Assembly (NCBI GenBank): GCA_026874595.1
Contig: CM049321.1
Span: 46,183,797-46,247,796 of the forward strand
Origin: Sipunculus nudus
Taxonomy: Eukaryota; Annelida; Sipuncula; Golfingiida; Sipunculidae
Direction: 5' to 3'
Length of the DNA: 64,000 nucleotides
Shown: positions 1-64,000 of the stretch, piece after piece
Layout: every line of letters begins with the position of its first letter
Position numbering within the stretch: the first letter of the stretch is position 1
Program-made: the position numbers and the translations under genes
Notes under the pieces: model-generated
What the model was told of the DNA's origin: nothing
The model's input: only the letters and a program-made list of their open reading frames with translations
Database searches by the model: none

Positions 1-87
1 AATCAAGCTAATCAGGTTAACCCGTTCTTTGATGTCTTTTCAGGTCAATATGACAATGACCCTGGCATACTTCCTAACTTTAATTAA
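1..87 (+). CDS. Possible 3' end of an upstream protein-coding gene (partial)
   Basis: Frame 1 is open from the first base of the window to a TAA at 85-87, giving 28 codons. The translation is protein-like and rich in Asn, Asp, Pro and Phe, ending in NDPGILPNFN. A possible splice acceptor (TTTTCAG, 37-43) lies inside it, so the terminal exon could be shorter. I do not recognise the product. AT-rich DNA without long reading frames follows, as expected of a 3' UTR. In DNA this AT-rich an open 28-codon run is suggestive rather than decisive. Confidence 0.35.
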   Translation, partial: NQANQVNPFFDVFSGQYDNDPGILPNFN

Positions 88-1944
88 TGGAACTAAATAT
101 GTGTACTGACTATCAACACTACATGATATCTGATTGTTTGTCAGTTAAAGGTGTAGCCTATCCTGCAATCATATTTATTATTTGAATGTAAGTAATAATA
201 TGACATGTTTTTGTTCACAGTGATCTAATAACAGGGACAGTTGAATTTGTGTATTGCTGTAGATTTAAGTCTTACATTTAAGAGCACTTATCAATGATAA
301 GTACTTGCAGTCCTGTAAAGTTGTAGCATTTCATGGAAATAGAAACAAAAAAATTATAATGATGTGCTTCCTAACTCATTAAAGAAAACTATAAACATTG
401 GAGTCCAGGATAAATGATCTACTCCAGAACTGTCCACTAATTAGGGCCATCTGGCTTTTCATGCCTGCTGGTGGTACAAACAGTGCCTGCTCCAGCACTG
501 CCTGGTCATATTATATAGCATTTACCCTGTTTATAAAAGTCAGCTACATTCTTTGTATAATCACATCTTTTTCAACTATTTTTTTTTCAACAGAATGAGT
601 GAAGGAATTCCTTGATTATCTACAAGCAGATGGATTGCCTTTGTTTTTTTTTTGAGAAACTGCAGATCAAGCCATCTGATATTTCACATGTCCAGTCCAT
701 GTATTAGATAAAAGGACTGTGAATCATGGAAACAGAACTTAGATGTTTCATAAATGTTGAAAACTTCAGTTAATGTCAAATTTACTTTTTCCACGTGCCT
801 TATAATGTTAAAAATGTATTAATATAACTTCATAATGTGGACTTTCTTTTTACCTTAATAAGCCTTACCTCATTATCTTAATCTGTTGGTTGTTTACAAT
901 ACTTTTACAACTAGTCTTTTACAATCCAGTGTTAAAAAAAACTCTACTTGTGTTGGGCAATTAATCTAGAAGTCATTATGTTTGAACGATATAATTCAAA
1001 TACTGTCATTAATCCAAATAATACCATATTTGATAGATAATAAATTGAGTTAAAAATTAGACATGGTATAAACAGTCTCTGTCTTCATTATTATACTTTA
1101 TATTCAAAAGGTGTTTGGCACATGCATCCAATTTGATCTACTTCTCCTGTGATCTTAATGTAGGATTTCAGTCAATCTCATGGTTATGTGTAGCTTCAGT
1201 AGCTGCCTATATTATCCATCTGGCTGCATTTAAATCTAATCATCCATGGTGCTTTACTGATCAATCTCAGTGATAGGGACCACCAGCCCTACCTAAGCCC
1301 AGCTTACTATTGTGAGTTACAGCCTTCAGTGGATACACACTGCTTAAACCACCTGCAGGTGTGGTCAGTTTACAGGGAGTTCTGGATAAGGCCTGTTCAT
1401 CTCATTCCGGAGTACAGAGCGACATAATCTCACTAATTATAAAAGTCAGTGAAAAGTAACTTCTTTTATCCACAGAAAATGTCATGTTCAAGAAGATTAT
1501 CAAGTGGTTGGCCTATCCTTTCATGTTTACTTCAAAGAAACTGTGTTGGGATGTGCAGTTCTCACAGAAAACACCCCCATGTGAGTTACATCATATGTTA
1601 AATGGATATGATTAATTGAATTTGATTATTAAGTGCTAGACAAAAAGACATCAGCAATAACCTGTTTTATTCAATCAATCAAGCATTCAATCATTCATTC
1701 ATGAATTGCCTCATATTAATGGACACATTTAATATATATATATATATATGATAACAATATTTGAAAAACATTCTTATTATTTTTGATATTATATAACCTT
1801 TATAATTATTATTATTACATATATTGATTTTAATTAGGTAGTCATATACAAGCATTAAAAAAAAATCATCATAATATACATTATCGTATAACGTGTTAAC
1901 GAAGGATAACACTAAAATGTTTAACACGCAAACTTATTCCATTA
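88..1944. other. AT-rich non-coding stretch
   Basis: No convincing reading frame, terminal repeat or RNA gene is visible. A short (TA)n run lies at about 1733-1749. It may hold the 3' UTR of the gene ending at position 87. Confidence 0.4.
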
Positions 1945-2365
1945 ATGGTCCTTGCAATGTGATCAATATTTATTTAAGAAATAAAAGGATAGCAGTAAGA
2001 CATGTAGTAATTTACAATTGATAGTGTTACAGTAGATGTGGAAAATTAATTACAAATCTTATATATTTTAAGACACAGTGTCTGTATATAGGACTGATCA
2101 TACCTAACCTTTTTAAAAATACAGAACAACAAACAAACACATAAATGACTAGGTCATGACAAGACATGACACTCATAGTGGTCCTTGTGATCAATATTTA
2201 TATAAGAAAAAAAAAAGGAAAGCAGTAGGACATGTAGTAAAATTTAACAATCTATAATGTTACAATAGATGTGGAAAATAAATAACAAATTATAAAACTA
2301 AAAATCATATAAATATTGCTTTATGTTAAGAAACATTGTCTGTATAGGACTTATCATACCTAACA
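1945..2365. repeat. Diverged tandem duplication, about 233-bp period
   Basis: Two diverged copies begin TGGTCCTTG (near 1947 and 2179) and keep the same order of landmarks: GTGATCAATATTTAT, GCAGTA-GACATGTAGTAA, AGATGTGGAAAAT, a TGTCTGTATA block and CATACCTAAC. Differences are substitutions and small indels, so the duplication is not recent. Confidence 0.7.
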
Positions 2366-2443
2366 TATTCTAGACACCCAATAAAAATATTTACCAATAG
2401 TTTCATAATATTTATAGAAAATAATGGATATACAGTTATCAAT

Positions 2444-2500
<57 letters not shown>
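2444..2500. repeat. (AT)n microsatellite
   Basis: Nearly uninterrupted AT dinucleotides with one TAAAT break. Confidence 0.95.
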
Positions 2501-2504
<4 letters not shown>

Positions 2505-5240
2505 GTTCATAATACTATACATATAAAGATCCAAGTAGTAGGCCAAATATTAAGGGGATAAATTCTTATTGGGAGAATTACATAACCAACCTCCATGAGT
2601 CTGTATAGGGTAGCCATATGACCAGTTCAGGACATCGGCAGGATAGCCATATGGCCAGATCAAGAGAGTAGCACTTCAGGTATTAGGTTACACTGACGTA
2701 GCGGCGTGCCTGGAGATTCTGTGTAGGATTTGACAGGACAGAGCCGAATGCAATACCGCACTTCAAGACTCTCGTAAATATTGCAGAATGCAACAGGGCA
2801 GTTTCCCATTATGGTATCTGGTAATGAATCTTTTTAGCTATTTTATGACACCTGTTTTGTAAATTTAGAGTGACTATAAGCGCAACAGTGAAACGGCCAG
2901 TAAATGATGTTAAAATTCTATGAATTTTTCAGCGCAGTGCTGCCATCTGGAGCTCCCAATGAAAACAAGTTAATAACGCGAAAACCAATCACACATGATG
3001 TGTATTTCTGGGTTGAATTTAGTGTATTGTCCTAGGAGCTAGGAAAATATATTTGTGCAGGAAACAGGGTAGATATATTTTTAAATGGACAGAGTGTTTA
3101 ACATTACAAAGTTGGCTGCAGAATAGGTCGGTCTAGCCTATTATTGCCCACTGCATGTTTCAAGATGGCCCAGCTTCCTGTGCAATTTTTATGCTTCCTG
3201 TCTTTACCATTAAAACCAAAGGGGTTAACAACCTTGACCTTAGTCACCAGATACCCTGCCTCAATTCCCATAAGACCTTGATAAAATACTTAAATAGCAC
3301 TACTAACTTGTGCTCTCCAACAGAGGCTTGGGCAGCTGAGCCACTGTCATCTGCTTGTCTCTTGCCTGCAAAGTTTCATAGGAACTATAGTCCGTTTCAT
3401 CCCCTCATGTCCACCTGTTTTTTGCTATGAAAATTTTTATTAGGTATATTTCAAGGGAAACAATCATAGTGTAGAGGGGAGGATTACAGAACCTAATTTT
3501 CAACTAGGTAACTAAATTCCTACCTTATGCCATATTTGAGTAACAGAATTTTCTGAAAATATGAGAAATCAGTCTACATTTTACAACATATCAGACCCAC
3601 TTATGGCAGTCAAGGTCATTGGTCACATGCAAAAACAGCCTCAACTGACAGCTGCTGATTGTATGATCTCATGTAAACACTCTATAAAATATAACCAGCT
3701 AAAACAAAGATGGCTACTTATGGAGGAACACACAATATCTGCCATATCATGATAAAGAGACTAAAATGTTGTGAAACATGAACGGGGGATTTATTGTAAA
3801 ATTCTTAACTGCCATATTAGGTTGTCACTTCCATATGTTGTTTTCTTGGAAAATATTGAAAGATATAAACTTTAAGTAAATCATCTACAAAAAAAACAGA
3901 TGGACAGCAGGTGGTGAAAGGGACTATAACACTGTAAACAAAGAATGTGGTTGTTTACAACCCTCTAACTTTGCCACTCATTTTTAATCAAGTGCACTTT
4001 CTGACTTATTTTATTACTTATATATTTATGAGGCCCCTAAACTATTCATTTTTACATTTCAAAGAGTACAGTTTTAAAAATGCCACATTCCATAATAGTT
4101 AAAAGATGCTGAACAGTAAAGGTTTTTGGTAACCAAACCAAAGGAATTTATAACATTCATTGATAATACATAAAATTATAAAACTGTAAATAATATTTAT
4201 CTCATGGGTTGGTGATTGTAAAGTTTGAGAAAGAATTTCCTTCTCATAAGCACAGATTTAACCAACATTGGATTTGGGGTTCAGAAATGCAGTGGAAAGG
4301 GCGGCTCAAAAAGCGCTATAGTGTTTTCATTGGGAAAGAATGTAAAATTTGGGAAACAGACAGAGGTCTCACTCTGACCTAAGATATCTACATGTTGTTT
4401 TGTTATTCTAGGTGAGGGAAAACTTCGGCTATGTGTGTGGCGCGTGTGGGTGTGAAAGGGGGAAGGTGTTCTTACCTTGATCCCTGTAAATATGGACACT
4501 TTTTTTTTTTTTTTGGGGGGGGGGGGGGGGGGGTTAAGAATGTAGATCTTGTTTAATTTCTTTATAAGACTGTAATAGACTTTTGTGAAAAACATTCCCT
4601 CAGTGGAACTGCTTATGATGGCTGGCTAGCAGGTTCCTCAAAAAGTTGTTACAGATAGTTTCTTTAAAGACCGTGTTCCACTAAAAATAACCATGGGCTG
4701 TTACTGGGCAACATGAAGTTAACTTAATATCAGCATCTGTTCACTTGGGCTCTGACTGTATTCTTAATAATAGCTGTGAAGGAAGATGTTATCTGAGCTG
4801 GATTTTGGCAGACATGTTCCTAATACTACAGAGACTTGATAACATTATCTGATTTCACATAGCTTGTGTTGTTTATGCAATACAGTTAATTATATCTGGT
4901 CAGAGATGCAAAGCAGTATGAGTGGCCAATCAGAAGCAAGCTCGGAGTCACCCCCTTTGTTTATAACAAACTCTCATGGCTGTTGTTTGGGTCCACATTC
5001 TCACTCATCAAAGTCTATTCATATTATTATAATAAAGTGTTACTTAACAAATATTTTGAAGTGTAACTTTGTCATTTCTTTTATAAAAGGTATGTATTAC
5101 AATCCATAATTAATTAAGAGCATCAGCTGAAATACTAGAACTATAACAGTCTATGTCCTGTTTTGTACTCTGAACATAAAATTTTTGGAAAGTGTCTGAT
5201 GCTATCTTGAATAAAATCTAGAGATCCAACGTGTCCATAT
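2501..5240. other. Unassigned stretch with a 19-base G run
   Basis: Scattered short reading frames show no recognisable domain. A T run followed by a pure G run occupies about 4501-4533. I see no terminal repeat that would define an element. Confidence 0.4.
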
Positions 5241-5361
5241 GTTATGTATATGAGTATAAGTAGCAGGCATGAGATTCTTTTTTTTTTTCCAGCTGACCTC
5301 CTGGGAGCCTCTGCTTGCTCAGGGTTCCACCTGCTGGTACAGGGCCTTCTCTTTCCAGTGC

Positions 5362-5620
5362 TGGGGGCTTGGACAGCTGAGCAGTAAAATGCCCAGTCCT
5401 CTCTGCTGGTGACCTAGGTTCAATCCCAAATATTGCCATGAGAGTGTGTTGTTGTGGCCTGTCGAAGGTTGGTGGTTCTCTCTGGATTCTCAGGCTTCCT
5501 CCACCTCTCTCACTACACTGGCGTAACTTGTATCCACTGTCAACTCGCCTTAAGGCCCGGATCTTCCATTACAAAAACTCGAACTGTCAAACTTCTGGTT
5601 GAGGGAGCCTGACATAGCTT
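5362..5620 (+). mobile_element. tRNA-derived SINE, plus orientation
   Basis: A tRNA-like head carries a degenerate A box (TGGACAGCTGAGCAG, about 5372-5386) and a good B box (GGTTCAATCCC, about 5417-5427) at normal tRNA spacing, which together would form an RNA polymerase III promoter. The body contains a CTCTGGATTCTC...GCTTCCTCCACC block, which resembles a conserved SINE core found in several marine animals. I see no clean tail or target duplication, so the 3' limit is approximate. Confidence 0.6.
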
Positions 5621-5630
5621 TGGGTATATG

Positions 5631-6578
5631 CTATGACCAGCTTAAGCACCAAACTTCACTTGAATAATGAAAAAAATCATTCCAGTGACAAATAGTGAGG
5701 CGAGTACCCATCTGATACCGAGTGTTTCCAAACACTATCCATTTATTGTGGAATATATTCAAAACCTTGTTAAAACTTTCAACATAACCTGTATCTAGTG
5801 CCAGTGCATAAGATGAAGCATTTCTGTATATAGCAGATTGTTTTATCACTCTTGACATCAGCTCAACTTCTTTCAAATCTGTAAGGATAATTTTGGTTTG
5901 TTAATAATAAGGGTCAGTTTTGAACTGTGAAGAATTGTTAAATCTAGCATGATCATTTTGATAATGATTCACAATATTATAAAGTTGATTCAGCAACTGG
6001 TCAGGATCATTCTGGCAGTTCCTCATGGCCCAATGAAAATGTCCTTACTGACCCAGCTTTATCACTGAGCTGCCTGACGTGCCATGTCAGACCATGCTTT
6101 TAGTTTGCTCCAATGGCCAGATATGTCATGGCCTCCTTAACTGACATTGTTAATTTCCTTTATTCTCTTATAAATTTATTTATCGTTGCACTGTTGTCAC
6201 GGGTATATTCACCAATCTCTAGTTTATTCATCAAAATATTTATACAGTCACTATGTACCAATTCTCTCACGTTTTTGGGTAGTAGTCTCTTCTGATTTAT
6301 TATATGTTCATTTCTCAAAACTTTACAAGTTTGATAGACAATGCACATAACATCAATGTCTTTGCATTTTTCCTACCCCTATGATGATTATAAGTTATGA
6401 TTGTGCTACCTTCTGTGAGGTCCTCATAACTCCCAATCTCCTCAAGAAGAGCTGTATAGCAAGATTCCTGGGCCTCCTCATTAACACAATCACTAAAGGC
6501 GGCAACCATCTCTGTCATACAGGTATGTCCTATCTGCAGCTTCAGTAAAACATTCATAGTTTGAAGGTAGCATCCCAC
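5631..6578 (-). pseudogene. Decayed transposase-like gene (YVESFN family)
   Basis: Three overlapping minus-strand frames read N to C as one protein: 6578-6315, 6348-6160 and 5876-5631. Diagnostic pieces in order are GRKNAK, CKVLRNEH, a stretch ending TINKFIRE, then IYRNASSY, DTGYVESFNKVLNIF and RLTICHWND. From memory, this order matches a transposase-like family widespread in cnidarians and molluscs (RHGWRKNAKD ... SINKFVRE ... YVESFNNVLN ... CHWNEN). I do not assign a superfamily. A frameshift lies near 6360-6380, where the NAK motif changes frame, and stops separate the blocks. It heads a run of four mobile-element coding relics on one strand. Confidence 0.6.
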
Positions 6579-6913
6579 TTGTCATATAACCATAGGTGAA
6601 CCTGATGTTGACAAGGCTGGTGCCATCAGGCAAATATGGTGATGCTCCCGAGGCAACCTGGTGCTTGTTATCTTGGTATCTTTGTGAAGCACAAGTGTCT
6701 CTTCAGAACTGCCTGACTTTACTAGAATCCTGGTGCTCTATGCTTTATTTATCCAGGAATGTGCTGGAAGCTCTCCACTTCTTTCCATTTTGTTCCTCAG
6801 TTACTTCATCAGGTTTTTCATAAAGCTTTTTTTCTAAGGGAATTTGTTCCTGTATGATTCTTACAGTCAATATAATTTATAGGCTACCATGAAACAAATT
6901 GTGTAGTAATTAC

Positions 6914-7643
6914 CTTTTGGAATCCAGACTCGATTTTCAAGTTCACCATGCTTACATGTAGGGAATCTGTTGCCATGACCACTGTTGATGTTGGACACAT
7001 GGTTTTAAACAGACTGCCACTTCTGCCGAACTAGTTCCTCGTCCTCTCCACTGGTAGTAGCACACCAATAAACATGGTTGCTGATACTCTTGGTCTGCTA
7101 GGACCTCACACCCACGTCAAGATGACAACCTGTCCAGCTTCTTGTAGATACCTATTTACATATAGCATGTTAATATGAAATTAAATTTGAAACACAGGAA
7201 ATCACTGAATTAAATCCGCAAGAGAATTGTGACACCAAATAATTACCACACAAATGTTTGAAAATTAAAGTGTTATGAATACAATAATAGCAAAGAATGT
7301 TACCTTTAGCAGCATGCCATACATCAAACCAGTGATGGTACATGGGTCTCTCCACTCTCATCCACTCCATCACCTGGTGATGTCGGTCAGTTGTCAGGCT
7401 GATGGTGTTGATCTCCTTGTGCACCGTGGTTTCCAGGCTCCTCTTCAAACCCTCTAGTTCCATGGCATTGGAATTTTCTTGTAAACCAGACAGGTGGCGC
7501 CACTTACTTTCCCGTAAAATAAATTCATGCTCTTTTCTAAGGAGTGATTCTCCGTATTGGCCCCCATTTTGGTGAAAATATTGTTTCTCATGTTGATGGA
7601 TGGAAGAAACCATCGTGGCTTGCCAAGTGTCAGTATATGCCAC
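6914..7643 (-). pseudogene. Decayed DDE-type transposase with a GT-AG intron (TTDRH family)
   Basis: The first block (7643 to 7304) contains NSNAMELEGLKRSLET, LTTDRHHQ and HHWFDVWHAAKG. The aspartates of TTDRH and FDVWH look like catalytic-core positions. It ends at a donor, AAAG|GTAACA. The second block (7151 to 6914) follows an acceptor ending AAATAG, continues in phase as GIYKKLDRLSS, then NHVYWCATTS, QKWQSV, SGHGNRFPTCKHG, and ends at another donor, AAAAG|GTAATT. Within the second block are a TGA, a frame change and a TAA, so it cannot encode an intact protein. The motif order agrees with a transposase family I remember from invertebrate genomes; the superfamily is uncertain. Confidence 0.65.
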
Positions 7644-7782
7644 TGAAGATATGGGGGGGGGGGGGGAGGGGGGGCTATTCTTAAAGGGGGGGGGATTTAT
7701 TGTCTGGGGATACTATGGCACCGCAGGTGCCAAGAAATATCTAGTTGTTATATATATAGGCCAGACACTGACTTTAGAAGAT

Positions 7783-8555
7783 TTAAACTCCATCCATGTT
7801 TAGCTGAAGGGATATATTGTGATGATCAGCCATAAATCCATGGTCTCTGAAGAGTTCTTGGTACACTTTGTCATCATATACATCTTTAGTACATGAAGTA
7901 TCTTGCGATCGTTCAAAACGATGCTTCAAGAGAGTCAAGAAACCATCTGTTTCAGTATAATTTTTAAATAGTTTGACAAGAGGAATTTGCAAGAAATATT
8001 CTGTTTCCATTGAACTCTTTCTTACATCCACTACATACTTTCAAATTTACCTAAGACATTTCTAGATCCCAAGTATTTAAAACAAGAACTGCAATAAAAG
8101 TAAGGGAAATTTCTCCCAATCTATGCTGCCAAAATATTTCTAGATCTGTTTAACTAATGACACTATTTGGCAAGGCTGTGGGCAGATTGTTCTTATTAAT
8201 GCCATATGTCACTGATGGCTGCAAAGGTCAATACATGCCTAACTGACATTTTTGTGATGAGCATGAAGCATTCTAAAATGCTTATTTCAGCACCAGGATA
8301 CAATTTATCATCACTAGACTCTACAGGACTGGCATCAAACATAAAATTGTCTTCATTGTCACTTTCACTATCACTTGTACAACTTGTGTGCCTATCAGTG
8401 CTTTCAGAATGACTGACGTTTCTTTCTTCTGTATCTTTAATACTTTCATCATAACAGTGTGGCAAAGTTGACATAATAGCTACACTGATGGAGATATTCT
8501 TTTCCAGCTGTTCAGAACAACTGGCCAACAATGTGCATGTCTCATCCATTTTCAT
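7783..8555 (-). pseudogene. CACTA/EnSpm-like transposase fragment (N-terminal part)
   Basis: The upstream block (8555-8196) has a Ser/Asp/Glu-rich stretch and then DDKLYPGAEISILECFMLI, which resembles the YPGA(P/E)-T region that precedes the catalytic part in animal CACTA-like transposases. The downstream block (8031-7783) contains KDVYDDKVYQELF and NISLQLNMDGV, matching the D-IYDG-LY and N-S-NTDGV motifs of Transposase_21-type proteins. The frame breaks between the blocks (about 8040-8190) could be an intron or decay. The protein stops right after MDGV, where the catalytic domain should continue, so the copy is truncated. Confidence 0.6.
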
Positions 8556-8639
8556 ATCAGTATCATCACAGGTATTGGTGGTGACAGCTGACTGAATTTC
8601 ATATTTGTTCCTAATCTGACTGGCCTCTTGCTGCTTTTA

Positions 8640-9740
8640 GAAGCAGCTTGTCTTTATAATATAATCTTTGATATATATATACAAGTGAAACTCCATCCTG
8701 CAGACAACTCATTAAGGTGGGCAACTCACTAATTAATGCAGACACCAATCTCAGTCCTTTTTGAACATGCTATTTATATTATGTCTACCAAAAGCTCCGC
8801 AAATTACCACAGGGATGTGCTTAGACTATTTTGAGTGCCAGGCATGCAGTGCACGTGAAATGGGGGGTGGGGGGGGGCTGGGATATTTAAATTTTCATTT
8901 TTTAAAGGTTGATCAATCGTGTTTTAAATGTTTTTCAATCACGTTAATCGTGATATTTTAGCTTCATGAACAAATCATTAGTAATACTATTAAGTATTTT
9001 TACTTCCAAAATGCTGAAAAATTATCTGCATTCATTAAACTGGCCATATGCTCTTTAAATGTGCCAGTTTTTACCGTCTGATCCTAATTATAAGATAATA
9101 CGAGGTCTTATACATTCACTACTCTTCTGCCTTTTGAAATCAGTTCAGCAAAGTCAAAACAAAAAGCTTTACAACACTCAAGACATGTTGCCAGTGTAAG
9201 GATATATGTAGAAAGGGCAATCAGGAGACTGAAAACATACAAAATCTTCAGTGGAATCATTCAAAGATTAAGGTACAGATTAAATAAAATAACTACAGTT
9301 GCAGCTGTATTATGAAATCTCCATCAGCGACTGGCATGAATCACATGGTACTCAATGAATGGCCTTGGTGAATAAGCACCATCTGGCATGGTACATTAAC
9401 TGATAGATTTATATGAGATCCAAAGCCTGTAACTTGACATGTAAACTTATACCTTTCCCAGGAGGAATGAGAAATAGATGTTTCTGTAAAATTATACCAC
9501 TTTGATCTGTATTTCTGCCCACCATTCAGGGTCAAAGTGCACTTCAATGTTTTCTATACCTTTTTGAGCACACACTCCCAGATTACATATATGTGTACCT
9601 GTGACTGCCATTTGTGTCATATTCTGATAGTAATATTTATGTTTTTTGTTGATTTCCAATTTACCCTGTGTATCTTTTATTACAGTACCAAAAGCAACTA
9701 TTGCTGCCTTTGGTGGAAATTATGTTTTGAATATAAATAC
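8640..9740. other. Unassigned stretch
   Basis: No recognisable domain. It contains a G-rich run near 8861-8878 and lies between two transposon-derived relics, so it may be decayed element sequence. Confidence 0.35.
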
Positions 9741-9750
9741 TTGCATTCCA

Positions 9751-10188
9751 TTAAGAAAGAACTACAGTGAGAACATTGAGCAATGCCATCTGGGGAAGCA
9801 ACAAGAAATGGGATAATTGCTCATCTGGGGAAGCAACAAGAAATGGGATATCTGAACTTATAAACAAACCAGGAACATAAATAGAACATTTTCTGTAGTG
9901 ATACCTGTGAGCATTAGTGAATAAATTTCTTGCTTTATCTTCATATTTTTGGCCAAACAGCACAGCTGGTGGCAGATTAGATTCATTAAAGGTACTACCC
10001 CTATGAAGATTGCTGCATGTGTTCTCAAGGTCTTTTGATGAACATACAGAATACACCTGTGATGCTATGATCAGCCCTGTTCTCATTTCATGCCAGTTAG
10101 GGTTGTGATGCTGACCTTGTGTGCCCTCTTCTATTGTAAAGATATCTGCTTTGTCATATGACAGGCATTGAGAAACTGAATCATTCAT
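9751..10188 (-). pseudogene. YqaJ-type recombinase/nuclease domain, broken by a 35-bp duplication
   Basis: The reading frame carries the hallmarks of the YqaJ exonuclease fold: EEGTQGQHHNPNWHEMRTG (the W-x-x-R/T entry), LPPAVLFGQKYEDKAR (the G-x-x-x-E-x-x-A helix) and SDIPFLVASPDE (the ASPD catalytic aspartate). These enzymes are PD-(D/E)xK nucleases carried by phages and by many animal transposon-linked proteins. Immediately after ASPD a 35-bp tandem duplication shifts the frame. The downstream E-x-K motif (usually IKCP) is not visible, so the copy is inactive. Confidence 0.65.
9787..9850. repeat. 35-bp-period tandem duplication inside the nuclease relic
   Basis: A 29-base string beginning CATCTGGGGAAGCAACAAG occurs at 9787-9815 and again at 9822-9850. 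The 35-bp period is not a multiple of three and moves the YqaJ frame. Confidence 0.95.
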
Positions 10189-11555
10189 TATTTGACCACT
10201 GGTGTTACTTTTACATTGTGGAGCTTTTTGAGAGGATTATCCATGTGAATTTCTGGGTATGTATGCAGCTCTTTGCTCCTGTCATACCTTGCATCTAACC
10301 CACATGACACAGAGTCCATTATTTGTTTAATTCCCCTCAAAGGAGGAATCAACTGATGGCAGTTCAATAACCTGCATCACTGGGTTGTACAGGTAATCCA
10401 TGGACACAGTGTCAGCCTGTATTGATGTGTTTAGGCTGGTGACAGGTACCACCTTAGTTCTGCTGTTCTTGATGGTACGCCCTTCTTCTGGTAATATACA
10501 TTTGTACTACTTTTACCTCATTGTGAGGGTCTTACCCCGGATTTTCCACTATTTCGTAGTAGTTAAAAACTTGACGCCTTGAATATGGTCCAAACAAGAT
10601 TTTGTTTTAATTTCACATGCATACCAACATTCTATACTGGCTGGCTGGCTGACCCCCTGGCTGGCTTACTGGAATCCAGCACAGGTTGAATTCAAAACTC
10701 TCTCTACCGTTAATGTCCTGTCTGGTCTTATATACATACATCTGAGCAGGGAGCTGATTGGTCAGTCAAAGCAGACCCACGCTACCCCTTGAGTGAGCCT
10801 CAATACAAAATATTGTGTTTCCTACGGAAGACATAATTACTTACAACATCATAACAATAAAGTGAAATACTTTGGAACTAACACTAACTAAAGATCATGG
10901 ATAGACAAATTCATCTGCCAAAATTCATTTTTAAATATTAAATATTTATATGTATAATTCTATCATTATTCTTTGTAGAATATTGCTGTCTAGTTATGAT
11001 ATTTACTAATTTCACAATATTACAATAATTATAATAGATGGGAGTAACAAACTTTGTGTACAGGCAGGACTAATACTAATATGCTTGTGAGTGCAGAATC
11101 TTTAAATTTAAGGGATCATCTGCTGAGCAAAATGATTCCGAAGCTACGTCAACAGCAATGGAGGCTACCATATCAACATGTGTTACTGATACACATGGGT
11201 CATGCCTGTATAAGATGACCAGGCTGTACCCAGCTGTGATGGCTGGTTGAAGCACGGGGCATCACAGCATGATCATCTGGTTGAACTCATGATAATAATT
11301 AGGGTTTTTGCACTAAATTTATGTATACAATTACTATATCAGCCTGAAATTGAATATATTTATACATATGGGATAACTTTGTCATTTACCAGACTGGTGG
11401 CACCACCTACAGTATTTTTGCACAGCGTATGTCCCTGCTTATTTCTCAGGAGGGGTTTGATATATCAGTTTGAAATAGGTCATATATATATATATATATA
11501 TAAATATAACAGTTGTGGTTCGGGCACATATCATCCTATTTCTTTGATGCATTTT
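10189..11555. other. Unassigned stretch
   Basis: No supported gene. A CTGG-rich run lies at about 10640-10670 and a short (AT)n at about 11481-11502. The T tract at 11552-11560 is the target of the element that follows. Confidence 0.4.
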
Positions 11556-14499
11556 TTTTTAGCGAACCTGTGAGCTTATGAGATGGTGCGGCATCGTCCG
11601 TTGTGGGTCGTCTGTTGTGTGTTGTGCGTCGTCTGTACATTAACCATAGCTATCTCAAAAATGGCAGGAGCTAGCATCACCAATTTTTTTGCAAATAATC
11701 AGTCATCCAAAAAACTATGTTGGATTTTGTTTATTTTTTTTTCTAACTGCATTTTCTTAGATTTTATGGGAAAAAAATAAAAGAACTTTAAAAATCTTCT
11801 TCTCCAAAACTGTCCGGCCAAATTGTCCAATATTTCACAGAAATGATCCTTGGAACAATCTTTCTCAAGTTTGTTTGAATGGTTCCAGTTCGGAGATTTT
11901 TGGCCGAGATACAGCAGGTTGAACTTTGTTAACTGTGCAAAAAAGCATATTAAAATTTAAATCTCAGAAACGGCTTTAGCTATCATCACCAAATTTTATG
12001 CCAATGTTGGTCACATAGGTCATATATGAAATTGAGGTATTTATGGTGCTACCTGCATCGGCCTTTTTTATACAGGGTCATCAGTGCCTGTATCACACTG
12101 AGGACTACAAACAACTTTTTCTCTGAAACCATACGGCCAAAATGTTCCATATCGCACAGAAATGATCCTAGGGTAGTGCTTTCTGAAGTTTGTTCAAATG
12201 GTCTCTGTTCAGTGACTTTTGGCTAAGTTATAGAAAGCTGAATTTAGTCATATGCCATAACAGCCCATTTTAGCTCAGTGGCTACAAAGATCTTCTTCTC
12301 AAAAACCACTGGGCCAAATTCTTAAATCTCACATATTAATTATCCTCAGATGTTGATAATTCAAGTTTGTTCAAATGGTTTTGGTTCAGTGCTTTTTGGC
12401 TTAGTTACGATAAGCTGAACTTAGCCAGTTTGCTGTAATGTCCTATATGAGTTATAAACCTGCGAAACATTTTTAGCTCAGCTGACTATAAGTCATCTGA
12501 GCTATAGTCGTGGTCCATTGTCGGTCGTCCGTCTGTCTGTCCGTCCGTCCGTCTGTCCGTCCGTCCGTCCATAGATGTGGCACGTTTTGAAACCGTAAGA
12601 CCTAGGAATCCAAAATTCGGCATAGTGTTAGATGTCCCCAAGATCTCCTACCAAGCCGAAAACTGGGTCTTTGCAACTTTGTTCCTTTAAGAAATTAAGG
12701 AAAAACCTCAATTTTTTATTAAAAACCTATTTTCACACTTCAGGGCTGCCTAATATCAAAACCACTCATCTGTTTTTCCTCATATTTACCATAAATATTC
12801 CTCTATATAGTTCCTATGAACATGCCTGAAATTATGTCTGTATTATATAATTTAAGAAAGTTATGGGCCAGAACATAATGCATTTTGTAAAAAATCAGGA
12901 AAGATATTTGATCACTTAACACAAAACTTGTTAAAGCTATGGACTTTTTTTCAAGTAATATAACTTTAATTAATCAAAATTAAATTGTAGACCCAAAATT
13001 AGATCAAAATCTTTTAAATTTTTTAAAATATTAACAAAAATTTAAAATTGGTACCTTAAATTTTGCCTAACTTTGACCATGGCACGTTTTTCCTGTAAGT
13101 ACTGTGGATTTAATTTTCTCAGCATGTTTTTGTTAGCATTTTGTCTGTTAACACCAAAAATTTGAAACCAGTTGATCAAAAACTGTAGATTTTATTCAAG
13201 TTTTCAAGCACCATGTAACATATTGTTTACATCAGGCTAGTGTTAATTGCAGTTTGCAAGAGCTCAGCTCCCCAGCTTATAAACTCTCAGTTCCTAAAAT
13301 TTGGTATACAATTAGATGACTCCAAAATTCCCTACCATGCCAAGAATTTGGTCACTAGGACTTAATACCTTTGAGATATTAATGAAAACTTCATTTTTCA
13401 ATTAAAAACCCATTGTTACACTTCAATACTGCCTAATATCAAAACCACTGATCTGACTTTAATCATATATAATATACATGTTTTTTTATACATTCTCTGT
13501 GCACATGCCAGAAATGATGTCAGTATTGCGTAATTGTTTTAAGTTATGGGCCCAAACATAATGCACTTTGTAAAAAATCAAGAAATATATTTACTTCCTT
13601 AACACGGGGATTGCTGAAGCTAGAGATTTTTTGTCAGGGATGTAACATTATTTAATCAAGATTCAATTGACTACCAAAAATTAGTTCTGAATTTTTCAAA
13701 TTTTATAAGTTATTAGTATAAATATAAAATTAGTACCTTAAATTTTGCCCAACTTTGACCATTTCACTTTTGTTTCATGTGAGCTCTGTTTATATAATTT
13801 TCATATCATGCACACATAAGGATTTCAGCTTTTTAGTTTAGAAAGCTGAAAGAAATTTGCCAAAAATTGTAGCTTTTATTAATGTTTTTATGAGACCATG
13901 TCAGACCTTGGCTCTCTCCAGCCACTCTTGAGTCACCTGTATGTTGACCTTGTTGAACTTTCAGCAAATTATGCAGGCTTGAGGCGAGGCATATACTTGG
14001 CAGCAAGGCAGCTTATGGCCAGCCACAGTTGATCCAGGTGTCCAACCCAACTCATCTAGTAGTTTTAACCAACAACATAACAATAAACAATAAATTAATC
14101 AATTTTTATTGGTTTTTAATAAAAAATTAAAGAAAAATAGAAAAGGAATTTGTTAGTTTATAATAATAGGGAATTAACTTGCAGTTACTGATGATATAAG
14201 AATCTTGTATCAATGGATAGAATGTCACGTATTCCAAATAACACCATGCAGTCACCTATGGCATTTTTCAGTTCAATTTTAATAATAAAAAAGTAAATCA
14301 TATTATTCATTACTAATCATTAGGGATCATATGAAGGAACTTAATGATAGACAAAGATGCAGTTGATAATATTAATCAAGATTCCTACTGTGTCTAGTGT
14401 GTACATTGATGTGAAATTAGTCCAAAATAAATATATCACATTTTTATGCCCCCGCCACAAAGTGGCCGGGGCATATAGTTTTACCCATGTCCGTCATTC

Positions 14500-15428
14500 C
14501 GTCCTTCCGTCCTTCCAAAATCAAACAGTTGTACTGACTTTTTTTTGGAATGCCCGCAGATATTGGCCTGATTTTTGGTGTGTGGGCAGATATAGACCAG
14601 TTACAGATCGAGTTCGCGTTTCGTCACGGTTGACCTACTTTTGACCCTTTTACGGCTCCTTAACTTAGAAAATTTCATGAAAAATAGAAATTTCATGACA
14701 AATACACATGTACGGACTTTTTTTCGCAATGCCTGCAGATATTGGCCTGATTTTTGGTGTGTGGGCAGATATAGACCAGTTACAGATCGAGTTCGTGTTT
14801 CTTCCCGGTTGACCTACTTTTGACCGTTTTACGGCTCCTTAACTTAGACAATTTCATGAAAAATAGAAATTTCATGACAAATACACATGTACGGACTTTT
14901 TTCGCAATGCCTGCAGATATTGGCTAATATTTGGTGTGTGGGCAGATATAGACAAGTTACAGATCGAGTTCGCGTTTCGTCCCGGTTGACCTACTTTTGA
15001 CCGTTTTACGGCTCCTAAACTTAGAAAATTTCATGAAAATAGAAATTTCATGACAAATACACATGTACGGACTTTTTTTCGCAATGCCTGCAGATATTGG
15101 CCTGATTTTTGGTGTGTAGGCAGATAATGACCAGTTACAGATCAAGTTCGTGTTTCGTCCCAGTTGACCTACTTTTGACTGTTTTACGGCTCCTAAACTT
15201 AGAAAATTTTATGAAAAATAGAAATTTTCATGACCAATACACATTTTTTTCGCAATGCCTGCAGATATTGGCCTGATTTTGTGTGTATGGGCAGATAATG
15301 ACCAGTTATAGATCGAGTTCGCGTTTCTTCCCAGTTGACCTACTTTTGAATGTTTTATGCCTCCTTAACTTAGAAAATTTCATGAAAAATAGAAATATTC
15401 ATGACAGATACACATGTACGGACTTTTT
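14500..15428 (+). repeat. Tandem array of about 178-bp units, left part
   Basis: About five units, each with GCAGATATTGGCCTGA, AGATATAGACCAGTTACAG, GTTGACCTACTTTTGAC, ACGGCTCCT-AACTTAGA and a TTTCATGACAAATACACATG block. The array resumes at 20846, so an ancestral array of roughly ten units was split by an insertion. Confidence 0.9.
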
Positions 15429-15496
15429 AGCTCAGCTGACTGAAAGTCATCTGAGCTATAGCGATCACTCTTTGTCCGTCGTCCGTCTGTCCGTCC

Positions 15497-18400
15497 GTTA
15501 ACCAGGCACAAATCGTAACCGCTGGACCTAGAACCTTGTAACTTGGGATTCTGAGAGGTCCATAAAAAATCTCCTTGGAAACCAGAAATTAGGTCTCTGT
15601 TACCCATATCCTTCGAGCTATGGGGCCCCAAAGTACCCCCCAGAAAAGTAAAAAATTTCATACAAAAACTTCAATATCTCATTAACTACTTGACTGATGG
15701 TCATGATTTTTGACATACATATTGATCATGAGATGTTACATCACTTCCTGCAGACTGGTGGCGCCACCTGTATTTTTCGATTTTTTACGAATTTTTTTCT
15801 CTATTTTTGAGACCTTTAAAAATGTGAACATCTGTTAACAAGGCACAAATCATAAAGACTGGACTTAGAATCTTAATTCTTGACACACTAAGAGGTCCAT
15901 GAAAAATCTCCTTGGAAACCAGAAATTAGGTCTCTGTTACCCATATCCTTTGAGCTATCGGGCCCCAAAGTACCCCCTAGAATAGTAAAAAATTTCATAC
16001 AAAAACTTCAATATCTCATTAACTACATCACTGATGGTCATGATTTTCGACATACATATTGATCATGAGATGTTTCATCAGTTTGTGCAGACTGGTGGCA
16101 CCACCTGTATTTTTCAATGTTCACGAATTGTTTTCTCCATTTTTGAGACCTTTAAGGATGTAGTTATCTGTCAACAGGGTACAAATCGTAACGACTGGAC
16201 CTAGAATCTTCGTTCTTGACACACAGGGAGACCCATGATAAATCTCCTTGGAAACCTGAAATTTGGTTTCTGTTACCCATATCCTTCGAGCTATGTGGCC
16301 CCAAAGTACCCCCCAGAAAAGTCAAAAATTTCATACAAAAACTTCAATATCTCATTAACTACTTGACTGATGGTCATGATTTTTGGCATACATATTGATC
16401 ATGAGATGTTACATCACTTCCTGCAGACTGGTGGCGCCACCTGTATTTTTCGATTTTTTACGAATTTTTTTCTCTATTTTTGAGACCTTTAAAAATGTGA
16501 ACATCTGTTAACAAGGCACAAATCATAAAGACTGGACTTAGAATCTTAATTCTTGACACACTGAGAGGTCCATGAAAAATCTCCTTGGAAACCAGAAATT
16601 AGGTCTCTGTTACCCATATCCTTTGAGCTATCAGGCCCCAAAGTACCCCCCAGAAGAGTCAAAAATTTCATACAAAAACTTCAATATCTCATTAACTGCT
16701 TGACTGATGGTCATGATTTTTGGCATACATATTGATCATGAGATGTTACATCACTTCCTGCAGACTGGTGGCGCCACCTGTATTTTTCGATTTTTTACGA
16801 ATTTTTTCTCTATTTTTGAGACCTTTGAGGATGCTGTCATCTGTTAGCGTGGCACAAATCGTAACGACTGGACCTAGAATCTTCATTTTCGACAGACTGA
16901 GAGACCTATGAATAGTCTCCATGGAAACCAGAAATTAGGTCTCTGTTACCCATATCCTTTGAGCTATCGGGCCCCAAAGTACCCCCTAGAATAGTAAAAA
17001 ATTTCATACAAAAACTTCAATATCTCATTAACTACATCACTGATGGTCATGATTTTCGACATACATATTGATCATGAGATGTTTCATCAGTTTGTGCAGA
17101 CTGGTGGCGCCACCTGTACTGTTTGATTTTTTACGATTTTTTCCTCTATTTTTGAGACCTTTGAGGATGCTGTCATCTGTTAGCGTGGCACAAATGGTAA
17201 CGACTGGACCTAGAATCTTCATTTTCGACACACTGAGAGACCTATGAAAAGTCTCCATGGAAACCAGAAATTAGGTCTCTGTTACCCATATCCTTCGAGC
17301 TATGGGGCCCAAAATTACCCCCCAGAATAGTCAAAAATTTCATACAAAAACTTCAATATCTCATTAACTACATCACTGATGGTCATGATTTTCGACATAC
17401 ATATTGATCATGAGATGTTTCATCAGTTTGTGCAGACTGGTGGCGCCACCTGTATTTTTCAATGTTCACGAATTGTTTTCTCCATTTTTGAGACCTTTAA
17501 GGATGAAGTTATCTGTCAACAGGGTACAAATCGTAACGACTGGACCTAGAATCTTCGTTCTTGACACACAGGGAGACCCATGATAAGTCTCCATGGAAAC
17601 CTGAAATTTGGTCTCTGTTACCCATATCCTTCGAGCTATGTGGCCCCAAAGTACCCCCCAGAAAAGTAAAAAATTTCATACAAAAACTTCAATATCTCAT
17701 TAACTTCTTGACTGATGGTCATGATTTTTGGCATACATATTGATCATGAGATGTTACATCACTTCCTGCAGACTGGTGGCGCCACCTGTATTTTTTTATT
17801 TTTTACGAATTTTTTTCTCTATTTTTGAGACCTTTAAAAATGTGAACATCTGTTAACAAGGCACAAATCATAAAGACTGGACTTAGAATCTTAATTCTTG
17901 ACACACTGAGAGGTCCATGAAAAATCTCCTTGGAAACCAGAAATTAGGTCTCTGTTACCCATATCCTTTGAGCTATCAGGCCCCAAAGTACCCCCCAGAA
18001 GAGTCAAAAATTTCATACAAAAACTTCAATATCTCATTAACTGCTTGACTGATGGTCATGATTTTTGGCATACATATTGATCATGAGATGTTACATCACT
18101 TCCTGCAGACTGGTGGCGCCACCTGTATTTTTCGATTTTTTACGAATTTTTTCTCTATTTTTGAGACCTTTGAGGATGCTGTCATCTGTTAGCGTGGCAC
18201 AAATCGTAACGACTGGACCTAGAATCTTCATTTTCGACAGACTGAGAGACCTATGAATAGTCTCCATGGAAACCAGAAATTAGGTCTCTGTTACCCATAT
18301 CCTTTGAGCTATCGGGCCCCAAAGTACCCCCTAGAATAGTAAAAAATTTCATACAAAAACTTCAATATCTCATTAACTACATCACTGATGGTCATGATTT

Positions 18401-19494
18401 TCGACATACATATTGATCATGAGATGTTTCATCAGTTTGTGCAGACTGGTGGCGCCACCTGTATTTTTCAATGTTCACGAATTGTTTTCTCCATTTTTGA
18501 GACCTTTAAGGATGTAGTTATCTGTCAACAAGGTACAAATCGTAACGACTGGACCTAGAATCTTCGTTCTTGACACACAGGGAGACCCATGATAAGTCTC
18601 CATGGAAACCTGAAATTTGGTCTCTGTTACCCATATCCTTTGAGCTATGGCACTCCAAAGTACAGCTCAGAATAATGGAAAATTTGATACAAAAGCTAAA
18701 GTATCTGAACAACTAATGCAGAGATAACCATAATTGTTTGCATGGATATTGATCATGGAGTGTTTCATAAGTTTCTGCAGACTGGTGGCACCACCTGTAT
18801 TTGTTCGTTTTTTTTTACGAAATTTTTCTGTATTTTTGAGACCTTTAAAGATATGAACATCTGTTAACAGGGCACAAATCATAAAAACTGGACCAAGAAT
18901 CTTCATTCTTGACACACAGGGAGACCCATGAAAAGTCTCCATGGAAACTTGAAATTAGGTCTCTGTTACCCATATTCTTTAAGCTGTATGGGTCCAAAAT
19001 ACCCCCCCCCCCCCATGAATAATGGAAAATTTGATACAAAAACTGCAGTATTTCAATAACTACAACACTGATGGTCATGATTTTCGGCATACATATTGAT
19101 CATGAGCTTTTCCATCAGTTTCTGCAGACTGGGTGTGCCACCTCTATTTTTTTTTCAAATTTTTACGAATTTTTTTCTTTTTTTTGAGACCTTAAAAGAT
19201 GTGGTTATCTGTCAACAGGATACAAATCGCAACAACTGGACCTAGAATCTTCATTCTTGTCATGCAAGGAGGCCCATGAAAGGTGCCTGTGGAAACTTGA
19301 AATTAGGTCTCTGTTACCCATATCCTTCAAGCTATAGGACTCCGAAGTATCCCTCAGAATAATGGACAATTTGATACAAAAACTGAAGTATCTGAACAAC
19401 TAATGCAGAGATCACCATGATTTTTTGCATGGATATTGACCATTAAGTGTTTTTATTAGTTTCTGCAGACTGGTGGAGCCACCTGTATTTTTGT
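15497..19494 (+). repeat. 336-bp tandem array with higher-order structure
   Basis: About 12 units. The palindrome GGTGGCGCCACC falls at 15757, 16430, 16767, 17103, 17439, 17775, 18112 and 18448, i.e. every 336-337 bp, with one-base variants at 16094 and 18784. Each unit also has GGCACAAATC-TAA, GGAAACCAGAAATTAGGTCT, GTTACCCATATCCTT and CATACATATTGATCATGAG. Segments 1,345 bp apart (four units) are almost identical, for example 16450-16650 against 17795-17995, so some units were amplified as a block. Confidence 0.95.
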
Positions 19495-20663
19495 ATCCGC
19501 CAAAACGAAGTTTTGCGGATACTATGTTTTTGACCGAGTTCCTCCGCCGTGGCGGCGTTCGTTTCCAGAGAGCTCCTCAGAGACTAATGGACCGATTTTT
19601 CCCAAACTTACACCTATTATCGGGTCACATGTGAACTGGTGCCTAACCAATTTGCATTGACCTCTGACCTTTCCTCTCTATCCAGTGTCCATTTGTGGGT
19701 CTGTTTCCACTCATAAACCCTCATATCTCGGGAACCGTTTGACCGATCAGGAAATAAAATTGATACAAATGTAGCCCTTGGATTGCTTTATAACATACAC
19801 AAAAAATGGTGGCGCCAACTGTAACCATGTTTGCACAGTGTCCATCTGTTCATCTGCCTTGGGTTAAAATCACTCATATCTCTGCAGTGAATTGACTAAT
19901 TCACCTGAAATTCGGCATGTGTATACATCCAGGATAGCTTTCTTGATTTTATGACAGAGGGCGCCACTTATGTTCACGTTCACGCTGATGACATCCAAGC
20001 TTATATCTCGGGAACCGTTTGACCAATCAGGAAATAAAATTTATACAAATGTAGCCCTTTGATAGCTCTGTAACATACACAAAAAATGGTGGCGCCACCT
20101 GTAACAATGTTTGCACAGCGTCTGTCTGTTAGTCTGCCGTGGCCTAAAATTACTCATTTCTCTGTAATGGTTCGACATAACTGCCTAAAATTTTGCAGGT
20201 TTATACATCGTGGACAGCTTTCTTGATTTTATGACAGGTGGCGCCACCTACATTCTAGTTAACGCTGGACACATCCAAGCTCATATCTCAGGAACCATTT
20301 GACCGATTGGGCTAAAATTGTGCATGTGTTTAGATCTCACATAGGTCTTTATCATACACAAAACTGGAGGGGTTACCTGCAAAGATTTTTGCACGGTGTT
20401 AGTCTGTTTGTCTGCCATGGGCAAAAATCGCTCATATACATGTAGTGGTTTGACTTTTCTGCCTAAAATTTTGCAGGTTTATACAACTTGGACAGATTTC
20501 TGGATTTGTGGTAGGTGGCACAACCTACATACACATTTAGGCTGCAGACATCCATGCTAATATGCAACATACCTCACTCTATTTCCCCTTGCCACTCAAT
20601 CCATGCCTCACTATCGGATTTTGGCAGATACATGTAGTCACTTGTCGGTTACCCGTATTCTAG
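19495..20663 (+). mobile_element. Family D Helitron-like element (fifth, innermost level)
   Basis: It starts A|TCCGCC, with a hairpin pairing ATCCGC-AAAAC with GTTTT-GCGGAT, and ends with a degenerate GTAGTC/GGTTAC hairpin followed by ATT and CTAG at 20660-20663. TC...CTAG with a hairpin about seven bases before the end, inserted next to T, is the textbook Helitron terminus. It interrupts the last 336-bp unit. The body has two palindrome copies (20088, 20237) and TATCTCGGGAACCGTTTGAC repeats. Confidence 0.75.
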
Positions 20664-20845
20664 TTTTAAAAGTTTACACATTTTTCTCTATTTTTGAGAT
20701 ATATAAATACAGACTAAATCTTGGCCTGTTGGTTAATCTGTTTGATGCTTCAGTTGAATGGGTATATACTACCATTCTGGTGATAAAATTTCCTTTTGTG
20801 AATCTCTTCCCAGTCAGCTGACTGTCATGACCCATGGGTCACTTG

Positions 20846-21720
20846 TTTTCGCAATACCTGCAGATATTGGCCTGATTTTTGGTGTGTGGGCAGATATAGA
20901 CCAGTTACAGATCGAGTTTGCGTTTCGTCCCGGTTGACCTACTTTTGACCGTTATACGGCTCCTTAACTTAGAAAATTTCATGAAAAATAGAAATTTCAT
21001 GACAAATACACATGTACGGACTTTTTTTCGCAATGCCTGCAGATATTGGCCTGATTTTTGGTGTGTGGGCAGATATAGACCAGTTACAGATCAAGTTCGC
21101 GTTTCGTCCCGGTTGACCTACTTTAGACCGTTTTACGGCTCCTTAACTTAGAAAATTTCATGAAAATAGAAATTTCATGACAAATACACATGTACGGACT
21201 TTTTTTCGCAATGCCTGCAGATATTGGCCTGATTTTTGGTGTGTAGGCAGATAATGACCAGTTACAGATCGAGTTCTTGTTTTGTCCCAGTTGACCTACT
21301 TTTGACCGTTTGACTGCTCCTGAACATGAAAGTTTCATGAAAAATAGAAATTTTCATAACAAATGCATATGTACTGACTTTTTTTCCTCAATGCCTGCAG
21401 ATACCACCCTGATTTTTTATGTGTGGCCAGATAATGACAGTTACAGATCGAGTTCGTGTTTCGTCCCGGTTGACCTACTTTTCATTGTTTTACGGCTCCT
21501 AAACATAAAAAATTTCATGAAAGACAGAAATTTTTATGGAAAATGCACATGTATGGACTTTTTTTCACAATGCCTGCATATACTGGCTTGATTTTTGGTG
21601 TGTTGCTTGATAATGACCTGTTACAGATCAAGTTTGCATTTTGCCCTTGTTGACCTACTTTTGACCATACGACACCTCCTGAACTTAAAAAATTTTTCAA
21701 AATTTTACAAATGTTTCTAA
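20846..21720 (+). repeat. Tandem array of about 178-bp units, right part
   Basis: Five further units of the family C array, with more divergence towards the 3' end. Confidence 0.9.
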
Positions 21721-23024
21721 TTTGCCCCAGGCGGGGGCATTCGTGTCGTTCCGACACATCTAGTTTTTTTTATATAAATAAAAGCCATAAAACCAGGTAC
21801 TTATGATCATTATTAAATGTGTGATTTTTGTACATTCTGGATTCTCAACACCATTGTTTGGTGAAAACTGAATAAATACCAGACATGGTTGGAATACTTT
21901 TCAATTGTATTTAAATACGAATATGAATATGTACTCCATTATAAAATTTCTTGCATAAAGAATGGGAATTCAGGTAAAAATGAAAGTATATGAATACCAG
22001 TGCAAATACTTTCCAAATGTATTCATGAATGCATTCATGAATATATTCTTTTTCTTTCTTATTATTTTTAATAAAAATTATATCTGGGACAATATTTGTA
22101 ATTTTTTTAATAAATAGTTAAACTCTTATATTATATGTTCTGCTTATAAGTTATATGGCCAAGTCAAAATCTGTGTGACAATAGTACTCCATTTGTTAAT
22201 AAAATAAATGAAATCAATTCTCTTCTCTGTCTCCAAAGGTACTATCAAAATCATACATAAGCTTAACAACAACAACTCATAATACAGCTTATACTTATTA
22301 CCACACAAAACCAGCATGTGCCTCATTTCTAAATCATATTTTTTTATCATATATAACAGCTGAGCGCCGTGACCCATAGGTCCCTTGTTTGACTGATGCC
22401 ACTGAAGCCAGTTTGTTAAATATTTTACAAGAATAATTCCTACAATAATTCTTATAATAGTTGTCATTAATGGTTCCACATGAATGATTTTTGGCTGAAT
22501 TATGGAGACTAAATTGAATCATTTTACCTTATAACTGTGTGATGCTGTTACATCTTGCCTGGCACCAATTTATCAGCATCTATTACATCATGCCACTAGA
22601 CATTTAGATTTTAGGTTATCTTTGGTTAATATTGACAAGAAAGTTTTTTTAAAAGCTTTTATTCATCATAGCAGGCAATGTTACAGTCATGGATATTCAG
22701 CTCTCTGTGGCTATATAAAGACAACTGTATGTGGATTATAAATTATTGGTATCCCTACTCAACTTAATTCAAGAATTTGCCATCAATGAGATATATCTGT
22801 ATTTAAATTTTGCATTCAGTATGCATCCATAATAATTTTACATATATTCCTGATTTCTTTTTTATAAAAAGTCAGCTGAAAAGCATTTTGTATTGGGAAA
22901 ATAAATTTCAAATTTATTTCAAGTAGGGACCACATTTGTGTTCAGATGGCAGCACTTGGTTTTCCATTGGCAGATTGCCAGAGCCTTGATGTTGGCCATT
23001 AGCCAAGATGATGTCAGCTCTATA

Positions 23025-23330
23025 AATAGTTTTGGCACAGTGCCAGGATTGGAAGAAGTGCAGCCAGGTATAGGTCAAGAGTTCACTCAGTGCAGTAGCT
23101 GCATTCTATTTATAGCTTTGGCAGACTGCTCACTGCATCATATTTGGCACCAAAGTTCAGCCTGAATCTATTTATAGCTTTGGCAGACTGCCAACTGTGT
23201 CAGATTATGCAACAGGTAAAGAGTTCACTCAGTGCAGCCAGGTTCAGGTCAAAAGTTCACTCAGTCTAGCCAGGTGCAGGTCAAGAGTTCACTCAGTGCA
23301 GTAGCTTGAGGCAGCAATTTGTCACAGGTC
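23025..23330 (+). repeat. Degenerate minisatellite inside family B
   Basis: Repeated CAGGTCAAGAGTTCACTCAG and TATTTATAGCTTTGGCAGAC modules, followed by a G-rich tract at 23335-23351. The same CACTCAGTGCAG module recurs at about 37185 and, diverged, near 33293, both inside family B sequence. Confidence 0.7.
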
Positions 23331-24059
23331 ACTGGGGGGTGGGGGGGGGGGCAACTGCCTTACTCACCTAAGCCTTGTCAGCCCGACTCTGGGGAAGTTT
23401 GATGTATTGGACTGATATTTTGATCTGTCTATGCGTCTTTGATAGTATTCTCATTTACAAGACAGGTGGTGCCACGTACATTGACTTTTGCACAGTGTAT
23501 GGGCCTGCTTATTTCTACAGAGGAATTTGATATATCAGCCTGAAATTGGGCATATTTATACATATTGAATAGCTTTGTCATATACAAGACAGGTGGTGCC
23601 ACCTACAATAATTTTTCCATAATGTGTGTCCCTGCTTATTTCTCAGGAGGGGTTTGATATATCAGTATGAAAATTGGCATATGTGTATATCTCTGATAGT
23701 TTCAAAGTATACAAGACTGGTGGTGCCAGCTACAATCGTTTTTGTGTTGTGTGCACCCATGCCAAAATTTCAGCAGTGATGTTTGTGTAATTGTTTCTTA
23801 TTCAAAATGTTTAGTACTTGCATTGTTCATTTACATGAAAAGTAATGGTCCAGCATTGAAGCATTATATCTGGTGTATTTCCCAATGCACAGGTTCGCAT
23901 TAGGCCTGTAGGTCTTGCTTTTTTTTTTTTACTCCCGTCCAGTGGTTTGGTTACCCCAATACACTGGTCCTTTGAAATGGCCAGTTTCGGATTGACCGGA
24001 TTCAAAGCTCAATGAAACGGTTTCAGGTGCCGTTCCTTCTGGGTATTGTTAAGCCCCCT

Positions 24060-24910
24060 CCATGCTTCCCTTATCTCTGTAACCGAGTCATCTTATCCAC
24101 CAGCTCATAAGCGCCATTTATGATTGCATGCTCAACATCTTTATGCAGTGCCCTTACTAATGCTAATGTTTGTAGTGTATTGATCAGGTGCACAAGGCTT
24201 TAGGTTTCCACTGAATTGCCAGTTTCAGCTGGTGATTGATACTTTCGCAGTTATTGTTGGTCTATGAGCCTCGATCCATTGAAGGGAACCTGATGCATGC
24301 CGCAACATTCCTTATCAATAGAGGGGAAAACCTGTCGTGTCCTGTATCTATCTAATGCCTCCGATATCTGCGAGCAGTGTTGTCGTAACTGCTCTATGTC
24401 GCCTCTGTAAGTTTTTTGGTCGTGCGACTGCATTACCTTTATAACCTATCGGCGCCAAAGACATTCTCAAGCAACACATGCCTATCTCATTTTGTAATTC
24501 TGATTTTGTCCGTGAGGAACCTGTTTAAGTTGTTTCTTGACATGACGTGAACAGCTCAAACGGTGGCCTCTGGGAACGCTTCTTGTTTTGCTAATGCAAT
24601 TGCCTTGTCATCATCAGAGCCTGTAATGGGATGTGAAGGTGTGTCATGCAAAAAATCCTTCACATCCGCCATCTGTTCCTTTGTAAAGCAGATGATCGTT
24701 GGAATTTTGTCTCCTGATATAGAGATTTCTTGGACGAATATGCTTGTTTGGGCAATCATGGCATTAATAACACAGAGATTTGATCTGCAAAATATTCCTG
24801 AAAAAAGTGTTTTATTCTGGTTTCTATTTGATTTCTCCTGCTCATTCTGGACCTGTTAAACGATTTTTGGGCACTGTCATCACTGAAAACAAACTCATCA
24901 TTTTGATAAG
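24060..24910 (-). pseudogene. Decayed MULE-type transposase
   Basis: The block at 24759-24556 contains DKIPTIICFTKEQMADVKDF and then TGSDDDKAIALAKQEAFPEA, which fits the second catalytic aspartate region of MULE transposases in animals (T-D-D-E-KA-...-FP-A). Further along the same strand (about 24280-24070), a short frame reads TNNNCESINHQLKLAIQWKP, the expected catalytic glutamate motif NNCES-NH, followed after a frameshift by a long helix ending IINGAYELVDKMT. Several stops and frameshifts separate the blocks. It is remote from any terminal repeats I can recognise. Confidence 0.65.
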
Positions 24911-25196
24911 CTTAGGGTCATCAAAGGTAATACGCAATTTGACGGGTTGACTAGTAAAATTAGTCAAATGACAAGTCTTTAGGCTTGTCAATTACCCAAT
25001 AACGACCCTTGGAACTCAAAAACGAAACTCATCAAATCGCTTTAGACTTACGTTGGGCAATATTTTTATGTTGTAAATTGTGAGTAAATGATATAAACAG
25101 ACAAAACTTGAAAAAAAAACTATATTGTTTTATAAACAACCAAGTAATGCTACACAGTAAATCATACAATAACACATGAATTGAGTGTCAGTAGAT

Positions 25197-25424
25197 ATAT
25201 ATAAATATATATATATATTTATATATATGTATATATATACATATATATATGTGTGTGTGTTTTTATAATTTATATTTTTTAACTTGAAAAGTGCCTCACC
25301 ATAATGTTTATTGCAAGTAAATTATAAACCAGTTCTGCATATATAATTTGCCATGTTTTGACCAATAAAATAGAGGTTAATAAGTAAAACAGTAGATGAG
25401 AAACTGGGATAATATGTATATATA

Positions 25425-25475
<51 letters not shown>

Positions 25476-25484
25476 TTATATAAG
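25197..25484. repeat. Two (TA)n microsatellites
   Basis: TA runs at about 25197-25256 (with TG extension) and 25414-25484. Confidence 0.9.
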
Positions 25485-26660
25485 TTGTAAATAGGAATAT
25501 ACCTTAAAACCTTATATAAATCTGCAATTTGTATTCATGAAAACACTTCTTGATGGATATTTGTGGTGCCTGGTACAAAGTAAAAATATGATTTATAACA
25601 GAACATATTTCAAATATGTATATAGAAACCATAGTAGAAAATCATATATGTGTGTGTGTGTCATGTTTATGCACTCACAAATCTGTGTCGCCACTCAAAG
25701 AGATCAGTCCTTCATCAGTACATTAAGTTTAGTTATTACATTAAGCACGGTCTTGAAGTGTTCCTTTGCTTTCATGGACTTGTCTTGCATCATCCCATCC
25801 CCCAACTGAAGTATAACCTTATGGAAAAATAAATGGGATTTCAGCTAAGAATTTGAATATGCAAGGTTAAAGAATAAGCTTGCAGACAGAAACGTGAGCA
25901 CAGCTGATGACAAGAAGTGATCTGGCAGACACTGATGTCATCTATATATAGTCTGAAGGGAGAATCCAGCCAGGGACTGTTCATCATATACAATCTGTAT
26001 AGGCTCATCTGGCTGTACCTACAATACAAGGTTATGGTACATCTGTAAATAAATCTCATATTGTAAAATACAGTTAAGTGGTATTACATTTGCTCCGTTG
26101 TATGTGTTTATCAACTATATCATTAAAACTGTTTAATGGAATAAATATAAAAAAGCATGAGAAACCTTTATATAATTTGTGTTCCACAAACTGTCATTCT
26201 GATTTGGCGAAAGAAAAGTATTGAAACAATGTGATGATGTTCATTATAAATATTTAAGCATTCTTTTCTATATCGAGCCAAAAAAATGTAATGCTTTTGA
26301 ATCATATGTTTCTGTGAAACACTCTTGTATGTAAAATGATTGTATTCCTGTTCAGTAACCATGAAACAGCTGCACTTCTCTTTCAGCAGACCCTGGACAT
26401 CAACATATGTTAAAGCAGGCATAATTGCAGAAAAAAGTTAAAATAGTCAGAATTTCTTTTTTTTAACCCTAAATAGTGTTTATGTCATTGTATACCAGTT
26501 TCATATTTATAAACTAAGAAAAAGAATTTAAATCGAGACGTTTATATTTTTTCTTTATAGTTAATACTATTAACTGCTTTATTACTTACTCAATTTATAT
26601 AATTTAACTTCAATGTATACCAGGGCATGTCCTGTGGTATTAATTCAAAATATATCTTAC
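25485..26660. other. Unassigned stretch, probably intronic or 3' of the decayed gene
   Basis: No domain recognised. It lies just downstream of the strong splice donor at 26660, so further exons of the minus-strand gene could be here. A weak acceptor candidate is at about 26396-26400. Confidence 0.3.
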
Positions 26661-26730
26661 CTTTTCGTTTGTCCTCAGTAAGCTCTTCCTGTAAATGTGC
26701 CATCAATGTCTTCAGCAGAGAAGGCTTTTT
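26661..26730 (-). pseudogene. Second half of a split exon, ending at a splice donor
   Basis: Read with the piece at 29471-29356 (and one fewer A at the junction) it continues a charged helical sequence: LLKTLMAHLQEELTEDKRK. It ends at AAAAG|GTAAGA, an excellent donor. The two pieces are separated only by the family A element 26731-29355, which lies in a run of T (A on the coding strand). The protein is not recognised. Confidence 0.6.
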
Positions 26731-29355
26731 AGCTCAGCTGACTATAAGTCATCTGAGCTATAGTCGTGGTCCATTGTCCGTCGTCCGTCCGTCTGTCCGT
26801 CCGTCCGTCCGTCCGTCCGTCCGTCCGTCCGTAGATGTGGCACGTTTTGAAACCGTAAGACCTAGGAATCCAAAATTCAGCATAATGTTAGATGTCCCCA
26901 AGATCTCCTACCAAGCCAAAAACTGGGTCTTTGCGACTTCATTCCTTTGAGAAATTAAGGAAAAACCTCAATTTTTTATTAAAAACCTATTTTCACACTT
27001 TAGGACTGCCTAATATCAAAACCACTCATCTGTTTTTCCTCATATTTCCTATAAATAATCCCCTATATAATTCCTATGTACATGCCAGAAATTAGGTCTG
27101 TATTATTTAATTTAAAAAAGTTATGGGCCCAAACATAATGCATTTTTTAAATAATCAGGAAAGAAATTTTATCACTTGACACAAAACTTGTTAAAGCTAA
27201 GCACTTTTTTTCCAGTAATATTACTTTTATTAATCAAAATTAAATTGTATACCCAAAATTAGATCAAAATCTTTAAAATTTTTAAAAATATTAGCAAAAA
27301 TAAAAAATTGGTACCTTAAATTTTGCCCAACTTTGACCATGGCACATTTTTTTGCTGTAACTGCTGTGGATTTAATTTTCACAGCATGTTTTTGTTAGCA
27401 TATCAACTGTTAACACCAAAAATTTGAAACCAGTTGATCAAAAACTGTAGATTTTATTCAAGTTTTCAAGCACCATGTCACATATTGCTTGTGTTATGCA
27501 GTTTGCTAGAGCTCAGCTCCCGAGCTTCAGCTCTAAGTTCCTTAAATTTGGCATACAGTTAGATTTCTCCAAAATCCCCTACCATGCCAAGAATTTGGTC
27601 ACTAGGACTTAATTCCTTCGAGATATCAATGAAAAACTTAATTTTTCCATTAAAAACCCAATGTTACACTTTAAGACTGCCTAATATCAAAACCACTGAT
27701 CTGACTTTGATCATATATAATATACATATTTTTCTATACATTCACTATGCACATGCCAGAAATGATGTCAGTATTGTGTATTTTTTTTAAGTTATGGGCC
27801 CAAACATAATGCACTTTGTAAAAAATCAAGAAATATATTTACTCCCTTAACAAGGGCATTGCTGAAGCTAGAGATCTTTTTTGTCAGGGATGTAACATTA
27901 TTTAATCAAGATTCAATTGAATACCCAAAATTAGTTCTGAATTTTTCAAATTTTATAAGTTATTAGTATAAATATAAAATTAGTACCTTAAGTTTTGCCC
28001 AACTGTGACCATGGCACGTTTGTTTCCCGTGAGCACTGTTGATATAATTTTCATATCATGCACACATAAGGATTTCAGCTTTTCAGTTTAGAAAGCTGAA
28101 AGAAATTTGCCAAATATTGTAGCTTTTATTAATGTTTTTTATGAGACCCTGTCAGACTTTGGCTCTCTCCAGCCCCTCTTGAGTCACCTGTATGTTGACC
28201 TTGTTGACCTTTCATCAAATTATGCACGCTTGAGGGGAGAATCCAGGCAGCTGATGGCCAGCCACAGTTGATCCAGGTGTTCAACCCAACTCATCTAGTA
28301 GTTTTAACCAACAACATAACAATAAACAATAAATTAATAAATTTTATTGGTTTTTAATAACAAATTAAAGAAAAATAGAAAAGGAATTTGTTAGTTTATA
28401 ATAACAGGAAATTAACTTGCAGTTACTGATGATATAAGAATCTTGTATCGATGGGTAGAATGTCACATATTCCAAATAACACCATGCAGTCACCTATGGC
28501 ATTTTTCAGTTCATTTTTAATGATAAAGAAGTAAATCATATTATTCATTACTAATCATTAAGGATTATATGAAGGAAATTAATGATAGACAAAGATGCAG
28601 TTGATAATATTAATCTAGATTCCTACTGTGTCTAGTGTGTACATTGATGTGAAATTAGTCCAAAATGAATTCTTACAGTTATTTTTTAATATAAATAAAA
28701 GCCATAAAACCAGGTACTTATGATCATTATTTAAATGTGTGAATTTTGTATATTCTGGATTCTCAACATCATTGTTTGGTGAAAACTGAATAAATACCAG
28801 ACATGGTGCGAATACTTTGTAATTGTATTTAAATACGAATATGATTATGTACTCCATTATAAAATTTCTTGCATAAAGAATGGGAATTCAGGTAAAAATG
28901 AAAGTATATGAATACTCGTGCAAATACTTTCAAAATGTATTCATGAATGCATTCATGAATATATTCTTTAATATTATTTTAATAATCATATCAATTATAT
29001 TTCATTTTAAAAAATCATATGATTCTCTTATTATTTTTAATAAAAATTATATTTGGGACAATATTTGTAATTTTTTTAATAAATAGTTAAACTCTTATAT
29101 TATATGTTCTGCTTATAAGTTATATGGCCAAGTCAAAATCTGTGTGACAGTAGTACTCCATTTGTTAATAAATAAATGAAATCAATCCTCTTCCCTGTCT
29201 CCAAAGGTACTATCAAAATCATACATAAGCTAAACAACAACAACTCATAATACAGCTTATATTTATTACCACACAAAACCAGCATGTGCCTCATTTCTAA
29301 ATAATATTTTTTTATCATATATAACAGCTGAGCGTCGTGACCCATAGGTCCCTTG
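26731..29355 (+). mobile_element. Family A element, copy 3, inserted in a coding exon
   Basis: A complete 2,625-bp copy: AGCTCAGCTG hairpin, a (GTCC)n tract at 26778-26831, a body collinear with copy 1, then CAGCTGAGC, GACCCATAGGTC and CCCTTG. It has no family C insertion and so supplies the empty site. It lies within an exon of the decayed minus-strand gene. Restoring the exon frame needs one T less than is present, so the element carries or duplicates one T. Confidence 0.9.
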
Positions 29356-29471
29356 TTCTTTTCTGGTATGCCCAGCAGAAGCTTCTGTACGGCCCTGCTA
29401 TAGTTTCTTGTAAACTGATCCAGCTGATCAGCCAGATTCTTCCCTGATAGCCGGCCATATTCCAATACCAA
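29356..29471 (-). pseudogene. First half of the split exon, beginning at a splice acceptor
   Basis: It follows an acceptor, TTTTGTCATTGACAG (29486-29472), and reads LVLEYGRLSGKNLADQLDQF and onward to GIPEK. The composition (charged, amphipathic, no low complexity) is typical of real coding sequence. It joins across the family A element to 26730-26661. The exon before it is 30331-29972. Confidence 0.6.
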
Positions 29472-29658
29472 CTGTCAATGACAAAAGTCAGTGTTGTTAC
29501 ACTTGATGTGGCATGTTCTGTTTAATAAATATGTATACATTGAAACTAATAGAGCTAATATTAAAATGGTATGATATAATAAATGTTATATATAGTAATG
29601 TTGGGCAGGACAAACAATAATGTACACATACTAAAAGCTGCATAACATTTACATGATT

Positions 29659-29682
29659 TATGTATTATATATATATATGAGA

Positions 29683-29720
<38 letters not shown>

Positions 29721-29791
29721 AGCCATGTTAGTTTCTCAGTGTCCCTTTGTTTCTTCATCTGATTCTCTATATACATATATTTATCTATCTA

Positions 29792-29824
<33 letters not shown>

Positions 29825-29827
29825 CTA

Positions 29828-29869
<42 letters not shown>

Positions 29870-29880
29870 AAAATATATAT
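29659..29880. repeat. (TA)n, (GA)n and (TA)n/(TATC)n microsatellites
   Basis: TA at 29667-29678, GA at about 29679-29717 and TA with TATC modules at 29787-29880. They lie in the intron between the two decayed exons. Confidence 0.9.
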
Positions 29881-29971
29881 GTAGATGTGTTTGTGTGTGT
29901 GATAGTATGCGTGTATGTATGAGCAGTCATTACAGACATAAGTTAACTAAGCATTCTATAGAACAACCTAC

Positions 29972-30331
29972 CTCATCCTCATCTGCTAGCCAGGGGAATT
30001 CTTCTAATACCTCCATGACAACTACCAACTGTTACCTGGTTGCCAGTGTTTTCCCAATCAGTAACTCTACCTGCTTGGAGTCAGGCTTCTTTGAACGGAC
30101 CCTTTTGTGTTCCCTCATCCACTCGCTGTGAGTTCGGAGACTGTTCTCATCCTCTTCGACAGGGACATCCAGCAGATAATTCACCACCCCAAACCATGCC
30201 CCTTATTGCCTTTCTTTGGAGTTGTTTCTTGGGATTCATCAGTTTTCCTTATGTTATGGACGGACTATACTATAGTCTCTTCGACGCTTGGTATTCTGGA
30301 AGATGTGGCATAGTCTTTTCCTCCATTGTGC
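29972..30331 (-). pseudogene. Decayed exon of an unrecognised multi-exon gene
   Basis: It is bounded by an acceptor TTTTTACTTCAG (ending 30332) and a donor GATGAG|GTAGGT (29971). The reading runs QWRKRLCHIFQNTKRRRDYS, then after a frame change RKTDESQETTPKKGN, then after another VVNYLLDVPVEEDENSLRTH with HSEWMREHKRVR, and after an in-frame TAA, VMEVLEEFPWLADEDE. The pattern (D-T...H-WM...PD...L...R...V...FPWL) reminds me of large uncharacterised proteins, often with a SAM domain, that are expanded in fish and invertebrates, but I cannot name it. Two frame changes, a stop and the element in the next exon make it a pseudogene. Confidence 0.55.
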
Positions 30332-31494
30332 CTGAAGTAAAAACAATTTGCATTGTCATATTGTAGTACACATGCTTTAATAACAAGAGTATCAGTAATG
30401 CCGTATCTATTAATGGATGCTAATTGAAATTGAAATGAGTTTAAATTATTTAGTCTAGCCAAGGTTTACCAGAAGTGCTGCTGCATCAGTAGTCCAATCA
30501 AAGTCTTTCCAAATAATGTTTGTCTTTATATTTCATTTCCACTTATGAAGATGCAAATATTTCCGTCATTTCTGACAACGCTTCATGGCCTACAGGTACA
30601 CTGTCAATCAACATAAACCAGACCAATCGTTAGCATTTTATGTGTACTTCCTAATAATACCAAACATGAGCAAGAAACAAGGGACCCATGGGTCACATCG
30701 CTCAGCTGAATTTTGGAAAATATAAGTAACTGCATATTATATATTTAATATTTTGGTTTTTGAAAGCTGTGAGAAAATGGCCCTGCTAAAATGAAACTCT
30801 GTAAATTATATAATAATGGACATGAGCTAAACCATTTAGTGATGCACCAAGGGAACAAATAGGTCTACGGTAAGTGTTATATAAAAGTAACATTTCATAA
30901 ACAAATAATGTGAGAAGGTAATTAAGTTTTCAAAAGTTAAATATATGGCCATATGAGTTAAAAATTAATCCCACAAAGTTTGACCAATATTCCTAATTTT
31001 AATACTAAGTTAACAGTGTTATTCACACCTAGGCCCTGCCAACTTTAAGAGATATGAATGAAATGCTACAAAGTATTTATATCTTCTTAAATCTTGTCAG
31101 TTAGCACTTACATTAGATCCTAATATTTTATCACATTTGAATATTAGGATTAAATTCCTGATTTTTCTTTATTTAAAAAAATCAAAATTGTCTAAGTCTC
31201 ATCAAAAAGAATTTATTTAACATTAAAATAATAAGATTCATCTTGTTTATTAGTCCTGCATGTGTATTGAAGGGGTGGGGGGGGGGGGTTCTGTTGTTAC
31301 TGCTCGTTGCTGAAAAATGTTAATTTTAAGATTCATCTAGTTCATAGTACAGGTCTGTCAACAGAATGGGGTGTGTGTGTGGGGGGGGGGGGGGGAGAAA
31401 AAGGCTCCCTGTGGTATGGTATTAACTGCAGACAGCATGATCAAGCTCAACTCAGTGGAGAGAGGGCTTGCCCTAGTGATGGAATTGCATAACA

Positions 31495-32563
31495 TTATGC
31501 CAACAGCCTGGGGAGCATAGAGAGCAGCACTGAATGACCTAGCAACAGTGACCAAAGTGGACTGTTTGACAATGTAAGGGAATACAACAAGAGCCTAAAA
31601 AAAATTAATAACTAGCCTAATTTTGCAGCTTTTATTTTCAAATTTAAGATTTTAACAGATTAAATCCTTATGTGCATGCTGTGAAAATTGGCGTGGCCAA
31701 AGTTGGGCAAAATTTAAGGTACCAATTTTTTATTTTGCTGATATTTTAAAAGATTTTGATCTAATTTTGGGTTTACAATTTAATTTTGATTAATTAAAGT
31801 TATTTTACTGGAAAAAAGGTCCTTAGCTTTAACGGGTTTTGTGTTAAGCGATCAAATATCTTTCCTGATTTTTTACAAGGTGCATTATGTTTGAGCCCAT
31901 AACTTTCTTAAATTGTATAATTCAGACCTTATTTCTGGCATGTACATAGGAACAATATAGAGGAATATTTATGGTAAATATGAGGAAAAATAGATGAGTG
32001 GTTTTGATATTAGGCAGTCCTTAAATGTGAAAATAGGTTTTTAATAAAAAATGAGGTTTTTCCTTAATTTCTCAAAGGAACAAAGTTGCAAAGACCCAGT
32101 TTTCAGCTTGGCAGGAGATCTTGGGGACATCTAACATTATGCCAACAGCCTGGGGAGCATAGAGAGCTGGGCTGGATGACCTACAGAGACCAAAGTGAAT
32201 ACAACAAGAGCCTCCAAAAAAATTCAATAACTAGCCTAATTCTGCAGCTTTTATTTTCAGATTTCAACAGATTAAATCCCTTAGTGTACATGCTGTGAAA
32301 ATTAAATCCACAGAACTTATATGAAAAAAAAAGTGCCATGGCCAAAGGTTGGGAACAATTTAAGGTACCAATTTTTTATTTTTGCTAATATTTTAAATAA
32401 TTTAAAAGATTTTGATCTAATTTTGGGTATACAATTTAATTTTGATTAATTAAAGTTATATTACTGGATAAAAAGTCCATAGTTTTAACATGTTTTGTGT
32501 TAAGTGATCAAATATCTTTCCTATTTTTTTACAAAATGCATTATGTTTGAGCCCATAACTTTT
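31495..32563. repeat. Tandem duplication inside family A copy 4
   Basis: Both copies start AACAGCCTGGGGAGCATAGA just after the string CATTATGCC (31499 and 32138 regions), then CAACAAGAGCCT and the inverted 5' body of family A. The second resumes after inserted elements at 35264 and runs to the 5' terminus. Confidence 0.75.
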
Positions 32564-32566
32564 TAG

Positions 32567-34988
32567 CGAAGCTGTGAGCTTATGCGATGGCAACGTCGTC
32601 CGTCCGCCGTTTAGGCCTGGCTTTCCGCCATCCATGGCTGTAAGTCAGAAACTGTCGGAGCTAGCAGCTCCAAATTACATGTAAAAATTTGTCACATGTG
32701 AAACTTGGTGCCCTGGAGCTTATTGTTGGGTATCTGCATTAATTTAGATTTTATAGAGAAAAAGCTTAAAAACCTTTAAAAATCTTCTTCTCTGAAACTG
32801 TTAAGCCAAATTGTCCAATATTTCACAAAAAAGATCCCTGGAACAATCTCTCTCAAGTTTGTTCGAATGGTTCCAGTTTGGAGATTTTTGGCCAAGTTAC
32901 AGAAGGTTGAACTTAGTCATTTGTCCAAAAAAGCACACTAAAATTAAATCTCAAAAACGGCTAGAGCTATAATGACCAAATTTTATACCAATGTTTGTCA
33001 CATATGTCATATCTGATTTTGAGGTATTGGTGGCGCCACCTACATTGATGTGTTTTTTACAAGCGAAAACGTAATTTTAAACTCTTCTAGCTAATACACT
33101 GATTTATGATGAAACTGTTCAGCTGATTGGTTTAAACTTTACAAGAATTATTCTATGGTAGGGTTCTGCCAGTTTTATAAGAATAGATTGGATAAATACA
33201 GTTTTAAAAAAGCATTGTAGCCAATTGAAAAAGGCTTTCTGTATTTGAAAACAGATTTGACTTCATACTGAGTTTCAGCAGCCAAGTCAAGAGGTCACTC
33301 AGTACAAACAGGTGGGGTCCAGACATCACCATGGCAACTGACCTGGCTGGGGGGGGGGGGGTGTCTAGACAATGTGTCTAGACGTCTGGACTCATTGTTT
33401 AGAAGCAGAATTCCCAGATTATTGGAACTGTATCTTTCAACTGTTTGAAAAAACTTGGTTTGCATTTTAAGCGAATCGGTTTATCATCAGGTCACATGTG
33501 AACTGCTGCACCCTCATTTTTGGTTGACCTCTGACATTTCCTTGCTGCCCAGCGTCTATTTGTGCGTCTGTTTCCACACATAAACCCACATATCTCGGGA
33601 ACCATTTGACCGATCAGGCTAGAAATTTTGCACAAATGTAGCCCTTTGATAGCTTTATAACATACACTAAAATTGGTGGCGCCACCTGCAACCATTTTTG
33701 CACAGCGTCCATCTGTTCATCTGCCTTCGGATAATATTACTCATATCTCTGCAGTGATTTGACTTATCCACCTGAAATTTTGCAGGTTTATACATCATGG
33801 ACAGCTTTCTCAATTTTATGACAGGTGGCGCCACCTACATTCACATTTACTCTGCAGACATCTAAGCTCATATCTCGAGAACAGTTTGACTGATTGAGCC
33901 AAAATTTTGCATGTGTATAGATCTTACATAGCTCTTCATCATAGGCAAAACTGGTGGCGCCACCTGCAACCACTTATGCACAGCGTCCATCTGTTGATCT
34001 GCCTTTGGATAAAATCACTCATATTTCAGCAGTGGTTTGACTAATCCACCTGAAATTTTGCAGGTTTATACATCCTGGACAACTTTCTTGATTTATATCA
34101 GGTGGTGCCACCTACATTCGCATTTACTCTGCAGACATCCAAGCTCATATCTCAGGAACCGTTTGACCGATTGGGCCAAAATTTTGCATGTGTATAGATC
34201 TTACATAGCTCTTCATCATAGGCAAAACTGGTGGCGCCAACTACAATCATAATGCACAGCGTCCATCTGTTCATCTGCCTTTGGATAAAATCACTCATAT
34301 CTCAGCCTTGGTTTGACTTTTCCACCTGAAATTTTGCAGGTTTATACATCATGGACAGCTTTCTCAATTTTATGACAGGTGGCGCCACCTACATTCACAT
34401 TTACTCTGCAGACATCCAAGCTCATATCTCGGGAACCGTTTGACTGATTAGGCCAAAATTTTGCATGTGTATAGATCTCACATAGCTCTTCATCATAGGC
34501 AAAACTGGTGGCTCCACCTGCAACCGCTTATGCACAGCATCAATCTGTTGATCTGCCTTGGGATAAAATCACTCATATCTCAGCAGTGGTTTGACTTATC
34601 CACCTGAAATTTTGCAGGTTTATACATCCTGGACAATTTTCTTGATTTTATGACAGGTGGCACCACCTACATTCACGTTTAAGCTGCAGACATCCATGCT
34701 AATATGCAACACACCACGCTCTATTCCCCTTGCCACTTAATCCATGCCTTACTTCACCCGTCCCACTCTGATTTCTGCGGATACACATAGTGGCTTGTTG
34801 ACTACCCATATTCTGGTTTTAAAATGTCCTAGTCTGAAACTTGCAGTTCAGAAACGTCCATTTTGCTGAAATCATAATGACTAAGGTAGATATGCAGGAC
34901 TTAGGAGGATCAATATTAAATTTAAAAAATAAACCTCCATTCATACTCCTAAACTTTGCACAGGTTCGCATTAGGCCTGTAGGCCTTG
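32567..34988 (+). mobile_element. Family B element, copy 2
   Basis: It begins AGCGAAGCTGTGAGCTTATG (AAGCT pairs with AGCTT) plus a CGTCGTCCGTCC tract, and ends CACAGGTTCGC, AGGCCTGTAGGCCT and TTG at 34988. The left flank CCCATAACTTTTT and right flank TTTAATTATAAAAT (after removing a MITE) join into the expected family A sequence, compared with CCCATAACTTTCTTAAATTG at 31900-31920. It holds one palindrome (33029) and a truncated family D copy. Confidence 0.8.
33466..34816 (+). mobile_element. 5'-truncated family D element
   Basis: It has the family D body but no ATCCGCC start. About four 277-bp units carry GGTGGCGCCACC (33675, 33824, 33953, 34378, plus variants at 34231 and 34507) and TATCTCGGGAACCGTTTGAC. 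The 3' end has GCGGATAC, a degenerate GTAG/CTAC hairpin and ATTCTGG in place of CTAG. Confidence 0.7.
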
Positions 34989-34993
34989 TTTAA

Positions 34994-35259
34994 CCCTTTA
35001 CTGTTTACATTTATTTTAGATTTCCAACAAATTCTGACACTATTTATATTTACACTAACAGCCATAACTTTTCAAGCTTTTTTTGTAACTTTATCAAATT
35101 TTCAACAGTTCCCACTAAGAGGGTTTGCTGAAGATTATTGAAAATCATTGAAACTTAGGAATAATATGCAACATTTTTGTCCTGAAAGAATCTATACATA
35201 TCATGGCATTCTAGTTGCCCATTTTGAGTGCTCTTTAGTGGCTTGTAAACAGTAAAGGG
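34994..35259. mobile_element. piggyBac-like MITE with TTAA target duplication
   Basis: The termini CCCTTTACTGTTTACA and TGTAAACAGTAAAGGG are perfect 16-bp inverted repeats. Both ends are flanked by TTAA (34990-34993 and 35260-35263). CCC...GGG termini and a TTAA duplication are the signature of the piggyBac superfamily. At 266 bp it is non-autonomous. It landed within 3 bp of the end of the family B element. Confidence 0.92.
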
Positions 35260-35622
35260 TTAATTATAAAATACCGACCTAATTTCTGGCATGTACATAG
35301 GTACTATGAAGAGGAATATTTATGGCAAATGTGAGAAAAAACAGATAAGTGGTTTTCATATGAGGTGGTCCTAAAGTGTGAAAATAGGTCTTTAATAAAA
35401 AAATTGAGGTTTTCCTTCATTTCTCAAAGGAACTAAATCGCAAAGACCCAGTTTCGGCTTGGTAGGAGATCTTGGGGCCATCTAACATTATGCCGAATTT
35501 TGGACTCCTAGGTCTTACGGTTTCAAAACGTGCCACATCTATGGACAGACGGAGGGACAGATGGACAAACGATGGACAATGGACCACGACTATAGCTCAG
35601 ATGCCTTATAGTCAGCTGAGCT

Positions 35623-36329
35623 AAAAATCTGTTTTAACCCAGCTCATTGGTAAACCCCTGGGCATGTTTGTTGAATTTATGACTGCATGAACACAAGCAT
35701 GGCTCACATGGGATACTGGACCCAGACAGCTTGCAGGCTATACAGGAAATGACCAGTGTCCATGGAAACTGTGTTTGGGTTATGAGCTCACATGTAAACT
35801 ATTGTGTTAATTCATTATTCTTAGCATAATATTCCATATTAACCAGTAGGATGCATCATGTCGACCAAAATTTCAGATACTTGGTTTACTAGACTATATA
35901 CATAAGATGAAACAAAATGCATGTAACAAGTACAACTTATTCCTGATTGAACTCAAGGGTAGGCCTCTAACCTGCTACTCAAGATGTGGGCGTGCACACC
36001 ATTGAGTGTTCAGTATGGTGTTTTCATGCCTTAAATTGTAATACTGTAGCAACTATGTAGAACTCCTCTGAGAACACTGGACAGATTTAAAAAAAAAAAA
36101 TACAGTTATTGGGTCAAATGTAACAAAAGTTTTACGGGATACATTTAACTGAATCTCTCTCGAGTCTGCCAAATCTTTCTCTTAATTTGTGGTTTTCTGC
36201 CATCAGTGCTGATTTCGCTTCCTCCAGAAGTACACACTGTGGGCATTCAGCGTTGAGTAGATGTAGGAATGAGAAGTCTGTTTGACTCCTGTTGCACAAC
36301 CATCTGGCAAGGTGGCTGCTGTTGCAACA
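35623..36329. other. Unassigned stretch
   Basis: No domain or repeat boundary recognised. Confidence 0.35.
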
Positions 36330-36849
36330 TTAGGGTATTGGTGGCATATTTGTAGAATTCTTCAAGTATGGCAGATCCTGCATTTTTGCCGATGTTTGAA
36401 CTAGGGATGACAATTTAATTTGATTCTGCACTGTGGCCGATGCTGGAACTTGGTATGACACCACTTCTGCCGATGCTGGAACTGGGGATTTATTCTGCAC
36501 TGTGGTCAATGCTGGAACTGGGCATGACACTACTTCGGCCAATACTGGAACTGGTGATTGATCCTGCATTTTGACAGATGCTGGGTACCGGGTATGACAC
36601 CACTTTTGCCGATGCTGGAACTACAGATTGATTCCGCACCGTGGCTGATGCAGGAACTGGGTATGACACCACTGAAGCAGATGCTGGAACTGGTGCTTGA
36701 TCCTACATTGTGACTGATACTGGAACTGGGAATGACACCACTGAGGTTGATGCTGGAACTTTGGATGGATCCTGCCTTGTTGTTGATGCTGGAACTGGGT
36801 ATGACACCACTGTGGCCAATGCTGGAACTGAGGAAGGATCCTGTGGTAT
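36330..36849 (-). pseudogene. Decayed exon made of a 69-bp coding minisatellite
   Basis: The minus strand has an acceptor AATTTTACAG (ending 36850) and then codes for a 23-residue repeat of the form VPAS-x-x-VVSYPVPAS-x-T-V-QNQSP, about eight times, before ending in NSTNMPPIP and a stop. Period 69 bp (36 + 33 half-units) preserves frame. One TAG (about 36703) and one single-base shift (about 36590, at GGTACC) break it. Val/Pro/Ser-rich repeats suggest a secreted or structural low-complexity protein, but I recognise no family. Its reading frame is open on the other strand too, as often happens with repeats. Confidence 0.5.
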
Positions 36850-36978
36850 ATCTGTAAAATTATTAAACACTGCAGTAGATCCTGTAAAATTAAACAAGGC
36901 CTACTGGCCTAATGCAACCTGTGTAATGGGATATGCATCAGGTATAATGTTTCTATGCTGGACAAAAATGGAGGATAA

Positions 36979-37986
36979 CTGAAAGTCATCTGAGCTATAG
37001 TGATCACTCTTTGTCTGTCTGTCTGTTTATATAAACCAGGCACAATTTGTAACTACTGGACCTGGAATCTTACTTGACTACCAGGGAGGTCCTTGAAAAA
37101 TCTCCTTGGAAACCTGAAATGTGGTCTCTGTTACCCATTTCATCATCTGAGGTATCTTGAGCATAAGTTCCCTCCCTCAGTGCAGGTCAAGAGTTCACTC
37201 AGTGCAGTAGCTAAAGCTAGCAATTTGTTCCTGTTCACTCAGGGCAACTGCCTTTCTCACTTAAGCCTGATTAGCCCAGTGCACCTGACTCAAGAGAATT
37301 TTTATATCTGAGCCTGATATTTGGCATATGTGAATACATCTCAGATAGCTTAGTTGTATGTAAGGTTGGTGATGCCACCTACAAGCATTTTTGTGTTGTG
37401 TGCACTCATTCCAGTATTTCAGCAGAGATGTTTGTGTAATTGGTTCTTGATCTACATGTTTTTTTTTGTGGAGGTAACCACCTCCATTTTTTAATGCGTT
37501 ATTAATTGCATATATGTACATCTGCAGAATTCCATTCCTGTTTCAGACTATGTGACAAGGCAGTATCACACGCTTCCTCTCATTTTATATCCTGGTGTTA
37601 ACCAGGCCCAGTGACTACTGCACCTGGGGGCCCTGGGTGTGTAATCATCCCAATTGCTTGGTCATACCACTGAGGAGCCCCCGAAAGGCGCACTCGTTTG
37701 TGAGTGAAACATGGCCGTTGGGCACAGCCTACCCATTAAGCCTGCAGAGCGCTCACCCTGGGTGGGGGCCAACTGTGAAAAATCTCACCGCCTCAGCTGA
37801 GATTCAAACTCACGATCTTCCGCTTTGAGTGCTAGGCTCTACCCCTGAGCCACAGAAGCTGGTTTGATCTACATGTTAAGTATTTGCGTTATTCATGTAC
37901 ATATTACATATGTACTAGAAAAGAAATGGTCCAGTATTGAAGCATTATACCTGGTGAAAATACATTTGCACAGGTTCGCATTAATC
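36979..37986 (+). mobile_element. Chimeric family A / family B fragment
   Basis: 36979-37165 matches the start of family A copy 2 (GAAAGTCATCTGAGCTATAG, GTCTGTCTG tract, then the first part of a 336-bp unit). From about 37175 the sequence is the 3' part of family B, ending GCACAGGTTCGCATTA at 37969-37984 without the final hairpin. The junction is abrupt, so this is a deletion or recombination product. Confidence 0.65.
37461..37863 (-). mobile_element. tRNA-derived SINE with 14-bp target duplication
   Basis: On the minus strand the head at about 37860-37800 has an A box TGGCTCAGGGG-TAGAGC and a B box GTTTGAATCTC, the split pol III promoter of a tRNA. The tail at the left end is an A run (plus-strand T run 37459-37467). 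TTGATCTACATGTT flanks it at 37447-37460 and 37864-37877. The related family B sequence at about 23788-23815 has no insertion. Length about 403 bp. Confidence 0.88.
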
Positions 37987-38065
37987 ACTTTATTTGAAAT
38001 TCGGATGCAGAAAAATTATGAACAAATGTTTGCACAGGATCTTCATTCTTTTCATTTAAACAATT

Positions 38066-38273
38066 TTTAGCTCTGCTGACTAAAATTTTCAACTTATTGG
38101 CCTGTTTTAACATGCTTGTTAAGTTTTTGCTTTGCTTATTTGAACTTTTTAAGGTAGTTTTACAGTCCAACAGTTTTAAAACATGCCCTTTAAATGGACA
38201 GAAGGCAGAACACAACAAACAAAGGACCACAACTATGGCTCAGATGACTTACAGTCAGCTTAGCTAAAAAATA
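38066..38273. mobile_element. Inverted pair of family A 5' ends
   Basis: The left end reads TTTTTAGCTCTGCTGACTAAA and the right end reads ACAGTCAGCTTAGCTAAAAA, so two 5' termini face each other about 200 bp apart. The right part keeps the GGACCACAACTATGGCTCAG neighbourhood of a family A 5' end in reverse. Either a rearranged remnant or a fold-back derivative. Confidence 0.55.
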
Positions 38274-39169
38274 ATGTTGTTGCTTCAGCTGAACTGTTTC
38301 TTTTAGGAAGGGCAGGTAGTAGTACTGCTGTTTAATGTTTAAAAAAAATATTTTTTATCATAAGCACTTTTATATAAGTTTATGATAGAAAAGCTCTTGC
38401 TTAGCTTGCAGTGTTCTTCTGCCAGAAATATTATATATTAAAGTTACAGCAAGTGATACAATAATGAGGCCATGGTCAATTATGCTGTAAAGGCTAATTG
38501 AGTAAATCAGTCAAATGATCTTTAAAATAAAAAATAAAAAATTCCCTAAAATGTGGAATTATCTCAAATGGAAGGTGGAACTGCTGAGAAACTATTCAGC
38601 TTACACACACAAGAGCAGAGATCAGTATTTATACCATTACAGAGTTGGCCATGTTTTGAGTGCAGAGGAATGGTAATTTTTAGTTTGATTAACATTCTTT
38701 TTTATTTGAAAGAAACGAGACGCCTTCTGATATCCAATGATTTTGTTGACCAAAAGGACTTTAATATACTGGAAGCATTATAAATTAGATTTATGCTGGT
38801 CCACATTGTGATAAATAGGGTCAAATCTGTCCAAAATACAAAATTTAATGTTTTTTTAGCTCAGCTGACTTTCAGTCATGCTGGGCTATAGCGATGGGTC
38901 TTTGTCCGTCGTCCTTCCGTCTGTCCGGCCGGCCATTAGCAGGGCACAAATCGTAACCGTAGGGGCTAGGGCCATGAACCCTATGCAGTCTTAGAGGTTA
39001 TAAAAAGATCTCCTTGCAAACCTGAAATTAGGTCACTGTGACCTATATTCTCGAAGTTATGGGGTGTGTTTGCACCCCCCAGAAATAACTCTTTGAGACA
39101 AAATTTTCATCCCAAACCTTCCATCTTTCACATACAGCTCACCTACCAACAGGGGAAGAACCATAATTT

Positions 39170-39990
39170 TTTTTAGGTCAAAAGGTCAAAGGTCAAGGTC
39201 ACAGGAGCCTCTTCTTTGAAAAGCCTGTGGATGCATTTTAAGCCAACCCTTTCATCCCAATTCTTTGATCTTTCACATATAGCTCACCTACTAAGTTGGA
39301 GAAGAATCCTATAGATTTTGAGGTCACAAGGTCAAAGGTCAGGGTCACAGGATCCACTTCTTTGAAAAGGTTGTGGACACATTTCAAGCTAGACTTTTCA
39401 TTCCAAACCTTTCAGCACTGATATGGCTTCTCTGCCAACAGGGGAAAGACCTGTTGATTTTGAGGTCAAAGGTCAAGTTCACAGCACCCACTTCTTGCAT
39501 GGAGTAATTTTCAGGCAAACTTTTCAATCTGTACCTTCCATCTGTCATATATGGCTTACCTACCAATAAGGGAAGAAGCCTATTGATGTTGAGGTCAAAA
39601 AGTCAAAGGTCAAGGTCACAATATTTAATTGTTCTAAATGCTTGTTAGCATATTTCAAGTGTAACTGTTCAACCCAAACCTTCAGTCTTTCACATATGCC
39701 ACATCTATGCATCACTCAGTTTGACTCAAACTTCATATTTATGGGTCTTTTTGCTTGAATAAATAACCTATTGATTTTGGGGTCAGCTGGTCAGCAGGTT
39801 AAAGGTTGCAGGTCAAAGTTATTCACCCATTGGTTGCCAAGTAATTACACCAGATTTAAGTAGTTAGTAGTTACCCATCATTTAGAAAAAATCCAGTTGA
39901 TATGTGGGCAAAAGGCCAAGGTCATAGGTCAGTGATGTTCACAATTACTTATTTTATAGGTCAGTGATGTTCACAATTACTTATTTTATA
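39170..39990 (+). repeat. Degenerate repeats with clustered AGGTCA half-sites
   Basis: Units of roughly 130-150 bp recur at about 39176, 39330, 39460, 39598 and 39900, each with AAGGTCAAAGGTCAAGGTCA-like runs followed by a CTTTGAAAAG or TTTCA(CA)TAT block. AGGTCA is the nuclear-receptor half-site; spacing by one base (AGGTCAAAGGTCA) is a DR1 arrangement. A separate exact 32-bp tandem duplication (GTCAGTGATGTTCACAATTA...) is at about 39925-39990. Confidence 0.75.
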
Positions 39991-40433
39991 GACCATCTCT
40001 ATTTTTCTTGTATATATAACCATCCCACCCCAGCTGGTAATCTCCCTGTGTGGCTGTAATTGTGAGTGACACTGGTGACATATGACTCCCTTTTGTTTCA
40101 GCCTATTTAGTGATAAGGATCAGTGATAAGTACCTCGTTACTTCATAACAAAAACACTGTTGTCTGAATGCTTCAGCCAGGCATTAAGACTATGAGAGTA
40201 TAGTATTAAGGTTTAGCTACTGATTTATAAGATGATGGGAACATTTTGCAGTTTATTTTATGGAATCCTAGCAATAAACATAGTTTCCTAGATATCTGAA
40301 TATTTTAATATATATCACCACATATAAAAGCAAGTGTTTGTTCTCATAATATGTGGAGTGTACCTTGATTTAGGATGGCTTTTTGTTTTATTTCAAGACC
40401 CTTAGTCATGCTTTCTGGATTTCTTTTCTTTCA

Positions 40434-40539
40434 GGTTTGGCAGTTTACCTACCCTGCTGATCCCATTGAAAAGCAGAGTGATAATAAAAAATATTGGACT
40501 TACACTTTTTACAATTGCATATCTATAAATCTGATATGA
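40434..40539 (+). CDS. Possible terminal exon carried inside family A copy 5
   Basis: A strong polypyrimidine tract and acceptor (TTTCTTTTCTTTCAG, ending about 40433) is followed by an open frame VWQFTYPADPIEKQSDNKKY and 14 more residues to a TGA at about 40537-40539. The protein is unrecognised. Helitron-like elements are known to carry captured exons, which makes the location interesting, but a 34-codon frame can arise by chance. Confidence 0.25.
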
Positions 40540-40992
40540 GCGCCTGGACATGCCTTTTGAATTATTTTGGGCATTCATTACTGGATAATTTGCCCCAAGT
40601 TTGGTCTCTTATTGGAGAATGTGGGATATCAAATGTCATACTTGTCAGAAATCCATTATGTCTGCCAGTTAGCCACCTTAGAAATTATTTCTTCAGTGCA
40701 GTTTCAGTAATTTTTCTTTAATGTTTGGTCCGATTTAGAGAATGTTTGTTGTCTGATTTCAGACTTGTCAAAAGTCCAATATGGCCACCAGGCAACCATC
40801 TTTTAATTCCTTTTTATCATATTATCTCAAGAACAGTTAAAGTGAATGCAGTTGGATGTATATTTATGTAATCTTGTAAAGGATTGGGTCAAATATTTCT
40901 GAATAAATATTACCATCATTTATAAAAGTGCAATACAGTTGGCTTGTATTGAATAAAAATTCATACAGAAGCACCTGTTTCTCAATAATTGC

Positions 40993-42324
40993 ATCCGCCA
41001 AAACAGAGTTTTGCGGATACTAGGTTTTCAGCTGCACGCCGCTGCCGCCGCGTAGGTGTCCGGAGAACTCCTCCATAACCGCTGGGCAGAATTTTACGAA
41101 ACCCGGGATTATGTTCAGTTCACATGTGAACTGCTGCACCCCAATTTTGTTTTGACATCTGACCTTTCTTCTGCACTGCGTCAGTTTGTGTGTCTGTTTC
41201 CACACATAAACCAACATATCTCGGGAACCGTTTGACCGATCAGGAAATTTTTTTGCACAAATGTAGCCCTTGGAGAGCTGTTTAACATACAAAAAATGGT
41301 GGCGCCACCTGCAACCATGTTTGCAAAGTGTCCATCTGTTTGTATGCCTTGGGTTAAAATCACTCATATCTCCGCAGTGGTTTGACTAATTCACCTGAAA
41401 TTCAGCATGCGTATACAAATATAGCCCTGGGATAGCTTTATAACATATACAACAAAAGGTGGCGCCACCTGCAACCATGTTTGCACAGTGTCCATTTGTT
41501 CATCTGCCTGGGGTTAAAATCACTCATATCTCTGCAGTGGTTTGACTAATTCACCTAAAATTCGGCATGGGTATACATCCTAGACAGCTTTTCTGATTTT
41601 ATGACAGGTGGCGCCACCTACATTAACGTTTACGCTGCAGACATCCAAGCTCATATCTCGGGAACCGTTTGACCGCTTGAGCCAAAATTTTGCATGTGTA
41701 TAGATCTCACATAGCTCTGTATCATACGCAAAACTGGTGGCGCCACCTGCAGCCAATTTTTGCACAGCTCCCGTCTATTTGTCTGCCATGGGATAAAATC
41801 ACTCATATCTCTGCAGTGGTTTGACATATCTGCCTAAAATTTTGCAGGTTTATACATCCCCGACAGCTCTCTTGATTTTATGACAGATGGCGCCACCTAC
41901 ATTCTACATTTATGCAGCAGATATCCAAGCTCATATCTTGGGAACCGTTTGACCGATTGGGCCAAAGTTTTGCATGTGTATAGTTCTCACATAGCTCTTT
42001 ATCATACGCAAAACTGGTGGCACCACCTGCAGCCATTTTTGCACAGCGTCCATCTGTTTGTCTGCCAAGGGCAAAAATCACTCATATACATGTAGTGTTT
42101 TGACTTATCTGCCTTAAATTTTGCATGTGTATACAACTTGGACAGCTTTCTGGATTTTGTGGTAGGTGGCGCAACCTACATGCACAATGGGGCTGCAGAC
42201 ATCCATGCTAATATACAACACTTCACTCTATTTCCCCTTGCCACTCAATCCATGCCTCACTTCACCAGTTCCACTCTGATTTAGGCGGATACACGTAGTC
42301 GCTTGTCGACTACCCGTATTCTAG
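40993..42324 (+). mobile_element. Complete family D Helitron-like element
   Basis: It starts A|TCCGCC at 40993 with an ATCCGC-AAAAC / GTTTT-GCGGAT hairpin. The reverse complement GGCGGAT is at 42284-42290, then a perfect seven-base hairpin GTAGTCG / CGACTAC (loop CTTGT), seven bases, and CTAG at 42321-42324, followed by T. This fits Helitron rules (TC start, CTRR end, A|T insertion) plus the inverted end copies of helentrons. Palindromes at 41298, 41458, 41607 and 41736. No coding capacity. Confidence 0.85.
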
Positions 42325-43312
42325 TTCTGGCATGTATTTCCTTGATTTTTGCTATATATTTTGATCTTATATTTGCCCTTTGTGAAGTTCCTTATGAGAC
42401 TGACAGGTTTCAAGCAAGCTGTTGGAATAGTTCCTGATAGCTTAACAATCATGCATTTTCCTCAGACCATCAATTCACTGTGTTTTAACCAGACATAGGT
42501 GATATATATTTCTGTTGTCATAGAAAATTTTCAACAAATTGGCAAATTGGTTCTTCAAAATTTGACTGGAAGTTGTGAATCTCAGTCCATGATGTCACAG
42601 GTCATGCATGGCAGCTGAGCGTCATGACCCATGGGTCACTTGTTTACTTCACGACTGCTGGCTAAACAATAATCAGAATTTGGGAAAATAACACCAGACT
42701 TTCCCAAGCATTTTTCACATTTCAGAATTAAATAGATTAAATACTTAAATATCATATTTTATTGAACAAACTTCAATATTTAAGTTAGCTAGCTAAAGTC
42801 ATGTCTACTCACCCTGTCCAAGGGCCAAGAGCTTTTGTGCCTTTATGTGTGCAGAATTCTACCCTTTGCTTCATCATCTTTTTTTTTGTTCTTTTATTTC
42901 CAACACTGAAACATGTAACAAATCTTAAGAATACTTGATACCTGGTAAATGTGTAATTGAGCTGGCAGATCTGTTAATATTTGGGTTTCACTACCCAGGT
43001 CAAATGGTTAAATTTAATGCACTTTTTGTTTTCAAACTTCTGAGTTTCTGAAATATGCATTGTGTCCCATAGACTGTAAAATATAGGTCAGATCTTAATT
43101 AAAGTCTCTTGAAAATCATATTGCCTGTTTTCACATAAAACCTAAACTGCCTTTTTCCAACAGCTTTGACTCATCGCCTGCTGAAGGGTAGTTCAAAGCC
43201 TATCATAAAAACCACTATTTTCCACCTGTCTTCAGCAATTGTATAAAGGAAAATAAATGAATTAACTAAAGACATTAACAGAACGACAATTTATCTGATT
43301 TTGCCTTTTTTT

Positions 43313-44165
43313 AGCCCTTAGGCTGATGGGCTATTGTCGTCACCCAAGCTGTCCGTCCGTCCGGCGTCCGTTAACTTTTACCTTGTGGTCGGGATATCTT
43401 GAAAAGGATTCACCGTCAGAATTTTATTTCCTCGGTAAAGATGTATATCGACAAAATCTCGGTCAAGATCCAAGATGGGTGACCTTGACCTATTTTTCTA
43501 CATTTTAGAGCTGATTATAGAAAAACACTTAGATGCTTATTACTCAGGAACCATTTGATGGATTTTCACAAAACTTACTATGATTATTGGGACTGATAAT
43601 CTGTAGCTGCTACACAAGTTTGGTGGCGCCACCTACAATATCTGATTTTTAATGAATTTTTTATCTGATTTTTCAACTTTGGGCTTGTGAGCGGGATATC
43701 TGTAAAAGGATTCATTGTAGGAATTTTATTTTTTTGGTGAAAATGTATACTGACAAAATCTCGGTCAAGTTCGAAGATGGGTGACCTTGACCTATTTTTC
43801 TACATTTTAGAGCTGATTATAGAAAAAACATTTAGAAGCTTATTTCTCAGGAACCATTGGCTGGATTTTCACAATACTTACTATGATCATAGGGAGTGAT
43901 GGTCTGTAACTACTGCACAAGTTTGGGGGTGCCACCTGCAATTTCTGATTTTTAATGAATTTATCTTGGATTTTTCAACTTTGGCCTTGTGAGCGGGATA
44001 TCCCTAAAGGTTTCACAATAGGAATTTTATTTCTTTGGTGAAGATGTATATCGACAAAATCTCGCTCAAGTTTGAAGATGGGTGACCTTGACCTACTTTT
44101 CAAGGTCACAGAGCTGATAATAGAATAAAACTTAGAAGCTTATTTTTCAGGAAGCATTTGGTGGA
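43313..44165 (+). mobile_element. Family E element, 5' part
   Basis: It starts AGCCCTTAGGCTGATGGGCT (AGCCC pairs with GGGCT) after a T tract, then a GTCCGTCCGTCC tract, then three units of about 300 bp containing GATGGGTGACCTTGACCTA (about 43473, 43778, 44078). One palindrome copy at 43622. No 3' terminus is seen, so it is truncated or its end is not recognised. Confidence 0.65.
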
Positions 44166-45520
44166 TTGTTATGAATCATGGTACATACCTCTCCATTTTA
44201 AATTTATAACTGAGACATGTACAGATATACATCCATGTGAGAACAGATATTTAGTACTTGTTACTGTTACCACCTCTAAACACTGTTCTTTTGGCTGAGG
44301 GCTTTTGTCAGCTTCTGCTGATATTCTAGTTTTTGGATGGAGCCACTGGTTTCTGCAAACCACCTGATACCTCTACAACATACATGAGAATCATACTAAC
44401 TTGAGGCTCCTGGTACATGACACTCAGCTGATTTTGACACATAACATTACTAAAGCCAGTCCAAAAATTCATCACAATGACTTAATTTTTGGCTTCAAAA
44501 GAAAATTTTCCACAACCTGTCTCAGGCTGTCTGCATGCAAATCGTGTTTCACTACCCAGGTCCCATTATTAAATATCAATTGTGTGCTGATTAATCTATT
44601 AAATCGATGATTGGTTGTTTTTTTACGAAATCTATTAAATCAATTACATTTTTGCATAATTAATTTATAAAAATCATGTATGAAAATTCAGAGTCATATC
44701 CTGTCAGAGATGTATACAAACACAAAGTAATGAACAGCATCAAAAGGAACCTTCCACAGCCAACAATCATTTGAAGGCAAGTCAACCTTTGTTCGGGGGA
44801 CATTATAAGGAATACTGAGGTGCATGTCACACGATTTACTGGGGTAAACATTTTAGGTACAATATAAAGCAGATTTCATGGTTACCAGGCTGTAAATCTT
44901 CCATGCTTTCCATGGAAAATTTACAATAAAATCCATGGAAAGTACCACAGAAAATTGTCACCCCCTGGTCCATGCTTTAATCCATGTTAACCTTGGTACT
45001 TCTGAAGCATGGACAAGCACGGTCAAGTGGGCACAAATTTTCTGTGATCCAACACCAAATGTTGTAGTGCATATAGTTTGCAATTACATTAGGTGCACCT
45101 GACTGCAGTGTGTAATGTCTCAATCAGGAGATAGCATAAAGAACAAGGAACCTATGAGTGCTCAGGAGATTTAGCCTAATTGACAGAAACATCAAATGGT
45201 GCTTACGTTAAGGTACTGATTTTACATTTATGCTAATAACTATTAAAAAATTTACAACACTGTGATTAAATTTAAAGTAGACATTCAAATATAATTTAGA
45301 TATTGTTTTATAGTTGAAACTAGGGACCCAAAGACCTAGGGTTACCTGAGCTAAAATTACATGAACAAGGGTATAAAAAGCAAAATTTCTCGGTGTCACT
45401 CAGAATTTGCATCATCTCCTTTTTCTGTTGTTCCTCTGGGAAAATAGTTTAAAACAGAAGTAGCCCTAAATGAAAAAGGGAATTCTTACAAGCATACCTG
45501 AAAACTTTATAAAATAAATT
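44166..45520. other. Unassigned stretch with a small family A remnant
   Basis: 44880-45010 is rich in CCATGG palindromes. 45141-45355 looks like a degraded minus-strand family A remnant: ACAAGGAACCTATGAGTGCTC at one end (reversed 3' terminus) and CCTGAGCTAAAATTAC at the other (reversed 5' terminus), about 215 bp apart. Confidence 0.45.

Positions 45521-45570
<50 letters not shown>
45521..45570. repeat. (TG)n(TA)n microsatellite
   Basis: TG repeats followed directly by TA repeats. Confidence 0.95.
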
Positions 45571-45572
<2 letters not shown>

Positions 45573-47489
45573 ACATATGTATATATCAACATATATAGAT
45601 TTATTCAATATATATACTAGTATATAGATTTTTTTTGTTGACATGCAATCCATGTGACACTCTAATTTGTATGTATAATTATAAATATTATCAAATAAAT
45701 AAAATGAAACAAATAGGGCAAGAGAGATTAATGAGCTAGGCTCGTGCCCAATCCCGAACAGCTTGTTGTACCAAGTGGAAAGTTAATTCAGCCAGATGTC
45801 AATAAAAATATTCATAACCTCAAAAAAAATAATAATTAATATATAAAATAAAATAAATAAATAAAAAGTGAACATATTGTGGTCAGATTAGACATTATAC
45901 AGTTATTATAGATATATTTAATTCATAACAACAACACATACAAATAAAAAAATGAGTAATTTGAAAATACATTTATATATTAAAAAATTGTATTCTTAAT
46001 ATCTGCAAGTGTTTAAAAGCTAGTTTCTCAGTGTATCTTCCCAAATGTCGGAAAACTGCCAATGAACACAAACATTCAAAACATTCTGAAGGATGTTGTT
46101 AGGACGCTTGGCTGATTTTTGAATTTAGCTGATGTATTTATATTTCTCCTTAAAATCTCATCGGAGGCCCCTGGGTCGAAGTTTCGTTACACCTGACATG
46201 CACGTTTAATCTATTTGTTTTGATGATCATGACCTTTGACCCTAACTAGCATGCTTTGCGGTCTGAAGGGTCTTGCAAACTAAAATTGAGACACAACACG
46301 CTAGTCCATCAGTTCCTTCTCGATAACAATTTAGTTCATTGCTGCAGTTCTTTTAATACTTAAATATATTATCACTTTAATCTGACAAAGAAAGGATTAC
46401 ATTTTGATTACATTCACAAAGATAATTTATGACATTGCATTTCGTCATACCACCAACCATTAACCAACCGGTCAAGCACGTCACGATATTGTTTTGGCAG
46501 TGCTGACCTTTGACCCTGACTAGCATGCATTGCGCTTTGCCTGATGCCGAAGTCGCCCAGTCACAAAACGCCAAGCATCCGTGCGTGATGCTGACTTAAT
46601 CTTGACATGTGTTTTATGATGTTCCTTTAAAATAAGAATATATCATCGATAAAAAAAAATTATTGGAGGTTTTCGAAAGTCTCTACATCAAAAAGTGTCA
46701 TGCACGGGCATTTTTTTCAAGGTATTGTAAGGTATATTGTTTTGTCAATGTTGACCGTTTACCATGCAGGAGGCCGATATGCGAGTATGATAATCATGAC
46801 GTAACCGGCAGCGGTCTTACCTGTGTAAAATATTTACGTTTATTGTTTTGTGACAATAAATAGCTGTCTCACATTAACCTTGTTATCTGTAAAAGACATA
46901 GTCAAATGTGTGTGATAGTTTCTTACATTTTATATTTCACTATCGGACAAACGAAGAAAATGACACCGGCTTGATGGACCGTGGGAAAACCTACCTCCGA
47001 TTTTGCCTATTACACCGGTTATAGTGTTCCGAAGCCTGGGCATTTGGCAATGACCTCTTTACCCTCCTTGTATTCTGTAAAGGGTTTTCTTGGCTGTATA
47101 CTGCCATTCATGTTGATGACATTACCCGTTACGGGGTAATCGTGAACCCAGAAGATCTGTGCAAAATTCTTCATCATTTGACTAGTGTTGACAGCAGACG
47201 CGACAATCTGTCAAATTGCGAGAACAGGTTACGAAGGTACAAAGGTACGCGACGTAAAAATTCGGTTTCCTTAATTTGATTGGAAAATAACGTTCTATTA
47301 TGCACGGGCCTTATGTCAGACGGCGTCACAGCGTCTGGGGGAATGACCGCGATTCTTTTTTGGGGGTGGTTCTGATGTGAGTTGTCAGCGAGAACTTTCG
47401 AAGTTTTCTGCAATACCTTGTTTTGAGGAAGACTTGAGACAACATATGTGTATAATAATTACCTGAATGAGCATTTGATTTGTTCATTC
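45571..47489. other. Unassigned stretch, CpG-containing towards the right
   Basis: 45.6-46.0 kb is very AT-rich. 46.1-47.49 kb has clearly more CG dinucleotides than the rest and no family A-E sequence. Two diverged copies of TGACCTTTGACCCT-ACTAGCATGC lie about 295 bp apart (about 46231 and 46505). It could be host promoter or single-copy DNA; I see no supported exon. Confidence 0.35.
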
Positions 47490-47493
47490 GTAC
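47490..47493. repeat. Target-site duplication GTAC, left
   Basis: GTAC directly precedes the left LTR and recurs at 53569-53572 after the right LTR. Confidence 0.75.
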
Positions 47494-47804
47494 TGTAAAC
47501 GTGTAACAACACAAGAATCTCACAATGTCCTTTATTCCATACTTGTACATCTACACGTAGTCAACGGTTACGCTCGATCCAGATGAATTTTCCCATCTAA
47601 ACTAACCCCTCCCTGTCATTGATACCCCAGCAGCCCTGTCTTGGTCAAGTGGATATATACATTATACACAGGCGCCAGGCCGGCAATTTTGATGGGACAT
47701 CCGCCAGATTAATGAGTATAGCTGGCAAGCTGACCCGGGGTGACCTTAGCTAAGGGTCACACTGTCAGCTGGACCATGTGCTGTGTGTGGGTCCCAGTGT
47801 AACA
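47494..47804 (-). repeat. LTR (3' LTR of the minus-strand element)
   Basis: 311 bp, with termini TGTAAAC...TGTAACA on the plus strand. It matches the right LTR over its length with scattered substitutions and two or three short indels. Confidence 0.95.
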
Positions 47805-47818
47805 TTACCCCCACCCAC
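47805..47818 (-). promoter_or_regulatory. Polypurine tract
   Basis: On the minus strand GTGGGTGGGGGTAA lies directly before the 3' LTR, where plus-strand DNA synthesis is primed. Confidence 0.75.
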
Positions 47819-48559
47819 AGGAAGACATGACCACATGTCTTGTCAGGGATATCTAAGTTAATTATTGTTGAACAAATTATAGTAGATATATAGAATTGAT
47901 TATATAAAATTATACATTCTATTTCTGCCAATTTGTCAAATATAAGTCAAATGTTATCTCAACAGTGTAAGCATCTCTATTTTAAATAAAAAAACCTCGC
48001 ACACTATCTCAGCTGGACCCCAGCTGCTTTATGCCGTAGTTGTACTCTATACATACACACCAATTACTATTTATCTAACTCAGCAGATCTTCCACTGCAA
48101 ATAAAGCACATGAAATATATAATCACTCTGGCCTACATTCAAACTAGAAATTTTACCATATATGCTAGACAAGATACTGACTAGTAATTATCACTACTAA
48201 TAGATATCAATCAATCTTATGTGCTCAGACCTCGAAATGAACAAATGCAGTGATTCTCTACCTTGTACGAACGGCTGTACCGGCTGTATCTGAGAGTATC
48301 TGTATCTGTCACTCAAAATAAACAAAATATTATATATGAAGCCAACTTATCCATGGCTCGGATAAAGCTTGAGATGAAATAAACAAAGCATATTGGAATC
48401 CATCTTATCCATGCTTCAAAAGACTGAAAGTATAATTGATTATAATGACAAGAAATTGAAAAAGTAAATAAGTCCATATCATATTTAAATTAGTCAACAA
48501 TCACTGGGCTTCCATAACGTACTGGTGGATTTCTCAATCTGGTTGACCGTCGCAAATTG

Positions 48560-49621
48560 TTATCGATATGTGGAGACATTTGAGTTTTTTTCAGATTCTG
48601 GTGCATGCATAGTTGTAATTAACGGCTGCCAATCAAACTCTGATTCGTCGTAAAGCACAGCCGTTGCGTCTGGCAGCTTAGCCGTTGGTATGGTAGCCTT
48701 TGCATCCGGTGGTAGATTACCAACACGCGCATCAGGTGGTATATTTACATCATTACGAGGCTCTGTTTCCGAGTTACAAGGCTTAAGTCTATTAAAGTGG
48801 ACAACCATACGTTGTCTACCTCCCTCTTTTTGAATACGATACGTCACCTCAAATAATTGTGACACTACACGGTATGGGCCATCCCACTGATGGCACAGTT
48901 TGAGTGAATGACCTTTGCGACAGCTAGGGCGATGTAAGCACACACTATCTCCTTTCTTGTATCCGGTTCCATAGATTTTGTGATCACAATAATATTTTTG
49001 CCTTCTTTGCGCCACCTTTAGGCGATTCCGCACCTCTTTAAAGGCTTCTTTAAAGGAGTCCTGTAGCTCTGTGGCGTATGTAGCATGATCACTCAGGTTA
49101 CTTTCGGGGCTATTGAACATAAGGTCTACGGGAAGTCTTATCCCCCTGCCCAGCATCAGATAATTTGGCGTATATTTTGTGGAATCCTGTACACTGGCTC
49201 TGTAGGCACACATTACACGGGGGAGATGGGCATCCCAATCTTTCTGATTTGACGAACAATACATTTTTAGCATGCTTATCAGGGTCCTGTTGAAGCGCTC
49301 TATAAAGCCATCTGATTCTGGATGGTATGCCGTAGTTCTTGTTTTATCCATCTCCAACAGTTTACACATTTCTTGAAACAAGGCACTTTCATAGTTTCGC
49401 CCCTGGTCTGTATGGATTTGTAGGGGCGCACCATACCGACAAATAAATTCATTGACCAAAGTGTTGGCCACGGTGCTAGCTTCCATATTTGGAATTGCAT
49501 ACGCCTCAACCCACTTTGTGAAGTAATCCCCAATAACCAGTATATATTTTGATCCACCCTCTGTTTCAGGGAGAGGCCCAATTATATCGCTGGCTAATCT
49601 TTCCATGGGGTATCCTGACAC
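48560..49621 (-). pseudogene. pol: Integrase core and C-terminal domain (pol)
   Basis: 353 codons. The DDE catalytic triad is D12 (in ERLASDIIG), D72 (in HTDQGRNYES) and E108 (in SDGFIERFNRT); D72 and E108 are separated by 35 residues, the classic D-x35-E spacing. The C-terminal part has the YKKGDSV and WDGPYRVV motifs of the Ty3-type integrase tail (GPY/F). It continues in frame with the upstream block through one TGA at 49693-49691, so the break is a single nonsense change. The core itself looks intact. Confidence 0.92.
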
Positions 49622-49690
49622 GGTGCTAGCTAATGGTGCCCGCCTTTTTCTAGCATATTGTTTGCCAGTGCCACATAGTTTGCATTTTCT

Positions 49691-50245
49691 TCACCAATTT
49701 TCAGTATCGCGGTAAAGTCCAGGCCAGTAAAATTGTTCACGGACTTTCTGTACAGTTTTAGTGACACCAAGGTGGCCAGCACTTGGGGCATCATGCAATA
49801 CTTTCAGTACTTCTGGAACCAGGGCACAAGGTAACACTAATTGGAAGCGGATGGTTTTGCCGTTCCGGTCTTCAAAGCGTCGGTACAGAATGCCTTGCTG
49901 CATCTCCAGCTGGTCCCACTGATTCATTAAGATGTGCACATTACGACTGCAGCCGTGTACTGTTTGTTTACTTGGTTTACCATGTCCAGCCTCCTGCCAT
50001 TTCAGGATCATAGACAGATCTGAGTCACCTAATTGCCAATTACGTATTTCCTGGTTTGTCCAACTTGGAGCCCAGTTACTGGTTCCACCCTTCTTTGATA
50101 CGGCGTATGATACTCTTGCTATTTCTGAATTTGTGACTGCTTGAGAAGTACCACCGCCTGGCTTTCTGGACAGTGCATCAGCATTTTGATGACTTAAACC
50201 CTTACGATGTTCAATGGTAAAGTCAAAAGCTGAGAGATGTTCCAA
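49691..50245 (-). pseudogene. pol: RNase H end and integrase zinc-binding domain (pol)
   Basis: The frame opens with IEHRKGLSHQNADALSR, the usual end of the RNase H domain. It ends with the first half of the integrase HHCC finger (HDAPSAGHLG...FYWPGLYRD). The two cysteines (CKLC) come right after the TGA, in the same frame. At the other end a one-base loss near 50276-50281 separates it from the rest of RNase H. Confidence 0.9.
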
Positions 50246-50460
50246 CCATCTTGCGATTTGACCTTCTGGCTCTTTAAATTATGCAGCCATCCTAGCGACC
50301 CGTGGTCTGTTCTCAGACGGAAATGTCTTCCGAGCAAATAGTGACGGAAATGTTTGGTAAAATGAACCACCGCCAGGAGTTCTTGTCTGGTAACTGAATA
50401 ATTACGTTCAGGCTTACTCAGTGTCCGACTGGCATAGGCTACAACCCGTTCTTCTCCAAC
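50246..50460 (-). pseudogene. pol: RNase H middle portion between a TAG and a frameshift
   Basis: After the TAG at 50460-50458, the same frame reads VAYASRTLSKPERNYSVTRQ, ELLAVVHF and LRTDHGSLGWL, which are standard RNase H motifs with the catalytic E and D (S-V-T-R-Q-E-L-L-A and T-D-H). It then changes frame before KEPEGQIARWLEHL. Confidence 0.85.
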
Positions 50461-51162
50461 CTAAAATTGGGATAATACCCCACCGATGCCAATGCCACTA
50501 GCATCAGTGTCAAGAATGAATTCAGCTTCAGTTGGATATGCTAGAACAGGAGCAGAAGTAAGTTTCTCTTTAAGGATGGTAAAGGCTTTCTCACATTCTT
50601 GAGTCCACTGAAATATTGCGCCTTTACAGGTCAGTTTGTGAAGGGGTCTAGCAATATCTGCAAACCCTTTTATGAATCTGCGGTAATAGGAAGCTAGTCC
50701 TAAGAAGCTTTGCAGGTCAGACAGAGTTGTTGGACGGGGCCAGGCTGTAATTGTGTTGGTTTTCTCACAACCTGTCTCAGTCCCGTCCCCAGAGATGGTA
50801 TGTCCAAGGAAATGTACTTCCTCTCTAAAAAACTGGCACTTACTTGGTTTTATTTTGAGTCCAGCTTTTTGGATTCTCTCAAGGACCTCATGTAAACGCT
50901 CAAGATGACTGTCAAGTGTTTCACTGAATACAATGATATCATCCAAATATATAAGGCACGACTTCCGGAGTCCTGAAAGCACAGTTTCCATCAATCTTGC
51001 AAAGGTCGCTGGGGCGTTACATAATCCGAAAGGCATAACACGAAATTCAAACAAACCGAAGGGTGTCACAAAAACAGTTTTTTCTTGATCTTTTGAGTCC
51101 ATTTCTACTTGACAATAACCGCTGGCTAGATCTAGAGTGGAGAAATACCTGACACTATGCAA
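50461..51162 (-). pseudogene. pol: Reverse transcriptase core and start of RNase H (pol)
   Basis: 233 codons. Catalytic aspartates: D11 in FSTLDLASGY, and D74-D75 in IYLDDIIVFS. Also FGLCNAPATFARLM, FLGHTISGDG, and SFLGLASYYRRFI. RNase H begins with ILDTDASGIGIGGVLSQ near residues 216-232, just before a TAG. Confidence 0.95.
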
Positions 51163-51174
51163 CGCGTCTAGTCA

Positions 51175-51471
51175 TCAATTCCCGGTAGTGGATAAGCATC
51201 TTTCTTGGTGACTATTTAGGCGGCGATAATCCACACAGAACCTTGTTTCCCCGTTCGGTTTGTTGATCAAAACAATTGGAGATGCCCATGGGCTAGTGGA
51301 TGGTTTGACTATCCCTTCCTGTAGCATACGATCTATCTGCCTTTGTGCTTCGTTGAATTTGTGCGGGCCTAATCGGCGTGGACCCTGTCTGACTGGATGC
51401 TTATCACCGGTGTTGATACTGTGTTTAAGCTGGCTTGTCCGTCCAAGGTCATGGGGACCTACCGAAATCAC
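51175..51471 (-). pseudogene. pol: Start of reverse transcriptase (pol)
   Basis: Contains GIVKPSTSPWASPIVLINK and TRFCVDYRRLN, the first conserved RT blocks. The next block is in another frame, with the shift near 51200. Confidence 0.9.
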
Positions 51472-51475
51472 TGAT

Positions 51476-51951
51476 TCACATTAATGTAAAAGTTTGGCAA
51501 GTCGCTCAAATTCATCTGGCTCTAATGGTGTGTCAGATAAATTGAACAGTTCTGCGATATCTCTCTGTGAGCGGATGTTTGAAGTCAGACGTACTGATAC
51601 AGTGTTCTTGGTTGCACTCGGCTGCTTCTTCGTGAAGGCTTACTGTATAGCACACAGGACATTTGTCTGATATGTGTTTATCACCACAAGCGACCGGATG
51701 ATATTCTCCAATATTTGCACCTTTATACAGTTTACAGGGGTGGGCATGGGATTTAGAATACATATTGGTACTTGGTTGTTATTATCTGGCTCAGCTAACC
51801 CTCTGGTGATGATTACTTCATTTCTTTCAACAAAGCGTTTTTCAGGTTCCACAAATCCCAACGCAGCACTGACTCCCAGACCAACCTGAACATTACCATG
51901 CACAATAATTTGATGTTCTGGTGGTATAGTTATGTTTTCTGCAAGTGTCAC
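51476..51951 (-). pseudogene. pol: Protease-RT linker (pol), frameshifted
   Basis: From 51951 the frame reads MTLAENITIPPEHQIIVHGN onward, typical of the linker of Ty3-type pol. It shifts frame near 51640-51660 and again before the RT start. Confidence 0.7.
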
Positions 51952-51973
51952 ATGTAGTACCCGGTGTTCTGTT

Positions 51974-52430
51974 TCACAGCGAGCGTGTTAATGATATGCT
52001 CTGTTCCCCACCTGTCAGACACCTTTTCCTAAAATCCACCACAACTGAATGCTTCTCGAGGAAGTCGATTCCCAGGATACAGTCCTGCGTTATATCTGTG
52101 ACAACTATTATATGGTGGTTTTCACATATCCCAGCCACCTGGATCTCAACCTCAGCTGCTCTCCACCAGCAATGGCTGACCATTAGCTGACACTACAGGG
52201 TACGGGACCTTCGATAAGCTCACATTAAGTTTTGTGTCAGCCCACAATTTGCTGTTTACTAGTGTCACTGCCGAACCACTATCCACTAACATTTTTATTG
52301 GAATACCACTCACCTTGCCAGAGGCATATACAGCAAAATCAACCGCTGCACTCATCGCTGGCACTGAATGGTTAATCCGTTCCTGAATGTCTCTCTGGGT
52401 CTTTCTTTCAATAGCTGATGCTTGACCCAC
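51974..52430 (-). pseudogene. pol: Aspartic protease (pol), frameshifted
   Basis: The frame from 52430 has KMLVDSGSAVTLVNSKLW with the active-site triad D50-S51-G52. The C-terminal half, DCILGIDFLEKHSVVVDF, is the expected ILG-D-L motif but lies in another frame; the shift is near 52160. Retropepsins act as dimers to cut gag-pol. Confidence 0.88.
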
Positions 52431-52444
52431 AGCAACAGCAGATC

Positions 52445-52549
52445 TTAGTTTTTTGTCTGTCTCTGCCTACGCCTATCTCTCTGTGGACAGTCTCTCTGTA
52501 TGTGTCCATATTGTCCACAAGCCCAGCACTCAATATCAGATATTTTCAT
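52445..52549 (-). pseudogene. gag: Gag nucleocapsid zinc knuckle (CCHC), out of frame with gag
   Basis: CWACGQYGHIQRDC (52528-52487 region) is a perfect C-x2-C-x4-H-x4-C knuckle, followed by an Arg-rich tail and a stop at 52447-52445. The main gag frame stops at 52536, so the knuckle is reached only through a frame change near 52540-52550. Confidence 0.88.
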
Positions 52550-53231
52550 AATTACTCATGTAGGGTTGTTGTGAAGCAGTCAATAATTTCATCAACTGGG
52601 TCATTACTTCTTTAAGGGCTCTGTAAGTTGTATCAGATTCACTCGCTTCTCTATCATTAACCATGTTGACTCTTTTGCGGCTCACCTGTTCTTCCTTGAG
52701 GACGGCCTGATGCTGTTCCGCCAGTTCTATGGCTGTTTTCAATGTTGGAGGGCGTTCTAATTTCAAGCGCATGCGACATTCGCGGTCCTGGATGCTGTTG
52801 GTGAATTTCTTAACCAGCATTTCCTCTCTGGTATCCTCATCCATATTTGGGTAGGCTTGTTTAAGAAGCCTGGCTATTGCGCTGGCAAAATCGCTCAGTT
52901 CTTCATGCGGCAAGATGAACCTCATTTCAAATTCTCTTTGATAAGAATCTCTGGATGATGGTGTTAACCTATTGTCCATAAAGTCAATGACATCCTTGTA
53001 GGCTGCACATTCTGCTTCAAGAGTATCATCAAATATCTGTTCTGCTCTTCCTCGCAAGCGAACGGGTAGGAACTGTAATTTGGCTGTACCATCCCAGTTG
53101 TTAATGACGGCACACCTTTCAAAATGTCTCTTCCAAACTGGCCATCTGTCACCATTCTCTACAGAGAATATTTCCGGCATTACTACTAGTCTGTTCTGAA
53201 CTAATCCTGTGTTTTCTGATGATGATGCCAT
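52536..53231 (-). pseudogene. gag: Gag (matrix/capsid-like region)
   Basis: The likely start is the ATG at 53231-53229 (MASSSENTG), 12 bases past the primer binding site; a reading frame open further upstream enters the LTR and is not expected to be translated. About 231 codons follow, with WPVWKRHFERCAV, the FLPVRLRGRAEQIFDDT helix and the RLKLERPPTLKTAIELAEQH region, a pattern seen in Ty3-type gag proteins of invertebrates. It forms the particle that packages the RNA. Confidence 0.85.
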
Positions 53232-53242
53232 GACTGAACTAT

Positions 53243-53261
53243 AATCCTGCCGACTGCGCCA
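53243..53261 (-). promoter_or_regulatory. Primer binding site complementary to tRNA-Ser
   Basis: Two bases from the 5' LTR, the minus strand reads TGGCGCAGTCGGCAGGATT. This is the complement of the 3' end of animal tRNA-Ser (ATCCTGCCGACTGCG plus CCA), from memory of fly and vertebrate tRNA-Ser. It primes minus-strand synthesis. Confidence 0.85.
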
Positions 53262-53263
53262 CT

Positions 53264-53568
53264 TGTAAACTTGTAACAACACAAGAATCTCACAATGTCC
53301 TTTATTCCATACCTGTACATCTACACGGAGTCAACGCTCGATCCAGACTAAATTTTCCCATCTAAACTAACCCCTCCCTGTCATTGATACCCCAGCAGCC
53401 CTGTCTTGGTCAGGTGGATATACATTATACACTGGCGCCAGGCCGGCCAGCTCTGATGGGACATCCGCCAGATTAATGAGTATAGCTGGCAAGCTGACCC
53501 GGGGTGACCTTAGCTAAGGGTCACACTGTCAGCTGGACCATGTGCTGTGTGTGGGTCCCAGTGTTACA
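53264..53568 (-). repeat. LTR (5' LTR of the minus-strand element)
   Basis: 305 bp, with termini TGTAAAC...TGTTACA on the plus strand; GTAC follows at 53569-53572. It would hold promoter and polyadenylation signals, which I cannot point to exactly. Confidence 0.95.
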
Positions 53569-53572
53569 GTAC

Positions 53573-54478
53573 AGTTTACAAGTCTTTATATTATTTTTTT
53601 TCTGGTCCCCTGTATTTAGCTCAGCTGTCATTGGAGTCCTTTTCCCAAACTAAGCCACCACCTGCATTTCTAACTGTATATTATTAACTTAACTGAATTA
53701 AACTCACATCTGCACATGGAATATCCTTGGTACATCACTCAATTTGTCAAAATCAAATACTGTTATGATTGAATTGATGCTGCAAAAATACTCCCTTTTA
53801 AACAGATAGCTTTCTCAAATATTTTTTTTCTATTGACATTTCCCTATTACATGTTTGTTTGAGTGTTCTTGTCAATTTAACAGAAAGTAATAGGTCACTT
53901 GTAACAGCATGGACAATTTACTAAGATTTCAAGAGTTAGTATCCAATAAAGCATGGAAACCCATGTTTTTGTTATGTTTTTCTATGATTTTTCATTGCAG
54001 TCCATGGTTTCAATGAATAACTTCCTTTGTGTCCATGGTATACCATGGACAATTTTCTAATATTCCAAGGCTAGTTTGCAATAACCCAGCTAACAAAGTT
54101 ACGTAGTCACAACGTAATCACAACATAGCGGTTTTTTTGTGATTGCGTAGTAATATTACGTAGTTACTGCGTAAAAGTGTGAACTACTAGAAAGGTTCTC
54201 ACAACGTAATAATGTTACGTAGTCAAATTACCTTTTAATGACCTTTTGGGTATATTGGATTTTAGATACAGGCCTTCCGGTCTACAGTAATTAAACAGGC
54301 TGAAAAACTGGTGGAAATGATTTATGCCTCAGGAAAATGGCCACCACATGATAAATTACCCTGTAATGCTTCTTTCATGTACCACTTCCGTGCATTTAAT
54401 CTTCATGCGAATATGTGTGAGACAAAAACGAAACAAACAAATTGGTTAAAGTTAATATTTTATTTTCCAGATTTTTTT
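53573..54478. other. Unassigned stretch with CCATGG and ACGTA motifs
   Basis: 53900-54060 is rich in CCATGG-type palindromes, as at 44.9 kb. 54090-54235 has repeated TTACGTAGT / CACAACGTAAT motifs in both orientations, giving fold-back potential, probably a small MITE remnant. Confidence 0.45.
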
Positions 54479-54556
54479 TTAATTATTTTCATCAGTGTCT
54501 CCATCAGTGTCGGTCACTGGAGTAGCCTTTGTAGCTTTTTTGGCAGCTTAACGAGC
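54479..54556 (-). CDS. Possible terminal exon with a Lys/Ala-rich and acidic tail
   Basis: After a good acceptor (GATTTTCTTTTCAG) the frame reads AR, a TAA, then AAKKATKATPVTDTDGDTDENN and a stop. Without the TAA this would be a typical C-terminal tail of a nuclear protein. I cannot name a gene; the internal stop suggests a relic. Confidence 0.25.
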
Positions 54557-54679
54557 CTGAAAAGAAAATCATAAAAAGTGCACACATTTTGTTTACATCC
54601 TAAATATATAATAATACATCACATTTAAATGAATACACGTAGCCAATTGTTTTTGTTTTTGTTTTTTATTATCTCCCTT

Positions 54680-55620
54680 ACCGAAAACAGCTTGAAAACA
54701 GTATGGGAAACAGCTTGATACCAGCATACACCCTGTAGTATGATTCCAGTTCAGAAACAGCATGGACTGTACTGGAATTACAGTACGCCATCAGTATGGT
54801 TTCAGTACACTCAGAAATTCCCATACATTTCTTTCATAACAACAGCATGAATCCATTATATTTTCAGTATGATTCCAGCCTGTTCCAAAAATTTTAATGA
54901 GTATTATAATAAGACAGTAATATGCAAATGAGCACCACAGCATGATTTCAGTATGAGAGATAGCTAGGGGGTCTTCAGACCATTCCAGTATGGAAACACC
55001 ATTCCAGTATGGAAAGAGTATGGATAACAGCCTGATTCCAATATACACATATACAGTTCAATTTCAGTATGTTGTTGTACTGGAATCATACTGCAAAGTA
55101 TTTACTGTATTCATGCTGGAATTTACAGTATGATTTCAGTCGTTCCAAAAATGTAAATTAGCAAGCTAAATATGCAAATGAGCCACAGCATGATTCCAGT
55201 ATTGGAGTTCCAGTATAAATCCAGCATAATAGGGCTCTAGCATGATTTCAGTGATGCATATGTCTAGCATAACAGCAGAAGGTCCAGCATAAAAACAGCA
55301 CACAGTCCAGCAGGAATCCAGTATGGGTTACAGCAGGATTCCAGCATCAATGATCCAGCATAAGAAGAGCATATTTCCTGCATTATTCCAGTATGAAATT
55401 CAGCACCATTCCCACACAAAAGATCCAGCATACAAAATTTAAATCACAATTACAACAATATTCCATCATCAGTTTTCAGCAACAACAATATTCAAGCATC
55501 AGATTCCAGTGTGATTCAAGTATGTTTCCTTTGAATTCTCTTGAATCATTCTAGCCATCTGCCACCCAGAATTATGTCATGATTTTAACATGGCTCTAGT
55601 GTGACTCCACTGTATTGTAT
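54680..55620. repeat. Degenerate CAGTATGATTCCAG repeats, left block
   Basis: Dozens of short modules such as CAGTATGATTCCAG, CCAGCATGA and AACAGCATGG, in imperfect array. Confidence 0.85.
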
Positions 55621-55859
55621 TACTTTGGCCAATATGCCAAAATCAAGCTACCGGGTAGTTTGAAGTTTTGACCAAAGCAGTGTTTGAGTAAGATCAATCA
55701 GTTTGGTCACCAACATTAAAACCGGGTTACATGCTTTCTGTATAAATGACAAAAAATATAAGCTTATAGCATGTTGTGTTTGAATACTCTATATAAAATA
55801 AAACAAGAAAATAAATAATATTTTTTTATTATTTAACCACTGTGATTCAGCTCAAGAAC

Positions 55860-55933
55860 TTATAATAAGAACTGCCGTGGTGGTCTTCTGTTTGAATCAA
55901 TTTCCTCTTCTTGATCACTGCATGCACCGATTT
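55860..55933 (-). CDS. Possible terminal coding exon
   Basis: A good acceptor CTTTCTATTGCAG is followed by an open frame IGACSDQEEEIDSNRRPPRQ-FLL and a TAA. Acidic then Arg/Pro-rich. No family recognised, and the upstream exon is not seen. Confidence 0.3.
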
Positions 55934-58145
55934 CTGCAATAGAAAGAGGTATACACCTTGTAATCATTGTACTCTCTTTACAGATAAGAATTAATAAATA
56001 AAAGATATGTGTATTGTGATTTATGTACCATAAAGAACAGCAGGTAACACTTCTTTAGTTAAAGGATAAGCAAGATAGACAAGAAAATAATTATATATTA
56101 AATAAATTTTATTTTTTTTTAAAAATTTAAACATATTATTCAGCATCAATTGGTTAATATGATATACATGTATAAGGAAATCCATTCCAACTTTTTTGTT
56201 CATTGCTAGGCAGGCTCACTCAAAAATAACCTGTCAGGTACCAGAAAAACTTGTGTAAAAAAAAAAATTCGTTTTTGTTGTTTCAGAAAACTACTCAGTG
56301 AAAATTCTAACATTAAGGAACTATAAAAATATCACTTAAATTTATGCAATCTTGTTGATTGGGGGCTTAAGAGGGCAGTTCCCGAAAATTATTTTATTGG
56401 TTGGGTTAAGGTTTATTTTAGGCATCGTGAAAATAAATTTTCACTTTAATTTTTCTCCTTTTTTTGTATAATTGGAACATTATACTGTATTGTCACTTTC
56501 TTCAACTGAGAAAATCCTCCTTTGTATTTTTACCTGATATGTAAAATACTTTTAAATAACGTACCTGCATACTGCACCAGAGAAAAATAGTTCATCGACA
56601 GGCACGGTACATAATGCTGTTTTAATTTACTCTAATAATGACAGAGCGATCAAATTATATTGTCTACGTCTCCACATGAAACGTCATACGGGTGGGAAAT
56701 ATCCGTTTACATAAAGGAAGGTTCGTGGGTTTTTTTAAGGCTATTAATAAAATTAAGCCTATAAAAATTGACGTAGACAAAAGTAGTTAAAAGTAAACGT
56801 TAATATCAAAACAAAGACTGTATACACGGTCGATTTAATTTCATGCGTGTTCTGATCAGTTGTGGCCGGTACATTCATCAGAAACCGGCTTCTCCGAAAA
56901 CCCTGTCATGATCAAGACAGAACTGACACACACAATGCAAATCTTGCAATACCAAACATCTGAATTGTGGAGATCGTGCGCTGGACATCGTCAGTGCAGG
57001 TTCCATTATTCATTACATCTTATGACATAGGGACTTATTCCCCTGCCTAATTTGATTTATGAACACACGGTGCCTCCGTGGTGGTAGCTTAAAACGATCT
57101 TGATAACCATTATTAGCGATGTCAGTGAAAAATTTCCCGCCAAACCTGTCATGAATGAAGTCACATGGGGTGGATTTTTACTATGAACCACTTACTGGCT
57201 CTCTATATATGGCGCGTTATAGCTAAGCCAATCACAAAAACGTATGCGTGGTCTTGGCACGGGTTTATGCAAATCAAGTTCAATCAACTTGTCACCTGGA
57301 TTAAATGTTAACATCGCCGACTGGCAACCTTCATTAAATACGATGGCGATCAGCTTGCGCATTATTTGTATTCAAATGAGAACGATTTCTTCTTGCTTAA
57401 TATGTTCTCCGCAATTCGCCAATTTTTCATAACTATTTGCGCATATTAATATGTCAGTTTGCATTGATCTCGCGCTGTAGCGTGCAGGCTCGGATGAAAT
57501 TTTTGGAAGGGGTGCAGCAGCTAGCAGTTTTCTCCATCTCACGTACGAGTCTACATATCGTTTTAAAGGCTCAAATTAAGTGATCATCAGAAGCTTAGAA
57601 CTGTATGGAGATCAAGGCAGATAACGAACGCAACAAAAAGGCTATTTTATTCCACATGTAGGCAGATTTTTACAGGCCCATCTGGACTTGCATCTTCTCA
57701 AATACGCGTATATACGGGTCCAAGACGGCGCGTGTATTCACTTTATCATATCACTAACTTGTGCCATAAATGCGGCACGTTTGTTATAAAACCGACGTTG
57801 TCAGGTACCGTCGCTGCCTTCCATGCGATATTTATTTTAAATTCGCGCCAAATAAACCAGGCAGAGATACCTACATTCTACCAATGTGTCAAGACTAAAT
57901 GCTTAAAATTCCAAAAATTTTCATGGCAAAACTTGGTTTCGCCAGTGTGGCTAATAAAATTATTAAAGACCAATGACAGTTCGCCAACGTCCACCGTGTT
58001 TTTCTTTCACCCCTGCCTGACTGTCGGAATAGGCTTGTGGCCAACATGCACAATGAGTGGTATTCGCAAGTTGATTATAATTTGATATCTTTATGTTCAT
58101 CGGTAAGACCTGAATATCTGTGGCCAATAACTGCAGTAAACTCAC

Positions 58146-58171
58146 CTGACGTATGATGCCAGCGGTCTCAT
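58146..58171 (-). CDS. Possible first coding exon
   Basis: ATG at 58171 gives MRPLASYV and then a consensus donor, GTCAG|GTGAGT (58145-58140). The upstream minus-strand sequence is CpG-rich with a perfect CRE. It is only eight codons, so this rests mainly on the donor quality and context. Confidence 0.25.
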
Positions 58172-58316
58172 AGTCTTGAAATCTTGGATAGATTTGGCTG
58201 TCAGAACTCAGAAATTGTTTCTCGGACGCTGCGGCGTCGATGTTGCTATAACGTCATAATCTGTACTTCCACTGTGACGTGTATTTCTGTTGAACTAGGT
58301 GATGCGATTCCCACTA

Positions 58317-58324
58317 TGACGTCA
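58317..58324. promoter_or_regulatory. CRE-type palindrome TGACGTCA
   Basis: Perfect full CRE (CREB/ATF site), with ACGTCA half-sites close by at about 58249 and 58276 (as TGACGT). It lies about 150 bp upstream of the possible first exon. Confidence 0.45.
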
Positions 58325-58739
58325 CAGCTACTGCGCTTGCTGATTGTAAGTTCCAGGATACTGATGACCCAAACTTCCTGATTAGCTTAATAAGTTTACT
58401 GTTGGGGGGGGGGGGGGGGGGGTGTAATTCTGGTCGTTTTGACAGAAATTAAAAAAATTAACAATACCAAATATGAAAACAATTTCAAACGACCCAGTAA
58501 ATTCAGTTTAATTAATAATATTTATATAAACTTATAAAAGCCAATAGTTTGAGCAAGTTGATATATATTTAGGCCTACTATTTGCCTAATAATGTGAATC
58601 CTTTTATTTTTTTTTATCTTTTAATTAATATATTTTCTTCATGTTTTCACTACATATCTTGAATTAATGGTAACCTTTTTACAATATAAATTTTGAAGTG
58701 TGAAGGTAGAGAATTCAGGACTTCAAAGACGATAAAGTT

Positions 58740-59280
58740 TATTCAGTATGATTCCAGTACATTGTTCAAGTGCTCACTGACATGCACACTCATACATTAT
58801 GAAGTTTTGACAGCATGATTACAGCATGGTCTCAATTTTTTAAAGTTTTTAAAGCAGGGTTCCAGTATGGTGATGAAGGCACACTCTTTATTTTCTAAGT
58901 TTTTATAGTATGAATACAGCATGGTGCTGATTAGTTTTAAAGTTTTTACAGCATGGTTCCAGCAAGACGATGAAGTTTTACAGTATGATTCCAGTGTACT
59001 TCTCCTGTTACCGGGGTGAATACAGTATGAAAACAGCATGGCTTGCCAATGTCAGATATATTTGCAGAGTTTTTCCAGTACAAAAACAGTAATGTGGTGG
59101 TCATCCATTCTGTTTCCAGTATGAATATCCAGCATGAAATATGTACACACTGGAACAATGCTGATATTTTCCAGTATAAAAACAGTATTTAGGCATAATT
59201 TGCATATCCTGTACAGCATGGTATCTGCATGGTTACAGCAAGTTTTCAGTATGTACTGTAATTTGCAGTACATGCTGTTT
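58740..59280. repeat. Degenerate CAGTATGATTCCAG repeats, right block
   Basis: The same modules as the left block, ending next to the inverted CCCTTACCG terminus. Confidence 0.85.
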
Positions 59281-59471
59281 TTCGGTAAGGGCTGTATTGA
59301 TTTTGTTTGTAGGTTCGACGTACTATAAATAGGTGTCGGGATATTCTTCTTGTATATAGGGACAAGCCTATGAATAAAAAGAATTTGGTCTCAGATATTA
59401 AGAAATTAGTCCTGAAAGATCGAAGATTTGTGCCTTATATGGTGGCCTTCAATTATTTATCAATATATAAC

Positions 59472-59473
<2 letters not shown>

Positions 59474-59521
<48 letters not shown>
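59474..59521. repeat. (GA)n microsatellite
   Basis: Uninterrupted GA dinucleotides. Confidence 0.95.
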
Positions 59522-59524
<3 letters not shown>

Positions 59525-59734
59525 TATAACCATCAGCTAGAGTACAGGTACAACCTGAACATGATAAATCATATCTGGGTCAGGGAGGCAGCAGGCACGG
59601 AATTTATATACAGGAATTTATATACATCTTCTAGTATATACTGACAGACGAATGATGGACGATCCTATATCGCTATATAGCTCAGTTGACTGTGTTAAAA
59701 ATTGATAAAATCTAGAGAAATAGTATGAACTCAC

Positions 59735-59841
59735 CTTGTACAAATATCCTCCCCGTTTGCTTGGGGTATGCTTGAGGGTCTCGGCTATCTGTAGCTCGAT
59801 TTCGCTTTCGCTTACATTTGTATGGACTCTCCTGCAGGCTT
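59735..59841 (-). CDS. DUF4806-like gene, third visible exon
   Basis: A phase-compatible exon: preceded by AG at 59843-59842, it completes the codon left open by the previous exon and reads ACRRVHTNVSESEIELQIAE and then TLKHTPSKRGGYLYK before a perfect donor, CAAG|GTGAGT. The S-E-S-E-I-E...L-K-H-x-P ending corresponds to the last part of the DUF4806 domain as I remember it. The acceptor has a weak pyrimidine tract, so the 5' edge is tentative. A further exon must lie to the left. Confidence 0.5.
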
Positions 59842-59883
59842 CTCTAATTTATCGAAATGTGTGGCTTATAAACAGTTATATAC

Positions 59884-59887
<4 letters not shown>

Positions 59888-59931
<44 letters not shown>
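59888..59931. repeat. (TA)n microsatellite
   Basis: In the intron between two exons of the DUF4806-like gene. Confidence 0.95.
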
Positions 59932-59933
<2 letters not shown>

Positions 59934-60175
59934 TACTAAAATATAATAAATATTCAAACAATTATTTCTGATGGTTACTTTTGACACTTTTTTATGCTGA
60001 AGGCTTTTAAATTTTTTTACTATTGACAAACCTAAAATTTGTTAAATCTTAATAAAATGCTGATAAATGTATCAAAAACTGAGAGATCTCATGATAATAT
60101 ATGACAGTTTTCTAAATGGAGGGTTATCCATACAACTCGGACCGAAAATAACAGTGCAAGTTAAGGAATACATAC

Positions 60176-60335
60176 TGTAGATAAGCCTGTTCAGAGGAAG
60201 TTCTTCAAAGGACCTTTTGTTTTTTCGTCCTTTCATGTTGAAGCTGGACCACAGGTTGTATGTCCCAATCTTTTGCAGCATTCTCCTAACGGTGTCACCA
60301 CAGTTGTGCCCGCCTATGCCAGTCATCAAGGTAAC
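60176..60335 (-). CDS. DUF4806-like gene, second visible exon
   Basis: Acceptor TTTTGACAG, then VTLMTGIGGHNCGDTVRRML, IGTYNLWSSFNMKGRKNKRSF and EELPLNRLIY, and donor TACA|GTATGT. The GG-N-D-VRR-L, W-S-F-KG-K-KR-F and L-x-I order is the core of DUF4806, a roughly 80-residue metazoan domain of unknown function found in lineage-expanded, probably mobile-element-associated proteins. Phase 0 in, phase 1 out. No stop or frameshift. Confidence 0.6.
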
Positions 60336-60836
60336 CTGTCAAAAGAAAAAAATATATATCAGGATTGCAAATGTATCAATATTTAATATTAATGTTAAAA
60401 AAATGCTATATTTAAAAAAATCCATTTTAAAATATTGATCAAAGTCATTGAATCAGAATATCCTATAAACAGACCAGCCAACTAGTCTTAATCTTATTTA
60501 GTCTGATTTTAAAGTTTTTTTTTAAAGCAGAAAATCAGAAGCAGAAAAAATTGTAAGATTTCTTAATATTTTGGGAACGAGGAAGTTCACTCTACTGATC
60601 AGTAGTATTCTTGCCAGTAATGCCACATGAGTCAATGGATGATCTTGAATCTGAATTTAAGATGTACAAATAGACAGCAGCATTCAGATCAAGGATGATT
60701 CAAGCATTGAGCCTCAAGGGGTTCTGCTCCTGGACCCACGCCATGTTCTTGAACGAGGAACCCAACCAGGGTCCTATAAATAGAAATTTTTCTTTAATAA
60801 TAACGTATTTGAAATAAATAAAATCTAAATACATAC

Positions 60837-61060
60837 CAATTTTTTGCGGAAAGCTGAATCTTCCAGCTTTTTGCAGAAATTTTCCAGTTCTTCCACTTTA
60901 TCAAATGGTTTTGCAATAATGTCCTCGATGAGAACTGCCTCCATCCCTGGACCTATAGGTCTTGACCTAGAAGAACTGGATAGCTGACACAGCAGAGTTG
61001 GCATTTCTTTTTGATTTTCGATGACTTCTTTCATCATCATCGTCATTTTTGTTTTGTAAC
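60837..61060 (-). CDS. DUF4806-like gene, first visible exon
   Basis: Acceptor TTTCTTTCACAG, then a linker beginning YKTKMTMMMKEVIENQ with a Ser-rich patch, followed by FDKVEELENFCKKLEDSAFR-KKL and donor AATTG|GTATGT. The sequence before the core, P-x-x-x-V-E-E-L-x-x-F-x-x-x-L-x-x-x-x-F-R-x-x-L, is the usual DUF4806 lead-in. The exon ends in phase 0, matching the next one. Upstream exons are not identified; the region before it holds a repeat and another gene's end. Confidence 0.55.
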
Positions 61061-61129
61061 CTGTGAAAGAAAAGTCTCTTGATAAACCATTTCTGTGGGG
61101 TGATAACTGAGGGGATATTGGTTATCTAC

Positions 61130-61400
61130 ACTCTAAGAAAAAAGGGTTCTACCTAGAACCCAAAAGGGTTCTTCGGAGTGGACTGAGTGGGGAACCTTAA
61201 AGGGTTCTTTCTGGAACCTCCAAGGCAAGGTTCTTCAAAGAACCTTCCAGGGGTTCTTTCAAAGAACCTTCCAGGTTCCATCTGGAACCACATCAAAGGT
61301 TCTAGGAGGAACCCTTCCAGGTTCTTTAGAGTGGACTGAGTGGGGAACCTTAAAGGGTTCTTTGAGGAACCTTGTCCTATGGTTCTTTCTGGAACCTTAT
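61130..61400. repeat. GGGTTCT / GGAACC fold-back repeat
   Basis: Repeated AAGGGTTCTT and GAACCTT(CC) modules in both orientations, beginning CTCTAAGAAAAAAGGGTTCT. Similar sequences are common interspersed repeats in fish and marine invertebrates, from memory. The block GGAGTGGACTGAGTGGGGAA occurs twice in variant form (about 61174 and 61328). Confidence 0.8.
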
Positions 61401-61823
61401 TTTTGATATAGGGATTCATCTTTTGGGTCATTTGATGCAGAGGAACACTGATATATTGGAATCTTATAATGGATACAGGGAATCATCTTCTGGATCATTT
61501 TTAGCAGAGGGGCAGAGGGACATCTTTAGAAGTATTCTTTCTGTGAAGGCCAATATTTTTGTCTAAGTGATTATATGACATACTGAATAATTATTAATTT
61601 CATCTAAGTGCATGCCATTTCTTCTTGGGGTATGGAAAGGGATATGAAGGGAAGGAAGTATTAAAGGAAAAACACAATTCCTAAATAAAAAATCATTTAT
61701 TTAAATAACACATTCTTCCTTCAATCCACATTTAATCAATCACCAGTAGTTTTATTAGCTATATACTCCACAATATAATTTCTTTAACTTTGAGTTATCA
61801 TAAACAGTTCAGCACCAGTTCTT

Positions 61824-62128
61824 TTAATTTAGTCCAAGCTGACCACACACTCTGACTATTGATGGACGCAGATTCTTTGGTGCCTCTGGTAATGTGAAAA
61901 CCTTTGTGTGGAGGAAATCCAAGGTGTTCTTTATGTTCTTCTGGTATGTGATACTGAAAACGAAATATAGTCCCATTACAACACTGATGGCTGTCATTGT
62001 GTCCATGCATGTGTCCTCATTGATAACAACGGTTTTGTCAACTGAGATCGAAACACTTCTGGCAGAAAGGGGGTCCCTTCTTCTGTGCAGTTGTTGAACA
62101 CAGCAGTTGGGGTCAACTTTGCATCATC
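61824..62128 (-). pseudogene. Terminal exon of an unrecognised gene, with one frameshift
   Basis: After an acceptor ATATTTTTCAG the exon opens with DDAKLTPTAVFNNCTEE. The protein-like continuation is DPLSARSVSISVDKTVV, then MTAISVVMGLYFVFSITYQK and FLHTKVFTLPEAPKN, ending VCGQLGLN and a stop. The two parts lie in different frames, and the switch falls at GGGACCCCC (62069-62077), a homopolymer context. The second part resembles the C-termini of large uncharacterised SAM-type proteins of fish and invertebrates (a V-x-V-D...A-x-x-x-L-x-x-x-Y-F-V-x-x-I-x-Y-P/Q-K pattern). An assembly error at the homopolymer could also explain the shift. Confidence 0.45.
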
Positions 62129-62462
62129 CTGAAAAATATAAAATATTGATTTGAAATATAGTGTTTACAGAACAAGTGCATGTGATTCTTCAGTTAATAG
62201 GATATCAATATGATAGAAATAAAAAGACCTTATAGCAAAAACTAGTTTAAGGGGCACTGGTAGTGGAAGTACACTTAATTTTAACAATTTTACTTATTAT
62301 CATTTTTTTAATTAACTATTTCTTTTATTTCATTTTACAATATATTAATTGACTACAACCAAAATGTCAATGATTCCAGTCAAATCAAAGCTTTATAAAC
62401 ATACAATCTGAAATATTAACAATAATGTAGATTTAATATATAAATTAAATAGTTGCTGGTAC

Positions 62463-62543
62463 CTGCTTCATGACAAAGAGGCCGTCTCCTTTTTTCTTTC
62501 AACAGAGTGGGCAACAGTAGAGCTGCTGCATTCATGGATAGGT
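62463..62543 (-). CDS. Possible penultimate exon of the same gene
   Basis: Acceptor TTTTCATTTCAG, frame LSMNAAALLLPTLLKEKRRR-PLCHEA, and donor GCAG|GTACCA. In the family mentioned for the next exon, a similar (R/H)-S-x-x-A-L-x-x-LP-x-x-L-x-E block precedes the C-terminal exon. The phase (one base left over) does not fit the next exon's best frame exactly. Confidence 0.35.
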
Positions 62544-62854
62544 CTGAAATGAAAAAATGAAGATATTTTACAAAAGTATACATTATGAAAGTTACTCTTG
62601 GTTATTATTGCCTTTCCAGGTCTCCTTGTACCTGTACTCCCCGACATATCTGAAAGAAAATCTGAGTGAAACTGTTAATTCATATAAAAAATATATATGT
62701 AGCACAGCATCATGACATATATAACATTATCCCCTGGACTGTATTTGTCTTGATATAGATTTAATGGACAAAGGTCTATAACCAATATATATACCAAAAT
62801 TAGATAGTAATGAAAATGAATGCCTAAATTATCAAGGGGCCCATGTGTCATGTG

Positions 62855-62857
<3 letters not shown>

Positions 62858-62907
<50 letters not shown>
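62858..62907. repeat. (AT)n microsatellite
   Basis: Directly left of the MITE below. Confidence 0.95.
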
Positions 62908-62909
<2 letters not shown>

Positions 62910-62928
62910 AAATATAATAACACATATA

Positions 62929-63739
62929 CAGTAGAGCGCCGTTTTTTCGTAAGCGTCGGGGGACAAGCTTTTTGTTCGTAAAAACGACATTCGGAAATGC
63001 GGACAAGGGTCTAGCGGCAAGTTAGTACGACAGTAATGATTAACTTAATGCCATTTTACCCGAGAAACACGGTGTTTCTTTTCGATATTCGTAATTGACG
63101 ACCTGGACGTATAAAAAAATATTGGGTTATTGCTGAGCAAAATTGGCAAAAATCAGTCTAACCTGCTTTTCGGATACGTGCGTGCTATTTTTTTTTTCAT
63201 CAAATTCAATGGAGTTAAAGGTCAAATGACATCGCATAGGAACACGGTGTTTCTTATCAATCTACGTAATTGAAGACGGGAACATTTAAACCTGCTCGAG
63301 CACAAGCGTTTCATGAATTATACCTCACCAGTGCTGATGCGAGTAAACTGCTCAGTTATTTGGCATGACATCCTGTCCCAAGCCGACTAACTATGCTTGA
63401 TTGAATACAAACGAGATGTGATTGATAACACACACGTGCTCTTGGATAAACTGCTCGGTCGCTTGCTGGGGGTGCAGGGGGCCGAGCGTTGCGGGGCTAG
63501 CTGTAGTTTTCACACCTTTGCCCCAGTGCCAACATCGGCACAGAATTAATTAATGAGGGGCACCACTTGGCTTAACACATGACTGGAGGCTTAGTGACTC
63601 GTAATTACAATACTCATTTTAGGTTTTTACATACTTGAAATATGTTTTGGAAAAACAAATACATTTTCGGTTCCCCATTTTAATTTTCTGAAAAACGAAT
63701 TTTCGGAAATTCGGCATTCGGATATACGGCCCTCTACTG
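62929..63739. mobile_element. TA-flanked MITE (Tc1/mariner-pogo type)
   Basis: Termini CAGTAGAGCGCCGT and the reverse complement of CAGTAGAGGGCCGT (13 of 14 bases match) are each flanked by TA (62927-62928 and 63740-63741). The TA duplication and CAGT(A)-type ends fit the Tc1/mariner/pogo group. 811 bp, no transposase frame. An internal block AACACGGTGTTTCTT occurs twice (about 63066 and 63241). Confidence 0.85.
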
Positions 63740-63741
63740 TA

Positions 63742-64000
63742 TTATCTACTATTATTATTATCATTACTACCACAAATGCAGAACTTTCTCCAAGGCAGGG
63801 ATATGATGTCATAACTGCTTATGTTTGCAGAAAGCTGGCTGAGAAACCCGGCAGAAAGAAAGCATGGGTTTATTGTTATTGTTGCCTGGGTTTGACTAAA
63901 TTGCACCTTGTTTTTGTCCCGGTTGGAATGATTGACCTATAAAATAAACAAACTGTGTAAAGACCTGCTGTTTGACTGCCTCTCTCTGAAATTGTCTCTC
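63742..64000. other. Unassigned stretch to the window edge
   Basis: No feature recognised. Confidence 0.4.

Follow-up and report, generated by a model that had tools for sequence, protein, structure and literature searches.

Repeat families with unrelated ends and one Helentron-like plan in a nested region of the Sipunculus nudus genome

Five repeat families that are unrelated in the sequence of their ends share one structural plan in a 64,000-nucleotide stretch of Sipunculus nudus DNA (hereafter the window), and we consider it highly probable that they are non-autonomous rolling-circle elements with ends of the Helentron/Helitron2 type, comparable to HINE and DINE-1 elements. The assignment is based on the combination of their ends, inverted subterminal repeats, insertion into T-runs, nesting, central satellites, and the lack of a coding domain in the ORFs scanned. 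The central idea of unrelated families built on one plan has already been published (PMC7492417, PMC11136912). What is new here is a 5' hairpin geometry common to three of the families, the use of two 3' tetranucleotides, a five-deep nest with internal empty sites, and a palindrome shared among satellites.

Elements and their nesting

Both ends could be mapped for 11 copies (five of family A, two of B, one of C, two of D, and one of E), bearing out the existence of the five families, and the ends, that an initial annotation of this DNA had described; a further copy, D3, with its 5' end missing, brings the count to 12. The pieces assigned to these 12 copies add up to 24,440 nt, or about 75% of positions 11561-44329, and the region is thus mostly transposon. 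The initial annotation had placed all five families within 11561-42642, an interval that excludes family E, whose only copy, E1, lies at 43313-44329 on the + strand and is delimited by its ends and predicted fold.

The deepest nest has five levels, all on the + strand. Its outermost member is B1 (11561-23917), with AGCGAACCTG at its 5' end and CACAGGTTCGC followed by CTTG at its 3' end. B1 holds A1 (12475-22387), A1 holds C1 (14446-21763), C1 holds A2 (15429-20845), and A2 holds D1 (19495-20663). The two ends of B1 are 12 kb apart, and we infer that they belong together from the fit of both ends and from the similarity of the left part to B2. A second nest consists of A4 (30678-35622), the one copy on the - strand, which is defined by its ends and holds a TTAA-flanked MITE as well as B2 (32565-34988, +), itself the host of D3 (33478-34824, +), which in its main matches shows a similarity of about 78-84% to D1 and D2. 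A third consists of A5 (38858-42642, +) holding D2 (40993-42324, +), both recognized by their ends. E1 and A3 (26731-29355, +) are solitary; A3, which was recognized by its ends and its similarity to A1 (92% identity across 1973 aligned nt), carries no nested insert. This nesting pattern shows in what order the elements were inserted. Six of the seven nested inserts share the orientation of their host element. Runs of at least five within the elements comprise 161 T-runs and 108 A-runs, and as this bias is only mild, we make no claim on the co-orientation. Outside the array, a 3' end-like site at 7744 was dropped, since a matching 5' end was not seen.

None of the 109 stop-to-stop ORFs of at least 62 aa starting within 11000-45000 has a Pfam match at an E-value of 0.001, in keeping with the earlier view of the elements as non-autonomous. 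The window likewise gave no Rfam hit at the gathering threshold and no tRNA.

Ends and insertion sites

All 11 full copies begin with A (AGCTC, AGCGA, ATGCC, ATCCG, or AGCCC) and terminate in CTTG in families A and B or CTAG in families C, D, and E. In every one of the 11 full copies, the first 12 nt return in inverted form at a distance of 18-34 nt from the 3' end, with 9-11 of 12 nt matching, as had been claimed for families A to D. The plan of the 3' end is not limited to those four families, however, as E1 also has an inverted repeat (CTGAGGGCT), a 3' hairpin, and CTAG. We compared the best match for the first 12 nt inside the last 80 nt with 2000 80-mers drawn at random from the window; without correction, p ranges from 0.017 to 0.04 among the A copies and from 0.001 to 0.0065 in families B to E. 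The inverted repeat is therefore marginal in a single A copy (in A1 it lies 21 nt from the 3' end at 22387) and clearer in the other families; its fixed position among the copies of a family is a stronger argument than the p of any one copy. A GTCC-rich tract, originally listed for A, B, C, and E, is present in A, C, and E, is weak in B, and is absent from D.

The hairpin and CTAG at the ends of C, D, and E would fit the CTRR terminus of canonical Helitrons (Helitron1), which start with TC, end in a hairpin and CTRR, and insert between A and T. We find this identification extremely improbable, because a TC start after A is seen in none of the 11 copies, the flanks are T-runs and not A|T, A and B end in CTTG, and inverted subterminal repeats are present. 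A T adjoins the left end in 10 of 11 copies, the exception being D2 (C), and the right end also in 10 of 11, the exception being B1 (C); CTTG or CTAG followed by T had been described for families A to D, and apart from B1 the ends are as described. At least five Ts precede nine of the 11 copies, while D1 is preceded by TTTTTGT and D2 by ATTGC. Family D may start 2 nt earlier (at 19493 in D1 and 40991 in D2), which would lengthen the stem of D1 and provide a left-hand T in both copies.

Because the elements sit in satellites or in copies of other elements, paralogous empty sites can be read in the same window, and this was done for four of the seven nested insertions (B2, A2, C1, and D1). A usable paralog was not seen by eye for A1 in B1 or for D2 in A5, and D3 is without a 5' end. 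All four empty sites lie in T-rich DNA. Relative to A1 and A3, the insertion of B2 in A4 leaves one extra base at the join, and that of C1 in A1 leaves three relative to A3. A2 in C1 leaves two extra Ts in comparison with four of five other C1 repeat units and three in comparison with the fifth. For D1 in A2, the figure is 1-4 extra bases over nine other A2 units, or -1 to 2 with the start of D placed two bases earlier, in an alignment that is uncertain by a few nucleotides. The joins of D1 and C1 also show small gaps and mismatches, and these counts do not have single-base precision. The extra bases at the B2, A2, and C1 joins fall within T-runs, and overall they are mostly T; they could be part of the element, slippage, or a short T duplication.

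No duplicated motif other than T was found in the four joins aligned to empty sites. The termini and insertion sites extracted from the copies in the window, together with their flanks, thus agree with the initial proposal of helentron-type ends inserting into T-runs without duplication, except possibly of Ts. Alternatively, the elements could be MITEs mobilized by DDE transposases that insert in T-runs, with the extra Ts as a short target duplication, and Ts on both sides of most copies and the gain of 1-4 mostly T bases at the four joins would be expected of such elements. We judge this to be very unlikely given that the number of extra bases varies between insertions and that the inverted repeats are asymmetric, lying 0 nt from the 5' end and 18-34 nt from the 3' end. 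The TTAA-flanked MITE beside B2 offers a local example of what a cut-and-paste element looks like.

Hairpins, satellites, and the common plan

A hairpin had been proposed at the 5' end of every family, and this stands for three of them. Compared with shuffles, the 5' hairpins have z-scores of -2.8 to -4.8 in family A (four copies folded, the first 29 nt of A3 being those of A1), -5.1 in C, and -4.0 and -4.8 in D. The hairpin is weak in family E (z -1.2), and those of family B are no better than shuffles (z 1.2 and -0.7). The second hairpin, near the 3' end, appears at the expected place in the predicted fold of eight of ten ends (all but A4 and D1, with the 3' end of B1 left out), and its energy reaches z < -2 only in C1 and D2 of the ten; values for the A copies range from -1.1 to 0.2. 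Several observations weigh against a HINE/DINE-1-like identity, namely the gain of 1-4 bases at the joins, the lack of a significant 5' hairpin in B and E, 3' hairpins in A that do not exceed shuffles in energy, the position of D2 after a C, and the missing GTCC tract in D; in addition, the evidence for C and E comes from a single copy of each, and that for B1 depends on the pairing of its two ends.

In their predicted folds, the 5' ends of A1 (12475-12503, +), A2, and C1 (14446-14474, +) form one common figure of 7 bp, one 1x1 mismatch, 5 bp, and a 3-nt loop, and those of D1 (19495-19520, +) and D2 form a similar one, in which a bulged base separates 6 bp from the 5 bp under a 3-nt loop. In all five, C is the base left unpaired in the 5' arm, and the arm sequences differ among the families. 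A4 has one more mismatch in the stem. The fold of A5 has 8 bp below and 5 bp above a T that bulges from the 3' arm, and is closed by a 3-nt loop; the upper part is kept but the unpaired C is not. The statement that the family A hairpin varies only in its loop is therefore correct for A1, A2, and A3, but not for A4, with its extra mismatch, or A5, with its changed 3' arm. Such loop-only variation is also seen between D1 and D2, where all 23 arm bases agree and two of the three loop bases differ, in elements that are 16-21% diverged (chance 0.004-0.02).

Scanning the window for the two figures by pairing alone gave six matches on the + strand, all of them element starts (A1, A2, A3, C1, D1, and D2), and four on the - strand, which are the reverse complements of the A1, A2, A3, and C1 hairpins, against a random expectation of 0.07 per strand (30 simulated windows). 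As the figures were derived from A, C, and D, the recovery of these hairpins is by construction, and the result lies in the absence of any match beyond element hairpins on either strand of the window. The scan finds six of the ten + strand starts and misses A4, A5, B1, B2, and E1. In 5.8 Mb of random sequence, six of 427 one-interruption hairpins of 11-13 bp had a 5-bp upper stem and a 3-nt loop, and three random hairpins would match in upper stem and loop length about once in a thousand.

The initial annotation had held that the elements use the shape, and not the sequence, of their ends, a proposal that is borne out in part and otherwise goes too far. The common geometry of A, C, and D, with different sequences, speaks for it, while B and E do not show the shape and the hairpin of A5 deviates in some details. 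D1 and D2 have identical arms and differ only in the loop, indicating that sequence is kept within a family. A more specific version would be that one class of Rep enzyme identifies where the elements of several seemingly unrelated families begin from the geometry of a hairpin with 6-7 bp below and 5 bp above an unpaired C in the 5' arm, closed by a 3-nt loop, with arm sequences replaceable as pairs, as a eukaryotic counterpart, by analogy, of the bulge reading by bacterial HUH enzymes. We regard this as a rather unlikely, speculative reading.

On the preferred reading as Helentron-type elements, a Rep (HUH)-helicase supplied in trans by autonomous elements elsewhere would nick at the 5' T|A, with the 5' hairpin, in the geometry of A, C, and D, marking the start. 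The strand would be peeled off as displacement proceeds to the 3' hairpin, which together with CTTG or CTAG would terminate the reaction, and the displaced strand, probably circular, would then join a new T|T site. Each family would probably have its own partner, or one partner might tolerate sequence change within a fixed shape.

Tandem arrays, which like the microsatellite are common but not obligatory in HINE/DINE-1-like elements, are present in all five families, with monomers of 179 bp in C1 and 302 bp in E1. The interior of family A itself differs between copies: the satellite is of 336 bp in A2 and of 146 bp in A5, and A1, A3, and A4 contain a repeat that is longer and diverged. A palindrome, GGTGGCGCCACC, is common to the satellites of A2, B, D, and E, and occurs 39 times in the window with at most two mismatches, whereas 20 base shuffles contain 0.25 on average. 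A2 contains 11 of these, the first ten at 15757-18795 (+) with one per roughly 336 bp, D1-D3 contain 19, B1 and B2 together four, E1 two, and a mosaic described below one; two lie elsewhere (7493 and 11396). It is absent from the own sequence of A1, A3, A4, A5, and C1. We took GGTGGCGCCACT at 7493 as a chance occurrence.

A profile of the D monomer scores 66 bits in B, 32 in A2, and 29 in E (best shuffle 6.9), and with the palindrome masked it scores 34, 12, and 8 bits, respectively (best shuffle 5.8). When consensus flanks are compared in pairs, B-D and the left flank of Da-E are clearly beyond shuffles and A2-Da shows a narrow excess (one of 300 shuffles was as good), and A2-B, A2-Db, B-E, and Db-E show no clear excess. 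On these sequence comparisons, the satellites of B and D are homologous, and the apparent kinship of the A2 and E satellites beyond the palindrome is weak. This relates to another explanation of the common plan, in which the families are old relatives of one element whose satellites stayed related while the ends diverged, the plan being a matter of descent and not a shape code. This explanation is compatible with a HINE/DINE-1-like identity, and we give it a chance a little short of even. It draws on the homology of B and D that persists after masking, to which A2 adds a weak signal and E a low score only, and on the bases following the hairpin, which by eye read roughly TAT(A/T)G or TATG in A, C, D, and E. 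However, four flank pairs do not clearly exceed shuffles, an A2-type satellite is found joined to a B 3' end (see below), family A ends enclose at least three different internal contents, and the retention of a hairpin shape while both arms changed is unexplained by descent alone.

Satellites also switch end types. At 36978-37983 (+), an A2-type start and satellite (36978-37156) run into a family B 3' part (37180-37461 and 37910-37983, with an unmatched stretch between the two). Judging from this sequence, ends and satellites seem to recombine, as has likewise been reported for oyster group 2 elements (PMC7492417), and the shared palindrome provides a handle on the transfer of satellites among element families.

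Comparison with known systems

Three of four patterns had no stretches in viral contigs and the fourth, a 16-base satellite core, had 13, which we assume to be chance; one pattern searched in prokaryote genome contigs gave none. Six end motifs and the palindrome matched no mobile-element title in literature full text, a scope outside of which figures, supplements, and Repbase fall.

A precedent for the reading of an unpaired base comes from the HUH enzymes of IS200/IS605 and TnpA-REP, which contact an unpaired or mismatched base of imperfect hairpins (PMC8266576); as these enzymes are bacterial, the likeness is one of analogy only. Among eukaryotic elements, the canonical Helitron Helraiser also has a 3' hairpin followed by CTAG, which in Helraiser acts as a terminator (PMC4778049). 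According to the same source, the sequence of the Helraiser 3' stem can be exchanged with about 90% of activity retained, whereas exchange of the whole hairpin or of the loop lowers activity to the level of a hairpin deletion. Helraiser differs from the elements described here in its 5' TC, and the harm done by loop exchange contrasts with the variable 5' loops seen here. The FoHeli/Helitron2 elements of Fusarium share asymmetric terminal inverted repeats with our elements, but they terminate in ATTTT or CTCCTGT and have autonomous forms that encode Rep-Hel (PMC5148889).

DINE-1 and HINE-Mo elements with Helentron partners resemble the present families in their subTIRs, 3' palindrome, TT sites, and lack of coding capacity (PMC4067079). 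In the mite families of that report, the subTIRs are palindromic and about 38-60 bp separate the 3' subTIR from the end, compared with 18-34 nt here. For the Culex and Drosophila relatives, the number of boundary Ts is reported to vary, and extra Ts of the kind seen at our joins are described from other species as belonging to the element (PMC4067079).

Oysters provide a close parallel. In Crassostrea virginica, the elements CvA, CvE, and CvG are described as different in sequence and alike in structure (PMC11136912). The Cg_HINE elements of C. gigas are described with a module order of subTIR, IR, GTCY/GTCC/GTCK microsatellite, tandem repeats, subTIR, and palindrome, and with T-rich sites and no TSD (PMC7492417). 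By this description, they agree with our families in module order, microsatellite, central satellite arrays, 3' palindrome, and T-rich sites, as well as in forming several mutually unrelated families and in combining similar flanks with unrelated satellites (PMC7492417). The authors of that work report 10 autonomous elements with a Helentron-type Rep motif and describe none as relatable to HINEs (PMC7492417). Shape reading, with one enzyme moving many families, would explain the failure to find partners with HINE sequences in oysters. Under such recognition of the start by shape, matching of end sequences would be the wrong way to search for a partner and a search by shape the right one. Set beside the description of Cg_HINE in PMC7492417, the elements of S. 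nudus stand apart in their five-deep nesting, their CTTG and CTAG ends, and the one 5' hairpin geometry found in three families.

A palindrome common to the satellites

The central tandem-repeat arrays (satellites) of A2, a family A element, and of the helentron-like families B, D and E all contain a repeated palindrome, GGTGGCGCCACC, in stretches at 15757-18795, 19472-20525, 23465-23730, 33029-34667, 41298-42176 and 43622-43936. It occurs at 39 sites in the window versus 0.25 in shuffles. The homology of the B and D satellites extends past this palindrome.

Further ends and an A/B mosaic

We also located the degraded 5' end of an additional family A copy (38196-38265) and a family B 3' end (36895-36963), both on the minus strand, as well as a mosaic at 36978-37983 in which a family A start and satellite are joined to a family B end, and of which approximately 37462-37909 is without a match.

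Other elements in the window

Within A4, a family A element, a MITE with inverted ends TTAACCCTTTACTGTTTACA (34990-35263), flanked on either side by TTAA and presumably piggyBac-like, immediately adjoins B2, the family B element that A4 contains. An ORF at 9751-10236 (minus strand) carries a YqaJ/viral alkaline exonuclease-like domain. LTR retrotransposon-like ORFs occupy 48560-53330 on the minus strand, and the two ORFs scanned there (48560-49690 and 50461-51171; minus strand) yielded integrase as well as reverse transcriptase accompanied by RNase H-like domains. Direct copies at 47494-47808 and 53264-53572, 93% alike, are possibly the LTRs of this retrotransposon-like region.
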